In this document: one piece after another, positions 1 to 64,000 of the stretch
Layout of the letters: every line of letters begins with the position of its first letter
Position numbering within the stretch: position 1 is the stretch's first letter
Assembly (NCBI GenBank): GCA_938743325.2
Contig: OW568887.1
Span: forward strand, 310,001 to 374,000
DNA from: Pycnococcus provasolii
Taxonomy: Eukaryota > Chlorophyta > Pseudoscourfieldiophyceae > Pseudoscourfieldiales > Pycnococcaceae
Direction: 5' to 3'
DNA length: 64,000 nucleotides
Program-made: the position numbers and the translations under genes
The notes under the pieces: generated by a model
Told to the model about the DNA's origin: nothing
What the model saw: the letters and a program-made list of their open reading frames with translations, nothing else
Database searches by the model: none

Positions 1-806
1 CTCAAGGTGGGGCGGAAATGTTGCGCCCTCTGCTCCGTGGCGCATCATGTCTTGCAGATGCCGATGCGGGCGGCGATGCCACTGCTGCCGCGTCAAGCCG
101 TCGTCTGGCGTCGAACGGAACAGGGTCTCAAGTAGTAGATGCACTCCTGCGCGTCATGTGCCTCGACGCTCGCACCGGTCCTGAAGAGTCGCCGTCGGCG
201 TCTACGTCAGCCACACCCACCGCTACCACCACGCTCTCCGCCGCAGATCGGAAGGCTGCTGTCGCCAGCCTCGAGCGCGTGGCACGCTACGATAGCAGCG
301 TTGCCGGTCCAGCGGTGGCTGCGAGTGCTCTCGTCGAATTGCTCGGCCGTGGCGGCGGAGATGTTGTGGTGGACGAAAAGGACGACGCGCTCGTGCGTGC
401 TATTGACGAAGCGGCGGAACAGTGTGGCCTTCGCCTGCGCTGGCCAGATCGCAAGGCTGAGAAAGCGATGGCAGCTAAGCAGGCGTCTGCACTATCCGAA
501 GCGCTGCAAAAGTGTGTAGATGCTCACATCAGCGGAGCCAAGCCCACCATGAAGCCCGATGACGCACTTGTCGCGCTTCTTGGAATATACTACGCGAAAA
601 AGCTCGGAAGGTGCGTGCTGTTGCCCGGGAAAGCTGTGACGGGCGCCGTGGCACGTTTGCGCGGTTCGCTCGATGATGATGCGTATGCCGCTCTCGAAAC
701 ATTTCACGCAATAGTTACGGCGGCGCTTAGGGATGGCTCGGATGTGGACGAGTCACGGGCTGCGCTTTATGATAAATTGCAGGAGGCTTTAGCGTTTGCA
801 GTGTAG
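1..806 (+). CDS. Unrecognised protein, C-terminal part
   Basis: The reading frame is open from base 3 to the stop at 804-806, with no in-frame stop before the first ATG at 18. The gene therefore probably begins outside the window and this is its 3' part. The visible 262 residues are alanine-rich, with a Ser/Thr/Ala low-complexity stretch near residues 57-75 and otherwise predicted helix. The last 100 residues are more conserved-looking, with a hydrophobic core around LVALLGIYYAKKLG. I do not recognise the family and see no catalytic motif or membrane segment. It converges on the repeat-protein gene that ends at 933, leaving about 125 bases between the two stops. Confidence 0.6.
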   Translation, partial: QGGAEMLRPLLRGASCLADADAGGDATAAASSRRLASNGTGSQVVDALLRVMCLDARTGPEESPSASTSATPTATTTLSAADRKAAVASLERVARYDSSVAGPAVAASALVELLGRGGGDVVVDEKDDALVRAIDEAAEQCGLRLRWPDRKAEKAMAAKQASALSEALQKCVDAHISGAKPTMKPDDALVALLGIYYAKKLGRCVLLPGKAVTGAVARLRGSLDDDAYAALETFHAIVTAALRDGSDVDESRAALYDKLQEALAFAV

Positions 807-932
807 TTGCTAGAATTGCTCATCCAGTAATTGAATGTAGTTTTATTCTTTGTTCTAATAGGGCGATTATCGGAAGACCAAAACGCAGGTCATTACAAAA
901 ATGGTAGACCCCAAAGTGCTTGAAAACAGTGC

Positions 933-2957
933 TTAGAGCCCGCGTCGGAAGAGGTTTCCTCCTCTACCACGATTCGGTTGAGCATTTTCCACTGCAGCAC
1001 GCTGCCACGCCTCCTTCTCTCTCTCCAGGTCTGTCTTCCTTATGGGCTGCGAGCCCAGCGGCTCCAAGTGTTGCTCCCATTCTGCCATCATGCGGCTGTT
1101 TGGGCTGAGTTTCTTCTTTTTTGAATAATCCATGCGATTCGTATTCTCCTTCATGCGCTCTAGCGCACTTTTGGGTCGCACCAAACCCCAGTCCGAGTTA
1201 CCCGCTCCAGACCCCGGCTGTGCGCCCGGCGTTCTGGGTGGGGTCCGTGGCAGCTCCTTCGCATTCTCCTTCATGCGCTCGAGCGCGCTCTTGTGCCTCA
1301 CTGATACCTCGGCAAGACCGGCTCCCCAGTCACCAAGATCTACGGCACTGATGCGTGTGGTCGCTCGTGGGGAACGCTTCTTTGCAGATGCGTTTGCTGC
1401 GATAGCCTGCTCCTTTTCGATTTCTAGGCGGCTCTTGCGAATTGTCAAGTCCATGCCGTTTCCATCCCACTCTGTAGCGTGCTGCACTTTGGCGCTGTGT
1501 GGACGCTTTGTGTGCTGAGATCGCTGATCTCCTGCCGAAGCTGCCTTCGCTACCGCCACATCTTGCTCAAGCTTGCTCATGTGCGTTGGAAGTGAACTGA
1601 GAAACGTGCCGCCGAAGATATCGGCTTTGGATTTCGGCTTAGGCGATCTCTTCTGTCCTCGTGAATCATCACGTTTCGCAGCCTCAACGACCTGCTCAAG
1701 CCCGCTTTTGTGCACCACAAGAACGTTGCTAAGAGATTCCTCTGTCGATTCATGGCTCGTCCGGAAGATGGACGGCTTGGCAGATTTAGGCCGAGGCATA
1801 TTCTTTGATGCATCCCGTTGGGCGATTTCTAGCTTCGACATTCGAGAGGTTAGACTGCGCTCAAGGCTGTCCCCAAAGATGTTATCGTGGTTCTGTTTGT
1901 CGGATGGTGCCTTACGTGGCACCTTTTCCGCGATGAAGAGAGCACGGTCGATTTCGAGCTTGCTCATTTTTGGGGCAATAGACAGTTCGCCGCGATCTTG
2001 AACCTGTGCTTCGATCCTGCGCTCCATAAACGTCTTGCCCTGCTTGCCTCGCGGAATGAATTGCTTAATTGGCGAGGAAAACGTTTCATCCTTGTCTTCA
2101 TCCGGATATGTGCCATCCTCGTCTGGGTCAAGCTCTACGCGGTGACTGTGCACTTCAATCTCTTCCACAGGCGGTGGAAGCGTTGCCTGCGGAGTTGTCG
2201 GCATGGCCTTGTCATCTTCGTTCATTTCGCTCGTGCTTGGCGATACTTCCGATCTGTCCTTAGGCTCCAATGGTGAGGACGTTGTCTGCTCGTGCTGCTG
2301 CGGCCGTTCTTCCTCTTGCACGGCGCTGTCGTCGCCGTCGTCCATGCCCGCGGTGAACGCCACAGGCTTCTTCACGCTCGAGACCGGCGTAGGCTCGGCC
2401 GGCGGCTCGTCGCCGTCGTCCATGCCCGCGGTGAACGCCACAGGCTTCTTCACGCTCGAGACCGGCGTAGGCTCGGCCGGCGGCTCGTCGCCGTCGTCCA
2501 TGCCCGCGGTGAACGCCACAGGCTTCTTCACGCTCGAGACCGGCGTAGGCTCGGCCGGCGGCTCGTCGCCGTCGTCCATGCCCGCGGTGAACGCCACAGG
2601 CTTCTTCACGCTCGAGACCGGCGTAGGCTCGGCAGGCGGCTCGTCGCCGTCGTCCATGCCCGCGGTGAACGCCACAGGCTTCTTCACGCTCGAGACCGGC
2701 GTAGGCTCGGCCGGCGGCTCGTCGCCGTCGTCCATGCCCGCGGTGAACGCCACAGGCTTCTTCACGCTCGAGACCGGCGTAGGCTCGGCCGGCGGCTCGT
2801 CGCCGTCGTCCATGCCCGCGGTGAACGCCACAGGCTTCTTCACGCTCGAGACCGGCGTAGGCTCTTCCGGGACGTGCCCATGCGTACTTTGTGCTTGCTC
2901 CTCCTGTTCGGGTTCCTCCGTTTGCTGTAGCGCTCTCTGCCGACGCGTGGCGACCAT
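933..2957 (-). CDS. Repeat protein with seven 26-residue repeats and KSxLE modules
   Basis: 674 residues, family not recognised. Residues about 30-210 are seven near-identical 26-residue repeats (core VKKPVAFTAGMDDGD), encoded by a 78-bp minisatellite. A charged linker follows. The second half holds about eight looser modules built around (M/K)SKLE, KSALE or KTDLE, several preceded by FG or WG and a short leucine-rich stretch, for example at roughly residues 310-330, 370-390 and 560-610. The protein is hydrophilic and basic-acidic mixed, with no membrane segment. The repeated short linear motif suggests a scaffold or cytoskeleton-binding protein, but that is inference only. The ATG at 2957 is the natural start. 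Confidence 0.75.
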   Translation of the reverse strand: MVATRRQRALQQTEEPEQEEQAQSTHGHVPEEPTPVSSVKKPVAFTAGMDDGDEPPAEPTPVSSVKKPVAFTAGMDDGDEPPAEPTPVSSVKKPVAFTAGMDDGDEPPAEPTPVSSVKKPVAFTAGMDDGDEPPAEPTPVSSVKKPVAFTAGMDDGDEPPAEPTPVSSVKKPVAFTAGMDDGDEPPAEPTPVSSVKKPVAFTAGMDDGDDSAVQEEERPQQHEQTTSSPLEPKDRSEVSPSTSEMNEDDKAMPTTPQATLPPPVEEIEVHSHRVELDPDEDGTYPDEDKDETFSSPIKQFIPRGKQGKTFMERRIEAQVQDRGELSIAPKMSKLEIDRALFIAEKVPRKAPSDKQNHDNIFGDSLERSLTSRMSKLEIAQRDASKNMPRPKSAKPSIFRTSHESTEESLSNVLVVHKSGLEQVVEAAKRDDSRGQKRSPKPKSKADIFGGTFLSSLPTHMSKLEQDVAVAKAASAGDQRSQHTKRPHSAKVQHATEWDGNGMDLTIRKSRLEIEKEQAIAANASAKKRSPRATTRISAVDLGDWGAGLAEVSVRHKSALERMKENAKELPRTPPRTPGAQPGSGAGNSDWGLVRPKSALERMKENTNRMDYSKKKKLSPNSRMMAEWEQHLEPLGSQPIRKTDLEREKEAWQRAAVENAQPNRGRGGNLFRRGL
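2329..2863. repeat. 78-bp minisatellite, seven copies, coding
   Basis: Seven tandem 78-bp units inside the repeat-protein gene are almost identical. The only base difference I could see is at 2634 (GGCAGG for GGCCGG). Since 78 is divisible by 3, every frame that lacks a stop in one unit stays open through the array. That produces long spurious reading frames on both strands here. Confidence 0.95.
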
Positions 2958-3241
2958 CGAGAGGTAACAAGCGAAAGGATCGTAACTTCAGTGTAAGTGC
3001 ACTTGCCGAATGTGCGTGGTTAAGGCGTTAAGAGTGAGTGCAAGGGTCCCCGCGTCACAGGGGACAGGGGAGGGGAGGGGGCGGAAAGAGAACGAGAACC
3101 AGGAAACTGAGAAAAGGGGGAGGAAGGGTGTCACACCTCCGGATCCTCCCTCCCCTCCCCTCAATTATTCCCTTCCGGAGGGGCAGGGCAACAAGCAGGA
3201 AAGGAAACTAACAACGACCGAGCGTCCGGCCCCCCTCACTC

Positions 3242-4666
3242 ATGTCTAGCGCTCCGGTGCATGTCGGCGCCTCCCTGACCGAGTGCGCAGCCGTCGCGCA
3301 CGCGTTCGCCTGCGCCCTCCTGCTGGCGTCGCCTTCTCGTCCTCTCAGGCTCGTCGCATTAGCCGCCGTATCCGCACTGCTGTGCTTCGGAACAGCATGG
3401 GCACGGCTCGGGCTCGGAGACGGACACGCGCAGGCAGGCGGGGAAGACAAAAGTCTGTCATATCCTAGCTCATGGCGGGCAGCGTGGCGAACAAGCGGCG
3501 TCGTCACCGCCACTCAGCTCATGTGGACAGTTGCCGCGCCTGTTCTTACGCACAAGTACCTGGAGGCGTCGGCGCGCAAACGTGGAGTCAAAACAACCGC
3601 AAACGACGACGACCAACTACTCAGAAGGGCAATCACCATGCAGAGGGCGGCGATGGTCGTACTCACGTGCGCGTGCATACACGCCGTAGATTACGAGACG
3701 GTGTTCCCGCCGTCTTTCCATAAGGCGACGGCGTACGGCGCAGGACTCATGGACGTGGGGTCAGGCTCGTTTGTGTTCGCAGCTGGGCTTGTATCCGCAA
3801 GGAGGACGAGCAGTCTTCACAAGGCGGTCGTGTGTATAGCGCTTGGTGCGGGAAGGTGCGCACTTGTGCGATTGTCGAACTACGCAGTACCTCCAGAGGA
3901 GTATGGACGTGACTGGAACTTCTTCTTCACGCTCGCGGGAGTGCACGTCATCAAAGACCTCCTCGCGTTCGTGCCACCCGCCGTCGCAGCGACGACTACG
4001 ATGGCTCTGCATGAGGTGGTCTTTTTGCGACTTGCCAACGGGTATGAGTACGTGCATCGAGACCCTAGCGTCGAGATGACGCTTGGTGGAACAACGACAT
4101 GGTGGGCGTGGCTCGGTATTGCACCTTCGCCACCAGCGTCGCCATCCAACGCGTTCCACGGCGTGATCGTGCCAGAGCTAGTGCACGCGAACAAGGAAGG
4201 GCTGGGATCTCTGCTCGGTTATGCGTCGCTCTACTTCGCCGCCGTCGCTCTTGGGCGCGCGTGCCGTAGCTGGGAAATACAAGGACGCCATGTGGTACAC
4301 CGCCTTTTGATGCTAACGGTTATGTGCTACAGTGCTGTGGTTGCGCTTGGTGGCGCTCAGGCTGTGTCACGGCGCTCGTGCAATTTGCAGTACGTGCTCT
4401 GGATGATCGCCTACAACGCTGGCGTGCTTGCAATGTTTCGCGCATCTGCGCCGCACCTCGCGCCTCGCAAGCGTGGCGATATCTATGACATCGTGAATCG
4501 GCACATGCTGAGCACGTTTCTCGTCGCCAATCTTCTCACGGGCGCGGCGAAGTTGTCTGGTATCGCCTCGGACGCTCGTGATTTACCATTTGCGCTCTTC
4601 GGCACAACTGTGTACATGGGGTTGGTTTTGGGTACAATTCTCCTTCTTCCAGGGCCGAGTTTGTGA
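3242..4666 (+). CDS. GWT1: GPI-anchor inositol acyltransferase (GWT1/PIG-W)
   Basis: 474 residues with about twelve hydrophobic segments. The family transfers an acyl chain to the inositol of GlcN-PI in the endoplasmic reticulum, an early step in GPI-anchor assembly. Diagnostic motifs, recalled from the family, are TAYGAGLMDVGSGSFVF near residues 162-178, EYGRDWNFFFTLA near 222-235, NKEGLGSLLGY near 316-326 and NLQYVLWMIAYN near 380-391. The length fits the family. The ATG at 3242 follows a purine-rich leader, and the next gene starts about 265 bases after the stop. The gene is intact and intronless. Confidence 0.9.
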   Translation: MSSAPVHVGASLTECAAVAHAFACALLLASPSRPLRLVALAAVSALLCFGTAWARLGLGDGHAQAGGEDKSLSYPSSWRAAWRTSGVVTATQLMWTVAAPVLTHKYLEASARKRGVKTTANDDDQLLRRAITMQRAAMVVLTCACIHAVDYETVFPPSFHKATAYGAGLMDVGSGSFVFAAGLVSARRTSSLHKAVVCIALGAGRCALVRLSNYAVPPEEYGRDWNFFFTLAGVHVIKDLLAFVPPAVAATTTMALHEVVFLRLANGYEYVHRDPSVEMTLGGTTTWWAWLGIAPSPPASPSNAFHGVIVPELVHANKEGLGSLLGYASLYFAAVALGRACRSWEIQGRHVVHRLLMLTVMCYSAVVALGGAQAVSRRSCNLQYVLWMIAYNAGVLAMFRASAPHLAPRKRGDIYDIVNRHMLSTFLVANLLTGAAKLSGIASDARDLPFALFGTTVYMGLVLGTILLLPGPSL

Positions 4667-4825
4667 TGATATGATCCATGTATTGTAACTGTGTTATGTA
4701 TTAATTTCTTTGAAAAGGTACATGCCGTGACGAGCTGCCGCCGTAACTTCGTTCCATCGAACCTTAAGGTCGCTTCTGACGACCCAAATGAAAGGCTATT
4801 AGACTATGGCACTTGTTGCAGTTCC

Positions 4826-4853
4826 GGTAAGTTAGGGTTTCTGTTAGGGTTAA
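4826..4853 (+). repeat. Degenerate TTAGGG repeats upstream of bL27
   Basis: Two GTTAGGGTT units separated by a few bases lie about 80 bases before the bL27 start codon. They are a weak member of the interstitial telomere-like array class seen throughout the window. Confidence 0.6.
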
Positions 4854-4930
4854 GATTGGTCCCTGCCCAATCCCCTTCCCTCCTCCTCCACCTTCCTCCT
4901 CCCCCCTCCTCACTCTCTCCTCCGCGAACG

Positions 4931-5356
4931 ATGGCCGCGGCGTCGCGCTCCTGGGCGTCCCTAGGCGCTCTCGCATACTCGAACCTCGTCAACCCGCAGC
5001 GTGCGACCACGTTGGCATGCGTCATGCCGTGGAGCCTGACGCAAACGCGCACCGCGATGAAGAAGGCGGCGGGCTCGACCAAAAACGGAAGGTCGTCAGA
5101 GCCGAAGTACCTCGGCATGAAGGTGGGTGACGGGGAGAAGGTTTGGCCGGGACGGATCATCGCAAAGCAGAACGGGTACAGGTGGCACCCCGGGTTTAAC
5201 GTCGGCGTGGGCAAAAACTACACGCTGTATGCGCTCGAGCATGGATACGTTCGCGTGAAAACTGGAAAGACAGAGTGCCGAAACAAGTCGAGAAACGGAA
5301 AGAAGAGAAAGCTGATACATGTGTGCAACGAGAAAACGGCGGCTTTCATACAGTAA
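4931..5356 (+). CDS. Large-subunit ribosomal protein bL27, mitochondrial type
   Basis: 141 residues from the ATG at 4931. The N-terminal 40 residues are basic and Ser/Ala-rich, as in an import signal. The rest aligns by eye to bL27: KKAAGSTKNGR, YLGMKVGDGEKVWPG, IIAKQNGYRWHPGFNVGVGKN and TLYALEHGYVRV. The KYLGMK spacing and the basic extension after the core resemble mitochondrial bL27 more than the plastid form. bL27 sits near the peptidyl-transferase centre of the ribosome. The frame is open further upstream to 4691 but passes through low-complexity and telomere-like DNA, so the shorter start is preferred. Confidence 0.88.
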   Translation: MAAASRSWASLGALAYSNLVNPQRATTLACVMPWSLTQTRTAMKKAAGSTKNGRSSEPKYLGMKVGDGEKVWPGRIIAKQNGYRWHPGFNVGVGKNYTLYALEHGYVRVKTGKTECRNKSRNGKKRKLIHVCNEKTAAFIQ

Positions 5357-5370
5357 ACTACAACATGCTT

Positions 5371-6510
5371 TCACTTTGAACGTGGTAGACGCGAAACAAG
5401 AAACGCATAAAATTCAATCTCGGCACGACCGAGCAGGCTGAGCAATGTACCAAGTTGCTGCTTTGTTAACTTGTCACGGCGTTTTTTCCGCACCTTCGTC
5501 GCGCGCTCCGGGGACGCGTCGCCTCCCAGAGGCGTGATAGCGAGCTCGTTCGCCCACGCGAGCTGAGTCGCGTTCGCCCACTTGAATACACCACCAGGAA
5601 CAGCTCTTGTGAAGTGCGAGAGTGTGTCCGACCAAAGCTCTGTGACCCCAACCGCGGAATAGAAGAGCTCGGCGTTATCGCGCGCACGCGACAGTGTGCA
5701 CGACGCGCTCGAAGTTGCATCGCAGAAGAAGGTGAACTGTCTCTCATCCCAGCCGATGATGCGACGCAGTCTCTCCTCGGATGAAAGCGATGCTGTACAT
5801 TCCACACTCGTTAGGCGGTCGAGGCACTCTGAGGCAGACGTGTGTGAGTCGCACACTGGGCATCGACGGTCACCAACTCCTTCGCCACGCGCTGCTGCTG
5901 CGTAGTGCGCATTTATCATCTGCGGTCTATCCCCGCCTCGGTCCCAAGCATAACGGCTGAGTGCGCGCTCAACGGGATCCCGGACGAGGTTCATATACGT
6001 GACCTTGATTGCGCAGTCAGCAGCCAAGGCGCGGAAGGCGTTCTCAGGGTCCTGGCCATCCATCAGCCTGGAGAGCACACGCATCTCATCGCGAACAGCA
6101 CGTTCAATTGCAGCTGGCGAAATCATCCGCATGTGCTTTTCATAGACGATGGTTGCATCGCGCGCGCCGTGCTCGTGCAGTGCCATGGCGACGCGCCTCG
6201 CCACAATTGACAAAACTGCGTTTCTCTGTTGGTTGTTGAGAGCTCCTTTTTGATCAAATGCCTCATCTGATAGCACGCTCAGTGGTTCGTTAGCCGACCG
6301 CGCGCGTTCCTGCATGATCCAGATTAGCGTCGACGATGCCGTTTTTGGAATGCGATTGTACATGACGAGCGTGTGCACGCATCTTTGTGTCATGCTGCTT
6401 CTTGGGCTGCTGCTACACGACGATGACGCGCTTGACACCAGTTGGCAATCTGATACAACTGCAAATAGAGCGAGGAGGAGAGCACAACTCCTCGCTGGCA
6501 TGGGCGCCAT
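5371..6510 (-). CDS. Sulfotransferase, heparan/uronyl 2-O-sulfotransferase-like
   Basis: 379 residues. An N-terminal hydrophobic stretch (residues 7-25) fits a signal peptide or signal anchor, placing the enzyme in the secretory pathway. YNRIPKTASSTLIW at 51-64 matches the PAPS 5'-phosphosulfate loop of the Sulfotransfer_2 family, and NLVRDPVERALSRY at 174-187 matches its 3'-phosphate site. These enzymes move sulfate from PAPS to a hexuronic acid or other sugar in the Golgi. The substrate here is unknown; in an alga a cell-surface or extracellular polysaccharide is plausible. Several cysteine pairs in the second half suggest disulfides. The stop lies only about 14 bases from the convergent bL27 stop. 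Confidence 0.85.
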   Translation of the reverse strand: MAPMPARSCALLLALFAVVSDCQLVSSASSSCSSSPRSSMTQRCVHTLVMYNRIPKTASSTLIWIMQERARSANEPLSVLSDEAFDQKGALNNQQRNAVLSIVARRVAMALHEHGARDATIVYEKHMRMISPAAIERAVRDEMRVLSRLMDGQDPENAFRALAADCAIKVTYMNLVRDPVERALSRYAWDRGGDRPQMINAHYAAAARGEGVGDRRCPVCDSHTSASECLDRLTSVECTASLSSEERLRRIIGWDERQFTFFCDATSSASCTLSRARDNAELFYSAVGVTELWSDTLSHFTRAVPGGVFKWANATQLAWANELAITPLGGDASPERATKVRKKRRDKLTKQQLGTLLSLLGRAEIEFYAFLVSRLPRSK

Positions 6511-6897
6511 GATACAAAGTAATTACAAACGGCACAAACAGCAAACAGCAGCGGTCACGGATCCCTGGTCATCGCTGTGAGCCTATGATGACGGGACCCA
6601 CTGATTGGAATGGGGGTTAGGTTTCGATTGATTGGGGGTTAGGTTTGCGCATGACATTGGGGGGGGGAGGGAGCGCAGGGTGTGAGTTTGGCGCCATCGA
6701 GGTGGATCGCAGCGCCAGCGCCACCGGCCGACCGGCCGACCACAGGACTTGCGTGCGCCGCACAGCCCAACTTCGGCAAGACTGCCACCGCAGCCTTGTG
6801 GGTACTCTCCACCTTAAGGCGAGGTCCACGTGCCCGTCGAGTGCTTTCGGGTTAGGCCCACGACGAGCACTTGGCCTTTCAGAAGCACTTGGCCACG
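6511..6897. other. Divergent intergenic region, sulfotransferase/GT77
   Basis: 387 bases separate the two divergent start codons. They contain two copies of a GATTG...GGGGGTTAGGTTT block near 6603-6648, related to the telomere-like arrays elsewhere, then a G-run and GC-rich DNA. It probably carries both promoters. No gene was seen. Confidence 0.5.
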
Positions 6898-9024
6898 ATG
6901 CGTCGCATGCAAATATACAGCGCCTTCATCCTCCTCCTGCTCGTTCCTTTATTGGTGAAAACGTACGTGGTGCTCGTACACCACCCGTCGGCGACTGGAG
7001 ACCGATCAACCTCCAACGAAGTTCACGGCGAGTCGGCGTCGCGCGAACATCTACGCCGGGCTTTCTTGGCAAGGCAAGGAACGACGGCGGGGAGGCAGGC
7101 GCCCACGCAGGCGCCGAATCCTACGATGCAGTTGTCTGTATCGTCGACAACGGAAGTAGACGAGGAAATCACTTTGGATAGACTCATAGACCCGCGCAAA
7201 ACAACGGAGCCGCCAAGGTCGACCGCTGAGAAAGGATTTAAAGACTTCGGTGTGCCCGACGACTTGAAGTTGTCACACAATACGCTGATCATCACGTTTG
7301 CAAACTATGACTGGATGCACTTTCTGCGCAACTGGGTGTCGCACGCGAACCAGATTGGACTGGAAAAGTCGTTCGTCGTCGCGCCTATGGACGAGCAGAC
7401 GCGCAAGGCTTGTGCCGCAGAGAACATACCTGTTCTGCAAAAGGATATGAAGCAGTTTATGCATGAGCACGGTTCCGAAATTTTTCGCAACGCACCGAAG
7501 GACGTTTCCACAAGCTTCCTTGGACAGCTTCAGATCGATTACCCTGATATGCACGCGGGAATAATAGGCAACGTCATGTACCACCGCGTCATCGAGACGA
7601 AGTTCCACGTGTGGGCACTCGCGCTCATGCTTGTTTCACATCTGCAAATAAACGTTCTGGTGTCAGACAGTGACGTCGTCTGGCTGCGTGACCCACTACC
7701 CTACCTTGCTCGCTTTCATGGTGTTGCTGATGTTTCGATATCCACCGACTGTATCAGCGCCGAGGTAGAGCGCCTCGCCTATGACGTCAGGAAATCCAGA
7801 AGCACGTTCAATATCTCGTCGAAGTACAACTATGCGCCGAGATGCGGGCATCTTCCCATGCGCATCAGCGGCACGGCTTTTAATGCGGGAGTTGCATACG
7901 TCCGTGCAACGCCGGCGAGTACATATTTTCTTCGCGATGTTGTGCACGGCATGCTGGGAGGACCAGGGCGCAAGGATCCGTACTGGGACGATCAGTACGT
8001 CGTCAACGAGTACATCGTGCAACGAGGGAGATTTTTTCCTGTGGAATTCTTGGAATTTGAGGATAAAAAGGAGAACATCGTGCTCGCCCACAAGTTCAAC
8101 ATGGACGAAAAGAATAAGCCGCCACCTTTTCGCCTCCATACTCTTCCCATCACGCTCTTCAACAATGGCCACACATTCTTTGTCGACCAGATGCCCAAGC
8201 GCCTCGGCATTGATCCATACGCTGTTCATGCTACCTGGCAGATGAGCGGCAACGATGGAAAGCTGAGCAGATTTCGGCGAGCGCATGTATGGAACCTTGA
8301 CAACGACAATTACTATGACACCATGAGCGGACGATATCTAACGTACGAAGCACGCTATCCCGCGAAGCTCGTCGACGATTCGGACCTAGTGAACACGCAT
8401 ATGCGCGTCGTTCAGTATCACATCCACGGACTGCGAAATGCTATCGCGATTGCGCAGATTCTAAGACGTACGCTCGTGCTTCCTGAATTTCACTGCTACT
8501 GCGACCGTGATGAGCATCCGGATATCGTGAAGAACGATCCACCCACCTTCCGCAAGTGCACCACTCCAGGAAGCGACCTTGTGCTGCCGTACGAATGCCC
8601 GCTTGACCACCTCTTTGACGTTTCCGTTTGGGAACACAACCTTCATGGGCAGTACCGCGAGTCTACCTTCCTCAAACATCCAAAAGTTGTGGCAAGGGGC
8701 ATGGCAGAGACGAACATTTACGTCGGCTCCACCGTCGATGGCGTGCCATCCATTCCCATCAATGCCACGAACGCTGAGATCTCGCGCAGTCTCGCATCTT
8801 TCTCTGACGTGCCCCTCCTGCGATTCGGGCTTGACGTCGGCGGCGACACGAGCGACGAGAGCGCGATGAATTGGGCGTTTGGCTCATTCGTAAATGAAGA
8901 CCAGAACCAGCGATTTAATAAATTAGTGTCTATCCTGCTCGGGGGCTCCTGGTGCTGCACAAGCTATGATAAGTCGGTCGGAACCTGGCACTTCGACCCG
9001 CCAGAAGCGCTTGGCCGCCATTAG
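6898..9024 (+). CDS. GT77-family glycosyltransferase, XEG113/arabinosyltransferase-like
   Basis: 708 residues from the ATG at 6898; the frame extends nine codons upstream only through a TTG. A type II membrane anchor lies at about residues 6-26. The catalytic core has VSDSDVVWLRDPLPYL near 254-270 (the DxD-type nucleotide-sugar and metal site), NAGVAYVRATPASTYF and YWDDQYVVNEYI, all typical of the Nucleotid_trans/GT77 fold. The C-terminal half has LRNAIAIAQILRRTLVLP, cysteine-rich CYCDRDEH and YECPLDHLFD, which match the extra region of plant XEG113-like proteins. Those add arabinose to hydroxyproline-rich glycoproteins in the Golgi. The exact sugar here is not shown by the sequence. Confidence 0.88.
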   Translation: MRRMQIYSAFILLLLVPLLVKTYVVLVHHPSATGDRSTSNEVHGESASREHLRRAFLARQGTTAGRQAPTQAPNPTMQLSVSSTTEVDEEITLDRLIDPRKTTEPPRSTAEKGFKDFGVPDDLKLSHNTLIITFANYDWMHFLRNWVSHANQIGLEKSFVVAPMDEQTRKACAAENIPVLQKDMKQFMHEHGSEIFRNAPKDVSTSFLGQLQIDYPDMHAGIIGNVMYHRVIETKFHVWALALMLVSHLQINVLVSDSDVVWLRDPLPYLARFHGVADVSISTDCISAEVERLAYDVRKSRSTFNISSKYNYAPRCGHLPMRISGTAFNAGVAYVRATPASTYFLRDVVHGMLGGPGRKDPYWDDQYVVNEYIVQRGRFFPVEFLEFEDKKENIVLAHKFNMDEKNKPPPFRLHTLPITLFNNGHTFFVDQMPKRLGIDPYAVHATWQMSGNDGKLSRFRRAHVWNLDNDNYYDTMSGRYLTYEARYPAKLVDDSDLVNTHMRVVQYHIHGLRNAIAIAQILRRTLVLPEFHCYCDRDEHPDIVKNDPPTFRKCTTPGSDLVLPYECPLDHLFDVSVWEHNLHGQYRESTFLKHPKVVARGMAETNIYVGSTVDGVPSIPINATNAEISRSLASFSDVPLLRFGLDVGGDTSDESAMNWAFGSFVNEDQNQRFNKLVSILLGGSWCCTSYDKSVGTWHFDPPEALGRH

Positions 9025-9078
9025 ATAATGTGTAATTTAGAACTTTTCAGAAAAAAACTGAGCTTACAATCTTAAACC

Positions 9079-12000
9079 TCATACAAGATCGTCTAACGCC
9101 GGGAGTTCGAAAGGTGGAGGGTCGTCCGCTTCATCGTACGCATCGAAGTTTGACGTATCTTTAGCATCACCAATGGTGGGCCTGAAAGGTGCGGGAAGAG
9201 CCTTCTTCTGCAGCCTTTCAAAGTTCACGGTATTGAAGAATTTGTGCTGCTTTATCGAATTCCAGCCGGTCTTTCCCATGCCGAGTCGACTTTCCACCTT
9301 CACCACGAGAATCTTTTTCACCAGATCCGTAAGATCTTTTGAGAATAGCTTTGGACACGAATATTTCAGTGCCAGGATATTCTCGTACATCTGCGATCCA
9401 TGCGATGGATTAGGAACTGAAAACGGGCTCTTGCCCGCAACGAGCTCGTAAAGCAGCACCCCAAATGCCCACACGTCCACGGCGCGATTGTGACCCTTAC
9501 GCGTGATAATTTCGGGTGCCAGGTAATCCGGAGTACCACAGAGCGTGTACGTTTTTCCCTTAACAAATTTGGCGAATCCAAAGTCGACTATGCGAATGTA
9601 ACCATACTCGTCGAGCATCAGGTTCTCCGGCTTCAAGTCTCGATACACGATACCATGCTGATGCAGATGCTCGAGACCCATTAGAACGCAACTGCCGTAA
9701 AACAGCGCATGCGACTCAGGAATGCGGCCATTCTCAGCCGCGGTGAGCACGGAGAAGAGTTCGCCTCCCTGGCACAATTCAAGTATCATGTAGAAAGAGT
9801 GCGAATCAATAAGCGTCTTCACGAGTCTGAGCAAGAACGGGCTGTCACAAACTTTCATCACGTTCACCTCGTTCTGAAGATGGCCAATCTCCGTCTTCGA
9901 TTTTGACAATGCCTGTTTGCCGATGCACTTCATCGCATACGTTTTCTTGATGCGCTTATACTCCACGAGTTTTACGCGCCCAAACTGCCCCGTTCCGAGC
10001 GTACACAAGACGTTCAGATCTTCGAATGTGATTGTATTCTCAGCTTTTTTCGCCTCAAGTTGGCGATAGTGCGCTTCCAAAATTTCGCGCAGGTCGCCAA
10101 GATGTTTCTCAAAGTCGTCGCGACTAAGCACGAAACAGATCGTCTCACCAGGCCAATCTGCGACGATGTTTACTGCACGTGGCTCATTCGTAAGCAGCGC
10201 GCGCTCGCCGAAGAAGAAGCCAGCACCTGTATTATCTGCAGGAATGACGCTTGGCGGATCGTTGGGCTTTTTAGGGTTGCTCTTAGTAATTTTGATTCTC
10301 CCCTCGATAACGATGTAAAAGGTGCTGCCAATATCACCCTCGCGGATGATGTAGTCGCCAAGCGCAAATTTCTCCTCAACCATACACTGGCTAAGCGTCT
10401 CAAATTCCTCGGGCTTGAGCTGATTCAAGAGCGGCACACTCTTCAACAGACGCAGCGTCTTGCCTCGCCGACCGGGCTCGGCGACAGCGAGATACTTCTC
10501 GCGCTTTATCACAAACACTTCGAGATTTGCGCTCGTCACCACGGCATTTGTCACTTCGTCCTTTACTCCCCGAAGAGGCGCGGCGAACACTGTGAAAGGA
10601 CCTTGCGACTGTCCGGTGGAGCCAACCGTAATGGTACCCTTTCGGATCACGTACACGAGGTCCTCCGGGGCCTTTGCGCTGACGCATAGCTTTTGCCCCT
10701 TATCAAATGTCTTAAATTCGAACGAGTCTACGATGCCCGCAACCTGCTCGCGTGTGACCTCGATGCTGTCGCTATTTCCGCGCAGCGAGTGGTAGATCAC
10801 AAAGTCGTTCATATTGTCCGAAAACATTGGTAGGTAGCGCATGAAGTTTTCAACCGACATTCTCAGCAGCGTGACACGCGTCTCAGCAATGACAGTTGAC
10901 GTGCGCTTTCCTCCTACGATAAGTGAACGTTCACCGAAGAATTCTTGCGATTCGAGCACGATGCTGTCACCCATTTCGAAGGTGCGTCTGCGTCTTGCCA
11001 CATCATCTGCCGGCAGCTTGACGCGAACCTTTCCGTCGACGATGAAGTAAAATCCATCCGGATCGTCACCCTCTCTCCACAGCGTTTCGCCCTGATCAAC
11101 GTACTCGGAGACGAAGTGGCTTGAAATCTCCGTGACGCCCAGGGTAGACACGCCGTCGAAAATTGGGTGGCCCATGATGAACTGCGCGACGCTGCTTCCA
11201 ATCGAGCGGTCAATCACGCACGTCTCAAACACGACGCGATCCAGTCGGTAGAGTACGCAATCGGTTTTCGCGACGACGGTTGCTGCGCGCGGTGCATCGT
11301 ACATCAGTGCAAGGTCGCCGAACGAGTCGCCGGATGTTGCGGTGCCCACGTCTCGACTTGCACCGCCTTTGTAGGCTATGAAGTATGTGACAGTTCCGGA
11401 TGCAATCACGTAGTAGAAGCGCGTGTCCGTGTCATCCTGGACGATGATGGTCTTTTTAGCGCTCACTGACACGCGCTCCATGGTGAGCGCCATCTTAGCC
11501 AGCTCCTTCTCGCTCAGGCCGTTGAAGAGAAAGTTTTGCTTTAATGCGTTGATGAGGATGTCCATAGTCTTTTCGTCCTTCGGTATGGCAGGAAAGTCGA
11601 TGCTGCCTGACTTTGTTCTTCTCACCTTGCTGTCCTTCTGTGCCGTCTCCTCCGTACCCTCGGAGGATATGCCAAGACGCCGCTGCTTTTTCGCCGCCTT
11701 CTTGCCAGCTGGCGATTCAGGTCCCACGTCGCCCTCTGCCCAGGTGGGAAGTCCTGCGATGCGCGCGGCTGTCTTTCGTTTGTACAGCATGTCCTGGTTG
11801 ACGCCCGCCGCGAGCAGTACGATTCCCGTGGCCCACTTGCACGCTTCGAGTGGCGTGCGCGCCTGAAAGCAGATCTCGCCCTTGCGTGGGCAGTTGACGG
11901 TGAAACAGCAGCTTATTTCGCGTTCCGTCAAGTTCGTTTGCGCGCGTTGCACGACGTCGCTCACTCCCAGGCGCGCTCCTCCAAACAGCGCCTTTTTGCT

Positions 12001-12165
12001 TGCCGAGTTTCCCCACGAAATTTCGGCTGCGTCCAATTTAAGCGTCTTGGCGTGCGGCGGTTTGTTGGGCTTGCGCGCCATGAACTTGAGCAGTTCCCCT
12101 CCGGCGAGGACGTGGTCGAGCGCCGCGAGCTGGAACTGCAGCTGTCCTTCGAGTTCGCCTTCCAT
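9079..12165 (-). CDS. cGMP-dependent-type protein kinase with four cyclic-nucleotide domains
   Basis: 1028 residues from the ATG at 12165; an upstream extension begins only at TTG. Residues 1-130 look like a PH-type domain. Cyclic-nucleotide-binding domains follow at about 200-320 (FGDLALMYDAPRAATV, canonical phosphate cassette), 333-450 (FGERSLIVGGKRTSTV), 480-565 (degenerate, no clear cassette) and 572-690 (FGERALLTNEPRAVNI). An AGC kinase domain occupies about 709-980: GTGQFGRV loop, YAMKCI lysine, YRDLKPENL, DFGFAK, TLCGTPDYLAPEI. All catalytic residues are present. Multi-CNB kinases of this type are known from alveolates and algae as PKG. Whether it binds cGMP or cAMP cannot be read from the sequence. 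Confidence 0.9.
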   Translation of the reverse strand: MEGELEGQLQFQLAALDHVLAGGELLKFMARKPNKPPHAKTLKLDAAEISWGNSASKKALFGGARLGVSDVVQRAQTNLTEREISCCFTVNCPRKGEICFQARTPLEACKWATGIVLLAAGVNQDMLYKRKTAARIAGLPTWAEGDVGPESPAGKKAAKKQRRLGISSEGTEETAQKDSKVRRTKSGSIDFPAIPKDEKTMDILINALKQNFLFNGLSEKELAKMALTMERVSVSAKKTIIVQDDTDTRFYYVIASGTVTYFIAYKGGASRDVGTATSGDSFGDLALMYDAPRAATVVAKTDCVLYRLDRVVFETCVIDRSIGSSVAQFIMGHPIFDGVSTLGVTEISSHFVSEYVDQGETLWREGDDPDGFYFIVDGKVRVKLPADDVARRRRTFEMGDSIVLESQEFFGERSLIVGGKRTSTVIAETRVTLLRMSVENFMRYLPMFSDNMNDFVIYHSLRGNSDSIEVTREQVAGIVDSFEFKTFDKGQKLCVSAKAPEDLVYVIRKGTITVGSTGQSQGPFTVFAAPLRGVKDEVTNAVVTSANLEVFVIKREKYLAVAEPGRRGKTLRLLKSVPLLNQLKPEEFETLSQCMVEEKFALGDYIIREGDIGSTFYIVIEGRIKITKSNPKKPNDPPSVIPADNTGAGFFFGERALLTNEPRAVNIVADWPGETICFVLSRDDFEKHLGDLREILEAHYRQLEAKKAENTITFEDLNVLCTLGTGQFGRVKLVEYKRIKKTYAMKCIGKQALSKSKTEIGHLQNEVNVMKVCDSPFLLRLVKTLIDSHSFYMILELCQGGELFSVLTAAENGRIPESHALFYGSCVLMGLEHLHQHGIVYRDLKPENLMLDEYGYIRIVDFGFAKFVKGKTYTLCGTPDYLAPEIITRKGHNRAVDVWAFGVLLYELVAGKSPFSVPNPSHGSQMYENILALKYSCPKLFSKDLTDLVKKILVVKVESRLGMGKTGWNSIKQHKFFNTVNFERLQKKALPAPFRPTIGDAKDTSNFDAYDEADDPPPFELPALDDLV

Positions 12166-12991
12166 ATTATGATTTGTTACTATGAAAGTGTGATAGACTC
12201 TCAATAATTATAATATTGAGGAACTCTCTTGAGACTCACACGCACGAGAGGAGCCAAGAGCAAGAACACCAAGAGCAAACCTAACCAACCACGAAGATCA
12301 CACACACGCCAAGTTAAAAAAAAAAGTGGTGATGGGAGAAGTGATGGGAGAGATTATGCGCCTTGACCGAACAAGAGAAGACTTGCAAGACTTGCGAGTT
12401 GGAAAGCACACAACACAGCAAACAGTTGTACAACCCACCCCCGGAGCGATGCGCGTGCTGCTCTACTCATAGTGGTAAATGCCTGATACAACCCGCCTGA
12501 TTGCGCGCCGCCGAATTCTTCTGTCTCCCCTTAGGGTTAGGGTTAGGGTTAGGGTTAGGGTTAGGGTTAGGGTTTAGGGCTCGGGTTCCGGCGATAACTG
12601 CAGTACCCTCCTACAGAAAGCTAACGGTCTTCTCTCCCCCCTCGTTATCAGGGGCCATCCTCATCAGGGCTGGTCGCTCTCACATAGTCTCCTCAACTCC
12701 GACTTCTTGTTCCTTCGCATTTGCCCCTCTGCCATCCCTCCCTTGGGAGGAGGAAGGCCACGGCTCCTCCCACCTTCCTAACCTTAGGGCGGTGTCCCCC
12801 TAGGTGGGGCCGGCCGGCTTGAGAAGAGGCCCCTTGGGGGAGGTTGGTACTTGGTCGCGTTTCCTAACTTTTTGAGTGAGAGGCGCGGCGTTGCCCACCA
12901 CCTGGAGGTGCAGCAAACAGGAGGGGACTAGGGGAGGAGGCTTAGTTTGAGTCGTTGAGACCACTTGGACTCAAAGGGCGCAAGGACCACC
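12166..12991. other. Divergent intergenic region, kinase/WW-IQ
   Basis: About 830 bases between divergent start codons. They hold a (TTAGGG)n array, a poly-A tract near 12317 and an AT-richer half next to the kinase. Several CCTTAGGG and CCCCTAGG motifs lie toward the WW/IQ gene. No convincing gene was seen. Confidence 0.5.
12531..12579 (+). repeat. Interstitial (TTAGGG)n array, about eight units
   Basis: Perfect TTAGGG units run from 12531, ending with a TTTAGGG variant. The array lies between the divergent starts of the kinase and the WW/IQ protein. Confidence 0.95.
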
Positions 12992-14302
12992 ATGGCCTCG
13001 ACGTCCGCCGCTGGTGGCGCTCCGCCGGGCCCGTCCCTCAACACGATGAGCTCGGCGGACATCATCGACGTGGGAAACCGCCTCGACGTCGACCCGCTCG
13101 TAGATACGGACCTCACGTGGATTATCCAGGAGTACCTCGAGGCACCTCTGCCGGAGGGGTGGACAGTCGTTAAGACGCCAGACGGCGCCTTTCACTACAT
13201 CAACACAGGGCTCAAACTCGAGGTGGGTGAAAACCCCATCGAGCCGCGGTTTCGAAAACTCGTCGAGCTCATGAAGAGAAGCAAGGCGATGAGACTGCCC
13301 ATGGACGAAACCACGCTGCTCGAGCTCCTGGACCCCGTCGAGCGAGTCGCTGACGTCAAGGAGATGGCTGAGTACATGGGAATCGATATCACTGTCGAGG
13401 CGCACCTGCTCTGGCTTGCCAAACTGGCCGTGCTCGAGGCTCTGCCCGAAGGCTGGGAGGAAGTGGAGACGGAGGATGGGCGGATATTGTACATAAATAC
13501 AGACACGGAGACGAGCACCGAGGAGCACCCAAACGACGCGCACTTCAAAGACCTGCTAGAGCGAGAGCGAAATAAGCGCCCTCCGCACCCAACACTCACA
13601 GAGGAAGCTTACGAGTGGCCGACGGTGCACTACCGCAACGACCGCGACGCTGGCGGCAACATGCTGCGCACGGAGATGGCCGCCGCCACGGGAACTTGGC
13701 TCGACTTCTACGACGTCTACGGACGGCGGTTCTGGTACGACCTCGGCACCGAGCGTGTCACCATGGACATACGTGAGGTGAAGTACATTCCGAGCATCGT
13801 GTTCATTCAGCGTATCTGGCGCGGCTACCTGGTGCGACGTGAACTGTGGCAGCTTCACATCGTCGCGAAGAAGATTTGCAGCTGGTGGCGAACATACAAG
13901 TTCCGAAAGGTGCTGTCTGACCTGCAGGGCTTGCGCGATCGCTCGATCCGGTACCTCCAGCGCCGCTACCGCGATCGCATGGCGCGGATACGCCACTCGA
14001 AGGACATCTTCCGCAAACTTGGCCAGCGCGGCAGCCGTCCTGGCCGCCGCACGGATTACAAGGTTGAGGGCTTGCTCGCGTCGGGATACTCGTTCAGGCC
14101 AGTTCGTCAGGCGGTGATTCGTATCCAGCGCGCCTTCCGCATCTACCGCATGGTTGTTCACGGCGGCGAGGGCGGCGCGACGGGTTCCAACGCGGTGCTG
14201 ATGGGCATGTTCCAGGGCGGCAAGGCGAAGACGACGACATACGACGTGAATTATAACCCCGAGGATGACCTTCAAGCCGCGCTATCGAGAAACGCGGGAT
14301 GA
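12992..14302 (+). CDS. WW-domain and IQ-motif protein
   Basis: 436 residues. The ATG at 12992 sits in a strong CCACCATGG context, and the frame upstream starts only with TTG. WW domains are at about 52-85 (LPEGWTVVKTPDGAFHYIN) and 150-183 (LPEGWEEVETEDGRILYIN), with a weaker third near 232-262 (TGTWLDFYDVYGRRFWYD). The second ends in EHPNDAHF, a spacing also found in the CEP164-type WW domain. Four IQ-like calmodulin-binding helices follow between about 268 and 390, including VFIQRIWRGYLVRREL and VIRIQRAFRIYRM. The arrangement suggests a centriolar, ciliary or cytoskeletal scaffold. No specific orthologue is claimed. Confidence 0.75.
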   Translation: MASTSAAGGAPPGPSLNTMSSADIIDVGNRLDVDPLVDTDLTWIIQEYLEAPLPEGWTVVKTPDGAFHYINTGLKLEVGENPIEPRFRKLVELMKRSKAMRLPMDETTLLELLDPVERVADVKEMAEYMGIDITVEAHLLWLAKLAVLEALPEGWEEVETEDGRILYINTDTETSTEEHPNDAHFKDLLERERNKRPPHPTLTEEAYEWPTVHYRNDRDAGGNMLRTEMAAATGTWLDFYDVYGRRFWYDLGTERVTMDIREVKYIPSIVFIQRIWRGYLVRRELWQLHIVAKKICSWWRTYKFRKVLSDLQGLRDRSIRYLQRRYRDRMARIRHSKDIFRKLGQRGSRPGRRTDYKVEGLLASGYSFRPVRQAVIRIQRAFRIYRMVVHGGEGGATGSNAVLMGMFQGGKAKTTTYDVNYNPEDDLQAALSRNAG

Positions 14303-14368
14303 AAGTTATAATACTCGACCTTGTGAAAAAAATAAAAATAAAATTTCTATAAGAATTCTGTGCTCGGG

Positions 14369-15112
14369 TTACAACTTCCCCATGTCGCGCTTGATCTGCG
14401 CGAGCATGTCGTCAACATCATTTTTTCGTGCGTTAGCTTGGCGCGCTGCCTCCTCCTTCGCCTTTGCGGCGTCTCTGCGTGCCGCCTCGGCAGCTCGTCG
14501 ATATTCTTCCGCGGCCGATTTTGCGTCACCAGCTCTCCGCTTTGCCTCGTCGGCTGACACGCGCTCCGCCTCGACGGCTGACTGCTCGAGGAAGTCCACG
14601 AGTTCCTCTCCAATGTCTGCGAGTTCCTCCATGAGGCTTTTGGGCGCGGACCCTCCTCGTCGATCTTTTCCTTTTTTGCGCATCGTCTCCCAGTCGCTCG
14701 TGACGTCGCGAAAGAATTCGTCGAAGCTGTAGTCGTCTTCTTGCTGCCTTTTTGCACCTGGGTTGGACCATCTTTCATAAGCCGACGACGACGCGCCGTA
14801 CGAGGATGAGGACGTGTAGGAGGCGCGCGGGCTCCCTCCCTCGTCCGACGTTGCACGCGAGAGAAGCGTGTACGCGTCCTTGAGTTCCGTGAATCTCTGC
14901 GCGGCGCCGGGTGTTCTGTCGACGTCCGGGTGCATTTTGCGTGCCTTGCTTCGGTACGCGGCTTTGATTTCCTTGAGGGATGCGGAGCGGGAGATGCCGA
15001 GTATGAGGTACGGGTCCGAAGACGCGCGAACGATGACGCACCTACGGCGAGATACACGGGGACGAGGACCGCGAATTCCACGACGAGCTGAGCCCACCGT
15101 TGCAGTCGCCAT
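14369..15112 (-). CDS. Plastid-targeted J-domain protein
   Basis: 247 residues from the ATG at 15112. The first 30 residues are Arg/Ala/Ser/Val-rich and free of acidic residues, ending near CVIVRA, as in a chloroplast transit peptide. The J domain spans about 31-85 (DPYLILGISRSASLKEIKAA) with the HPD triad at 61-63, so it should stimulate an Hsp70 ATPase. After a Ser/Tyr-rich linker comes an acidic region (YSFDEFFRDVTSDWE) and a long charged Ala/Glu/Arg helix to the C-terminus. It lacks the Gly/Phe, zinc-finger and C-terminal domains of DnaJ itself, so it is a type III J-protein. Confidence 0.82.
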   Translation of the reverse strand: MATATVGSARRGIRGPRPRVSRRRCVIVRASSDPYLILGISRSASLKEIKAAYRSKARKMHPDVDRTPGAAQRFTELKDAYTLLSRATSDEGGSPRASYTSSSSYGASSSAYERWSNPGAKRQQEDDYSFDEFFRDVTSDWETMRKKGKDRRGGSAPKSLMEELADIGEELVDFLEQSAVEAERVSADEAKRRAGDAKSAAEEYRRAAEAARRDAAKAKEEAARQANARKNDVDDMLAQIKRDMGKL

Positions 15113-16358
15113 CGTTGGCGATCGAGTCGATATGATATCCGAAATGGAGAAATCCAGACGGATGGCACGACAGCAGGGGGGGGAGTTTGGGGATCCCGGT
15201 CCGGCGCGCCTGCATTCCATAACCAGGAAAGTTCAGCGGAGAAACAACTCCTCGTTACACCTCGTTACCTCGTTATACCTCGTTACAACACCTCGAAACA
15301 ACCGTCCCCCGCGAGCACATGAATCAAGAAGAAGATGGCGTCGTGGCGAGGGTCGTGGACAACGCGGCTCGTCACGCGCGCACCTTGATAATTGGCGAGA
15401 TTCGGTGATGACATCAGGTGGCAAGACGGAGACGTCTGCCGTTATGCTGGTTTGACCACACAAAAAAAAGACGGCGTTGTTTCGGTTGAACCGCGAGGCG
15501 CCTTGGAAGAAATTCCCGGCAAGATTGATTGGTGAAGCACGCGAAGCGCGCACGTGATGATCGCAAGCGCAAACGCGAAGCTGCGCGAGGGCGGACGCGC
15601 CGCTCGGCGCTCGGAAGACTCGGCCGGTGCCGCTGATGATGAGCACGCTCGCATGTGCGCGAGTTACGTCGCCAAGTTGGAGGAGGTGCGTTATCATTTT
15701 GGCAGACGATTTTGCCACCTTAGACACAAACGGAGCCACAGTCCGAAACTCAGCATTTTTGTCCGACCAAATAAGTCGGGCCCGACCATTCTGGTCGGGA
15801 GATTAGGGGTTTCAATTAGGGGTTTGTCGATCTCAGCCTGTACGCGTCCGTTTTGGACGAGGCCGTTGCAGTATTTCTTTGGACACCAACACACCCCACC
15901 GACGAAGCTGATAGACTAGGGGGTGGACGGGTTGAGGGAAACTCTTGCAAGGCCGACCCAGCCTCTTATTACGAACAGTCACATGTGTTGTGCCGCTTCC
16001 GTCGCGAAAAGGCACTCGTGCTCCTCAGAGGATCCAACGTGCGGGACGTCACCTTGCTCCCTTGCACCCTCCCTTGCTCCCTCTGATGCCAATCCGCGTT
16101 GCGTCTTCTCTTTCTTCTTACCACTATGAACAGCTCTTCAGCGTTCTTCAGCGTTCTTGTTCACGCACACAAGCTCTTCAGTAGCTTTCGTGTCGGTTTG
16201 CCACCTCGGCAGCTCTCAACTCAAGAGGCACTCCTCCAGTCTTCATCCTCTCGGAGGCCTCTCTCCCAGCATTCTCACTCTCATTCTCATTCTCACATCA
16301 ACATTCAACGTACTCAACCCGGCGTAAGGGAGCCAAAACTCAGACTTCACAAGCAGAC
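15113..16358. other. Intergenic region, no convincing gene
   Basis: About 1.25 kb between divergent starts. It contains a short hairpin at 15781-15799, two TTAGGGGTTT units near 15803-15826, and a 43-codon ATG frame from 15557 that runs to a GT near 15686. That frame could be a first exon but I could not find a partner. The part near 16359 is pyrimidine-rich with CATTCTCA repeats, as in a leader. Confidence 0.4.
15781..15799. other. Perfect short hairpin
   Basis: CCCGACCA and its reverse complement TGGTCGGG are separated by TTC. A second CCGACCA lies just upstream at about 15763. It could be a terminator-like or protein-binding site. Function unknown. Confidence 0.5.
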
Positions 16359-17309
16359 ATGGCGCAGGTGATGTTGACATTCGCGGGGACGTTGGCGACG
16401 CTCAAGTCGCGCGCCTTGCCAGCCGCGGCAGTCACCGTGCCATTTATCATCGCGTATGCGTCGGCGGACCTGCGCATGCACGACGGAATACACAACACGG
16501 GATATGCCCTAACCGCGCTCACGCTCTTCGCGGCAGTCGTGATCGGGTACTGGGCCAGCGTCATCAAGGACTACGAGGCGTACTTCAAGGCGCGCGTCTG
16601 GATGCAGGGGAGCGAGAATAGCCAGCGTCGGCGCCAGAGCTCTCTGTGGCGCACGGAGCTGAAGGAGTCGAAGTGCGCCTTCACGGGAAGCAATCCCGAC
16701 TTCCTCTGCCTGCCGTGCAAGCAGTTCGTTTCCAGCAAGTACTACCACCGTGAAGAGAAGCCAGAGGGAAGTAGCCTCTTCCAGCTCATCTCCATGGGTT
16801 TTGGGCGCACGTACCTGCTGCTCGACCGCGCGTCCGTGCTCGTCACCGAGATGAACATGCCAGTGCTCGCCCGAGTCGAGCTCGACGAGAGCCTCGACTT
16901 TGAGGGCAACTTTCTCACTGGTAAGATTGGGCACTGCTGCGCAGCCTGCTACAATCAGTACCGGCTCTGGCACTTGCTCCCTCGCTTGGCGACCAGCGCC
17001 TTCTTCAGCAGCTTCGTATTCCTGCTAGGATCGATGGCCATCAAAATTGACGTGCTGGAAGACGCCAAGAGTGTGTGGGGCATCGTGAAGCCACTTTGCC
17101 TCGTGATCTCGCTCTTCCTCGCTGGTGCAATGCTGAGCCTGGTGCTCGAGAGCGTGTACGCAAGCCGCGTTTTTCTCCAAGTGGCAAATGCGGCGACAAA
17201 CTCCAACAAGACGGAGACGAAGGAGGATGAGAGCATCACGGACAATGTCACGTTAGCGACGAAGGTGGACAGGGCGTTGAAGGTGTATTTTGGAAACATT
17301 TGGTGGTGA
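16359..17309 (+). CDS. Four-helix membrane protein with cysteine clusters
   Basis: 316 residues, not recognised. Hydrophobic segments lie at about 17-35, 47-67, 213-233 and 247-268. Between the second and third is a loop with a cysteine cluster (CAFTGSNPDFLCLPC near 107-121) and another at HCCAACYN near 192-200. Six to seven cysteines plus a histidine could bind zinc or form disulfides. The C-terminal tail is charged and ends in NIWW. The ATG at 16359 is well placed after a pyrimidine-rich leader. Gene order gives no hint of function. Confidence 0.7.
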   Translation: MAQVMLTFAGTLATLKSRALPAAAVTVPFIIAYASADLRMHDGIHNTGYALTALTLFAAVVIGYWASVIKDYEAYFKARVWMQGSENSQRRRQSSLWRTELKESKCAFTGSNPDFLCLPCKQFVSSKYYHREEKPEGSSLFQLISMGFGRTYLLLDRASVLVTEMNMPVLARVELDESLDFEGNFLTGKIGHCCAACYNQYRLWHLLPRLATSAFFSSFVFLLGSMAIKIDVLEDAKSVWGIVKPLCLVISLFLAGAMLSLVLESVYASRVFLQVANAATNSNKTETKEDESITDNVTLATKVDRALKVYFGNIWW

Positions 17310-17423
17310 GGAGATGGGGTAAAGTGGGAAGATGATTTGAAATCTCAAACAACAGCAGAGGACAGGTGGTCGTTGCGACAAAACCTTCGTGTTTAATTTC
17401 AACAAATAATTCGACTAGAAGTT

Positions 17424-18879
17424 TTACAGGTGCACCGGACCCAATCCGCCACCACCACCACCACCACCACCACGCAGCTCCTTCTCCTCAAATGACGCAT
17501 AAGCCTCCTTGAGTTTGTCGAAGACGAAATCTGCGATGTAGAGCATCTCGGAATTTCCACCACGCTGCTTCACCTTGTCGGGGTGGATCTTCAGCATGGC
17601 CATCCGGTAGCCCTTCTTCACCTGGGCAGGATCAACAAGGTCCATCATATTGATGTCCTTCCAGTTGTTTCCTTCCCACAGCATCGGGCCAACGGATCCA
17701 AGCAGTGCACGAATATTCATGTGATTTCGTTTTCCCCAATCTTCAAGCTTGCCACCGTACTTCTGCTTCGCCTCCTGGCGTTCCTCACGCTCGAATGCCT
17801 CAGCCTGGTCCCTCTCCATTTTCTCGGCGAGTTTCTCCCGCATTTGTGAATTCCAACGAGCTAGGCGCTTCTCTCGCGCGATGCGACGCTCCTCCGGCTC
17901 ACCTTCTTCACCACGCTCGTTCAGCATTACCCTCGATGAAGAGGTTGCTGCGGCGGCGGATGGATCGTTGTTGAGGCCACCTCCAAAGTCCATCATGGGT
18001 CCGCCTGCCGAGGGTTGTTGTTGAGAGGATGCCACGGTCGGTCCGCCGAACAGATCGTCGAAGCCTGATGCTGATGTGCCTGACGTCGTGGGTTCACTGA
18101 TCCCTGCCATCATGCGCTCCAGCTCCGTGGCAGCGTCCACACGCTTGGCAGCCGATGCGGGAGCAGACAGTGCAGCTGCGGCGAAGAGGGTGTCGAGTGA
18201 GTCTGGGCTTGCTGCTTGCACTTCAGGTGCGGCAACAACGACGTTATTGTCAGGTGCTTCAGCATGGCCGAAGCTTCCGAGAAGGTCCGCCTCTGGTGGC
18301 GGGCTCTCCGCTTTCTGCTCCCGCTCCACCAACGCCGGTGCAGCGCCATCCTGCCATTCCGGCTCCGCGTTGTCATCATCACTGTCGGAGAAGGCTAGAT
18401 CATCGAACTCCGAGTTGCTCTTTGCCTGAGCCTTGTCGCTTATGTCGTTTTCGCCTTGATTGCCATCGTTCTTTTGTTTTCTTTCACGCGGCTTTGGGTA
18501 AACGCGAGACGACATCTTCTTTGCCTGTGACTGCATCTTCTGTGCCTGTGACTTCAACCGTGAGAAGATGCCTTCTTTCTTCGCAACCGGCGCCTCTGCG
18601 GCAAATGTGGTGTCGAGCGTATCAGGGTTTGCTGCCGGCTCTTCATGCTCGATGACTGTCGCTTCGACCCACTCTTCGTCCTCGTCGAGTCCGCTGGTGA
18701 CTTCAACTTCAGGCTCTTCTTGAGGAACAGAAACGTCGGGTTGAGGATTTGTGGGCACCCCGCTCGCAAAGGCGAGCAGAGCGTCCGCTTGGTCGTCAAG
18801 GGCGAGGCTATCCGAGGAAGCGTTCTTGGAAGCTGGTTTTTCGGCGAGCGAGAACGGATCATCGTCTGCGGGAAAGGTG

Positions 18880-18911
<32 letters not shown>

Positions 18912-19478
18912 GGCCATGCCGAAGAACGGGTCGTCGCCGACAGAGACGGGTGGTGATGATGAGCTGGTGTTTGCGTTGGTGGCCATGCCGAAGAACGGGT
19001 CGTCGCCGACAGAGACGGGTTGTGATGTTGAGCTTGTGTTTGCGTTGGTGGCCATGCCGAAGAACGGGTCGTCGCCGACAGAGACGGGTCGTGATGTTGA
19101 GCTTGTGTTTGCGTTGGTGGCCATGCCGAAGAACGGGTCGTCGCCGACAGAGACGGGTGGTGACGACGATACTCCCATGGCTTGCAACCCAAGGGGTGCG
19201 TGCTGTCTCGAAGACAGGCTGTGCGTGGATTCGCCTGACATGGGAACTCCCACAGGAGGCTTCGAAGAAGCAGACTGCATCCCCAGGGGGTGCGCCTGCG
19301 GGGCGCGCCATCCCGCACCTCCCACCATAGGCACACCTTTTTTGGAGGTAGCACCAAAACTTTTCTTGCCACCACCACCACCACCACCACCCCCACCACC
19401 ACCACCGAGACCGTCGAGCGCGCTGTTCAAGACGCCGTCCAGCAGGGTGTCGAGCTTCTGCGTTCGTGACGCGGACAT
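17424..19478 (-). CDS. Auxilin-like J-domain protein
   Basis: 684 residues. The C-terminal J domain (about 595-670) has the auxilin form: NMMDLVDPAQVKKGYRMAML followed by IHPDK at about 629-633, then a helix ending KEAYASFEE. Auxilins recruit Hsp70 to clathrin-coated vesicles for uncoating. The N-terminal half is disordered, with polyglycine near 25-37 and a tandem array of four 23-residue repeats, each carrying DDPFFGMA, plus a fifth DDDPFSLAE. DPF is a known AP-2 appendage-binding motif, which fits a clathrin-adaptor role. A basic/acidic coiled helix (RRIAREKRLARW to AKQKYG) precedes the J domain. Polyglycine also follows it at the C-terminus. Confidence 0.85.
18911..19165. repeat. 69-bp minisatellite, four copies, coding DPF motifs
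   Basis: Units begin at 18911, 18980, 19049 and 19118 with a 69-bp period. They are highly similar, with a few substitutions that alter the Ser/Thr-rich spacer. Each unit encodes one VGDDPFFGMA motif of the auxilin-like protein. Confidence 0.92.
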
Positions 19479-19804
19479 GATAGAAGTCTTCTAGGGAAGG
19501 GATGACAAATGAGCCCGACAACGCGTCGCAGGGGATGGATGCTTCGGAGGGGGAGGGGAGGGAGGAAAACGGTTCAACAACCAACCGAAAGCCTAACCCT
19601 AACCCTAACCCTCTCCCCAGAAAAAACAACTACGAGAGGGGAAACAACGCGGTTATCTGACTTGCCATACCAACCTATCGTAGCCCTTAAGAGTGGCTGG
19701 CACTTCATTGACGTGGCGCAGGTTTATACATCGTCATATGTTGGTACACGCGCAATTTAAAGGCGCAAGCTTTGGTACATATCGCTAGTGGCTAGGCTTG
19801 TTCC
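19479..19804. other. Auxilin promoter region
   Basis: 326 bases between the auxilin start and the Nudix stop. They hold the telomere-like array and one CTATCGTAG motif at 19675-19683. No gene was seen. Confidence 0.45.
19592..19612 (-). repeat. Interstitial (TTAGGG)n array upstream of auxilin
   Basis: About three CCCTAA units on the + strand, roughly 115 bases before the auxilin start codon. They read TTAGGG in the direction of that gene. Confidence 0.85.
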
Positions 19805-20743
19805 TCATCCCTCTAGCAAAAGCTTTTGTAGGACGAATCTGTGCCCGAGCGCAATGCCCTCGCCCATCGCATTCGGATACACGCCTTCGAGCTGGGACGC
19901 CATGAGGCCATCAGATACCCTTTCAGCCTCGTGAGGTGTGCTTCCGTCGTCGAACACGATTCTTCGCAGCGCGTCTCTTGTTATCCAAACGGCGGCATCC
20001 ACCTCATCCGCCGACGGGTGCAGCGCCTCCGTATCCAAGCAATCCGCGGTGAATCCCACCATGAGCGCGTGTGCGCGCATGCCGTCCCCTGATGTACAAG
20101 CACTCGCATCAACCGGGTACGCAGACTCCCACGCCGCGACGCAGCGAAGGTTTTCCGCGCAGACGAGTAGACCCGTCTCCTCGAGGACTTCTCTCGCCGC
20201 TGCCTCCTCAACCGTCTCTCCGTCGTCGACGGCGCCACCAGGTACCACCCAAGCACATGGGAAGCTGCGCATGTGTGCTGGCCGTCGCGTCAGCAGCACG
20301 GCGCCGTCTACTTTTCTCGTGACGACAACGACAGCCGCCGCCTTGACGCCCATGCGTGCACGCTCCTCCGACACCTTGACGGACGCCGTTTCGCTCTCTA
20401 GGTGTGTCCACAGACTTCTCTGCGAACCGCACATCACTTGGTACACGACCGCGTCTTTGCTCTCGTCAACGGCAGTGGAGTTTTCGTCGTCGTCACCTAC
20501 TGGCCCAACAGTCAGCTGATTCACACCACAGAGCAGGTTGACGGGCGCGACGATGTAGTCACCATGTTTTCCCATGATGTTTTGAAGATCGCCGGAACGC
20601 CGCAACCAGGACACAGAAGGAGTGTGGTGGCGCGTGATGCGCGTTCCGAACCGCGCCTCAACCGCGCCGAGTGGTGACGGAGCAGAAGCAGACGCAGACG
20701 CAGAAGCAGGCGACGGAGCAGGCAGCACGGTCACACGAGGCAT
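19805..20743 (-). CDS. Nudix hydrolase
   Basis: 312 residues from the ATG at 20743. A Nudix box lies at about 164-187: GGAVDDGETVEEAA then REVLEETG, matching GX5EX7REUXEEXGU with all metal-binding glutamates. It is preceded by VVTRKVDGAVLLTRRP and AWVVPGGA. Such enzymes cleave nucleoside diphosphates linked to another moiety. The substrate is not evident, though the overall layout is reminiscent of NUDT17-type proteins. The frame stays open upstream to 20872, but there it translates a telomere-like repeat (Asn-Pro codons), so the inner ATG is preferred. The N-terminal 40 residues are Pro/Ala/Ser-rich. Confidence 0.85.
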   Translation of the reverse strand: MPRVTVLPAPSPASASASASAPSPLGAVEARFGTRITRHHTPSVSWLRRSGDLQNIMGKHGDYIVAPVNLLCGVNQLTVGPVGDDDENSTAVDESKDAVVYQVMCGSQRSLWTHLESETASVKVSEERARMGVKAAAVVVVTRKVDGAVLLTRRPAHMRSFPCAWVVPGGAVDDGETVEEAAAREVLEETGLLVCAENLRCVAAWESAYPVDASACTSGDGMRAHALMVGFTADCLDTEALHPSADEVDAAVWITRDALRRIVFDDGSTPHEAERVSDGLMASQLEGVYPNAMGEGIALGHRFVLQKLLLEG

Positions 20744-20822
20744 GGCCGTCGTTAAAGTACGACTGACGAGCGATGATGACGGAAAAGCAACGGAGAGGCT
20801 TTTCCGAAAAGAAAAGAAAAGA

Positions 20823-20838
20823 TTAGGGTTAGGGTTAG
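20823..20838 (+). repeat. Short (TTAGGG)n array in the Nudix leader
   Basis: Two and a half units lie about 80 bases before the Nudix ATG, probably within its 5' leader. Confidence 0.8.
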
Positions 20839-21037
20839 CGGTTCGCCATTTGGCCTGATGTGTGCACAGCAACTAAAGGTACAACAACGACGTCGTCAAG
20901 CGGCAAGCGTCGCTGTGACGGCGCCAGTGTTGACTACTTGAAAGGGTGAGGGCCTTGTTAGACCCTTGACTACTTGAAGTGTGTGAACGACGTAAAGTAC
21001 AATTTACTTACAGAGTAAGCAAAAATCACAGAGCTTG

Positions 21038-21337
21038 TTAGGCTTGTCTATTCCCTCTGATTCTCGTTCGCATGTCCACCTGTCCGCGTTTGCAGTTGAA
21101 GTACGCGATTCTCAGGTTTGTGCACTTCTCAAACTCCTTTAGCTGTTGCTGTTGTTGCTGTGTTGCAGACGCCGCCGGTGATGCCGATCCCGAGCCTTCT
21201 GCTGGGTCGTTATGAGACGCCGACGCGGACATGAGTTTCAGGCACGTCTTAATGTCTTGTTTGTCGCGCGTGCAGCACGGCGACGCGCCCACGCACGCGA
21301 TGAGGCGGTCGAGCTGAGGACGGCAGCTCTTGGACAT
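21038..21337 (-). CDS. COA5: Cytochrome c oxidase assembly factor COA5/PET191
   Basis: 99 residues. The twin CX9C signature is clear: CRPQLDRLIAC at 5-15 and CTNLRIAYFNC near 72-82, followed by the family's KRGQVDMRTRIRG tail. Between them is a Ser/Ala-rich and polyglutamine insert of about 30 residues that is longer than usual. The protein acts in the mitochondrial intermembrane space, where oxidative folding traps CX9C proteins, and supports complex IV assembly. The ATG at 21337 agrees with the family's N-terminus (MSKSC). Confidence 0.9.
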   Translation of the reverse strand: MSKSCRPQLDRLIACVGASPCCTRDKQDIKTCLKLMSASASHNDPAEGSGSASPAASATQQQQQQLKEFEKCTNLRIAYFNCKRGQVDMRTRIRGNRQA

Positions 21338-21555
21338 ATTTATGTATACTTACTGTATTACTACTGGATAGGTATCAGCGCCAAGAATGATCACCCAATT
21401 ACGACAAGAATAACCGGCGAGGAGGGAATAAAATGACGGATCAGAGACACGACAAAACGGTTCGTCTGCCCCCTACGATAGTCTCATGAAACCTAATCAA
21501 GTTTGCACACGAACCCCTCACCCGAACCCCATAAAGGTAGGTCCCGTAGAAGGGT

Positions 21556-21588
21556 CCCTAACCCTAACCCTAACCCTAACCCTAACCC
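21556..21588 (-). repeat. Interstitial (TTAGGG)n array, about five units
   Basis: Five CCCTAA units on the + strand about 220 bases upstream of COA5. They read TTAGGG toward that gene. Confidence 0.93.
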
Positions 21589-22090
21589 AGTTCCCCCTTT
21601 TAAACCCCCTTTTAAAAACCCCTTAATAAAACCCCTACCGGTAACCCCTTAAAATGTGGTGCAAATAAATGCAACTGGGAGACCCGGGCCCGGGGGTCAC
21701 AGGGGGGGGTGGTTTGAATTCCATGCATTGACAGATGGAACCAAGGGACAGACAGATTTCCCCCAGAAGGGTCAGATTTCCCCTCAATCAGGCAGGCAGG
21801 CGACTAGCTAGGGGAGAGGATTCCCCATTTCCCCCCCAACCTGGCCGAAGCCCCCCCTCGAGAATTCCACCCGGAGGCTCCTCCCCCTTGCTTTCCCCCC
21901 CCCCCCCTTAAGTGGTTTCGTTTTGGGGGGAACGAACAGAACACTCGCGCTTTTTGGAATAGAACATTCCGCACACTTCCCGATTCCAGGAGATTCAAAC
22001 AATACACATTTATCACGTCAACAAACTAGGCTGCCTTTGTCTCTCTGTGTTGTCTCTCTTGGCAGCTGCCTGCCTTTGTCTCTCTCTCCT

Positions 22091-22123
22091 GTGTGTGTGT
22101 GTGTGTGTGTGTGCGTGTGTGTG
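22091..22123. repeat. (GT)n microsatellite
   Basis: About 16 GT units with one interruption, in the probable MYB leader. Confidence 0.9.
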
Positions 22124-22349
22124 TCACTTTCCTCTTCCACTTCGTTCGGTGTTTTCCTCACTTCATCTTCATTCGCACATTCATTGTTCCAGCACATTCG
22201 ATTCGTCCTCCATTCGGTTCCTATTATTCTTATTCCTGATTGTCAAGACTACCTAGGGAGGTGGTGGTGGTGGTCGTCGTCGTGGTCTTCTCAGACTTCT
22301 CTTCTCAGATTGTCGACGTGCACGGGAATATCACCACAAACTGTTCATC

Positions 22350-22575
22350 ATGTCGCTGCTGTGTGAAAATCACAACCATCAGCTCAAAGCAAACATAGAC
22401 GACGACGACGACGACGACGACTTGTTCAAGCAAATGGTTCCAACCGACCTAAGCGAGGAGGACCACTCGGCTCAACCAACTGCGGTGACACGGCGTGTCT
22501 CCACGAGATCAGCAGGAGGAGGGAGGTGCATTCCCGTTGTGACACTGTCCGCTGCTGCTCACGACAACGACAACG

Positions 22576-22606
<31 letters not shown>

Positions 22607-24161
22607 CGGCGCAAGCACAAGTCAGCTTAAGCTGTCGTCGTCGACGCGACGCACGCGAACGCGAAGGGTCACGGAAAACAGAAGCAGCTGGTCAGCCAAA
22701 GAGGACTCCACGCTCCCGAAGCTCGTTCAAAAACACACAAACAACGAAACCATGCTCACGCAGTGGAGCATTGTCGCGAAAGAACTCGGAACGAAGCGAA
22801 CAGGCAAGCAGTGCCGCGAACGCTGGCTGAACCACCTACGACCGGGAATCACGAGAAACAAAATGTGGGACGCGACAGAAGAGCACAGTCTCGTGCTGTT
22901 GCACAAGCAGATCGGCAATCGATGGGCAGCCATTGCCGCGCAGCTCGGTGGCGAGAGGACGGAGAACAGCGTGAAGAACCACTGGAACGCCACGATGCGA
23001 CGAAAGAATCTGTGGACGATAGAAAGTAGCCAGTGTACACCACTCATGAAATACATAAGGCAGCTTGAGCGCGAACGCGGCGCTGACCCGCACAGCAAAC
23101 ACGGCGAGAGCGAAGCGACGTTGACAGAAGAAGATGTTGGCGGCAACGTGACCGACACACATAATGTCGACAATGCGGCGACTGTCAGTGCTGGTGCTGA
23201 TAGGAGAAAGCCACGGATGAAGCGTAAGCGCAGCACTGGAAGTGGCAGCAGTGGCGCCAGTACAAACACGCCGGTGACGACAGGAAGCGGAAGCAGCAGG
23301 CTCCAGCGCCGCCGTCGGGTTCCCGCCAACGATGCTGACGGCGATCCGCCGCCGCCGCCGCCGCCGCCTCCACCTCCCCTGCCAACGCCGCCAAAGCCTG
23401 CTTTGCCCATGCCACCAACTCCAGGCGAGTGCATGCTTCCCATTCTCGCCACCCCTCTTTCTCATGCGACGAGCTTGCTTCAACGCTTTGTCGAGAATGA
23501 GGATACCGAGAATCTGCTTCTCGATGTCGACGACGACGACGACGATGGTGATGATGATGATGATGATCAGTATGACGTGGTGCATGATGATGATGACGGG
23601 GCGGAGGACGACGAGGAGGACGATGATGACGAACAGGAGGAGGAAGAAGAAGAAGGCGAGCTTTTAATGGGCGTCGACAACTGCCATATCGATGTGCATG
23701 AGCATGAGCGTGAGCAGGGAGCACATGAGCACCACCATCACACGTTTGACAGTCTCGTCGCGCAACAATCACATCTCCCATGTGTACCAGACAATGCCAC
23801 CGCTGCCGCATGTCCACCAAGCCTCGACGACGACGACGCCAAGGGATCCTCCTGCATGCGATGCCTCCTGCCTACGATGTGCTGTGTCTGTGGCCACGCT
23901 GCGCGCGTCGCATCCTCACGTCTCGCAGCTGTTCATCTGTCGACCGAATATGGAACCTCAACGGTGGCAGCGGGTCCATCGACCGTATATGGAACCTCCA
24001 TGGTGGCAGCGCCGGCGCCATGCCCCGATGGCGATGGCGGCGCGCATGCGTCGCCACTGCTCTGCGACTCGGGTGCTCTGCTTGAGCACATGACTATCAC
24101 CACCACCACCAATACCACGACGGATGAGCTCTTTTGGCTGATGCCATCGACTCTGGCTTAG
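22350..24161 (+). CDS. R2R3-type MYB transcription factor
   Basis: 603 residues. Two MYB repeats lie at about 112-167 (SSWSAKEDSTLPKLV to GKQCRERWLNHLRPGI) and 168-218 (KMWDATEEHSLVLLHKQIGNRW to NSVKNHWNATMRRK). The recognition-helix motifs CRERWLNHL and NSVKNHWN are canonical. The first repeat contains a small insertion (KHTNNETMLTQ) compared with typical plant MYBs. The rest is low complexity: poly-Asp near 18-24, poly-Asn near 72-85, polyproline near 332-342, a long Asp/Glu tract near 392-435 and a histidine run, many from triplet expansions. It is a nuclear DNA-binding protein; target genes are unknown. Confidence 0.9.
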
Positions 24162-24309
24162 TTATCGTTTTGTTCTCACATTTTTCGTTTTTCATGTTTC
24201 TATGGCATTGTTTTTTTCCATCAAGGGTGAGACCTGTGTAATTCCATTCTGTTGCCAAATCAAGCCAATCAATATTGATTATTCGTACCTTGGAATAAGA
24301 TGAATCGTT

Positions 24310-25170
24310 TTATGGAGGCTGTTCCATCGCGTCAGTGCTAGGCGACTCCGTAACCACAATAACTCGTCCAGTCGTACGCCCCCATTGCATCGCACACGCG
24401 CCGACAAGCCACAGAAACAACGTCATCGTCCAGTAGACGTCCAGCCATGCAATCGCGCCGCCCACACTCGCATATCCAACAGCCATGCCACACAGGTGTC
24501 CTGCGAACGAACTCGTGGGTACGAGAGCCTTGGAGGCAAACAGGAGAACCCACGGGTGGGTTCTCGGATCGGAGAGTATCGGTATTTCGCGTCCGTGAGA
24601 TGGTAGCAGCGAAATGTCACCCGCGTGCACTAGCTGCACAGCCATGGCAAACAGCGCGCCGGAGAATCCAACCGTCATGGACGTATCTCTCTCTTCCGTC
24701 GCCGCTGTCACTGAGTGAAAGAGTGGGAGAAGATCCGTCGTGCCTGACCTTCTTAAGGCGAGCGCGCGTTGTCCAGCTTGCTGCGTCGCAAGCACGACGA
24801 GCAGGAGTATCGAGGGCAGCACGCTAAACTGCACGAGCAGTGTTGCGTATTTGACAGGTCCCAGTGTGATTTCCAGCGAGGATCCGAGCGACCAGAGCGC
24901 GCAGATGTTCATGACAAGATGCGCGAGTGATGCGTGTACCAAGCTCGACGTCAGTAAACGGTAGTACTGTTTATGTGCGAGCACTCTGTGAAGGTTGAGT
25001 CCTAAGTCCGGCAACGTCATGAACGCCGACGACGACGACGCCGATGACGACGAGGACGTGTTAGCCCCGCCACCACTACTGCTGACGAGGAAGTGCACGG
25101 CAGCGAGCAGCATGCAGACGCACGACGTGAGCGGCGCCTGGTACACTCTGTAGAGCAGAGGCACGCCCAT
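24310..25170 (-). CDS. Rhomboid-family intramembrane protease
   Basis: 286 residues with about six membrane segments. The Ser-His dyad is present: VGFSGALFAM near residues 166-175 (GxSG) and GHLCGMAVGY near 222-231. The family's HxxxN-type motif appears as HASLAHLVMNI. These enzymes cut transmembrane helices of other proteins. The short N-terminus has no targeting peptide, so Golgi, ER or another endomembrane is more likely than an organelle, but this is inference. A poly-Ser loop follows the first membrane segment. It is divergently paired with the VAT1-like gene across about 225 bases that contain a TTAGGG array. Confidence 0.85.
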   Translation of the reverse strand: MGVPLLYRVYQAPLTSCVCMLLAAVHFLVSSSGGGANTSSSSSASSSSAFMTLPDLGLNLHRVLAHKQYYRLLTSSLVHASLAHLVMNICALWSLGSSLEITLGPVKYATLLVQFSVLPSILLLVVLATQQAGQRALALRRSGTTDLLPLFHSVTAATEERDTSMTVGFSGALFAMAVQLVHAGDISLLPSHGREIPILSDPRTHPWVLLFASKALVPTSSFAGHLCGMAVGYASVGGAIAWLDVYWTMTLFLWLVGACAMQWGRTTGRVIVVTESPSTDAMEQPP

Positions 25171-25228
25171 CGCATGCCATACGAGGTTGATGAAAACTCA
25201 TGGCGAGGGTGAAGGGAAAGGGAGGCGA

Positions 25229-25263
25229 TTAGGGTTAGGGTTAGGGTTAGGGTTAGGGTTAGG
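25229..25263 (+). repeat. Interstitial (TTAGGG)n array, about six units
   Basis: A perfect array 59 bases upstream of the rhomboid start codon and 132 bases upstream of the oxidoreductase start. Confidence 0.95.
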
Positions 25264-25394
25264 AGGCCATCTCCTCTTTTAACATCTTTCTCCTCTCCGG
25301 AGGCATTCGCGTGTACGCTCGCTCATAATCTCTCTCGTCACGTCAGCAGTTTGTACTTTGTTTGACGCCACTGGGTCACTCTCGCTCTTTTGGC

Positions 25395-26881
25395 ATGTGC
25401 ACGCGTCTACGGGTACTCACGCGTAATAATAGTCAACTCACGATACGTTTAGGAGGGAGGAGCGGTGGTGTGGTGCGTCGTGACTACTCTGCAGCCTTTA
25501 AGCTACCTTTTAAAAGGGACACCTTTCCGCCTTTTCGCTGCCTTTCTACTGCCGCCTTGGATAAGAATAATTACTCCGGCACTGAGTCAGCGATGAATTC
25601 ACGTCAGCGCGTTCTCATCACCGCGCCGGGCGGATACGACAAACTTCAACTCGAAAACTTACCGGATGACGCTTTCATGCTCGGGGGGAAGACGACGTGC
25701 GATGCCCAAAGCGCGTGCCCAGAAGGGCACGTCGCAGTACAGGTGCACGGAGCGGGCGTCAACTACGCTGACATATGCATTCGGTGGGGCCTGTACGGCT
25801 CATACAAAAGATTCGTCGGCTACCCAGGCACACCAGGATTCGAATTCTCAGGCACCGTTCAGGCAGTTGGCAGCGGCGTCGCCCAATTCAAGCCTGGACA
25901 AAAGGTGTTCGGTGTGACGCTCTTCGGTGCTTACGCAACACACGTTTGCGTGCCTGCGTCGCAACTGTTTGCTCTTCCTTCGAAGCTGACGCTCGACGAA
26001 GGAGCGGGATTTTGCTGCACAGCTCTCACAGCCTTCTACGCCATCGACAGGCTAGCGAGTAGCAGAAAGGGCGAAACGGTTTTGATTCACAGCGCGGCGG
26101 GGGGTGTCGGCTCTATGCTCGTTCAACTTGCCAGGGCGCGTGGGTGTACCGTCGTTGGCGTCGTAGGGCGACGGGCGAAGGCGACTGTTGCATTTGGCGC
26201 AGGCTGTGACGCTGTTGTGGAGAAGGAGACTGGCGGCATAGCAACGAAGGCTGCAGGTGAGATCTCGTGGTTGCCTGACCGGCCGACTGAGCCGCTGGCG
26301 GGTAAGAACCTTGCCACCGCACTCGAGACCGCAGGCTGTCTCGTGGGCGGCAAGGTACGGGACAACACCCCTGCCGTTGGACCTTTCAATGCTGTGTTCG
26401 ACGCGAACGGCGTCGCGACACTGCGCATGAGCTACAATCTTCTAGCGCCAACTGGAAGATTGGTAGTGTATGGCTTTCATTCCATGCTACCACGCGAGGG
26501 AGGAAAACTTGGACTGGTCTCTTGGATCAAGCTTGCTTGGGACTTCGTGCGAACGCCACGATTCGGCCCGATGGCGGTACGTCACCTCTAAGGCTCTAAT
26601 CATCCATGGCCGAATAAATGAACAATTTACTAATCGAAACACATTAAAAAAAAACAAATCAGCTCACGTCGGATAATCGAAGTGTGATGGGATTCAACCT
26701 CTCCTATCTGTTTGACGAACAGGAGGCTCTTCAGGAGTCGATGAAATCGCTGCTGGAGTTAGTAAATCGTGGCGAGCTCAAGGTGAGCACTGTGACGACA
26801 TTCCAGCTGCGCGACGTGGCGGGCGCGCACGCGTCGTTGGAATCGGGCCTAACCACAGGAAAAATCGTTCTTTTGTGCTAA
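25395..26881 (+). CDS. VAT1-like zinc-independent quinone oxidoreductase, one intron
   Basis: Exons 25395-26576 and 26663-26881 give 466 residues. The 86-nt intron starts GTACGT and ends AAATCAG. Joining the exons in phase 0 yields LTSDNRSVMGFNLSYLFD, the expected continuation of the VAT1/medium-chain reductase family, which confirms the splice. The core has GVNYADICIRWGLYG, PGFEFSGTVQAVG and the NADPH-binding AAGGVGSMLVQLARARG. Zinc ligands are absent, as in quinone reductases. The first 75 residues are basic and Ser-rich and may be an organelle transit peptide. An alternative ATG at 25593 starts right at the enzyme core. The intron is noticeably AT-rich. Confidence 0.85.
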
Positions 26882-27063
26882 AGTAAAAATTTTGATGATG
26901 ATGTATGTAGATGTTGTTACAATTTGTATGGTGCATGTCGTATAGTCGTGCTTCTTGTGCACGCTTGTGCACTCTCTCTCTTTCTTTCTCTTTCACTCTC
27001 AATCTCACTCCCTCAAACACTCACACAAATCAAAGGAGTAGTCAAAGTATTATGTGTCTAACC

Positions 27064-30000
27064 TTAGCTTCGCTCGTAGAATAAAACGAGAGGCTGCAGA
27101 GATTCGCGCTTCATCTGCGCAACCACCTCGCTCCACTCGCCAATGACGGTGGACACGTCATCGTTGAAGCACGTCCACTTGCCATCCTCCAAAGTCGCAC
27201 ACGTCTCGCGACGGGCAGTGAGGATGCGAGGTTTGCGTGCTATGCTCTCGCCGCTCTCGTCGTCAGCCACGGCAGGGGCGGACGCCTGAACCATGGGCTG
27301 CCAGCAGAATGCCTTGTAGTGCGAGCCGGCATAGCACGCAACCGCACGAAGGCGATACGTACTGCCGCCATCTTTGCCGCATGCACCTGGCGCGAGATCG
27401 AACACCTCCTTGAGCTCCAGCTCGAGGCCAAGCGACGATGCCACTGTGGCAACGTCGCTCGTGGGAGCACGCTGCGTCTCCCAGCACACCAAAAGGCTGA
27501 GGCACGACGGCGCATGGTGCACGCGCTCGCTCACCGGATTGAGGTGCTGGCACGACGAACAAGTTCGATCCGTGCCCTGCTTCTGCTGGATCTCCACCGC
27601 ACCGAGCAGGGAGCCGAATGACGTGTCGCGGCTGCGGGCGCTCTCCTTGGCGTTCCGAAGCAGCTGCGCGTGCACGAGGTGGAACGGCTTGGCGTACCGC
27701 AGGTGCGTCTCCACCGCGCCGCATGAGCGGCATTGCGTGTACTGCTCCACGTCCAGCGCCAGCTCGGCGTGAGCAAGGCTCATCTGGTCGTACTCGTCCA
27801 AGCCACCCTTCGAGGACGGCGGCGCGTCGGCAGACGACGCGTCCGCAACCTCCCTCTTCTTGCTAAATGTGCGGTGCAAACTCTCATACAGCACGTGCAT
27901 CACCTCACTTGCGTCGGACATCTCGCGAAGCTTGAAGGCGTCTCCACCGCATGCAGCAAGCGCCGCGCGCAGTCGCGCCGGCGCCACAACCTTGCGCGAG
28001 GCTGGGCCACCTGGCCCAGAGGGTCGGGCCGCGTCCATTGCCGAGAACACCTCGATCAATTCGCGACTCACCGCACCAGATGGCTCACCGGCATCAACCG
28101 CGCCGGAGTCAGACGAGAGCAGCCTACGCCGGAACGGGCGAAGGTGGTAGAGGCCCTGCACAGCCACGTTCAGGAAGCAGTTGTGCTCCCCGCTCGTGTT
28201 GCTCAGCCCCGCGCTGGCAACGGGCTTCACCGCCACAGCGGAAGGTGCAGGTGCCGCGGCGCCGTTGCCGTTGGATGAGTTCCCCTTGTTTCCCTTTTTA
28301 CCACCTCCAGAGCTTCCATTCGGCTGTTGCTGCTGAGGTGGCGGAGGCGGTGGCTGCTGCTGCTGAGGCATCGGCGGAACCGACGGCGGCACGCCATTCG
28401 GCGGCATGGGTGGTGGAGGCACGCCATTAGGCGGCATGGGTGGAGGCGGTCCACCAGGCGGAGGCGGTCCGCCAGGCGGGACTGGCGGGCCTGGTGGAGG
28501 TGGAACGCCATTCGGCGGCATGGGTGGCCGCACGACGCCATTCGGCGCCATCATCTGCGGGGGCATCATGGTGCCACCCGGGCCGTGAACTGGCAGCATG
28601 CCAGGAACACCGGGATACACACCGGGCATCGTCGGTGGGCCGATCGGCATGTGCGGGGGCATGCCATAGCCTGGCATCGCATAAGGTGGCATACCAGGAT
28701 ATGACCCCGGCATGGAGGTGGCCGGCGGAGGTGGCACCGGCATGCCAGCGACACCGTTCGGCGCCATTGGGTGCGTCGGAACGCCCGGAGGTCCTGGCGG
28801 CGTCATCACAGGCGGCATGCCAGGTCGCGGTGGACCGGGTGGCACACCGCCCATTGGCGGCGGGGGCGCACTTCGCGCGGCAGGCACGAACGAGGCGGCG
28901 GCAATGTTCAGTCTAGATGCGCTCGAGTTGGCTGGCGTCGTGCCTGCTGCCGCGGCAGGTGCAGAGGTCTTCGCCGTATCGTCGGTTGCAGGGGCGCCAT
29001 TCTTCCCCTCCGCGCCAGAAGGCGCGAGCGTCGCGTTCGCCTCCGTTTCTGGGAAACTCGGCGCAGGCGCGAGAGCTGCCGCTCGTGATTGCGGCTGACC
29101 CGACGACGTGCGCGGTTTGCGATCCTCGACGTCTGTCGCAGACGCAGTGCCGTTGTCGCCATCAGATGGAGACGACATGGCGGCGGGTGCTGCTGCCACA
29201 GCAACGCCGTCCTTCTCGACAACGGGAACGTCGTCTTCCCTAAGCTGACGCTTGCTCCTCGCGCGAGCCTTGCGGCTTCGCTTGGCTTTGGTGTCGCCAT
29301 CTTTCTGGTCGTCCTCCTTGCCCTTGCTGCCTTCATCCTGAGTGAGCCCGGCAGCCGCGGCAGCCGCGGCAGCCTCCTCCCTCTCCGCCTCCTCGATGCG
29401 GCGTCGCCAGTGCCCATTCTCCTCCTGCAGGAGCTCCTGTCGGCGCTGCTCGAGCATTTCCTCCTCAGCCTTGCGGCGCGCTTCAATCTCCGCGGCGCGC
29501 CGCTTCCTGGCCTCCTCCTCCTCGCGCAGCTTTTCCTCCTCGCGCTGGCGAACCTCATCCTCCTTTCTCTTGCGCTCCTCCTCCTCACGCAGGCGCCGCT
29601 GCTCCTTCTCCTCCTTCTGCTTTCTCTTCTTGGCTTCGTTTTTCTTCTTTGCCGCCTCCTTCTCCGCAGCTTGCTTGTCCTTCTCAAGATCCTCGAGACC
29701 AAGCACGTCAGCTTCCGCCGCCGCCGCCTTCTTCGCGGCATGCTCCGAAGCTGCCGCCTCGATGCGCATCTGCAGGTACGGCAAGATCAGGTGCTGGCTC
29801 ACCTCCGCGCCAGGGTCAACGCACAGGATATTCGTCAGCAGCAGCTCCTGGTGCGTGAGAGCAGCCTGTGCAACTTCGATCTTGTTGTTGATCTCCTTGA
29901 TCTGCTCCTTGATCCGGTTGAAGAAGTTAAAGTCATCCTCGTCGCTGTACAGCTGCGAGTGGATGCTCTCGTGGAACTTGCGCCTCGTGCGCTCAAGCCT

Positions 30001-32103
30001 AGCCTCGCGCTCCTCCATCGCGCTTTTTCGCGCCTGCGCCGCGGCGTTGGCGGCGGATGCCTCGTCGCCGCCCGCCGCGGCGGCAGCCGCCGCCTGCGCC
30101 TGCGCCTCGATCGCAGCCGCCTGAGCACTGGGATCCTCGGAGATGTCCTGCATCATTCGCTGCACGCTCAGCCGCCACGCGCTGAGCTGCTGGCACTCGC
30201 GGTCGCTAGCCTGCTCCTGCCTCTCGAGAACCTCCTGCTCGTGCACGAGTCGCTGCAACCGCTGGCTCTGCTCGCGCAGCGCGTCGAGCAGCTCCACCTG
30301 CTCCTCGTGCGCCGCGTCCACCATCGCCGCACGATGGCGCTCGAGCTCAGCGGCGTTGCGGAACGTTCCTCCCTCGCTCTGCCGCGGCGCGCGCTTCGCC
30401 TCCTCAAGCTCTTGCTGAAGCCGCTTGAACTCCGGCTCGCCCTTGGCAATCTTGATGGCAATCTGCCCGCGTTTGTTCATCGACGCACGATTCTCGTGCT
30501 CCAGCACATGAATCTTCGCGCGCGTCAGAACTTCCTCACGTCGAAGCAGCGTGCGCATCTGCTCGTCGTTGATCTCAGGGTGTGTGGGTGGTGGTGGAGG
30601 TTGCGAATTTTCGTTGGAGCCGGTGGATGCTGTGGACGGACCAGCTTCCTGGCCTGCGGGAGTGTCACCGTTCGACGACGCGGATGAGCCGGAGGCGGCT
30701 GCTGCCGCCGCGGCACGCTGCTGCTGCTGCTGCTGCTGCGGTGGTGGCGGCGGCGGAAGGCCAGCAGCATCCTTGCGCATCTGCAACATGCCGTTCATGA
30801 GCTCTCTCGCGCGCTTCTTCTCACTTTCGTAGCTCTGCTGCTCCGCGAGTGCGCGCACGAGTCCCTTGTAAGCCTGCTGCGCGGCGGTGGCAAGATCCTC
30901 GCATCCCAGGGTGCGCTTCGCGGACGCTCGTGCCTTCTCCATCGTGCACACGATGCGCCCGTACACCCAGTCGAGCACGAGCCCGCGGCAGTCATCGTCA
31001 TTCTCCACACGGCATGGCTGCCCATCCTCCCCAATCTGACGACGTTCCAGGTGCTGCAGCCATTTGGGGTGCACATTCATCTCCGCCGCCTCCTGGTCGT
31101 ACGTGAAGAGGTCGATCTCCTCCTCGATTTCGTCGGGGTCGTTCGCATCGCGCGGCTTGTTGAGCTCCGCGGCGTATCCCTCGACGCGATCGAGCAGAAA
31201 CTCCGCGCACCTCTCCAAGCTGTCCTGGCTGAGCAGTTCAAGGTCCGCGAACGCGAGTTCCTTCGACGTCGACTGTCTCTCCCCGGCGGGGATCTCGTCG
31301 TTGACGAAGCGAAGCACAGGCAGAAGGCACGAGTCGAAGAGGCACTGCTCTTCGTCACGCAGATCCTCGAGGATGGTGGAGATGTTGTCGATGGTCGTTT
31401 GGCGAGCCATTTGGGAGAGCTGCTCCTGCGGTATGCGCCGCTGCCGGTCACGCGTCTTGACTTCCTCGTCGAGCTGTCTCGTGTTGTGTCCGACAGTCTT
31501 CAGGAGGTTCGCCATGCGTTCTCGTAGCGCCGTCTCGGCGGGCGTGGGTGGTCGTCCCGGCTGAACGGGCTGGAGCTTGAGGTTATGGTTGGTGGTGAGA
31601 TGGTTGCGGAACTCCTCGGATGTGCGGAAGGTGGGCGGGCTTTCGAGGTCCTCGTTGAGTGTGCACTGCCACAGCTTCCACGTGGAGTGCGACTTCATGC
31701 GATCGAGAGACTCGTGCAGGAGGTTCATCATGTTGACGTCGCCGTAGTCCTGCGTGACGACGTTCATCTCCGTTGCGTGCAAATCGAGCTCGCGGAGTGG
31801 CAGGCGGAGCAGGTCGCGCTTTTCTTCCGTTGACAGTGTTTCCCAGAACGTGCGAACAGCCTCGAGCCGTTTGTCCTTTTCAGCCTGGTCGTGCTGCGTG
31901 GGAAGTCCCGTGGGACCGACTGTTGACGCGTTGATCTCATCTGCTGGGTCCGTTGTGGTGGCAGCTGCTGCAGCCAGGTTGAGATCTTTGTCGTTGTTGG
32001 ACACGTTGTTGCTCCACGAAACCGGTCTTGTTTCAACTTCAGATGTCAAGCCTGAAGACGATCCCTTGCGGGATGTGCTCCCTTTTTGTTTTTTGGATGG
32101 CAT
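27064..32103 (-). CDS. Ubiquitin carboxyl-terminal hydrolase-related giant protein
   Basis: 1679 residues, intronless. The N-terminal part (about 85-190: FWETLSTEEKRDLLRLPLREL, FRTSEEFRNHL) resembles the DUF629 region of plant UCH-related proteins. A long charged coiled-coil stretch with polyglutamine and polyalanine tracts follows, then a Pro/Met/Gly-rich region near 1085-1290. The C-terminal domain (about 1300-1679) carries the cysteine box GLSNTSGEHNCFLN (Cys near 1308) and the histidine box AGSHYKAFCW (His near 1594). Two CxxC pairs (QCRSCG, CSSCQ) look like the zinc-binding finger of USP proteases. The catalytic Cys and His are present, so activity is possible, although plant relatives are called only 'related'. 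Confidence 0.85.
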   Translation of the reverse strand: MPSKKQKGSTSRKGSSSGLTSEVETRPVSWSNNVSNNDKDLNLAAAAATTTDPADEINASTVGPTGLPTQHDQAEKDKRLEAVRTFWETLSTEEKRDLLRLPLRELDLHATEMNVVTQDYGDVNMMNLLHESLDRMKSHSTWKLWQCTLNEDLESPPTFRTSEEFRNHLTTNHNLKLQPVQPGRPPTPAETALRERMANLLKTVGHNTRQLDEEVKTRDRQRRIPQEQLSQMARQTTIDNISTILEDLRDEEQCLFDSCLLPVLRFVNDEIPAGERQSTSKELAFADLELLSQDSLERCAEFLLDRVEGYAAELNKPRDANDPDEIEEEIDLFTYDQEAAEMNVHPKWLQHLERRQIGEDGQPCRVENDDDCRGLVLDWVYGRIVCTMEKARASAKRTLGCEDLATAAQQAYKGLVRALAEQQSYESEKKRARELMNGMLQMRKDAAGLPPPPPPQQQQQQQRAAAAAAASGSSASSNGDTPAGQEAGPSTASTGSNENSQPPPPPTHPEINDEQMRTLLRREEVLTRAKIHVLEHENRASMNKRGQIAIKIAKGEPEFKRLQQELEEAKRAPRQSEGGTFRNAAELERHRAAMVDAAHEEQVELLDALREQSQRLQRLVHEQEVLERQEQASDRECQQLSAWRLSVQRMMQDISEDPSAQAAAIEAQAQAAAAAAAGGDEASAANAAAQARKSAMEEREARLERTRRKFHESIHSQLYSDEDDFNFFNRIKEQIKEINNKIEVAQAALTHQELLLTNILCVDPGAEVSQHLILPYLQMRIEAAASEHAAKKAAAAEADVLGLEDLEKDKQAAEKEAAKKKNEAKKRKQKEEKEQRRLREEEERKRKEDEVRQREEEKLREEEEARKRRAAEIEARRKAEEEMLEQRRQELLQEENGHWRRRIEEAEREEAAAAAAAAGLTQDEGSKGKEDDQKDGDTKAKRSRKARARSKRQLREDDVPVVEKDGVAVAAAPAAMSSPSDGDNGTASATDVEDRKPRTSSGQPQSRAAALAPAPSFPETEANATLAPSGAEGKNGAPATDDTAKTSAPAAAAGTTPANSSASRLNIAAASFVPAARSAPPPPMGGVPPGPPRPGMPPVMTPPGPPGVPTHPMAPNGVAGMPVPPPPATSMPGSYPGMPPYAMPGYGMPPHMPIGPPTMPGVYPGVPGMLPVHGPGGTMMPPQMMAPNGVVRPPMPPNGVPPPPGPPVPPGGPPPPGGPPPPMPPNGVPPPPMPPNGVPPSVPPMPQQQQPPPPPPQQQQPNGSSGGGKKGNKGNSSNGNGAAAPAPSAVAVKPVASAGLSNTSGEHNCFLNVAVQGLYHLRPFRRRLLSSDSGAVDAGEPSGAVSRELIEVFSAMDAARPSGPGGPASRKVVAPARLRAALAACGGDAFKLREMSDASEVMHVLYESLHRTFSKKREVADASSADAPPSSKGGLDEYDQMSLAHAELALDVEQYTQCRSCGAVETHLRYAKPFHLVHAQLLRNAKESARSRDTSFGSLLGAVEIQQKQGTDRTCSSCQHLNPVSERVHHAPSCLSLLVCWETQRAPTSDVATVASSLGLELELKEVFDLAPGACGKDGGSTYRLRAVACYAGSHYKAFCWQPMVQASAPAVADDESGESIARKPRILTARRETCATLEDGKWTCFNDDVSTVIGEWSEVVAQMKRESLQPLVLFYERS

Positions 32104-32222
32104 ATATCACGGATGTGTGTGTGGAAGTGAAAAAAAGCCAGGCCTGAGTTGACCCTTTTTTTTCTGTGTGCAGCGTATGTGCCCTTTTTTTTTTTTTGCT
32201 TTGCTTTGCTTTGCCTCACTCA

Positions 32223-32515
32223 ACAGGAACAAACTTATGTGAAGTGATCCAGTGTGTTGGAATATATGTATGGAAAGACGCACAAAACTCTATGGTTCCA
32301 CAAACAAAAAACTTTGAGATGGTACGGGGTAAAGCGGCTGTTGGCTTTTGTGTTGACGAGAAGAAGCTTTCAAAGAAGTACTTTGTTGTTTTGCTTCCAA
32401 GAGATTCTTCTTCTGATGATGGTGAAGATGATGATGCCAAAAAACTTCCCAGAGTCGTGTTATTGCAGTTGAACTCTCTGCACCCGATGCACCGCGAGTT
32501 TACTACAAGAGAGAG
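32223..32515 (+). other. Orphan AT-rich open frame, possible exon
   Basis: About 97 codons are open after a polypyrimidine run and CAACAG (acceptor-like, ending at 32224) up to GAGA/GTAGGT (donor-like, about 32516). The translation (EVIQCVGIYVWKDAQN, KAAVGFCVDEKKLSKKYFVVLLP, then an acidic stretch) is not low complexity. Codon use is AT-rich and unlike the surrounding GC-rich genes. No ATG starts the frame, and I found neither a partner exon nor a family. It may be an internal exon, a remnant or chance. Confidence 0.3.
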
Positions 32516-33708
32516 TAGGTATACAAAAAGATGATATCCACACCAACCAACAAGGTCACACCAACCAACAAACCAAGGTCACTGGTATAACCAAGATGAC
32601 GAAGAGTAAGAAAACAAACCTACACTGAAGACTACAGAGAGAGAGAGAGAGATTCGCTTAGCGAGGGCACGGTGGAGTAAGCTAACCACAAACGCAACTC
32701 GCTAACGAACTAAAATGCCGCAGATGGCGGTCGCCTGGGACCCAGTGGGGGGAGGGAGACCTAAAGAGGGAGAGGGGAGAGGGGAAGCAGAGAACCAGCG
32801 CCGCGCAAAGCAGAGCCTCATTCTCCGCCGGGGCCCCGGGGGGGAGGAGAACAGAACAGAACAGGGTTCCCCTCCCCTCCCCCGGGGCCCAGGACCCGAC
32901 TTAGGGATTCCTTATTCCGTACCCGGGAAGTGGATGCCATAAGTTTGCGCGGCTGCAAGCAAAAGCTGCTCCTGTTTAGGCGAGCTAGGGTTATTAGGTC
33001 GGGGTCCCGATGAGCCCATTGCTGGATTGAGCCTCCCTCGCCTCCCCCTCGCTTCTTCTCCGGGACTCCGGACTCCCGACTCCGGAGAGCCACCAATGGG
33101 CTTGTTCACAGACCTTTGTACAACGAGCAAAAGGGATCGGCGGCTGGGTCAGGTCTCCCCCAGGACCCGACCGAATCCGTGGTGTTTAGAGGTCGATCTT
33201 GCATCCCTGTGGTAGGTCCCTGTGGTCTTTTGTTGCGAAGTCCCAGGACAAGCTATGGAAACCTGACCTTGGTAGGGTAGGGTTTTGCCCTGACACCTGA
33301 TTGATTGGCCTCCCCTCTCCAGTTCCCGGTGCCACGGAGTGATTTTACGTCTGTGGTCAGCGCTCTCCTACCTTATTACCGGGTAGTAGTCTTCCAGGGA
33401 TGAGGGATCGGGGGAGGGAGGGGATCCCTGAGGGAATCCTCCCTCCTGATGCCACCTCCTACTCCTAGCTACTGTATCCTGGTCCGGGTCTCCGGGAGAC
33501 GTCGTTGGTCGTGAACTTTAGTATACACCGGTCCATCCTAACCCCGATCGTTCTTGTCGAATGGGTTCCCTTTAGGGGTTCGCGCCGCCGCCTCGTTCTT
33601 CTCGTAGGTCTGTCTGTCCGTCGCCTTTCTTTCCTCCCTTTCCTTTGGCCTCGCACGCACGCACTTTTGCACTTTTCAAAGCACGCTGCGTGTTACAGAC
33701 ACTGTGCT

Positions 33709-33733
33709 CGCTCGCTCGCTCGCTCGCTCGCTC
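33709..33733. repeat. (GCTC)n microsatellite in the NIP7 leader
   Basis: About six GCTC units followed by TTTCAG. Similar GAGC repeats occur in the introns of the thioredoxin (36540-36558) and PLAC8 (53057-53072) genes. Confidence 0.85.
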
Positions 33734-33816
33734 TTTCAGACACGTGGCGTGACGTGACGTGACCCCTCTGCAGTGCGTGGTGATATACTGTTTGCAGCAC
33801 TTTTACTACAACCACG

Positions 33817-34588
33817 ATGCGTCCTTTGACTGACGAGGAGTCGCGGATGGTGTTTGAGAAAATGTACAAGTTCGTCGGCAAGTCCATCAAAACCATCGTC
33901 GACGACCCCGCCAACCCGCACCTGCTACGCGTGCACAGACAAAAAGTCTACTACATACGCGAAGAAATATGCAAACGAGCGGGAAACGTCGCACGCGACC
34001 ACCTCGTGGCACTGGGGACCAACATCGGGAAATTCACACACGCCGGCAAATTCCGTCTCACAATAGGTGCACTCGACCTCCTTGCAAAACACGCGAAAAA
34101 TAAGGTGCGTGCCAATGCTTGATTTTTTTGTGCATATGTGTGTGCAGTGGGCCCTTGATGACAAAAAGTCAAAACACATTCATAACTTCAGTCTTCAACC
34201 TGACTCAAAACATGAAGAGACGTTTTCATTTTTGCTTGAACTCCACTGAGGCCGTATTGTCGTCCCGTCTTGAGCATATGCCGAAAAAAAACAATCAATC
34301 AGCTCACACCACCGAAAACAACAACAACTGAAATAGATATGGGTGAAGCCAACCTCGGAGATGAGCTACATGTACGGCAACAACGTGCTGAAGTCTGGGT
34401 TAGGTCGCATCACGGAGGCGACGTCGGCGTACACTGGCGTTGTCATATACACGATGGCGGACGTGCCGATTGGCTTCGGGGTCACGGCACGCTCGACGCA
34501 GGAGTGTCGCAAGCTCGAGCCGAGCGCGGTTGTCGCTTTCAACCAGGCGGACGTCGGCCTGTACCTCAGGAGCGAAGACACCATGTAA
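33817..34588 (+). CDS. NIP7: 60S ribosome biogenesis protein NIP7, one intron
   Basis: Exons 33817-34104 and 34337-34588 give 179 residues. The 232-nt intron begins GTGCGT and ends ATAG. Splicing in phase 0 joins AKHAKNK to [16 protein letters not shown], exactly the family sequence. Conserved segments are [63 protein letters not shown] and [17 protein letters not shown]7 has an N-terminal pre-PUA domain and a C-terminal PUA RNA-binding domain, and works in 27S pre-rRNA processing in the nucleolus. Length fits the family (about 180). Confidence 0.95.
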
Positions 34589-34695
34589 TACAGCAGCCAT
34601 TTCACACATGCACAGCCTGGCAATTTTGGGGGTTCCAACCAAACCCCAAATTCGGCCCTCGTTGTCGTTGAGGTTTCGGTCATTCGTCCCGTGCC

Positions 34696-35272
34696 ATGGC
34701 GGACGACAACTCCGCCGCCGCCGCGCTCTCAGGTGCTGCTGCTGGTGATGCACCTCCACCTCCGCAACAGCGCGAGCACCACCACCAGCCTTCGCCATCC
34801 ACATCCACAGCACAACCACAACCACAACCACAACCACAACTAGCAGCAGCAGCAGCAGCATCGCCGCCGAGAAAAGGTATGCGTGTCACCACAGTCCACA
34901 GCACTCGCCGTCACTTCAGACTATTCAAAGCAAAGATGACTAACAATTAAAACCCAATCAACAAATGCAGTTGTGGTGGTGTTCCGCGCCGCGGGCGACG
35001 CGCCTGTGCTCAAAGTATCCAAATTCAAGGTGGACGAGTCCGCACGGTTCGCAAAGGTAAACAACTTCCTCACGACGCAGCTACAGGCTTACCTTTCGTC
35101 CGTCAACCCGGAGTCTGCAGGAGGTGCGGGAACCGCTGCACCGAGCGTCTTCTGCTACCTCAACAGTGCCTTCACGCCAAGTCTGGAGGAGCGTCTGAGT
35201 GCCCTTCGCGACGACTACGGCGCGGATGGTCGGCTTGTCGTTCACTACGCGCTCAAGCCTGCGTGGGGTTGA
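34696..35272 (+). CDS. ATG12: Autophagy ubiquitin-like protein ATG12, one intron
   Basis: Exons 34696-34876 and 34971-35272 give 160 residues. The 94-nt intron (GTATGC to TGCAG) interrupts a valine codon in phase 1 and restores VVVVFRAAGDAP. The ubiquitin-fold part has VLKVSKFKVDESARFAKVNNFL, CYLNSAFTPSLEERL and DGRLVVHYALKPAWG, ending in the C-terminal glycine that is conjugated to ATG5. As in the family, that glycine is the last residue, so no protease trimming is needed. The N-terminal 60 residues are a disordered Ala/Pro/Gln-rich extension, partly from (CCACAA)n repeats. It starts about 110 bases after the NIP7 stop. Confidence 0.95.
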
Positions 35273-36332
35273 TAATTGACTACCTATATTCAAGTTCAGT
35301 AATGGAATGGAATGTACTTTACTACATACAGTAAGTCCACCAAACACGTGACCACCAAACACAACATCACAGCTTATCACAACACATCACAACACATCAC
35401 AACCAGAACAAAACCTCCAATTCCTCCAGGTCTCCAGGAACTCCTGGAAAGTCCAAGGTTAGGGTTAGGGTTACAGGTTAGGGTTAGGGTTACCACGGTC
35501 CAGGGAGGGAAGAGGCGGAGTTGTACAACCTCAGACATCATCAGAGAGGGGCATTCATGAAACACATAACCCGAAAGTCGAAACCCTTCGAGGAAGGAAG
35601 GACCGACCCTTGCTGTGAAGCCTGTGATGCATGCAGTGAGTGCCTGTGAGAAGATGGTGTAAAGTTTCCCTGTGGGATGTGGTGGTTGCCTGACATTCGC
35701 TGTGCGCCTGTTCCTGACTTACATAGTTCTTAAGGTTACTGTACATAGAAATAGAAGTACAGTACGTACAGCAAGAACAGGTCATTCCCGCCGACGAGGT
35801 GCAGAACCGCGCAGAACCGGTGAGAAGTGAGAACCGGAGCTCCTAGGATCCTGACACATGAAACACGAGCCGAGGAACGTCCGGAGCCCGGCCGGGGAGG
35901 AAGTCACCCTAAGCCTAACCCGTTCCCCCCTAAAGGTACGATAGACTACGAACGCCATATCCTTACCAAGTAGAAGTACTTACCGGGTTGGCGTTGTGCA
36001 TGCGCGGCCGGCCCCTTATTACGGTAGAGTTTAGACAATTCTTCGAAGTGAACCAATAATGGAGGTGCCAGAGAGGTGTGCCAGGGCCCCTATTAAGGTA
36101 TGTATTCTTCGCGTCCCAATTCTTACCCTGCCCTGCCCGTTCATCGAGCTCACACAGTGCAGTGACACAGCCAGCGTAACTAACCTGCGACTACTTCTAC
36201 AGTAGAATGTTAGGCTTGGGGAGGAGCCTCAGCGACTCCTCCAGTGCCAGGGGGCCCACAGCGTATTCTCCCCACCTCCTTCTCGGGCTGCCCGGCCGGA
36301 GTCGTCTCCTGGAGTCCGTGTCAACGCTCGTC
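35273..36332. other. Intergenic region, ATG12 to thioredoxin
   Basis: About 1.06 kb. It holds ACATCACA repeats near 35366-35400, a telomere-like array, a TACGATAG motif at 35937-35944 and GC-rich patches. No convincing gene was seen. Confidence 0.45.
35459..35492 (+). repeat. Interstitial (TTAGGG)n array, interrupted
   Basis: Two groups of two TTAGGG units separated by TTACAGG. This is the only array that is not close upstream of an annotated start codon. Confidence 0.9.
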
Positions 36333-37282
36333 ATGGCGAACATCAAGCTCCCGCCTCCGCAGAAGTTCCTCGAAGACGGCGAAGAGCTCGAGAACTTTCT
36401 ATGCACAGGGGGACTTAAGGGTAAGTGTGAGACTTGTTACCACTGGGTTACAGGGCACGTCGGCGAACGTTGGCGTGTTGGAGGTGTTGTCGCGTTTAGC
36501 GCGACGAGAGAGAGAGAGAGAGAGGAGGGGTGGTTGGAGGAGCGAGCGAGCGAGCGAGAGCAAGGCGCTGCACGACACTGCACTCGTCTTTCTTTCAGGT
36601 TGAAAAGTGCTTGGAAAAGTGCGACGTCAAAGAAAGGCAACTCCAAAGACAAACGACTTTGTCAAACTGTGGCATGAACTCGTCTTGCTCGCTTGCTTTG
36701 TCAAAACGTTTGCGGAACAAAGCAAACGATAAGCTGCGTTCAACAAGTGCAACGGAGTTGCCACAGCAGCACCACCACGCGGCACTTTTGCTTTTACCTC
36801 GCAGCATGGAAAACAGTTGTGGCACGAATCCAGGGGTAGGCCAGCTATACTGACACACTGACACACACACACACACACATCAACCAACCAAAAATAACAC
36901 AAAAACAGTGGTGGAGGTGTACAGCGCGTGGTGCGGCCCTTGCCTAGCGGTGATTCCTATGTGCAAGAAAGTGAAAATTGAATACGAGGATGAATCGACT
37001 TACAACTACCTCGTGACCAAGTCAGATGGTATTGAGGAGCTTGCGGAATATCGCAACCTCAGTGAACCGCGCTTCATCGTGTACAGGAACGGAAAAGTAT
37101 TGGACACTGTCGTCGGCTGTCACGTCCCACACCTCGAGCGACTGATACGCGGAAACGTGCCCAACGACGCGAGCGCTGACGACCCAGAGGAGAACCCACG
37201 ATTCTTGCAGCGCCGCGAGCGCCTTGCCGACGAGAAGGCGGCGGCTGATGCGGCTGCCGCCGCCGCGGCTGCAGGGAACTAA
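36333..37282 (+). CDS. Single-domain thioredoxin, NME8/9-like, one intron
   Basis: Exons 36333-36420 and 36909-37282 give 153 residues. The 487-nt intron (GTAAGT to ACAG) splits a valine codon in phase 1 and joins GGLK to VVEVYSAWCGPCLAVIP. The active site WCGPC is at 37-41, and the cis-proline region is LSEPRFIVYRNG. The domain resembles the thioredoxin part of human NME8/NME9 and of algal outer-arm dynein light chains, which lack a targeting peptide. No NDP kinase domain follows; the tail is charged, ending in polyalanine. A role in cilia is possible but not shown. The intron holds (GA)n and (GAGC)n microsatellites. Confidence 0.82.
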
Positions 37283-37484
37283 GCTGTGTTGCCAAAAAAA
37301 AACATGTTCTTCCACACAACAGCACACACCTCGTAGTGAAAGCCAACCATGGGACAAAAGAGTTGACAAAACCCGCTTTTGTTTTACTCGCGCTTACACG
37401 TTGGCATGTACTCTGCGCTGCGCGCGACGTAGCACAGAGCGCCCTCGTCCCTTGTGCAGAAAAAAGGAGGACTCCCGCGCCTCT

Positions 37485-38717
37485 TTACGCCTTGCCGATG
37501 TAGCGCAGCAAAATTCCGTCGTTGCCAAGGATGAAGCCCTTATCCGGCGTGTCAAAACGAACTGCGTACAGGTTGCCCGCAAGGTCGTCAGCCTGCCTCT
37601 CGCGCTTCCACGAGTTGCCACCGTCCGTGGAGACGAGCAGCGTTCCGGAGCCGCCCACAGCCCACATCTTTTTTTCGTTCTGGTAACCGATGTCGAGGAT
37701 TCCAAATCCGCGGCTTCCCACCGTCTCCTCGTCAAAGTCTTCCTGCACACCCGTTCCCTTGGCGAAGAACATTCCTCCACCTCGCGTAAGCATCCACAGG
37801 CCACCGTCTCTGCGCCAGCCCATGTTCTGCAGACGTCGCGCGGAGTTGCGGTTGTGCGGCTGCCAGAACGTCTGACCCGGCTCCCACGTCATGAAGAAGT
37901 TGCCTCGGCTGCTCACTGCCACGTACTTGCCGTCGTCGCTGCGAGCGATGGTGCTGAGCGTTCCGGTGTAGTACGACGCTCCGGAGATGCCGCTCGACAC
38001 CGTGCGGTTGAGCGTGGCGTCGATGGTCTCCTCCACCGCCGCCTTCCACGTGTATCCGGTGTTGCTGGTGACGTAGATGGCACCCTGGTCGGTGGTCATC
38101 TCCGCCTGTCCCGCTCCTGGAAGCGCCTTGACAAGCACGGGCGTTCCAGGCAGCTTGGCGCTGAGTGGCACGCGCTCCCAGTTGTCCCCTCCGTCGGAGG
38201 TGTGCAGCATGATGGCTGGCTTGCCGACGATCCACCCTTCCTTTCCGGCGAACGAGATGCTGTTGAAGCGGTAGTTGATGTCATCGCCGCTGGACTTGGA
38301 GACGTCGCGCGACTTCCACGTCTTTCCACCGTCGTTCGTTTCGAGGAGCGTCTGCCTGGATCCGAGAAGGAATCCTCGCTCGGGCTGGTCGGGGACGAAC
38401 GAGATGTCCTGTAGAACGACCCCACTTTCAAGTCCTAGGTTGACTTTCTCCCACGAGTTTCCGATGCTGTTGGCGTTGCTGTCGTCCCCGAAAATGCCCG
38501 CGATCGCGGGTGCAACGGGCGTGAGCAGGGAAGACGCCGCCGCGGCGGTGAGCGTGGTGACACTTGATTGGAGAACGGCACGGCGCGTGTTCACAGCAGC
38601 TGGCACGGAATCCGGCCCTGACGATGCATGAACCAAGTGAGTGCGAAGGGGCCGACGAGCAGAAGCCGCCTTCGACGACGCTTTCACGGACTTGGTTGAT
38701 TTCATGACAGGCGCCAT
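37485..38717 (-). CDS. HCF136: Photosystem II stability/assembly factor HCF136 (Ycf48)
   Basis: 410 residues from the ATG at 38717. A Ser/Lys/Arg-rich transit peptide is followed by a twin-arginine thylakoid signal: NTRRAV at 43-48, a hydrophobic run and AIAG at 71-74. That directs the protein to the thylakoid lumen. The mature part is a seven-bladed beta-propeller with BNR/Asp-box repeats (SxDGGxxW types such as TNDGGKTWKS, TSDGGDNWER, STDGGNSWKR). HCF136 binds newly made D1 and is required for photosystem II reaction-centre assembly. It is divergently paired with CYP38, about 356 bases apart. Confidence 0.95.
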   Translation of the reverse strand: MAPVMKSTKSVKASSKAASARRPLRTHLVHASSGPDSVPAAVNTRRAVLQSSVTTLTAAAASSLLTPVAPAIAGIFGDDSNANSIGNSWEKVNLGLESGVVLQDISFVPDQPERGFLLGSRQTLLETNDGGKTWKSRDVSKSSGDDINYRFNSISFAGKEGWIVGKPAIMLHTSDGGDNWERVPLSAKLPGTPVLVKALPGAGQAEMTTDQGAIYVTSNTGYTWKAAVEETIDATLNRTVSSGISGASYYTGTLSTIARSDDGKYVAVSSRGNFFMTWEPGQTFWQPHNRNSARRLQNMGWRRDGGLWMLTRGGGMFFAKGTGVQEDFDEETVGSRGFGILDIGYQNEKKMWAVGGSGTLLVSTDGGNSWKRERQADDLAGNLYAVRFDTPDKGFILGNDGILLRYIGKA

Positions 38718-39073
38718 GACACTATCGTATTTTTGATCGCGTACAGAGAGAGAGGGGGGGGGGCCGAGAGACCACACCTGCAGGATAAGTCCGGAGAGGG
38801 ATCCCATTTCTTCTCCCCCAACCACCTGTTGGGGGGAGTGGTGAGTAATTGAAGGCACCTGTGCCACAAACTCGACATCATGCTTTGCGTGGTACTACCT
38901 ATCACACAGAACCACCGTGTGGGTTCCCCCCCCGGGGGGATACACCATAGGTCCTTAGGTGTTTTCTGTGTCCGGGGGGTGGGGGGCGTAGCGTTCCCGT
39001 TATCTTCTTCTATCTCCAGTGTGCTCAGACTGCCTGTGGTGTGGGTCATTTGTAGATTGTATTGAATAAGAAT
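38718..39073. promoter_or_regulatory. Shared divergent promoter region, HCF136/CYP38
   Basis: 356 bases between two ATG codons of photosystem II assembly genes. It contains GGGG/CCCC runs near 38755 and 38930-38940, and no telomere-like array. Its role as a common promoter is inferred from position. Confidence 0.5.
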
Positions 39074-40525
39074 ATGGCTCCTCTCTCACGCACTCATGTT
39101 CATGTGCGTTTACAGACACGTACTTCTGTTTCAGGGGTTTCGTTTATGCGATCACCTCTTCTAACCCAGAGCTCGAGCTCTTGTCACCGACGAGTCACAT
39201 CGCGTTACGTCGCGTTACGGGCGGTTGTAAGGAATCGTGATGATGATGATGATGATAATGGCAACATCAACGCTCGTGATGATGATGGTGATCATCAACA
39301 TCAACGTCACACGTCACTTGTTTTGTCACCCAAGCAAGTCGCGGCGTCCCTGCTTGCCGCAGCATCCATGACAATAGCATCAGCGACGGCGACACCACCA
39401 CCCGCGGCGCTCGCCGCGCCGCTCAAAACCTCGCAGTTCGGAAACGTCAAGAACCCCGCGGCTCTGCTCAGATACGCGCTGCCCGTCGAAAACAAGGACA
39501 TCAGGAACGTACAAGCTGCACTCGAGCGCATCTCAGACGACGAACGCATACCCGCCAACAAGGCGAGGAGGCTCAAGCTCAAGCAGGACATCAGCGCCGC
39601 GAGCGACGCGCTCAACGGAGGTCGAAAGGCCATCCTGGCGGCGAACGCAGGCGCCGCGACGCAGCTTGACGCTCTCGCCAAGGGACTCGACGAGTTTGTG
39701 GCAATTGTCGAAAACGCGGGAAGCGACAAGGGACTCGAAGGAGAGGCGAACCTGCAGCAGATACCCATCAAACAGGAAGCCCTGCTGAACATCGTCGGTG
39801 CCGTCGAGCAGGGCATGGTCAAGGGCATGGCGTACGACGTGCCGAAGCAGTACGCCGAATCCATGCCGACACTGCTCGGCCGTGCGACGGTGGAGGTGGA
39901 GCTGCAGATCGCAAACCCGCCGAACGCAGCGAGCGGTGACGACGGAAGGAGAAAGATGACGCTCGAGCTTGACGGGTACAATGCTCCCGTGACCGCCGGA
40001 CGGTTTCTCAGCCTCGTGGAGAGCGGCAAGTACAATAACGTGAAGATCAACCGCGCGGACGGGTTCCTCGTGCAGGCGTCTGGCGGCGGCGCGACGTCAG
40101 ATCCCATCCCGCTGGAGATTCGCGTCGCGAATGCCAACCGCGGTGCGCCTCCGGAGTACGGAATGACGTTTGAGGACCTTGGGATGTACCAGGACTCGCC
40201 GCAGCTCAACTTCAACGCGCTTGGCACGCTTGGAATGGCGCACAGTGAGAGCGATGCCAACGATGCCACCTCTCAGTTCTTCTGGGCCATCCCCGATCCG
40301 AGGCAGGGCAGCCTTCTCGACGGCCGATTTGCGGTTTTCGGGTACACAACTTCAGGCATGGAAGCCGTGCGCGAGCTCAGCCAGGGTGACGTGATCAAGA
40401 GCATGCGCGTGGTGGCTGGGAAGGACAACTTGATCCGCCCAAAGGGCTACGAGGCTCCCGCATCAGCGCCTGCGGTGGCGGCAGCGACTGAGGAGGCTGA
40501 TGGTGGCAGTAGCAGCAGCGAGTAA
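39074..40525 (+). CDS. CYP38: Thylakoid-lumen cyclophilin CYP38/TLP40-type
   Basis: 483 residues from the ATG at 39074. A basic transit region and an acidic Asp/Asn/His-rich stretch precede a second hydrophobic lumen signal (VAASLLAAASMTIASATA to ALAAPLKT). The N-terminal helical domain (about 115-260: ALLRYALPVENKDIRNVQAALE) is specific to CYP38. The C-terminal cyclophilin domain (about 270-445) has VTAGRFLSLVESGKYNN, LGTLGMAHSESDANDATSQFFWA and LDGRFAVFGYTTSGMEAV. CYP38 supports photosystem II assembly, in particular CP43 and D1 maturation. Plant CYP38 has little isomerase activity. The gene is intact. Confidence 0.95.
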   Translation: MAPLSRTHVHVRLQTRTSVSGVSFMRSPLLTQSSSSCHRRVTSRYVALRAVVRNRDDDDDDNGNINARDDDGDHQHQRHTSLVLSPKQVAASLLAAASMTIASATATPPPAALAAPLKTSQFGNVKNPAALLRYALPVENKDIRNVQAALERISDDERIPANKARRLKLKQDISAASDALNGGRKAILAANAGAATQLDALAKGLDEFVAIVENAGSDKGLEGEANLQQIPIKQEALLNIVGAVEQGMVKGMAYDVPKQYAESMPTLLGRATVEVELQIANPPNAASGDDGRRKMTLELDGYNAPVTAGRFLSLVESGKYNNVKINRADGFLVQASGGGATSDPIPLEIRVANANRGAPPEYGMTFEDLGMYQDSPQLNFNALGTLGMAHSESDANDATSQFFWAIPDPRQGSLLDGRFAVFGYTTSGMEAVRELSQGDVIKSMRVVAGKDNLIRPKGYEAPASAPAVAAATEEADGGSSSSE

Positions 40526-40584
40526 GCAAGACGTTGAGATTTACATAGGACGTTGAGGTATGTATTAGTAGTGTTGTCGCTACC

Positions 40585-41661
40585 TTACGACTCGCCGTCT
40601 GTCCAATCAAAGTCGCCAACAGACTTCCGGTCAACGAAGCATGATTCTTCTGCCTTATGACCAACGCATGTTCCAATACGCTCACCACGGCACACAAGTC
40701 GCGTGATGGAGTCCGGCTCGCCGAGAAGGCTGAAGACGACGATGGGGATGTTGTTCTCCTTGCACAGCGTGACGGCGGTGGCGTCCATGACACCGAGCTC
40801 GTCAAACGTCACGTCGCGGTAGCTGAGAAATCTGATGTGCTCCGCATCCGCATGCTTCTCCGGATCCTTGTCATACACGCCGTTCACCTTCGTCGCCTTG
40901 AGAAACACCTCGGCGTCGATTTCCGCCGCGCGCAGAGCCGCCGCAGTGTCTGTGGTAAAGTACGGGTTGCCCGTGCCGCCGCCAAAGATGACGACGCGGC
41001 CGCGCTCGAGATGTCGCACGGCTTTTCGCCGTATGTACGGTTCAGCGCACTCCTTGATTTCGAGCGCAGTCTGCACGCGTGTGGGCACACCGCACGACTC
41101 AACCGCCGCCTGCAGTGCCATGGCGTTCATGACGGTAGCAAGCATTCCCATGTAGTCAGCCGACGCGCGGTCGATTCCGCTGTACGCGGACGCGCCGCGG
41201 AAGAAGTTCCCCCCTCCCACGACGATGGATACCTCGACGCCCTCGCTAGCCACCTGTGCCACCTGTCTCGCGACAGCCTGTATGGTGTCAGGACAGATTC
41301 CGAATCCCTGCTCGCCTTGGAGCGCCTCTCCGCTCACCTTGAGTAGAATGCGCTTCCAGCGGTTATTTGCTTTGTTGTTTCCTGTGGTGCTATTCGCCGC
41401 GTTGTTCGTCGCGAGTGCGTCCGACTGCGTTTGGATTCGGGAAGAGCTCCCCGTATTTTGCTGCTGTCGTGCGTGTATGATGGTTTTCTTCTTCTTAACA
41501 GGCGCGTCTTTCTTTTGCGCATCACCACCCTTCTTAAGTTTCTTCGAGGCATTCTTCTGGGATCCCAAGGCACGAGAAGGGGAGGACGCGGACGACGACG
41601 CAGCTAAGCAAGTGTGCCTGCGTGAGCCAAATGACAAAGAGGAGCGATGCAGAGGCAGCAT
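40585..41661 (-). CDS. pyrH: Plastid UMP kinase, bacterial PyrH type
   Basis: 358 residues from the ATG at 41661. About 100 residues of Ser/Lys-rich transit and linker sequence precede the amino-acid-kinase domain: [72 protein letters not shown] and [11 protein letters not shown]. These are the canonical PyrH motifs for UMP and ATP binding. It phosphorylates UMP to UDP. In Arabidopsis the plastid form (PUMPKIN) also binds plastid intron RNA. The stop is about 60 bases from the convergent CYP38 stop. Confidence 0.95.
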
Positions 41662-42197
41662 AGATTCGACCAGTGTGGCGTCTTGAATGAAGAAATAGGA
41701 AAAGTGAAATGAAATGAAATGGGGATAAGACAAATGTCGGAAAGGAAACGGGACGCGCCGCCAAAAGCAAAAGCGGGGTGAGAGTCGGGGATAAGCTTTT
41801 TGAGCGGGGCCGGGGGCGCCCAGCAGTTGGTTGATGAGGAGGGGGGGAACTGCCGCCCTAACCCTAATAGCCCTAACCCTAACCCTAACCCTAACCCTAA
41901 CCCTAACCCTAACCCTAACCCTAACCCTAACCCTAACTTTCTATCGTAGGGTAGCTATCGTAGGGTTTCTTCCTTCGGGATTGCTTTTTTTCCCCTCCCG
42001 AGGCCTCCCCGGAGCTCCCCCTCCTCACCGGCAGTCCGGACTCCGGACCCCTACTGTATTGTCGGGAACGAGCGAGAGTTGGCGCGCAAAACCCCCCCGC
42101 AAAGCAGGCCGACGGTAACTAAGACTTAGTTCTATTTCTCCTTGTCATTTTCAATCCCGCTCTCTTGTGTGTCTCACAAGTCTTCAAGTTGTCTCTC
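41662..42197. other. Divergent intergenic region, UMP kinase/SRA-SET
   Basis: About 535 bases containing the longest telomere-like array in the window, followed directly by two CTATCGTAGGG motifs (41941-41951, 41955-41965). No gene was seen. Confidence 0.55.
41857..41937 (-). repeat. Longest interstitial (TTAGGG)n array, about thirteen units
   Basis: Two CCCTAA units, a TAG interruption, then eleven perfect CCCTAA units on the + strand. It lies between the divergent UMP kinase and SRA-SET genes. Confidence 0.97.
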
Positions 42198-45100
42198 ATG
42201 TCCTCCCTTGAGCCTCAGGAGTCCGCTGAAGAGTCATCCGGTGTTCTTGTGCTGGGTGAAGATGATGATGATGACGATGAACTTGTTGTGGATCAAGACA
42301 TGTCGCCTGCGCCTGCCTCCTCAGCGGGTGCCGATGCTGGCCCGTCGTCGTCAAAGCAGGAGCGAAAGAGGCGGGCGGCGGCGCCAGCCTCGATCGAAGA
42401 GAATAAGGATGACTTAGGAGATGACGACGACGACGACGACTTCGAAGAGCAGGACCAAAAGGGAAAGAAGGTGGCGAAGACCCCAACTCCGCAGAAGAAG
42501 AAACCGAGGACGGACGAGCAGCCTGCCGCGAACGGGCAGAAGGCGTCGCCGGGGACCTTCCCATATGCGGCACGAACCGTACGCAAGTGGTTCGGGACGA
42601 AGCGCAACGGCAAGTTTTTCTACGGAACCGTCGCGGAGTTCTACCCTGAAGAGCGATGGTGGCTCGTCAAGTTCGAGGACGGCGACAGGGAGGAGTACGA
42701 AGAGCACGAGCTGCTTGAACACCTCTACGACGGACCGCGAGAGACAAAAAAGGCGCCACCGCCGCAACCACCAAGCAAGGCGAAGGCAAAGGCGAAGGCG
42801 AAACCTACTGCGCCACCACCACCTTCGGCACCGATCGCGCCTGCTCCCACCCCTACGAAAAAGAGGAAAAGCGCCGTTATCACCGACGACGACGACGAAC
42901 AACAACAACCGCAACAGAGGGGCACTCCGAAGCGTGCCGCAGCGGTAAAGGGGAAGGAAAAAATGGCTGCTGCTGCATCTGGCAGTGGAGACGACGACGA
43001 CGACGAACAACAACCGCAACAGAGGAGTACTCCGAAGCGTGCCGCAGCGAAAAAGGGGAAGGAGAAGCTGGCGACTTCGCTCTCCGACGACAGTGTGGCA
43101 TACGCGGCGTGCATACCGCTGAAGCGATCTAAGGACGTGAGTGCCCTGTCGGGTCAAGGCATTGTCGACCACGAGCATGCTGATGCGGGGAAGGAGGTCT
43201 ACGTGTGCCTACCTCAGCCGCTTGATGTGCTGACGCGGCACCATAAGAGTTGCAAGTGCGCGCAGTGCCAAGCAGGCACCTCGAAAGGCAAAGCCAAGGG
43301 TGGCGGTTCCAAGATTGCCAAGGCACAGCAGCAGAGCCGCACAAAGGGTGACGGCGAGGCTCCTGCGAGCGTAAGCGGCATGCCCAAGGTGTGCGAGCTC
43401 GCGTCAGGGCAGGGTGACTTTATCGTCGGCAGCGAGTACGACAAGAGGTTAGAGGCAGAGGAGAATGCTCTTGGCGCGGAGACGGTCGGATCACATTTGC
43501 TCGGTAAGGATTGGCGTAATCTCGTGACTTACGAGAAGCGCGTACTCTTCTCCAAGCAGCTGATTACAGACTCATTGCTGGGAAGTGCAGTCGACACGAT
43601 GAAGAAGCCCCTCGTGCGCGGCTGCAAGGCAGAGAACGGCAGGCTCGTGTGCTTGCCTGTTGACGCCGAGGCTGAGAAGGAGGACATTGACATGGTGACG
43701 AGCATCCAGGAGCAGTACGATACAGAGTTAGCGCTGCAGACGGAGATCGAGGAAAAACGCTACGCTAAGTACGGCGGCGTGGACCCCACGACGGGCAAAA
43801 AAATGAGCAAACGCCCAGACCTAACAACGCGTACCGTGCTCACAGAGCGTGGTGCGTTTATGTCAAAGGTGATTGGTGCGCCGCGTGGCGTGCCGCACGG
43901 CAAAAGCTTTGTGTCGCGTGCATGCCTTGCTCTCGGCGGGGCTCACACGCCGCCCATCGCTGGTATCGACACCATGTCTTTGCAAGGCAAGACTAAGGCT
44001 GCCGTCGCCGTGTCGATCGTCATGGCTGGCGGGTACGAGGACGACGCCGATGCTGCGGACGTTTTCCCATACACCGGGGCGGGTGGCAACGATCTTCTGC
44101 ATACGTCAAGGCAGATATACGATCAGAGGGTGGATACAAAAAGCGACGCTCGCGCCAACGCCGCCATGGCGGCGAGCTGCGAGCTTGGTATTCCCGTTCG
44201 CGTGATCCGCGGGAATTCGAACAATGAAAGGAAGCGGGACGATTATTGCTACGACGGCATGTACCGCGTTGCGGGATGCTGGTTCGAGGTGGGCTTTAGC
44301 GGCTACCGCGTGGTGAAATTCCGAATGGAGCGCATGGAGGGGCAGCCTGCAACCACCAGCGCGAGCGTGCATTTCAAGCAGAAGGCGGGCCAAACGCTTC
44401 GGAAGGACACCAAGGCAACCGATCGTCCTGGCCTCGTGCTAGCAGACATCACGATGGGTCTTGGGAAGATTCCCATCCCCGTCGTCAACACGCTGGACAA
44501 GAGCAACAGGTATTGGGCGCCTACAATGATCCCGGTGAAGCTGGTGCCTCGCAAAGATGGCATGCCAAACACGGTGGATGATATCAGCAAGGCAATTGGT
44601 GAGAAAATTGATGCGGTATTTTCCAAGGAAAAGACGCGAATGCTCGAAGGAGCGTCGAAGAGCGATGTGGTGTCGGACGAGGAGGTACGCGAGTCGCTCA
44701 GGCGGCGTATCTTCGTCTACCTCGCAGACAGCGTACGCTCGGAATCCGTGCCCGTGCCGAAGCCACCGTACGAGCGAGCTCGCGACGAGTTCCTGGCGCG
44801 CAATCCCGATCGTGACGCTTCAAAGTTTGTCGACGCGAAGGCGTTTCACGACAACAAGCTGAAGGATATGAACGTGCTCGGCGGAATGAACACTGACGTC
44901 CCTTACTCGATTAGGCGCACTTCCGCGTCAATGTTCGCGAGCTGCATGTTCATCTACGAGTCTCTGCACGAGCAAAGCGAGCAGGCTGTGGTCCGGAACG
45001 GTCCGACGAAGCGCCTCGAGGTGTACCGCACGGAGGGCAAGGGCTGGGGAGTGCGCTGCTGGGATCAAATTGAAGCTGGTGACTTTGTCTGCGAGTTTAC

Positions 45101-45695
45101 AGGAGAGATTCTTTCGAATGATGAGGCTGCCACACGCTGCAAAGCGAACGATCATGCCAACGAGTACATGTTTGAACTTGGGTCAAGCGGCGTGAATAAA
45201 CTCGGATGTCTGCTTGATCCTATGAAGCACCGTGGTGAGCTTGAGGAAAATGTGGATGGTTTTGACGCGGAAAGGTACCTCGCAAGATGTGAGGCGGAGG
45301 AAAAGGGCGAAGAAATCGACGAGGACGACGACCGACAGATAGCCTCACCCTCTGCGATCCGTGCGATGTTGAAGGCTGGTGGTGTTAGCAACGATGAGGC
45401 GATGACAGGCTTCGAGCTTGACGGGCTGCGCGGCGGATCCGTGGCGCGCTTGATCAATACGAGCAAAGAACCAAACCTGTTCATTCAGATGGTGTGTACG
45501 AGCGAGAACTGGGATATCCGGCAGGCTCGGCTGTGCCTTTTTGCGATGAAGCAAATTCCTGCTATGACTGAGCTGACGTACGACTACGGCACGTTGTACC
45601 AGACGAGGTTCGAGGAAGGCGACGCCGAGGAGGAAATTAAGCGTGTCGGCGCGTCCGGGGGATACGTGCAAACCCTGCAACGTGGAAGCCGATAG
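42198..45695 (+). CDS. Tudor-SRA-SET protein, SUVH-like, SET probably inactive
   Basis: 1165 residues from the ATG at 42198; the frame upstream starts at TTG. A Tudor-like domain lies at about 123-175 (VRKWFGTKRNGKFFYGTV, WWLVKFEDGDREEYEEHEL). A tandem duplication of a DDDDEQQ..TPKRAA segment follows. The SRA domain is at about 558-715 (GIDTMSLQGK, AVSIVMAGGYEDD, FPYTGAGGND), the fold that reads methylated cytosine. A SUVH-type pre-SET region (GKIPIPVVNTLD) precedes a SET domain at about 934-1145 (LEVYRTEGKGWGVRCWD, FVCEFTGEIL, LTYDYGTL). The pre-SET zinc cysteines are missing, the NHSC motif reads NTSKEPN, and no post-SET cysteines follow. This resembles the non-catalytic Arabidopsis SUVH2/9. 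Confidence 0.88.
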   Translation: MSSLEPQESAEESSGVLVLGEDDDDDDELVVDQDMSPAPASSAGADAGPSSSKQERKRRAAAPASIEENKDDLGDDDDDDDFEEQDQKGKKVAKTPTPQKKKPRTDEQPAANGQKASPGTFPYAARTVRKWFGTKRNGKFFYGTVAEFYPEERWWLVKFEDGDREEYEEHELLEHLYDGPRETKKAPPPQPPSKAKAKAKAKPTAPPPPSAPIAPAPTPTKKRKSAVITDDDDEQQQPQQRGTPKRAAAVKGKEKMAAAASGSGDDDDDEQQPQQRSTPKRAAAKKGKEKLATSLSDDSVAYAACIPLKRSKDVSALSGQGIVDHEHADAGKEVYVCLPQPLDVLTRHHKSCKCAQCQAGTSKGKAKGGGSKIAKAQQQSRTKGDGEAPASVSGMPKVCELASGQGDFIVGSEYDKRLEAEENALGAETVGSHLLGKDWRNLVTYEKRVLFSKQLITDSLLGSAVDTMKKPLVRGCKAENGRLVCLPVDAEAEKEDIDMVTSIQEQYDTELALQTEIEEKRYAKYGGVDPTTGKKMSKRPDLTTRTVLTERGAFMSKVIGAPRGVPHGKSFVSRACLALGGAHTPPIAGIDTMSLQGKTKAAVAVSIVMAGGYEDDADAADVFPYTGAGGNDLLHTSRQIYDQRVDTKSDARANAAMAASCELGIPVRVIRGNSNNERKRDDYCYDGMYRVAGCWFEVGFSGYRVVKFRMERMEGQPATTSASVHFKQKAGQTLRKDTKATDRPGLVLADITMGLGKIPIPVVNTLDKSNRYWAPTMIPVKLVPRKDGMPNTVDDISKAIGEKIDAVFSKEKTRMLEGASKSDVVSDEEVRESLRRRIFVYLADSVRSESVPVPKPPYERARDEFLARNPDRDASKFVDAKAFHDNKLKDMNVLGGMNTDVPYSIRRTSASMFASCMFIYESLHEQSEQAVVRNGPTKRLEVYRTEGKGWGVRCWDQIEAGDFVCEFTGEILSNDEAATRCKANDHANEYMFELGSSGVNKLGCLLDPMKHRGELEENVDGFDAERYLARCEAEEKGEEIDEDDDRQIASPSAIRAMLKAGGVSNDEAMTGFELDGLRGGSVARLINTSKEPNLFIQMVCTSENWDIRQARLCLFAMKQIPAMTELTYDYGTLYQTRFEEGDAEEEIKRVGASGGYVQTLQRGSR

Positions 45696-45890
45696 GCACC
45701 TTTTGCACATGTTGTAACTGCTCTTAAAAGATCGCTCATTCGAGGTTTCTCCAATAGATGGCCAGACTCGATCATTGCGTACGCAACCGATCCGACGTCA
45801 TCGGGGAAGTACATCATCGATGCCGTAAGAAGGACGCACACACGAGGCTTGGTTAATGTAATGTTGAGTTTTACTGGTAAGAACAAAGAA

Positions 45891-48152
45891 TCAATGTGCG
45901 TGTTTCGCTTGCCTTTTTTGAGCCCTGTGATGCTCCTTCTTCGCCTTTTCGGACGAAAGCTTGATTGCATCACGGCTTATCGGCTCTTCTAGCGTGTCAG
46001 AGGTCGGTCTCCGCAACCTCCCCGTCGGCGTATCCTGCAACGGCAGTCTGCTGACAGGGGTAACGCTACGGGTACTCGTTTTCCGTCCTTGTCTGGCACT
46101 TCGTGATTTGGACGTTGGCGTCTTTGAGCGAGTAGCCGCTTTGCGTGCTAGAAGGAGCACGTCATCTCCGTCGGCATCGTCTGCCAAATTATCGGCATCC
46201 GAAAACATGCTTCCAAATACCCAGGGGCGGCGGAAGGGCGTTTTACCGCCATTTTTGTCCTGACGTTCAAGTGCCATCTCCATCGCTGATGCGGAGCGCG
46301 AGCGAAGCTCTTCCTCGCTAGTGCCTTCCATCAGCTCGAGTGCTTTGGCCAAGAGCGTCTCCAGCCTGTCCATTCGTGTTTCGAGATCCTCGATGACTAC
46401 TTGAGGACCTGCTGATACCTCCGCCTCCGCCACACGCGCATGCTTTTTCGCGAGCATAATGCTCGCCGCCCCCGTGAGTGCTGCAATGCCTCCTTTCGTT
46501 AGGCCTTTGGTGCCCTTCACAGCTGCCAAGCCGCGTTTGAGCTTTTCCAAACCACTCTTCTTTGCTTCTTTCTTACGCGAATCCTCCTCCGCCTTCGCCG
46601 CAAGCCGCGCCTTCATTGCCGCGGTCGGCGCGGCCAGCCCCTCCTTGGGCGGCTCCTCAGGTTCGTCTGCCTTCTCCTCTGGGGGCATTGCGCTCGCCAT
46701 GAGCTGTTCCGACTGGCGCAGCAATTCGTCGATGCCCGTGCTCGCTATAGATAGCGACGTCTCTGCACTCCGCAGATTTCTCATAGTCGAGCGCACTCCC
46801 TTCATTTTCTCGTCGATGTTGTCCTGCACAACGTCAGCCCGTGAAAGCGGCTCGTTCACGCGCTGGGAGAGTTCATCTCGGGTCGCCTGCAGGGCTGGCA
46901 GCTGCTTCGCGCGCAGCCCGTGCTCTTTCCTCTCCAACTCTTCGATCTGCGCCTTGAGGTATTCGGTCTTCTTGCCGGTGTTGTTCAGCGCGTTCACAAC
47001 CTCCTTAGGTGGCGGCGGCTCCGGCATGCCAAAAAGCTCCGCGAACAGCGTCCTTAGCTCGCCCTCCTTGTGGTCCGTAACGACCCGCCGCGTGTACTCG
47101 ATGAACTCCTTCGTTTTCACCTGGAAGAGACGCTTGCTGCGTTCTGCCTGCAGAGACTGTAGCGCCGCCATCTGCCTAGCTTTCGCCTCCTCCATCTCCT
47201 TGCGTTTTTTCTCGATGGAGGCCACCAACTTTCGACGCTGCTCGAGCATCAGCTTGCGCTTTGCAGACTCCGCCTCGACGGTCTCGCGCGTCTCCTTTAG
47301 CATGACTTCTGAGCGGCGCTGCAGCGCGCTTACCTCGACGAAGTACAGCGCGATGCGGTTGATATCGTCGCGCACGTCGGCGAGCTCGTCGCTCGTCTCG
47401 GTTTGTTTCCGTATGTCATCGAGAAGCCCCTTCTGCGTTCGCTCAACCATTCGCTTGAGCGTTGGCATCTCTATTGTAGTCACGAAGTCCCAGTCCGACT
47501 CCGCCTGTCTTGTTCGCTCATCCAGCACCGCCGCGCTGTGCTGGTGCACCGCAACCACTTCGGCATCCTCGACGCGCTCGAGCGGGTCGAGGTCGAGTCT
47601 ATTCGCGAGTTTGCTTATTTTTTCCTGTTTGTCAGCGACGGTGTCCACGACGGCGTTGTGCTCAAACTCGAGTCTCTCGACATTTTTCACGAGCTCCAGC
47701 ACTTTTTCCTCCGTCCCTTCTGGCGCACCTTTGTGCAAGCGCGACGCCTCCTTCACCGCTCGCAGTTCTTCGAGCAGTCTCCTGTGCTCCTCTCTCGCGG
47801 CTCTGAGTTGCTCGTCCACAGTGCCGTCACCGTCCGCGAGCGCGAACGGTATTGGCGATATGCTGGGCAGGCGTTCGGGCGACGACGACGACGACGCCGC
47901 CCCTGGTGGTGTTGCGTGTTGTGGCGACCCCGCTGATGTGAAAGCGTGTGGCGAGTGAGCTGATGATGACTTTGCACCACCACCACTTCCTTGCGGCGAA
48001 CGTCCCTGGTAACGACCACCACCACCACCACCTGGTGGGACCTGAGTGGTAGAGTGAACCTTCGCGGACTTCGCCGACTTAAGCACGGGTCCTGGCGTGA
48101 CACGCACACCACCGGCGGCTGAACCAACACCACTGGATGGAGGAAGCGCCAT
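45891..48152 (-). CDS. Long coiled-coil protein, unrecognised
   Basis: 753 residues. The first 130 are disordered Gly/Ser/Pro-rich. Residues about 130-500 are nearly continuous heptad-rich coiled coil (EEHRRLLEELRAVKEASRL, EAESAKRKLMLEQRRKLVASIEKKRKEMEEAK), broken by a short FAELFGMPEPPPPKEV linker near 390. A basic Ala/Lys-rich stretch follows, then a small hydrophobic segment (GIAALTGAASIMLA) and a Ser/Arg/Thr-rich tail. Architecture is like axonemal, basal-body or cytoskeletal linker proteins, but I cannot assign a family. A long antisense frame at 46459-47958 is a shadow of this coding strand. Confidence 0.75.
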   Translation of the reverse strand: MALPPSSGVGSAAGGVRVTPGPVLKSAKSAKVHSTTQVPPGGGGGGRYQGRSPQGSGGGAKSSSAHSPHAFTSAGSPQHATPPGAASSSSSPERLPSISPIPFALADGDGTVDEQLRAAREEHRRLLEELRAVKEASRLHKGAPEGTEEKVLELVKNVERLEFEHNAVVDTVADKQEKISKLANRLDLDPLERVEDAEVVAVHQHSAAVLDERTRQAESDWDFVTTIEMPTLKRMVERTQKGLLDDIRKQTETSDELADVRDDINRIALYFVEVSALQRRSEVMLKETRETVEAESAKRKLMLEQRRKLVASIEKKRKEMEEAKARQMAALQSLQAERSKRLFQVKTKEFIEYTRRVVTDHKEGELRTLFAELFGMPEPPPPKEVVNALNNTGKKTEYLKAQIEELERKEHGLRAKQLPALQATRDELSQRVNEPLSRADVVQDNIDEKMKGVRSTMRNLRSAETSLSIASTGIDELLRQSEQLMASAMPPEEKADEPEEPPKEGLAAPTAAMKARLAAKAEEDSRKKEAKKSGLEKLKRGLAAVKGTKGLTKGGIAALTGAASIMLAKKHARVAEAEVSAGPQVVIEDLETRMDRLETLLAKALELMEGTSEEELRSRSASAMEMALERQDKNGGKTPFRRPWVFGSMFSDADNLADDADGDDVLLLARKAATRSKTPTSKSRSARQGRKTSTRSVTPVSRLPLQDTPTGRLRRPTSDTLEEPISRDAIKLSSEKAKKEHHRAQKRQAKHAH

Positions 48153-48468
48153 GTATCACTCACAACCTAAAAGCAGGAGCTTATTGCTATATTTTTTGAT
48201 GGAGCTTATTATTGATGGAGTGATGGGGGGAGAGCAACCTTCTGTTGTGAAAACTGATTTTAAGTAAAGTTTAAAGGGCTGAGTGAGGAGGGCTCTTATA
48301 TAAATTCAAGTGGTATTAACCTTAAATTTATTTTAATGGGCCCGTTCCGTTCCGCTCCGTTCCGTGATGTGATGTGATATTGTGATGTGATGGCGAACCT
48401 CATTCATGATGGCTATTCCTAGTGGTAAAGAGTTGTCCATGTACCCTATGTGTTGCCATCACAGGGTG

Positions 48469-48600
48469 CCATCCCTTGCAGCAATCCCTTGCCATCAATC
48501 CCTTGCCATCCCTTGCCATCAATCCCTTGCCATCAATCCCTTGCACTTGCTGAAATCCCTTGCCATCACGGATCCCTTGCCATCACGGATCCCTCCAATC
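48469..48600. repeat. Tandem ATCCCTTGCCATC repeats
   Basis: About nine imperfect units of ATCCCTTGCCATC with alternate AATC or ACGG spacers. A single inverted copy (GGCAAGGGAT) occurs near 48928-48937. Confidence 0.85.
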
Positions 48601-48613
48601 ACTAGTACTACCA

Positions 48614-48805
48614 TATTATTCTTTTCAACCAAGTGGGGATGTCCAAACCCAAAAACTCAAAAAGTCGGTCCCAGCTAAGCCCCAGCTCGTACCCACCCGA
48701 AAGGAAGGATTCCCGTTTTAAGGACACCAAAAACTTTCCAAAAACTTTGCAAAAACTTTCATAAACTTTTTGGGGGACATCCCCACTTGGTTGAAAAGCA
48801 TAATA
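48614..48805. repeat. 192-bp foldback (MITE-like) element
   Basis: 31-bp arms at 48614-48644 and 48775-48805 are inverted repeats with one mismatch (core CAACCAAGTGGGGATGTCC). Pairing continues inward with a small bulge (CCCAAAAA against TTTTTGGG). The loop contains several AAAACTTT units. No clear target-site duplication was seen. Confidence 0.8.
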
Positions 48806-49309
48806 CCTTGAGAACGATGGGAAGAATATCGAGTACCACGGTAAAGGGAAGAAGTAGCCCATTAACGGTACTACTTGACCACCCCCTGGCAGCCTGGGCC
48901 GGGCCCGCCCTGGGGTAGGTAGTAATTGGCAAGGGATGAGACCATTCTTGGCCATCTACCTTAAGGTTAGAAGTCATTCTTGTCTTGACCATCTACCTTT
49001 CGTACCTTCTTTTCAAGTCCTTGGAGTACTCTTATTATGTATACCGGGATTCTCTTCTGCTCTGCTCTCCTCGCACATAATGCTCTCTTGAAAGGGATCG
49101 CCGTTTGACTCGCAGGTGAGCTCTTGCAAGCTCTTGAACGTTTGCGGCCGGGCATGATGATGCACAAGCGTGGGTTATTTTGTCAATCGGTGATGAGCAT
49201 GATGCACAAGCGATTCATGAGATGATGGGCGTGCACACAGTATCGTAGTAGTATCGTAGTAGTACTGCATATTTTACTTTTTTAAAAGGTACAGTACGCC
49301 TATAGGTAT

Positions 49310-50938
49310 ATGCGTCGTCACACACGTCTCCCGGGTCTTGCAAGCAGCGGCTTGGTTGGCTTGGTTGGCGCTAGTGGTTGCAGTGCGACGGCGTACGCGT
49401 GCCTGCCTCTTTCGTCAAAACTATGTGGGGAAAATACAAACTTGGACAGATTAGTGGCAGAGGCGTCGATGTGTCAGCCGTGCGTGCCTGCAAGCACCAT
49501 GAAGGTGCTCACGGCTGCAACAGCTTTGATCACGCTCTCGCCGTCGTTCCGATTCGAGACCACAATTGTACTCGAAAAAACAATGCGAGGACGACCTCTA
49601 CGCGTGACGCTCGTCGGAGCGGGCGACGCGTCGCTCACGTCTGAAGGACTGCACGCCGCAGTTTCGCGCGCAAAACAAGGGTTGCGAAACGCGCTGAAAG
49701 AGCAAGAGGCAAACGTTGTTGTGGTCGGTGCCGACGATGGCGCGTTTCGAGACGGCGGCAAAGGCAAGCCTTGCGACGAATGGATGGCGGAGGACCTCGA
49801 CGCAGGATACGGCGTCGAGCCAAGTGCCGTCGTCGTCGACGGAAACGTCGCCGTGATTGAGGTGGTTTCCGACTCGGGTGGAGTTGCGCCGCTTGTGCGG
49901 TGCAAGTGTGCAAGCTGTACAGGTAAGCCGGCCAAGCGGCGCATCGACGTTCACGGCTTGCGTGTGCACGTCGTACTCGCCAACGATGCTGCCAACAATA
50001 ACCAACACAAAGTTTGCAGCTTGCGCTTCAGTAGGGCCAGGGGGGCTTACGAGGTGCGAGGTGTGCCATCTTCGCCTGTGCGCTTCGTCGTTCCCGTCCT
50101 CGATGCCAAGGCGTGGGTTGCTCATCGACTCGCGCACTTGCTATCTGAAGTGATGGCGGACGACGGTACGGAAGTGGTCGTGCTGGATGCGAATGACGAC
50201 GACGGCTGCGGCGGCGTTGTCGACGTCTCAAACTCAACAAAGGTCTTAGCAGTACACACGTCCGAGCCACTTCTCGAGTTTCTGACGCGCATGTTGCATG
50301 AGAGTCGCAATCTCGACGCCGAGTGCCTTTTGCACGTTATTGGGGCTGCCAAGACGCTTAAGCGCGATCACCTGGAAAGCACTGCGCAACTTGGCCTACG
50401 TGCCCTCAGGTCCTTGCTGTCAGATGCAGCGGGCGTCGAAGTTGCGTCGAGGTGCCACATCTCTGACGCGTCTGGGCTGTCTCGCAAGAATTTGATGACG
50501 CCATGCGCGCTAAATGCCTTGCTGCGACACATTGCTTTCACATCGACATTACAACCTCTCATTGCTTGCATGCCGTCGCCTGGAGACGTTGGTGCCACGA
50601 CGCACTCACGCCTTCCGGATCTTAAGGGTGTGTTGCGTGTCAAGACAGGCTCGATGAACGGCATCAGCGCGCTGTGTGGATACGTGATGGATGAGAAATC
50701 CGGTGGTATGCCTTTGGCTTGCTTTGCATGCATTTCCGTTGGAGGTACAGCGAGACTCTGCGTCGACGAAGTGGCTCGTGCCGTGTACAACGCTACCACA
50801 GCCGCTGTCGTTGTCGGCGAGTTGCCGAAGACGATTAGGCGACATGGACGTTGGAGGCGCAACGTGGTTGTGACGCTGGTGTTTCTCGTGACTGCGTTTC
50901 GATCGTCGCGGCGCAAAAGCGTCGTCGTCGCTCGCTGA
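49310..50938 (+). CDS. D-alanyl-D-alanine carboxypeptidase, PBP4/DacB type (S13)
   Basis: 542 residues. All three active-site motifs of family S13 are present: SxxK as PASTMK (Ser62, Lys65), SxN as SRN near residue 331 and KTG as VKTGSMNG near 444-450. The supporting motifs FRFETTIVL and DASGLSRKN also match. Bacterial members trim D-Ala-D-Ala stem peptides of peptidoglycan. The N-terminal 50 residues are Arg/Ser/Gly/Leu-rich and could be a plastid transit peptide, and a hydrophobic segment (VVVTLVFLVTAF) sits at the C-terminus. Between the motifs are two insertions, one containing a CKCASC cluster. In a green alga the likely substrate is plastid peptidoglycan (inference). Confidence 0.88.
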   Translation: MRRHTRLPGLASSGLVGLVGASGCSATAYACLPLSSKLCGENTNLDRLVAEASMCQPCVPASTMKVLTAATALITLSPSFRFETTIVLEKTMRGRPLRVTLVGAGDASLTSEGLHAAVSRAKQGLRNALKEQEANVVVVGADDGAFRDGGKGKPCDEWMAEDLDAGYGVEPSAVVVDGNVAVIEVVSDSGGVAPLVRCKCASCTGKPAKRRIDVHGLRVHVVLANDAANNNQHKVCSLRFSRARGAYEVRGVPSSPVRFVVPVLDAKAWVAHRLAHLLSEVMADDGTEVVVLDANDDDGCGGVVDVSNSTKVLAVHTSEPLLEFLTRMLHESRNLDAECLLHVIGAAKTLKRDHLESTAQLGLRALRSLLSDAAGVEVASRCHISDASGLSRKNLMTPCALNALLRHIAFTSTLQPLIACMPSPGDVGATTHSRLPDLKGVLRVKTGSMNGISALCGYVMDEKSGGMPLACFACISVGGTARLCVDEVARAVYNATTAAVVVGELPKTIRRHGRWRRNVVVTLVFLVTAFRSSRRKSVVVAR

Positions 50939-51117
50939 AGTAAAGTAAGTGTAAAAATTCAAATTGACCAAATTCATTTGTGTATGATAGCAGAAGAGAA
51001 AAAAAATATCACGAGTCGTTACAGAAGCGACGAGGTAACCCCTTCCATGAAAACAATCCGTCCATCCTTAAAAAAAAAGGTAAAAGTATTTACAGCACTC
51101 TCCTCACAGCTCTCTCC

Positions 51118-52155
51118 TCACTTTGAAAGGAGCAGCGCGCCGAGGAGAAACCCGAGGAGAACGCCGCCAGCGCCAACCGTGTAGTGCGGGTATGGCACGG
51201 GACACGATCCCGAGCTGCCACTGGGACTGGCGGCTGGTGCTGCCGACGCACCGTTCACCATCATGCACAGGCTAAGGCAGTAGTCGGCATCCGTGTCCTC
51301 GAGCGTGTCGAAGATGGATTTTTTGATGGGCATCGACTTGGCGCCGTACGTCACCTGCGGGTCAACGCTCCACGCCTCGATCGTCTTCATGGGTATTCCC
51401 GCATCAATCATCGCCTTGCCAAAGGCGTCCTCCTGGCACTTGACACCAAGCCAGTTCATCTTCTCCGCGAGCGCCTCGAACGGCGACGCGGATGCGTGCA
51501 CGCCGTTGTCGCCGGTGTTCGGCTCCGTGGCGAGTCCGAGGCTCTTCCACTTGGCCATGATCTGCCCACGCAGGCTGTCGGCGGGCGCGTCCGCCGGGTC
51601 CGTGGGTCCGAGCACTTCTCCTCGGAACGACTCCCAGCTGAGCTGTTTGCTGTCCCACTCGACGACGTAGTACTTGATGCACTTTCCCGGCTCGGTGAAC
51701 CGCGATCGCATGGACATGAAGAATCCGTTGAAGACGTAGATGTCCTTGACAAGTCCGCAGTAGAATCCTCCCCCGAACTTGACAAGTTTCCCATCCTTCT
51801 TCGCCGCTCCCCACAGTTTGTCGAGTCCCTCGGCGTCGACACCAAAGTGTTTGCACGCATCCGCGGCGTTGTACGCCTGTCCTTTCGCGAGTACGGAAGC
51901 CCACGACACACCAAACTTCTCTTGAAACTTCTCCGCAGGTACGTTAAGTTCCGAGGGTTTCAGCAGAGTCGCTTTGGACGCGATGGCATAGTAGTGTTGG
52001 TCGATAAGTTTCGACGAGTCGATGACATCGGAGGAAATTGTACCTGTGGATGTCACGGAGATACCCTTACTTTTCAAACTATCAGACACCAAAGACTCGC
52101 ACGAAGGAGTGACAGCGTGAGGCTTGATGAACACGAACGCAGACTGACGAACCAT
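51118..52155 (-). CDS. Large NDP-kinase-like protein with C-terminal anchor
   Basis: 345 residues from the ATG at 52155, more than twice the usual NDPK length. The N-terminus has SAFVFIKPHAV (NDPK start strand). FRGEVLGPTDPADAPADSLRG and the active-site HASASPFEAL follow only after an insert of about 100 residues (KFGVSWASVLAKGQAYNAADAC, GLVKDIYVFNGFFMSMRSRF). The catalytic His is present in VHASAS. The last 20 residues (GAGGVLLGFLLGALLLSK) form a hydrophobic tail anchor after a Ser/Pro/Gly linker. It probably transfers phosphate between nucleotides on a membrane surface, but the insert may have changed its role. The stop is near the convergent carboxypeptidase gene. Confidence 0.8.
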   Translation of the reverse strand: MVRQSAFVFIKPHAVTPSCESLVSDSLKSKGISVTSTGTISSDVIDSSKLIDQHYYAIASKATLLKPSELNVPAEKFQEKFGVSWASVLAKGQAYNAADACKHFGVDAEGLDKLWGAAKKDGKLVKFGGGFYCGLVKDIYVFNGFFMSMRSRFTEPGKCIKYYVVEWDSKQLSWESFRGEVLGPTDPADAPADSLRGQIMAKWKSLGLATEPNTGDNGVHASASPFEALAEKMNWLGVKCQEDAFGKAMIDAGIPMKTIEAWSVDPQVTYGAKSMPIKKSIFDTLEDTDADYCLSLCMMVNGASAAPAASPSGSSGSCPVPYPHYTVGAGGVLLGFLLGALLLSK

Positions 52156-52745
52156 ATTACTAATGAAAGATAACAAAAGAATAGAGCGAAGGGAACGAAA
52201 ATGAGAAAGAGAGATGCGCCGCCGCCGCCGGGGTGAAAGTGAGGAGAACAAGGGTCCCGAAACCCTAACCCCCAGGGAGTTGCAGTAGACAACGGTGTAT
52301 CCCCACATAGGGTGGAGGGGCGATTGATCTGGGACCCGGTAAAGGTATCATATGTATGGCGTCTTGATGCATGGCCATGTTCACCTGTGCGGATACGTTT
52401 AGTACAGATGCTGGTTAAGTCCCATCTTGGGCAAGCAGAGCTATTCGAGTGTGTGAGCATGAATTTCATAAGTTTTAAGGCTAGTTGGGAACGATTCTAA
52501 ATAGATCACGTGTGTGTGTGTGTGTGTGTGCATGCACATCTAAGATGGGGTGGTACTACCTGTAAATAGTGTATTTGTAAATCAACCATCTCTTTTTTAT
52601 TTATTTTTTTATAAAAATTAATCTCGTCGTGTGTAAATATGTTGATGTATCATTTGCACCAACACACAGACCGAATACCTTGTATCTTCGGAACTTACCC
52701 TATCCCTCGCTCTCAACTCCTTAAAACCCCTTCTTTTCCCTGTAC
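52156..52745. other. Intergenic region upstream of the NDPK-like gene
   Basis: About 590 bases. It holds a minimal telomere-like motif (52258-52273), a (GT)n tract at 52511-52530 and an AT-rich stretch near 52590-52640. No gene was seen. Confidence 0.45.
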
Positions 52746-53455
52746 TTAAGGGAGCATGATGCCCGTGCCGGAGTTGCAAGGTCCGCCGTACTTGCCGCGC
52801 GCCCTCATCTCAGAGAGACCCTGGCAAATAGCAAGGCCGTTGCAGCACACGTGGAACAGGCAGTCGTCGCACGGATCCGTGGGCAGGCCGTACTTCTGGC
52901 GGAGCTGCGTACGCAAGCCAGGCGCCGTGCAACAAGTCCAGCACATGGGACAGCAGCAAATGAAGAAAAACGGGCCACCGCAACCGCCACCGGTGATGGA
53001 CGCGTTGTACTGTTTGTATCAAAAGCGTACGTACAGGTATGTGTGTGTTCGTTTGTGAGCGAGCGAGCGAGTGAGGGAGTGAGTGAGTGTTCAGGTGTTC
53101 GTCAACGTCGTTAGCTAAGTCAAGTCCCTCTATTCCGCACAAGTTCGCGCTAAAACACGCAGGCAGATAGACACACACGCACACACACACACACTCACAC
53201 CACTTCAGAAGCATAACAAAAGCAAAGAACAAAACAGTATTATAAGTCTCCCGAAACCAGCCACCCACGTACCTCCGCCCCGGCACAGAGACCGCAAAAC
53301 ATCGTGTAGCAGCAGATGTCAATGTTGCTGAAGCAAGAGAACGCGGCGAAGTTCCACTGCCCGGAGTTGGGCGGAGGCAGGGCCGGCACCATCGCCACGG
53401 CCATTGGTTGCGCCATTGCCATTGGTTGCGCCATTACCATCTGTGGTTGAGCCAT
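52746..53455 (-). CDS. PLAC8-family cysteine-rich protein, one intron
   Basis: Exons 53455-53273 and 53009-52746 on the minus strand give 148 residues. The 263-nt intron starts GTACGT and ends AACAG. Phase-0 joining gives CGLCAGAE-YNASITGGGCGGPFFFICCCPMCW, which fits the family. The first 30 residues are a Met/Ala/Gln/Pro-rich extension with MAQPMA repeats. The core has a hydrophobic cysteine-rich stretch (FFFICCCPMCWTCC) and the family CDDCLFHVCCNGLAICQ. Plant PLAC8/FWL proteins sit in the plasma membrane and affect cell number or metal transport. The intron carries GAGC and (AC)n microsatellites. Confidence 0.9.
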
Positions 53456-54596
53456 TGTTGTGTACTGTAAGGTGCTACTTAAAAAAATGAGAGATTGGGT
53501 TAGGGCTACGGGTACTTCTAGGCGTCAGAGACGTGTTCGGGCCGACGAAGCGAGCGCCTTGCAGTGTGTCTTTGGAGATAATAAGGCGACAAAATCCACC
53601 GCGATCCACCGCGAGTATCGAAAAATGTTTTATGTAGTCCTACTTTACAAGTACAACGTCCCATCGAGGCATCGACGAGGCCCGATCGAGAGCTGAGAGG
53701 CACGCGCCCATGCCTGCCTGCCCAAATGCATGTGTGTCAACAACTGGAAAAAGCAAACCCATAGACTATCGTAGGGTATTGTCAACACGACACTCGCAAC
53801 AGCACCTACCGGCTAGTCGGCTACCGAGTACCGTCAAGTGTCAACCACTCAACCCAACAGGGAGGGAGGGACACAAGGAGGCCAGCTTTGTCCTTTGTCT
53901 TGTCTATCGTAGAGACGTAGACAAGACAGTGTACACGTCAGGTCAGGCCCTGTTGCAGTGTGGCATGACCCGTACTGTGTATGTATCACTCGGGACCCAA
54001 CGGTACATATGTCAACAGTCAACTGAGGGGGAGAGCTCTGGGTGGTATGTAAGTACTATGGTACGGGGATACACGGTGGTCTATTACTACGGTACCGTGG
54101 TATTGCGGTGATTCGGGTTGCCGTGGAGCGCCTCAGGGGCCGCCTGGCCTAGGTGGCCTACTAGGTGGGAGGAAGAGTCCATCCCAAGGGGGAATCAACC
54201 AACCTCAATGTTCCATTCAAGGCTGCAAGGGGGGGATTGATATTTTATACTTTTTATATTTTTATATTTTTATTCCCCCCTCGAACTCGAAGGAATCTTT
54301 AATTTTTTATTTCATTTATGTGCTAGGGGACCTTGAAGAGGGGACCTTAGTCTAAGGAGCGCCATTATTGGACCCGGACGCCATTTATTTCACCACCATA
54401 TTTTAGCGGTCCATTTCGGGTCCCGGTCCATTTCCGGCGCAGCGGTGGTACAGTACCTACCGTATACCTTTATTGGTACGTTAAGCTTAGGAATCAACGT
54501 GTTTCTTGCATTGTCCGTGCTCTTTCTCTGTTTGACTTTTGTTTTCTCTTTTTGTCTGTGCTCTGTGCTCGCGCACATCTTGTTACAGAGCTTGCC
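53456..54596. other. Intergenic region, PLAC8 to SPX-RING
   Basis: About 1.14 kb. A GGGTTAGGG box lies about 43 bases before the PLAC8 start (53498-53506). CTATCGTAG motifs occur at 53766-53774 (followed by GG) and 53904-53912. An AT-rich block with repeated TTTATATTTT lies near 54240-54275. The last 100 bases before 54597 look like a pyrimidine-rich leader ending in TTACAG, so a short 5' intron there is possible. No gene was seen. Confidence 0.45.
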
Positions 54597-55778
54597 ATGG
54601 TCAAGTTTGGAAAGTCGCTCGAAAGCGCGCAGGAGGCCGTCGCGCTCGCCGGGTCGCCGAGCCAGGGAAACAGCTTCCTGCACCACAGCCAAGAACACTT
54701 CACACAAACTCTCGCGAACACGCACGCCGCAAACGGAAACAACGAATATGCATCAGGTCTGCCGTGGATCCCATACAAGGAGCTTAAGAAGGCGCTTAAG
54801 CGGGGCGACTGTGCCGACGACCTCTTCGCAAGGCTGAAGACTGCCGCGAACGCCGTAGACGCCGCATTCAAGCTCGAGGCTGACCTCATACTCTCGAAGT
54901 TTGCGCCGCGCAAGCCCCCAGGCCCCGTGTCGCGCGCGTTAGGTGCCGTGGTACCTCGATGCCTTCACGGCAACTCTGTCGCTATAGACAACCGCACTGA
55001 GGCGGCGCGTGAGTCACGAAGAGTGCGGCTTTACGCAGCCGCCAACGCGACTGCTGTGAGAAAGCTTCTCAAGAAAATTGCCAAGGTTCGACCCGAGTTG
55101 GCGTCGCGGGTCTCGAAGGAGAGCGAGACGATGCACGCCGGTGCTAGGACGACGGGTGACACAGGTACCAGCGAGGCTGGCGCTGACGCCGAGGTTGTCA
55201 CTGCTGGTGGCATGTGCATGTTCATGCACTCACCGCTGCTTGTGGACCTTTGGGCGTTGGAAGAACGTTCCACACTCGAGGCACGAGTTGCATCGCCGTC
55301 CTCTCCACGCTCTGAGGATGATGACGATGATGTACTTTCTCCCACGGCGCTCGCGCGCATCGAGAAGGAGCACGGCGGTGGTGGCTCCCTGCCAGAGCTG
55401 CTACCAACCCCTCTCGTGGAGGGCGCGGAGGGTGCCCGCAACCTTGACGAGGAGCTGAACTGCGCGGTGTGCCTTGAGGTCGTGCATAAGGCACACGGGC
55501 TAGCATGCGGGCATTTTTGCTGCGCTCGTTGCCTCGAGCAGGCGGCCAAAGTGAAAGGCGGTCAGTCGCTCACTGAGGCAAGAGACAGCGCGCGGTGCCC
55601 GCAGTGCCGCCGTCCGGGCGTGTTCAAGGACGCGATGGCGCTTCCGCAGCTGGACCAGCTCGTGCGTGAGCACATTGGCGAGGCTGCATATCGCGAGCGT
55701 AAGCGTAGTGCGGCGCACGAGCTCAGGGAAGCACGAGAGGCGGAACTGCTGAAAAGCGGCGTGTGGCCATTCGTTTAG
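54597..55778 (+). CDS. SPX-RING E3 ubiquitin ligase, NLA-like
   Basis: 393 residues from the ATG at 54597 (GCCATGG). The N-terminal SPX domain has MVKFGKSLESAQ, the LPWIPYKELKKALKRG segment with its basic surface, and later helices (ARESRRVRLYAAANATAVRKLLKKIAK). A RING finger lies at about 286-345: CAVC, CGHFCCARC, CPQC. Plant NLA/BAH1 proteins with this architecture sense inositol pyrophosphate through SPX and mark phosphate or nitrate transporters for degradation. Substrates here are unknown. The linker between domains is acidic and Ser-rich. No membrane segment is seen. Confidence 0.88.
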   Translation: MVKFGKSLESAQEAVALAGSPSQGNSFLHHSQEHFTQTLANTHAANGNNEYASGLPWIPYKELKKALKRGDCADDLFARLKTAANAVDAAFKLEADLILSKFAPRKPPGPVSRALGAVVPRCLHGNSVAIDNRTEAARESRRVRLYAAANATAVRKLLKKIAKVRPELASRVSKESETMHAGARTTGDTGTSEAGADAEVVTAGGMCMFMHSPLLVDLWALEERSTLEARVASPSSPRSEDDDDDVLSPTALARIEKEHGGGGSLPELLPTPLVEGAEGARNLDEELNCAVCLEVVHKAHGLACGHFCCARCLEQAAKVKGGQSLTEARDSARCPQCRRPGVFKDAMALPQLDQLVREHIGEAAYRERKRSAAHELREAREAELLKSGVWPFV

Positions 55779-55943
55779 AGCCGTAGCCTTAACCCGTAGG
55801 AAGTAGCCTTAAGCCGCCTACTCCCCCAAACAAAGAAGGAATGAACGTGTGAAACAACCTGTCACTTCTGTCACCTGTAAACGTAAACGTAAACATTTAT
55901 AAGACCGTATTACCTGTAACCCCGAACGATCAACGACGTAGCG

Positions 55944-55969
55944 CTAACCCTACCCTAACCCTAACCCCC
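55944..55969 (-). repeat. Telomere-like CCCTAA motifs upstream of the FtsZ-like gene
   Basis: Degenerate CTAACCC units, two perfect, sit between two GCGCTAA copies. They lie about 165 bases before the preferred start of the FtsZ-like gene. Confidence 0.75.
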
Positions 55970-56132
55970 TTTAGCGCTAACCCCCAATTATATAAAAATG
56001 AGAAAGGGTAAACCCCTAAACGAAACGCGTGTTATTATTTTTCGAAAGCGCGCGCCTTCTTGTTTTTCCGAGGGTGGGACAAAGCCCCCTCCCCCCTGGC
56101 AGCCTGGATTGTCCAACGAAATATACACCGGT

Positions 56133-57854
56133 ATGGCTTTGATGCCGTGCCCTCAACGCGTTCGCCTGAGGAGGGTTGGGTTAGGTGTTCGCGCTGCTGC
56201 TGGTGGTGGTGGGTGTGGTGGTGGTGGGCGTGTTAAGCGTGTTACCAGAGCGTTACCAGAGAGAAGTGCGGGGTTCTTTCAGAATCATGCGAGGGATTCA
56301 TTTGTCGCGTCGCGCCTCTCTGAGCTGGAGCAGCGTGTGAAACGGGAAATCAGGGATGCCACAGGCGTGGAACCTTGTCCGCCGGGAAGCGCGAGCACGA
56401 GTGCACGAGTCCACGAGGAGGAGGTCCTACAGCAACAGCATACACAGGTCAAGCCGTCCACCACGGAAGCTGATGATGCTACAGAATACGAACGCGAACG
56501 CGAAGACGAGCAGGGTCGACCGACAGTCGTCTGCGTGGGAACGCGTGGCGCATTTCAAGCTCTCACAGCTAACACAGAACTTGCTGTCGACACATTTTAC
56601 CTTGACACGGATACTACGATCGTCGCGCAGCTCGAGGGTGCCTCGTCCACAAATCCGAACTGCGCCGCTGTCGCGGTGGACCCCACCTTTGCAAGGGAGC
56701 TCGAGTCTGGCGACGGCGACGACAACGAACCAACCAACTCGCGCATGCGTGCCATACTCAATTTGCACGAATCAAGCGCAGGCACGCCGGTGGTGATACT
56801 CGTCGGCCTCTCCGGAGGTGGACTTGGCGCAGGAACGGCGCGACACGTCGCAGCGTCAGCGAAACGAGCAGGCAGGCCCGTCGTTGCCGTTGTTGCGATG
56901 CCTTTCGCATTCGAGGGACCGCGAAAAAGGAAGCAGGCTGCCGACTCCGCCGCCAGGCTTCGTGAAATGTGCCAGGCGGTGCTCGAAATAGACTCCGACG
57001 CGCTGGGCAAGCAGGCACCTACCGTCGCAGATGCCGCCAAGCTCGGAGATGCCACGCTCGTCGGCGCAGCACTTGCGGCAATCGCAATACAACGTGCGAG
57101 TTCCGAGGCGCTGGAATTAGGATCGATAGGTGCTGTCTCCGTGTCCACGGAACCTGTTCCTCTCTCCAAACAGAATTTGGTTTCAGGGTTCGGCGATCCG
57201 CCCACGGCGCAGATTGTCGCCGCCGCGGCGCGCACGGCGGCACGCAGGGCGGCGGACGCGGCGCTCGTCGCGGGTGCATGGCAGAGAGGCGCGGTGGCTG
57301 TCATCGCCGCCGCCGCTGCGCCGGGAGTGCCAGACTACGCCGACACGCTGCGATCCTGCGACGTGGCGGCGAAGGGTGCGCTGTCTGCATTGCAGGAGGA
57401 GGCGAGCGCGCGAGCTTCCGGGGATGTTGCAGTAGGAGTGCATGCAACGCCGATGATGCCTCGTCTCGAGGGGGAGGAGGCTGGTGTGAGCGTTGCCTTG
57501 ATGGTTTTGTGCGCAGACTCTGCTGACAGCAGCGCATCTTCGCCGCCATCACGAGTCCAGCCTCCGGAGGAAGAGGTGCTGCCACCATCCCAGCCTCGTG
57601 CGGAAGCAGAGGAGGAACTGGAGGAGGAGGAGGAGGAGGAGGCGGAACTGGAATTGGAGGAATTGGAATTGGAGGATGAAGTGGAGCCCTTCCAAGATTC
57701 CAAGCTGAGCAGCGCGGCTGCTCGCGCACGTGGGATGTTGCAGGATGAGCGCATGCTCGACAAGCCCATGCCGACAACTGCGTCAGCACGTGCTCGAGGC
57801 ATGCTTGACCGTGATCGCATCGAGCGTGACGGTCGTCGTCGTCGCGAGAAATGA
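56133..57854 (+). CDS. ARC3-like FtsZ-homology plastid division protein
   Basis: 573 residues from the ATG at 56133, whose first 25 residues are basic and Ala/Gly-rich like a transit peptide. The frame also has an ATG at 55998. An FtsZ-like domain spans about 130-455. The tubulin signature is altered to GLSGGGLGAGTARH (near 222-235) and is followed by VVAVVAMPFAFEGPRKRKQA and VLEIDSDAL...TVADAAKLGDATLVGA, closest by memory to plant ARC3. ARC3 limits FtsZ-ring placement in plastid division. No MORN repeats are visible at the C-terminus, which is instead acidic (poly-Glu near 490-515) with two repeats of ARARGML. Confidence 0.75.
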   Translation: MALMPCPQRVRLRRVGLGVRAAAGGGGCGGGGRVKRVTRALPERSAGFFQNHARDSFVASRLSELEQRVKREIRDATGVEPCPPGSASTSARVHEEEVLQQQHTQVKPSTTEADDATEYEREREDEQGRPTVVCVGTRGAFQALTANTELAVDTFYLDTDTTIVAQLEGASSTNPNCAAVAVDPTFARELESGDGDDNEPTNSRMRAILNLHESSAGTPVVILVGLSGGGLGAGTARHVAASAKRAGRPVVAVVAMPFAFEGPRKRKQAADSAARLREMCQAVLEIDSDALGKQAPTVADAAKLGDATLVGAALAAIAIQRASSEALELGSIGAVSVSTEPVPLSKQNLVSGFGDPPTAQIVAAAARTAARRAADAALVAGAWQRGAVAVIAAAAAPGVPDYADTLRSCDVAAKGALSALQEEASARASGDVAVGVHATPMMPRLEGEEAGVSVALMVLCADSADSSASSPPSRVQPPEEEVLPPSQPRAEAEEELEEEEEEEAELELEELELEDEVEPFQDSKLSSAAARARGMLQDERMLDKPMPTTASARARGMLDRDRIERDGRRRREK

Positions 57855-58110
57855 TGAGCCTGCATGTCCTACTACCGTTGTTTCCACCATATGTTGATCT
57901 TTTTGTTGTGTTGCGTGAACGTGTGAATGTCTGTGTGTGTTTGGATTTCGTGGCGTGTAATTCTACTTTCTTTTTACAATCTCCGACTGGCGACTTGCGA
58001 CTGTTCCAGCACAAGGTTTCGAACGTGCCTCTGCTGTGTTGCATGCAGTACTGTGTGCGCACAATACAGCCGACGTCTCTTCGTGGATGGCTATTCCTGC
58101 AGTATGTTTG

Positions 58111-58431
58111 TTATCTTCTTTTGTCTCTAGCTTCTGCTGCGAGTTTGATTTTCGCCTCAAGTTCTTGTCGTGACTTGGGCGCGTACGTTTCTTGCACAAT
58201 CATGAGGGCGGCAGGTCCTGCTGTGACCCACGAGACGAAGTATCCCGCTTTGAACAACGACGTATTCTTAGCTTTGTATGCAAGGAAAGTTCCAAGAAGG
58301 CTTATAACACCTACAGTCCCGAGGACACGGGAGACACTACTAGTACTAGTAGGAGTACTAGTAGTAGTAGGAGTAGGGGCAATCACCTTAATCGCTTCGG
58401 AGGGGGAGGGGGACGACGACACGGACGACAT
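58111..58431 (-). CDS. Small two-helix membrane protein, unrecognised
   Basis: 106 residues from the ATG at 58431. A Ser/Thr/Pro-rich N-terminus (partly from ACTAGT repeats) precedes two hydrophobic segments (VLGTVGVISLLGTFLAY, AGYFVSWVTAGPAALMIV) and a charged helix (RQELEAKIKLAAEARDKRR). It could be a mitochondrial or plastid membrane protein. No family assigned. It converges on the FtsZ-like gene. Confidence 0.6.
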   Translation of the reverse strand: MSSVSSSPSPSEAIKVIAPTPTTTSTPTSTSSVSRVLGTVGVISLLGTFLAYKAKNTSLFKAGYFVSWVTAGPAALMIVQETYAPKSRQELEAKIKLAAEARDKRR

Positions 58432-58750
58432 CAAACACACACTGATCAATCGCGTGCTGATTTGATGGGAATGGTGGATTGTGAGCCACACCTTGCACGT
58501 GGCCTTGCCTTGACATGCACGAACAAGCCAGCCCCTAGGGTAATAAAACCCGAAGAGGCTCCAACGCGAACTCGAACCTATAAACCCCTACTCTGACCCC
58601 CTACTTCTGAACGGAACCCCCGAAGTACAAGGGTTTTAGGGGGGGCCAGTATTGCCAATGAAGGTCGTCTTTTACACAAACCGAAATTAAAACCAAAAGT
58701 AGGTCTCCTGCTCCAGTAACCAACTATAGTCAACAGGGAGGGAGGGTGGG

Positions 58751-58929
58751 AGGTTGTTTGCGAAGCAAGCAACCAACAGCAAGAGTGGATACGCGCGCGC
58801 AGCCCTAAGGGAGAGGCCACCCGAGGGTCTCGAGAGGGGCCGTGACCCTCCTGGCGGCCGCCCAGAACCAGCAGCGCGAGCGACTCCCCCCAATCAAAAA
58901 CCCCAATTAAACAAGTAGAACTGAAGATT
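58751..58929. repeat. 179-bp direct repeat, left copy
   Basis: It matches 60616-60794 over 179 bases with no difference that I could find by eye. The next bases are TTTAGGGGGGG. Confidence 0.92.
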
Positions 58930-59469
58930 TTAGGGGGGGCCAGTATTGCCATCATAGTCACGTGTCTCCACGAAGAGGAGAGACGAGTGTCACCAATCGT
59001 GACGCCAAATTGGCCAGCGGCGAGCTCCAAGGCGCGACAGGTGTGAGGTGAACCCCTAAACGGGATACGCCGAACTGCCAAAACCCCCAACAGGGAGGTA
59101 GGCGTGAGCCAAAAGTGTGGAGAAGTGGAGCTTAAGGAGTGGTTGTGAGTGTGTTTTGGTGTGGCGTATACACGTTCGTTGACATTGTGGAGCTCGTGTT
59201 TGGCGTGACTTGGTGTTCTTTGTTTATATAAAAACGTAAATACGGTGTGGTTGGTTAAGCTAGAGGTTAACGGAGAGGGAGAAGGACCTTAGAGGTGCTA
59301 GTTGTGGGCGCCATCGCAACGTCATCGAGGCGGGCGAACGGAGGGTAACAAGGAAACTGCAGGGTTGCAACTGTTACAGGCTCGGGCGCAAGCGTGGCAC
59401 GAAGGCCTGGACGGTGAGCGTAAGCTGCAGCACCTAGAGGGCAGCCAGCAGTAACCAGGGAGCCGAGAT

Positions 59470-59870
59470 CCCATCGTCGCAGCAGGCAGGTGGCTTCGCA
59501 GCAGGCAGGTGGCTGGCATTACAGTGCCTCAACGACAACGGGCAGCGGTGAGCGCAGCAGCAGGTGGCTGGTGATCACAGCAGCAAGCAGGTCGCAGCAG
59601 CAGGTGGCTTCGCAGCAGACAGGTGGCATCACAGTGCCTTGGTCAGCGGGCAGCGGTGACGAAGCAGCAGGTGGCTGTTGATCACGGCAGCAGGCAGGTG
59701 GCTTCGCAGCAGACAGGTGGCTTCGCAGCAGGCAGGTGGCATCACAGTGCCTTAGTCAGCGGGCAGCGGTGAGCGTAGCAGCAGGTGGCAGACGATCACG
59801 GCAGCAAGCAGGTCGCAGCAGGCAGGTGGCTTCGCAGCAGACAGGTGGCATCACAGTGCCTGAAAGGTTC
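59470..59870. repeat. Satellite-like GCAGCAGGCAGGTGGC repeats
   Basis: Short units GCAGCAGGCAGGTGGCTTC are nested in a higher-order repeat of about 110 bp. The anchor ACAGTGCC occurs at 59521, 59631, 59744 and 59853. The units also contain GATCAC and GGGCAGCGGTGA blocks. Confidence 0.88.
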
Positions 59871-59887
59871 AGGGTGGCATCGTGCGG

Positions 59888-60451
59888 TCACTGGTGTGAC
59901 CTGACATCCAGAACGGAATCAATCTCCGCGATCTTCTTGTTCAGTTCGTTGAAGTGAACCAGGGCGTCTCCGTCCGGGTCTAACGGTTTCCCGTCGTCTC
60001 CGCGCTCGACGTCCAGCTCTCCTTCGACGTAAGTCGCTAGATCCTCCACTCGGTCGTCTGTCTCCTGTTGCAGACTCAGCACTCCGAGTTCCAGGTATGC
60101 GCTGACACTCACAATCGATCGGAAAATCCACGCGTTGTGGGACGACGCGTGTCCCTGTTTAACTGATTCAGCCTCTAGGTGCTGAAGAACAGGATTCGAC
60201 GGCAAGGAAAGCAGGGTTGGCTTGCCGCGACGCAGAATCCCAGCCGTAGGTAGCGACTCCGCGTGGCGAGCGTCCGGGTAGATGGCAGGCACCACGTAAT
60301 CTAACGTGGGCTCGCCTCCGTCGTCGGCAGCCTTCTTGCCTTTCTGCTCAGCTTCTGCAGCTGCGCGGCGCTCCTGTGCGAGCGCAATCTCCAGCTGCAA
60401 TATTTCGCGACGAGCTTCCAGAACCTCGAGTTCGTTCGGCGCGTCAGCCAT
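59888..60451 (-). CDS. Orphan protein inside the 179-bp repeat pair
   Basis: 187 residues, not recognised. An N-terminal coiled coil (EVLEARREILQLEIALAQERRAAAEAEQ) precedes a globular part (YVVPAIYPDARH, PTLLSLPSNPVLQHLEAESVKQG, IFRSIVSVSAYLELGVLSLQQ) and an acidic tail. It lies between the two 179-bp direct repeats and next to satellite-like repeats, so it may be encoded by a mobile or duplicated element rather than be a host housekeeping gene. No reverse transcriptase, integrase or transposase was seen nearby. Confidence 0.6.
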   Translation of the reverse strand: MADAPNELEVLEARREILQLEIALAQERRAAAEAEQKGKKAADDGGEPTLDYVVPAIYPDARHAESLPTAGILRRGKPTLLSLPSNPVLQHLEAESVKQGHASSHNAWIFRSIVSVSAYLELGVLSLQQETDDRVEDLATYVEGELDVERGDDGKPLDPDGDALVHFNELNKKIAEIDSVLDVRSHQ

Positions 60452-60615
60452 TAATCAATCGATTAAGGATCTACACAGTAAACTTCCAATCGAAGATTGC
60501 TGATGTCTAGATCTAAGCGTAGATACTTAGACCGTTTCGGTGTACAAACTACGTCCCTCGAAGACGCGTCCGACGTGTGTTCGACCTCCCACTACTCGTG
60601 TGTAGTGCGGCTGTT

Positions 60616-60794
60616 AGGTTGTTTGCGAAGCAAGCAACCAACAGCAAGAGTGGATACGCGCGCGCAGCCCTAAGGGAGAGGCCACCCGAGGGTCTCGAGA
60701 GGGGCCGTGACCCTCCTGGCGGCCGCCCAGAACCAGCAGCGCGAGCGACTCCCCCCAATCAAAAACCCCAATTAAACAAGTAGAACTGAAGATT
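60616..60794. repeat. 179-bp direct repeat, right copy
   Basis: It matches 58751-58929. Its last bases GATT run straight into a (TTAGGG)n array. Confidence 0.92.
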
Positions 60795-60826
60795 AGGGTT
60801 AGGGTTAGGGTTAGGGTTAGGGTTAG
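60793..60826 (+). repeat. Interstitial (TTAGGG)n array fused to the right repeat
   Basis: About five and a half TTAGGG units begin within the final TT of the right 179-bp repeat. They end 88 bases before the ATG at 60914. Confidence 0.95.
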
Positions 60827-60913
60827 AATTCCACGCCCGATCCACATACTTAGGTCTGGCAAGTTCTCCCCATTATTATTATTCTTCTCCGGAGAGAGAT
60901 TATAATTCCCACC

Positions 60914-61477
60914 ATGTCGACTGGTACTTCCAGGAGTTTCATTGGGTTACTACTACGGTCTGTACGTCTTCGTCTGTACTCGTCATCGTCATCGGCTTCT
61001 TCTGCTTCTGCGTCTTCTTCTGCTTCTGCGTCTTCTTCTGCGTCCCAGGTTATTAGACCGCCGCCACCTAAGGGAAGACGGGGATCCCCGGCGATTAGTA
61101 GTACAGAGAAGCAACCAACGGGGGTCAATAACCTTGCAGGGGGAGACAAACGATCAAACGCACCAAACGCGTCTGCAGCGTCGTCGGCGCAAACACAAAC
61201 ACAACAACAAGCAGCTCCTGTTCCTGACGCGGAACTCGCTGGAGGGGGAGGGGCAGCCACAGCCTTTGCAGGGGCGGGGGCGGCGGCTTTCGCATCCGTG
61301 GGAGCTGTCGGCATCGCATTCGTCGGCGCATTCGGCGCGCTACAGATGGCGGCGTACGCAGCACAAACAACCGGCAGAACTACTTCGCCAACAAAAGCAC
61401 CTCCACCGCCTCCCCCACCTCCGCCACCGCCGCCGCCGCCGCCGCCTGTGCAAAAGTCGTGGTGGAAGTTTTGGTAG
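60914..61477 (+). CDS. Small Ala/Gly-rich protein with polyproline, unrecognised
   Basis: 187 residues from an ATG in ACCATGT context. A basic Arg/Ser/Leu-rich N-terminus (RSFIGLLLRSVRLRLYSSSSS) looks like a mitochondrial presequence. A hydrophobic Ala/Gly-rich stretch near 116-148 could form one or two membrane helices. A run of about seventeen prolines and the ending QKSWWKFW follow. Poly-Ser repeats come from a TCTGCTTCTGCG microsatellite. No family assigned. Confidence 0.6.
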   Translation: MSTGTSRSFIGLLLRSVRLRLYSSSSSASSASASSSASASSSASQVIRPPPPKGRRGSPAISSTEKQPTGVNNLAGGDKRSNAPNASAASSAQTQTQQQAAPVPDAELAGGGGAATAFAGAGAAAFASVGAVGIAFVGAFGALQMAAYAAQTTGRTTSPTKAPPPPPPPPPPPPPPPPVQKSWWKFW

Positions 61478-61642
61478 GCTGTTGATACAAACGCTTATTT
61501 GAAAAGTTTTGATTTGATTTATTGTTAGATTCGTTTTCAGATACACAGTTTCAGTTAGTAAACTTTCTCTCCCGCCGTTTTTCGTTTTTTGCAATCGTTT
61601 TCTAATTTTAAAAGAGAATATTTCGTAGAATGAACCACTTTC

Positions 61643-63025
61643 TCACGGTGCCGGTGCACCATATCTCGAAGCGGCGACATTTGTGCGCTTGTGCAGATGC
61701 TCGAGACTTGCGACGCGCTGCATCGACTCCGACCGCTCCATCTTCGTGCCAACCTTTTGGCGCGCTGTAACCTCAAAGGCACTCGACGGCTCACCCTCTG
61801 CATGGGTTGGGACAGCGGCAGCGGCAGCAGCAGCAGCGTCACCATCATCTTCCGCCGCCGCCGCCGCCGCCGCCACCTCTCCTGCTGTCACCGCTGCCGT
61901 TGTCGGATTTGGCGCCATCGAGGTATCATCAGCCTGAGGTTTGCTGGACGCCACACCTGGTGCTTGCACGGCATCTCTGTCCGTCGACGGTGTAGCCGAA
62001 GGTTGCGCAGCAGCCATCCCATTGGAAAGTCGCGGCGCTCCCATTGGGCCGTCCGCCGCAGGTGCTGCCGCCACGGCAGCAGGAGCGGGCCGCGCATTTT
62101 CCGATGGTTCTCTGCCTGCTCGCAGCGCGGCATTCTCCGCGAGCGCGTTGTTCAGCTGGGATTCCGCAGCCGCCAGACGCGACTCGAGCGTGCTCTTCTC
62201 GTGCTCCAGCATCGCAATCTGCCCCTCCAGTGTAGAGAGATGCTCCTGCTTCCGACGTCGGCTTCTGCGTGCAGACTCGCGGTTGCTGAGCATGCGTCGC
62301 TGCCTTCGCACGTCGACATTGCCGTCGGCATCCAGCTCGTCTTCCGTGTTCCCCGCCGAGTTGTCGCCATTGCTCACTGTTTGCCGTGGAGGTGGTGGCG
62401 GAGGCGCCCCTCCTCTCATTCGGTTCGCGGCTGCCATGCTGTGCGAGGGTGGTGGGGGAGGTGGAGGAGGCGACGGCGTTCCTGCCACCGTGGGGGCAGC
62501 ATTAACAGGCTCGGCGGTATTTGCAGCGCTCACGGCGAACTGCGCCATGGCAGCCGCGGCAGCCGCGGGGTGCTGCTGAAACATCTGCGGTGGCATACCA
62601 CCTGGTGCCCAGCCAGGGAAGCCTGCAAACTGAGCAGGGTGCACGCCTGGCGGTCCGTAGTACGAGGCGTGCGGCGGTGCCGCCCCTGGGTGCAAACCTC
62701 TTCCTGCAGCGGCGTTGGCGAACGCGGCGTATGCTGCCGCGGCGGCGTCACTCGGCGGTCCCGGCGGAGTTGGCGAGGCTGTCGCCGCCTGCTGCTGCGG
62801 TGGTGGCGGCGGCATTGTGCCCTGCGTGTGTGGTGCTGCCATAGCCTGGTTGGGCGGTGCGTTTCCCGTCATGGCTGCGAGGCCTGGGGGCACCTGTCCC
62901 GCCCCCGCGAGCGTTCCTAGCGACGGCACACGCTTGAGCCAGTCTTGGAACGCCGCTTCGCTGTCTGTGCGTCCCATGCGCCAGAGCTCGCCGACAATGT
63001 CGTCGACACTGTAGTTGCGATTCAT
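61643..63025 (-). CDS. bZIP transcription factor, plant group C-like
   Basis: 460 residues. The bZIP domain is at about 232-297: basic region RRQRRMLSNRESARRSRRRKQ followed by a leucine zipper (LSTLEGQIAMLEHEKSTLESRL). The N-R-E-S-A-R-R-S-R contacts are canonical, and the basic region is almost that of plant group C (Opaque2-like) bZIPs. The N-terminus (TDSEAAFQDWLKRVPS) resembles the SEWAFQxFL motif of the same group. Flanking regions are Ala/Pro-rich, with polyproline and polyalanine tracts. The C-terminal end (MERSESMQRVASLEHLHKRTNVAA) is basic and may be phosphorylated. Confidence 0.9.
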   Translation of the reverse strand: MNRNYSVDDIVGELWRMGRTDSEAAFQDWLKRVPSLGTLAGAGQVPPGLAAMTGNAPPNQAMAAPHTQGTMPPPPPQQQAATASPTPPGPPSDAAAAAYAAFANAAAGRGLHPGAAPPHASYYGPPGVHPAQFAGFPGWAPGGMPPQMFQQHPAAAAAAMAQFAVSAANTAEPVNAAPTVAGTPSPPPPPPPPSHSMAAANRMRGGAPPPPPPRQTVSNGDNSAGNTEDELDADGNVDVRRQRRMLSNRESARRSRRRKQEHLSTLEGQIAMLEHEKSTLESRLAAAESQLNNALAENAALRAGREPSENARPAPAAVAAAPAADGPMGAPRLSNGMAAAQPSATPSTDRDAVQAPGVASSKPQADDTSMAPNPTTAAVTAGEVAAAAAAAEDDGDAAAAAAAAVPTHAEGEPSSAFEVTARQKVGTKMERSESMQRVASLEHLHKRTNVAASRYGAPAP

Positions 63026-64000
63026 GTTCTTGAATGCTCACGAACGAAATGACTCACTCACGAAACGTGTGAAAGACGTTGATTGACGGAGAGAAACCTG
63101 AAGCAACGACGCTCTCCTTTCTTTCGCAAAGAAAAAAAGAAAAGAAAGAAAATCCAGCACAGGATGAAGAAAATCGGGACACACCACACCCAAAAAAGAA
63201 GAAAGATTTCTTTCAGAAAAAGCGAAGAAACACAAAGAAACACAAAGAAGTCTTTCAAGCCAAGAGAAAGTGAAGTCCTACCCAGATAAACTCCCGATGA
63301 ACTATGACAGATGTCTTCTTTGAGACAAAAAACAAACGCCAAAGAGGTTGCTGCTACAAGGCTGCTGCAAACTTAATGGCGAAACACAACACACGAAAAC
63401 TATGGCGCCTGCCTGCCTGATGACACCGTGGAGAGGGGCAATGGAGGGGGTTTCGTTGACGCGAAAAACCTGGGAAAAAGCCAGGTTTGCCCCTATAATA
63501 AAACAGAATATTCCGTAGGAAAAACTAAAAACCTTTCCTAGGGTGAATGGGGTGATGCATCGGGTGAGGTCGAGAAAAAGGCGAGCGATACTCTGGTTAT
63601 ATTTTCTAGCTTCTCTCTTTTTCCGAGACCGATCTGAAACTTTACCCTACCCTGCCTGGTGGGTAGACGCGTCCTGACGCTCGCGAAAAAGGACGACTCC
63701 TCAGGTGTCAGGAAAAACGAGATTAAAGATCCGCAGTTTGGAGGAAAAGGGAGTGGGAAATATGGTGCTGTAGCTGCTGCGTTCTTTTTTCTCTTTTTTT
63801 CTCTTTTTTTGGGAGGCATTGAAAAAAGGTTTTTTTTTGGCAGTTTGCAGTTTGCACCTTCGTTGTCGTAACCTCGTTGGGACCTCCTCGTTGTTGTGTT
63901 GTCTGTTGGTTAGGCTGGCATTCGTTCTCCTTCCCAAGCCACAACGGGCTACTTCCTACCAAGCAGCGTAGGGAGCGTTGAACCTAGCGTTGAAACACAA
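63026..64000. other. bZIP upstream region, no gene seen
   Basis: About 975 bases, A-rich and T-rich in turn, with AAAGAAA runs near 63125-63250 and TTTTTCTC runs near 63785-63835. Short frames here are low complexity and I do not support any. Confidence 0.5.

Follow-up and report, generated by a model that had tools for sequence, protein, structure and literature searches.

Short arrays of the telomere repeat TTAGGG lie between the genes of the green alga Pycnococcus provasolii, and we asked whether they are genuine telomeric sequence, where they stand relative to genes, and what could have placed and kept them there. The question arose from a window of 64,000 nucleotides, the whole stretch of DNA analysed here (contig OW568887.1, positions 310,001 to 374,000). 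The assembly comprises 46 contigs and 32.3 Mb, and the genome is intron-poor, compact and gene-dense. Across these 32.3 Mb, (TTAGGG)3 gave 5217 overlapping matches, against 2 for the mirrored unit and 12 for a unit of the same composition. Within the window, TTAGGGTTAGGG had 34 overlapping exact matches, and 0 in 100 dinucleotide shuffles of the same DNA. This shows that the arrays are genuine and telomere-specific. All 13 sites listed by an earlier, sequence-only reading were present in the window, and are given here with the dispersed element that adjoins the last of them:

4831..4852, + strand: a pair of TTAGGG boxes; ORF 4931-5356 (+) starts 78 bp downstream
6614..6643, + strand: divergent gap with a pair of GGGGTTAGG boxes; ORF 5371-6510 (-) starts 103 bp away and ORF 6898-9024 (+) 254 bp away
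12531..12574, + strand: perfect array of 44 nt in a divergent gap; a cNMP-binding kinase ORF (-) starts 365 bp away and a WW/IQ ORF (+) 417 bp away
19592..19612, - strand: array of 21 nt; ORF 17424-19478 (-) starts 113 bp downstream
20823..20838, + strand: 16-nt array, 79 bp upstream of NUDIX ORF 19805-20743 (-)
21556..21588, - strand: 33-nt array; of the two closest starts, the nearer is that of a weak ORF (score 18) and the other lies 674 bp away
25229..25263, + strand: array of 35 nt in a divergent gap; a rhomboid ORF (-) starts 58 bp away and a dehydrogenase-like ORF (+) 131 bp away
35457..35492, + strand: two 17-nt runs; an exception, nearest start at 1466 bp
41856..41937, - strand: longest array of the window (runs of 12 + 67 nt) in a divergent gap; an amino-acid-kinase-family ORF (-) starts 194 bp away and an SRA-SET ORF (+) 260 bp away
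52261..52271, - strand: one box, isolated; ORF 51118-52155 (-) starts 105 bp downstream
53497..53505, + strand: isolated single box; an exception, nearest called start at 1091 bp
55944..55967, - strand: runs of 8 + 16 nt, 174 bp upstream of Tubulin/FtsZ-family ORF 56142-57854 (+)
60793..60826, + strand: 34-nt array attached to a dispersed repeat, at that repeat's right end; the two nearby ORFs are both weak
58629..60794, no strand assigned: dispersed element with 179-bp direct repeats (58751-58929 and 60616-60794), its middle varying among copies

The sequence-only reading had placed every site except that at 35459 within about 420 bp of a start codon. This was correct for 11 of the 13, the site at 53498 (1091 bp) also lying outside, and the near starts at 21556 and 60793 belong to weak ORFs (scores 18 and 24). 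The sites at 52258 and 53498 each consist of one isolated box, those at 4826 and 6616 are box pairs, and the supposed TTAGGG box at 6616 actually reads GGGGTTAGG. The array at 60793 belongs to the edge of the dispersed element, to which it is directly joined, and, when strong ORFs alone are considered, lies in a convergent gap. None of the 13 sites falls inside a called CDS, as had been reported. The window contained no Rfam match at the gathering threshold, and no tRNA was found in it.

To place the arrays relative to genes, we used a gene-called sample of 314 kb (the window and C27:1-250000), two pieces of one contig that represent ~1% of the genome; its GC content is 57-58%. As gene models we took ORFs ranked by a hexamer score whose training set was this DNA itself, without introns or RNA evidence, and distances were measured from predicted start codons, not TSS. 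The first 1,200 bases of C27, which are telomere, were left out of the run and locus counts, the orientation tally, the co-occurrence and position tests and the repeat table, and isolated single boxes were left out of the test of position at 50-300 bp. Runs of at least 8 nt numbered 112 in 5' DNA, 2 in convergent gaps and 12 in CDS, against 10 in 5' DNA for the mirrored unit; a separate tally of runs left out those at C27:1-30000. Run-level counts overstate independence, and locus-level counts were therefore used.

At the level of loci, TTAGGG formed 36 multi-box or array loci in the 5' DNA of the sample, compared with 0-3 for nine other hexamer classes of the same composition, and none of the 36 lay in called CDS. 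Array size ranged from 2 to 11 units. Among 8-mers, TAGGGTTA showed the strongest over-representation when 106 upstream regions were counted (29 vs 0.9 expected). The repeat had one uniform orientation within 33/36 loci, which fits synthesis as tandem arrays. Isolated single boxes, in contrast, were not enriched in the sample (16 in 5' DNA vs 2-18 for the nine control classes).

The location on the start side of genes held in the sample and could be sharpened: for 27/36 loci, a predicted start followed at a distance of 50-300 bp downstream (P=1e-4 vs the bp share of 5' DNA). The bias persisted without the loci at 60793 and C27:1-30000 (25/33, P=1.4e-4) and with strong ORFs only (22/36, P=4.5e-5). 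On the 314-kb sample we also ran the density comparison near starts that the earlier reading had suggested genome-wide as its refuting test, setting the 27/36 telomeric loci against other 4-12-bp repeats; the latter were not concentrated at 50-300 bp (44/97, P=0.18), and the telomeric loci exceeded them (Fisher P=0.002; P=0.004 with strong ORFs). At this scale the outcome favored the earlier reading. An array was found within 420 bp of 42 of the 118 ATG ORFs in the sample. As a point against a promoter reading, tandem gaps held 9 loci in the start half and 6 in the stop half. Convergent gaps held 0/36 loci with all ORFs and 3/36 with strong ORFs only (P=0.29); this depletion depends on weak ORFs, and we therefore dropped it as main proof. 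Orientation towards genes was mixed, as the earlier reading had said, since in 15 of 28 loci the mRNA strand of the gene closest by carries TTAGGG, and in the other 13 it does not. The motif TACGATA, examined as a candidate partner, co-occurred with the arrays 15 times vs 11.3 expected, no clear excess.

The genome encodes TERT. It also encodes L040, a protein of plant TRB type that combines a telobox-Myb with an H1/H5 domain. A Pfam scan of 18 window ORFs and three Myb ORFs, through which the functions of array neighbours are known for the window, placed PF00249 at residues 5-56 of L040, an N-terminal Myb of telobox type, and PF00538 (H1/H5) at residues 114-175 (E 8.7e-10). Myb followed by linker-histone domain is the plant TRB order. 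The Myb is 67% identical over 61 aa to a Myb stretch of Arabidopsis TRB1, and the best PDB matches of L040 were TRF2 and TRF1. By eye, its C-terminal stretch is charged. L041 had no H1/H5 domain in the same scan. Telomere proteins of the fungal Tbf1/Teb1/Tay1 type also act at promoters; L040 resembles them in its telomere-type Myb and the putative promoter role in the alga, whereas its architecture is that of plant TRBs. On the two domains compared, L040 matches the TRB proteins as described in PMC10167121 and PMC12616469. Both reports trace TRBs back to streptophyte algae and call for study of Chlorophyta. The presence of a TRB-type protein in a green alga of 32 Mb may bear on the age of this family.

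With moderate confidence, we favor the view that these are telo-box arrays of promoter-proximal DNA which the addition of telomeric repeats seeded and which persist as putative TRB docking sites. Telomeric repeats would be added or expanded in open promoter DNA, either by telomerase at free 3' ends or by slippage from a seed, and many arrays might then be kept as places where the TRB-type protein binds and brings in machinery of chromatin or transcription. Binding may favor several adjacent repeats, because single boxes showed no enrichment, although one telo-box is enough for binding by plant TRBs according to PMC10167121. The two mechanisms put forward by the sequence-only reading, regulation of transcription and telomerase addition at breaks, are non-exclusive, and both are proposals; its interpretation is partly supported.

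The main rival is that the arrays are neutral scars, left when telomerase or repair with telomeric DNA acts at breaks, which would be commonest in open promoter chromatin, and that they decay without function. We regard this as possible, if on the improbable side. Breaks in open promoters would give an equal position bias. The in-register, single-orientation arrays at 33/36 loci, the telomere specificity together with TERT, the mixed orientation to genes and the variety of neighboring genes all agree with scars, as do a proposal made for plants (PMC3022908) and the demonstration of such an origin for short interstitial telomeric sequences (ITS) of primates and rodents (PMC7215372). Decay should end in isolated boxes, and these were however not in excess, but fast deletion or recent birth would also account for this. 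Scars alone also leave the TRB-type protein unexplained, though that protein may serve telomeres only.

It is unlikely that the pattern is nothing special, i.e. that promoter-rich non-coding DNA gathers any microsatellite and that gene calling contributes part of the effect. The called coding share of the sample is indeed 70-74%, other 4-12-bp repeats are likewise sparse in convergent gaps (6/97 loci, P=0.019), and plant microsatellites are also 5'-biased according to Gaspin et al. (PMC3022908). Yet the other repeats lack the concentration at 50-300 bp by which telomeric loci exceed them, and hexamers of the same composition form almost no arrays. That the arrays are tails or targets of promoter-preferring mobile elements is very improbable: the array at 60793 adjoins an element of which 15 of 19 copies examined (of 22 right-end matches) lie beside TTAGGG-containing repeats, but among 49 arrays within the sample longer non-simple flanks were common only to 60793 and subtelomeric loci, leaving element tails unsupported as a general array origin.

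For the element itself, the compared copies are 97-99% identical over their common parts, and the TTAGGG tails of several are degenerate. Because these tails are degenerate despite such identity, we judge tails made by telomerase less likely than insertion beside pre-existing arrays.

The parallel to plant telo-boxes drawn by the earlier reading is apt, except that isolated single boxes are not enriched in the alga. As in the land-plant study (PMC3022908), telomeric units lie on the 5' side of genes and are rare in CDS, and in both cases a control sequence excludes an effect of composition. In that study, by contrast, telo-boxes consist of about one unit (AAACCCTA), peak in the 5' UTR or near the TSS, and are tied to genes of ribosome biogenesis that carry site II or TEF boxes, whereas the algal arrays have several units, were placed by start codons and neighbor varied genes. 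Ribosomal-protein loci were located in the algal genome. For plants, Gaspin et al. 2010 proposed both an action of telomerase on free 3' ends within promoters and a role of telo-boxes in expression (PMC3022908). The ITS that PMC7215372 describes as insertions at break repair in primates, rodents and horse are likewise short TTAGGG arrays away from telomeres, but the algal arrays are far denser and concentrated at gene starts.

We suggest, tentatively and with considerable doubt, that about a third of the promoters of this alga carry multi-repeat arrays as putative platforms for a telomere-binding TRB/H1-like protein. If so, a single pool of protein would serve both chromosome ends, for their protection, and promoters in general, and telomere length could thus titrate transcription; telomerase would write new regulatory elements into promoters, and the dispersed element would use the arrays as landing sites. 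If the arrays, and not single boxes, are the promoter unit, the thousands of natural sites in this genome would make the seeding of promoter elements by telomerase testable, and with it the idea that telomere proteins double as general promoter factors.

All 13 TTAGGG sites named for the window by the sequence-only reading were present. TTAGGGTTAGGG gave 34 overlapping matches in the window and none in 100 shuffles. In the whole genome (32.33 Mb, 46 contigs), (TTAGGG)3 gave 5217 overlapping matches (2626 + 2591), compared with 2 for three copies of the unit reversed without complementing and 12 for AACCTC3, whose composition equals that of (TTAGGG)3 (3 when read backwards). An array-start pattern (A, C or T, then TTAGGGTTAGGG), which marks only arrays preceded by one of these bases, gave 992 matches and its control 1. 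The base 5' of the telomeric run was A in 22 of 38 tallied runs in the sample, and A was also commonest before TTAGGGTTAGGG among the 100 array starts listed (C1-C3). The first 351 bases of C27, the contig holding the window, include CCCTAA repeats, as expected of a TTAGGG telomere. Subtelomeric variant repeats such as TAACCCTAATTG were seen at three loci (L009-L011, C27:1-23200); TAACCCTAATTG itself occurs nine times near C27:23.1 kb, resembling the C27 telomere flank.

Array positions were scored in 314 kb (C27:1-250000 plus the window, C27:310001-374000), ~1% of the genome from a single contig. A hexamer model, trained on the long ORFs of the same DNA, called 141 ORFs, 118 with an ATG, and the resulting compartments were 229,296 bp (CDS), 45,438 bp (divergent), 24,677 bp (tandem) and 10,849 bp (convergent). 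Long open frames without obvious introns predominated in the DNA examined, which included CYP38-like, amino-acid-kinase-family and Tubulin/FtsZ-family ORFs. PsbO (227 aa) is encoded and suggests a green-lineage alga: 11 of its PDB matches, which we take to be green algal and land plant chains, scored 302-336 bits, with no more than 239 bits for the remaining 23. The last-numbered contig, C46, may be the plastid genome, since matches to the ribosomal S8 and L23 families are found on it within 4 kb of each other. Within ORF 933-2957 of the window, a near-perfect 78-bp tandem repeat (6.9 copies, 2329-2864) encodes a repeated 26-residue unit.

When telomeric runs ≤100 bp apart were merged, the sample held 36 array or cluster loci, 27 with a run of ≥14 nt and nine with several short runs, and all 36 fell in 5' DNA (all-ORF calls). 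One lay 0-50 bp from the nearest predicted start (0.15 loci per kb), 27 at 50-300 bp (0.89), six at 300-750 bp (0.28), two beyond 750 bp (0.17) and none in convergent gaps (0). The 27 of 36 at 50-300 bp exceeded the band's base-pair share of 5' DNA (P=1e-4). Other 4-12-bp tandem repeats were not significantly concentrated there (44/97, P=0.18), and the telomeric share was the higher one (Fisher P=0.002). Restricting the gene calls to strong ORFs left 22 of 36 telomeric loci at 50-300 bp (P=4.5e-5; against other repeats, Fisher P=0.004). In a separate test that left out the array at window position 60793 and the loci in C27:1-30000, 25 of 33 lay there (P=1.4e-4). An array or cluster lay ≤420 bp from 42 of the 118 ATG ORFs. 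The claim that the arrays accompany gene starts was borne out for predicted starts in these 314 kb of one contig as an excess over other repeats; a 5' bias across the whole genome would be an extrapolation from 36 loci, the genome-wide data being repeat counts only. The absence from convergent gaps with all ORFs (0/36, P=0.006; other repeats 6/97, P=0.019) disappeared with strong ORFs only (3/36, P=0.29), and composition matching is incomplete for this comparison because convergent DNA is AT-richer (GC 0.437 vs 0.515-0.517).

The array at the right edge of the window adjoins a dispersed element:

Window 58629-60826, and loci L034-L039 and L043-L054 elsewhere: dispersed element carrying a pair of 179-bp direct repeats; on the minus strand its ends read TC...CTAA
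Window 58751-58929 and 60616-60794: the two 179-bp repeats, identical in sequence

The middle part varies between copies, and the ends are, we presume, reminiscent of Helitrons. The 179-bp sequence had at least 40 matches genome-wide (scored among 100 candidates), at least 22 of the right-end type. Among 19 right ends examined, 15 adjoin repeats with exact TTAGGG, the others being L038, L051, L052 and L054; several of the adjoining repeats are degenerate. Insertion of the element beside arrays already in place would be the simplest explanation, and interstitial telomeric arrays may serve as its landing sites.

Several results do not favour interpreting the arrays as simple telo-boxes. Short boxes that stood alone were not enriched: of 30, 16 lay in 5' DNA (2 convergent, 12 in CDS), where nine control units gave 2-18. 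Loci in tandem gaps were divided between start half (9) and stop half (6), and orientation relative to the nearest gene was mixed (15 vs 13), as the sequence-only reading had stated. TACGATA, a 7-mer found in 16 of 106 upstream regions vs 1.3 expected, showed no clear excess of co-occurrence with arrays in sample gaps (15 vs 11.3 expected). Together with CTATCGTA, it forms a second upstream word strongly over-represented in the sample. One study indicates that a single telo-box is enough for plant TRBs, the telobox-Myb and H1/H5 protein family (PMC10167121), so a need for several boxes in this alga is inference only. That the arrays are neutral scars without function is a tentative possibility.

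TERT is encoded, and a Myb query (Arabidopsis TRB1, approximate) found five matches in the genome, three with E ≤3e-7. One locus, L040 (C37:387500-389300), holds an ORF of 378 aa in which a Myb domain (5-56) precedes a linker-histone domain (114-175), and its top PDB matches were TRF2 and TRF1. Upstream of it, 441 bp contained no TTAGGG hexamer and only one TAGGGTTT. A second, L041 (C9:344900-346700), matches L040 at 83 of the 91 N-terminal residues (256/273 nt) and then diverges to an unrelated C-terminus; it looks like a recent chimera, given the common N-terminus, the later divergence and the lack of a linker-histone match in a Pfam domain scan. Two CCCTAA boxes lie 75-93 bp upstream of its ATG.

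Gaspin et al. 2010 found that plant telo-boxes gather in 5' UTRs and suggested that telomerase acts on free 3' ends in promoters (PMC3022908); TRBs are reported to associate with telomeric arrays and telo-boxes (PMC10167121). The arrays here differ from plant telo-boxes in their form and their extent, and in that single boxes are not enriched. Titles and abstract beginnings revealed no work on such promoter arrays in algae, which does not prove that there is none. Overall, the plant ideas of telomerase at promoters and of TRBs cover most observations here, and the chance that the arrays are regulatory, promoter-proximal telo-box arrays is about even. By its domain order, telobox Myb and then H1/H5, L040 is a predicted protein of TRB type, and the green alga that encodes it has a genome of only 32 Mb; surveys in the literature date the origin of TRBs to streptophyte algae (PMC10167121, PMC12616469).
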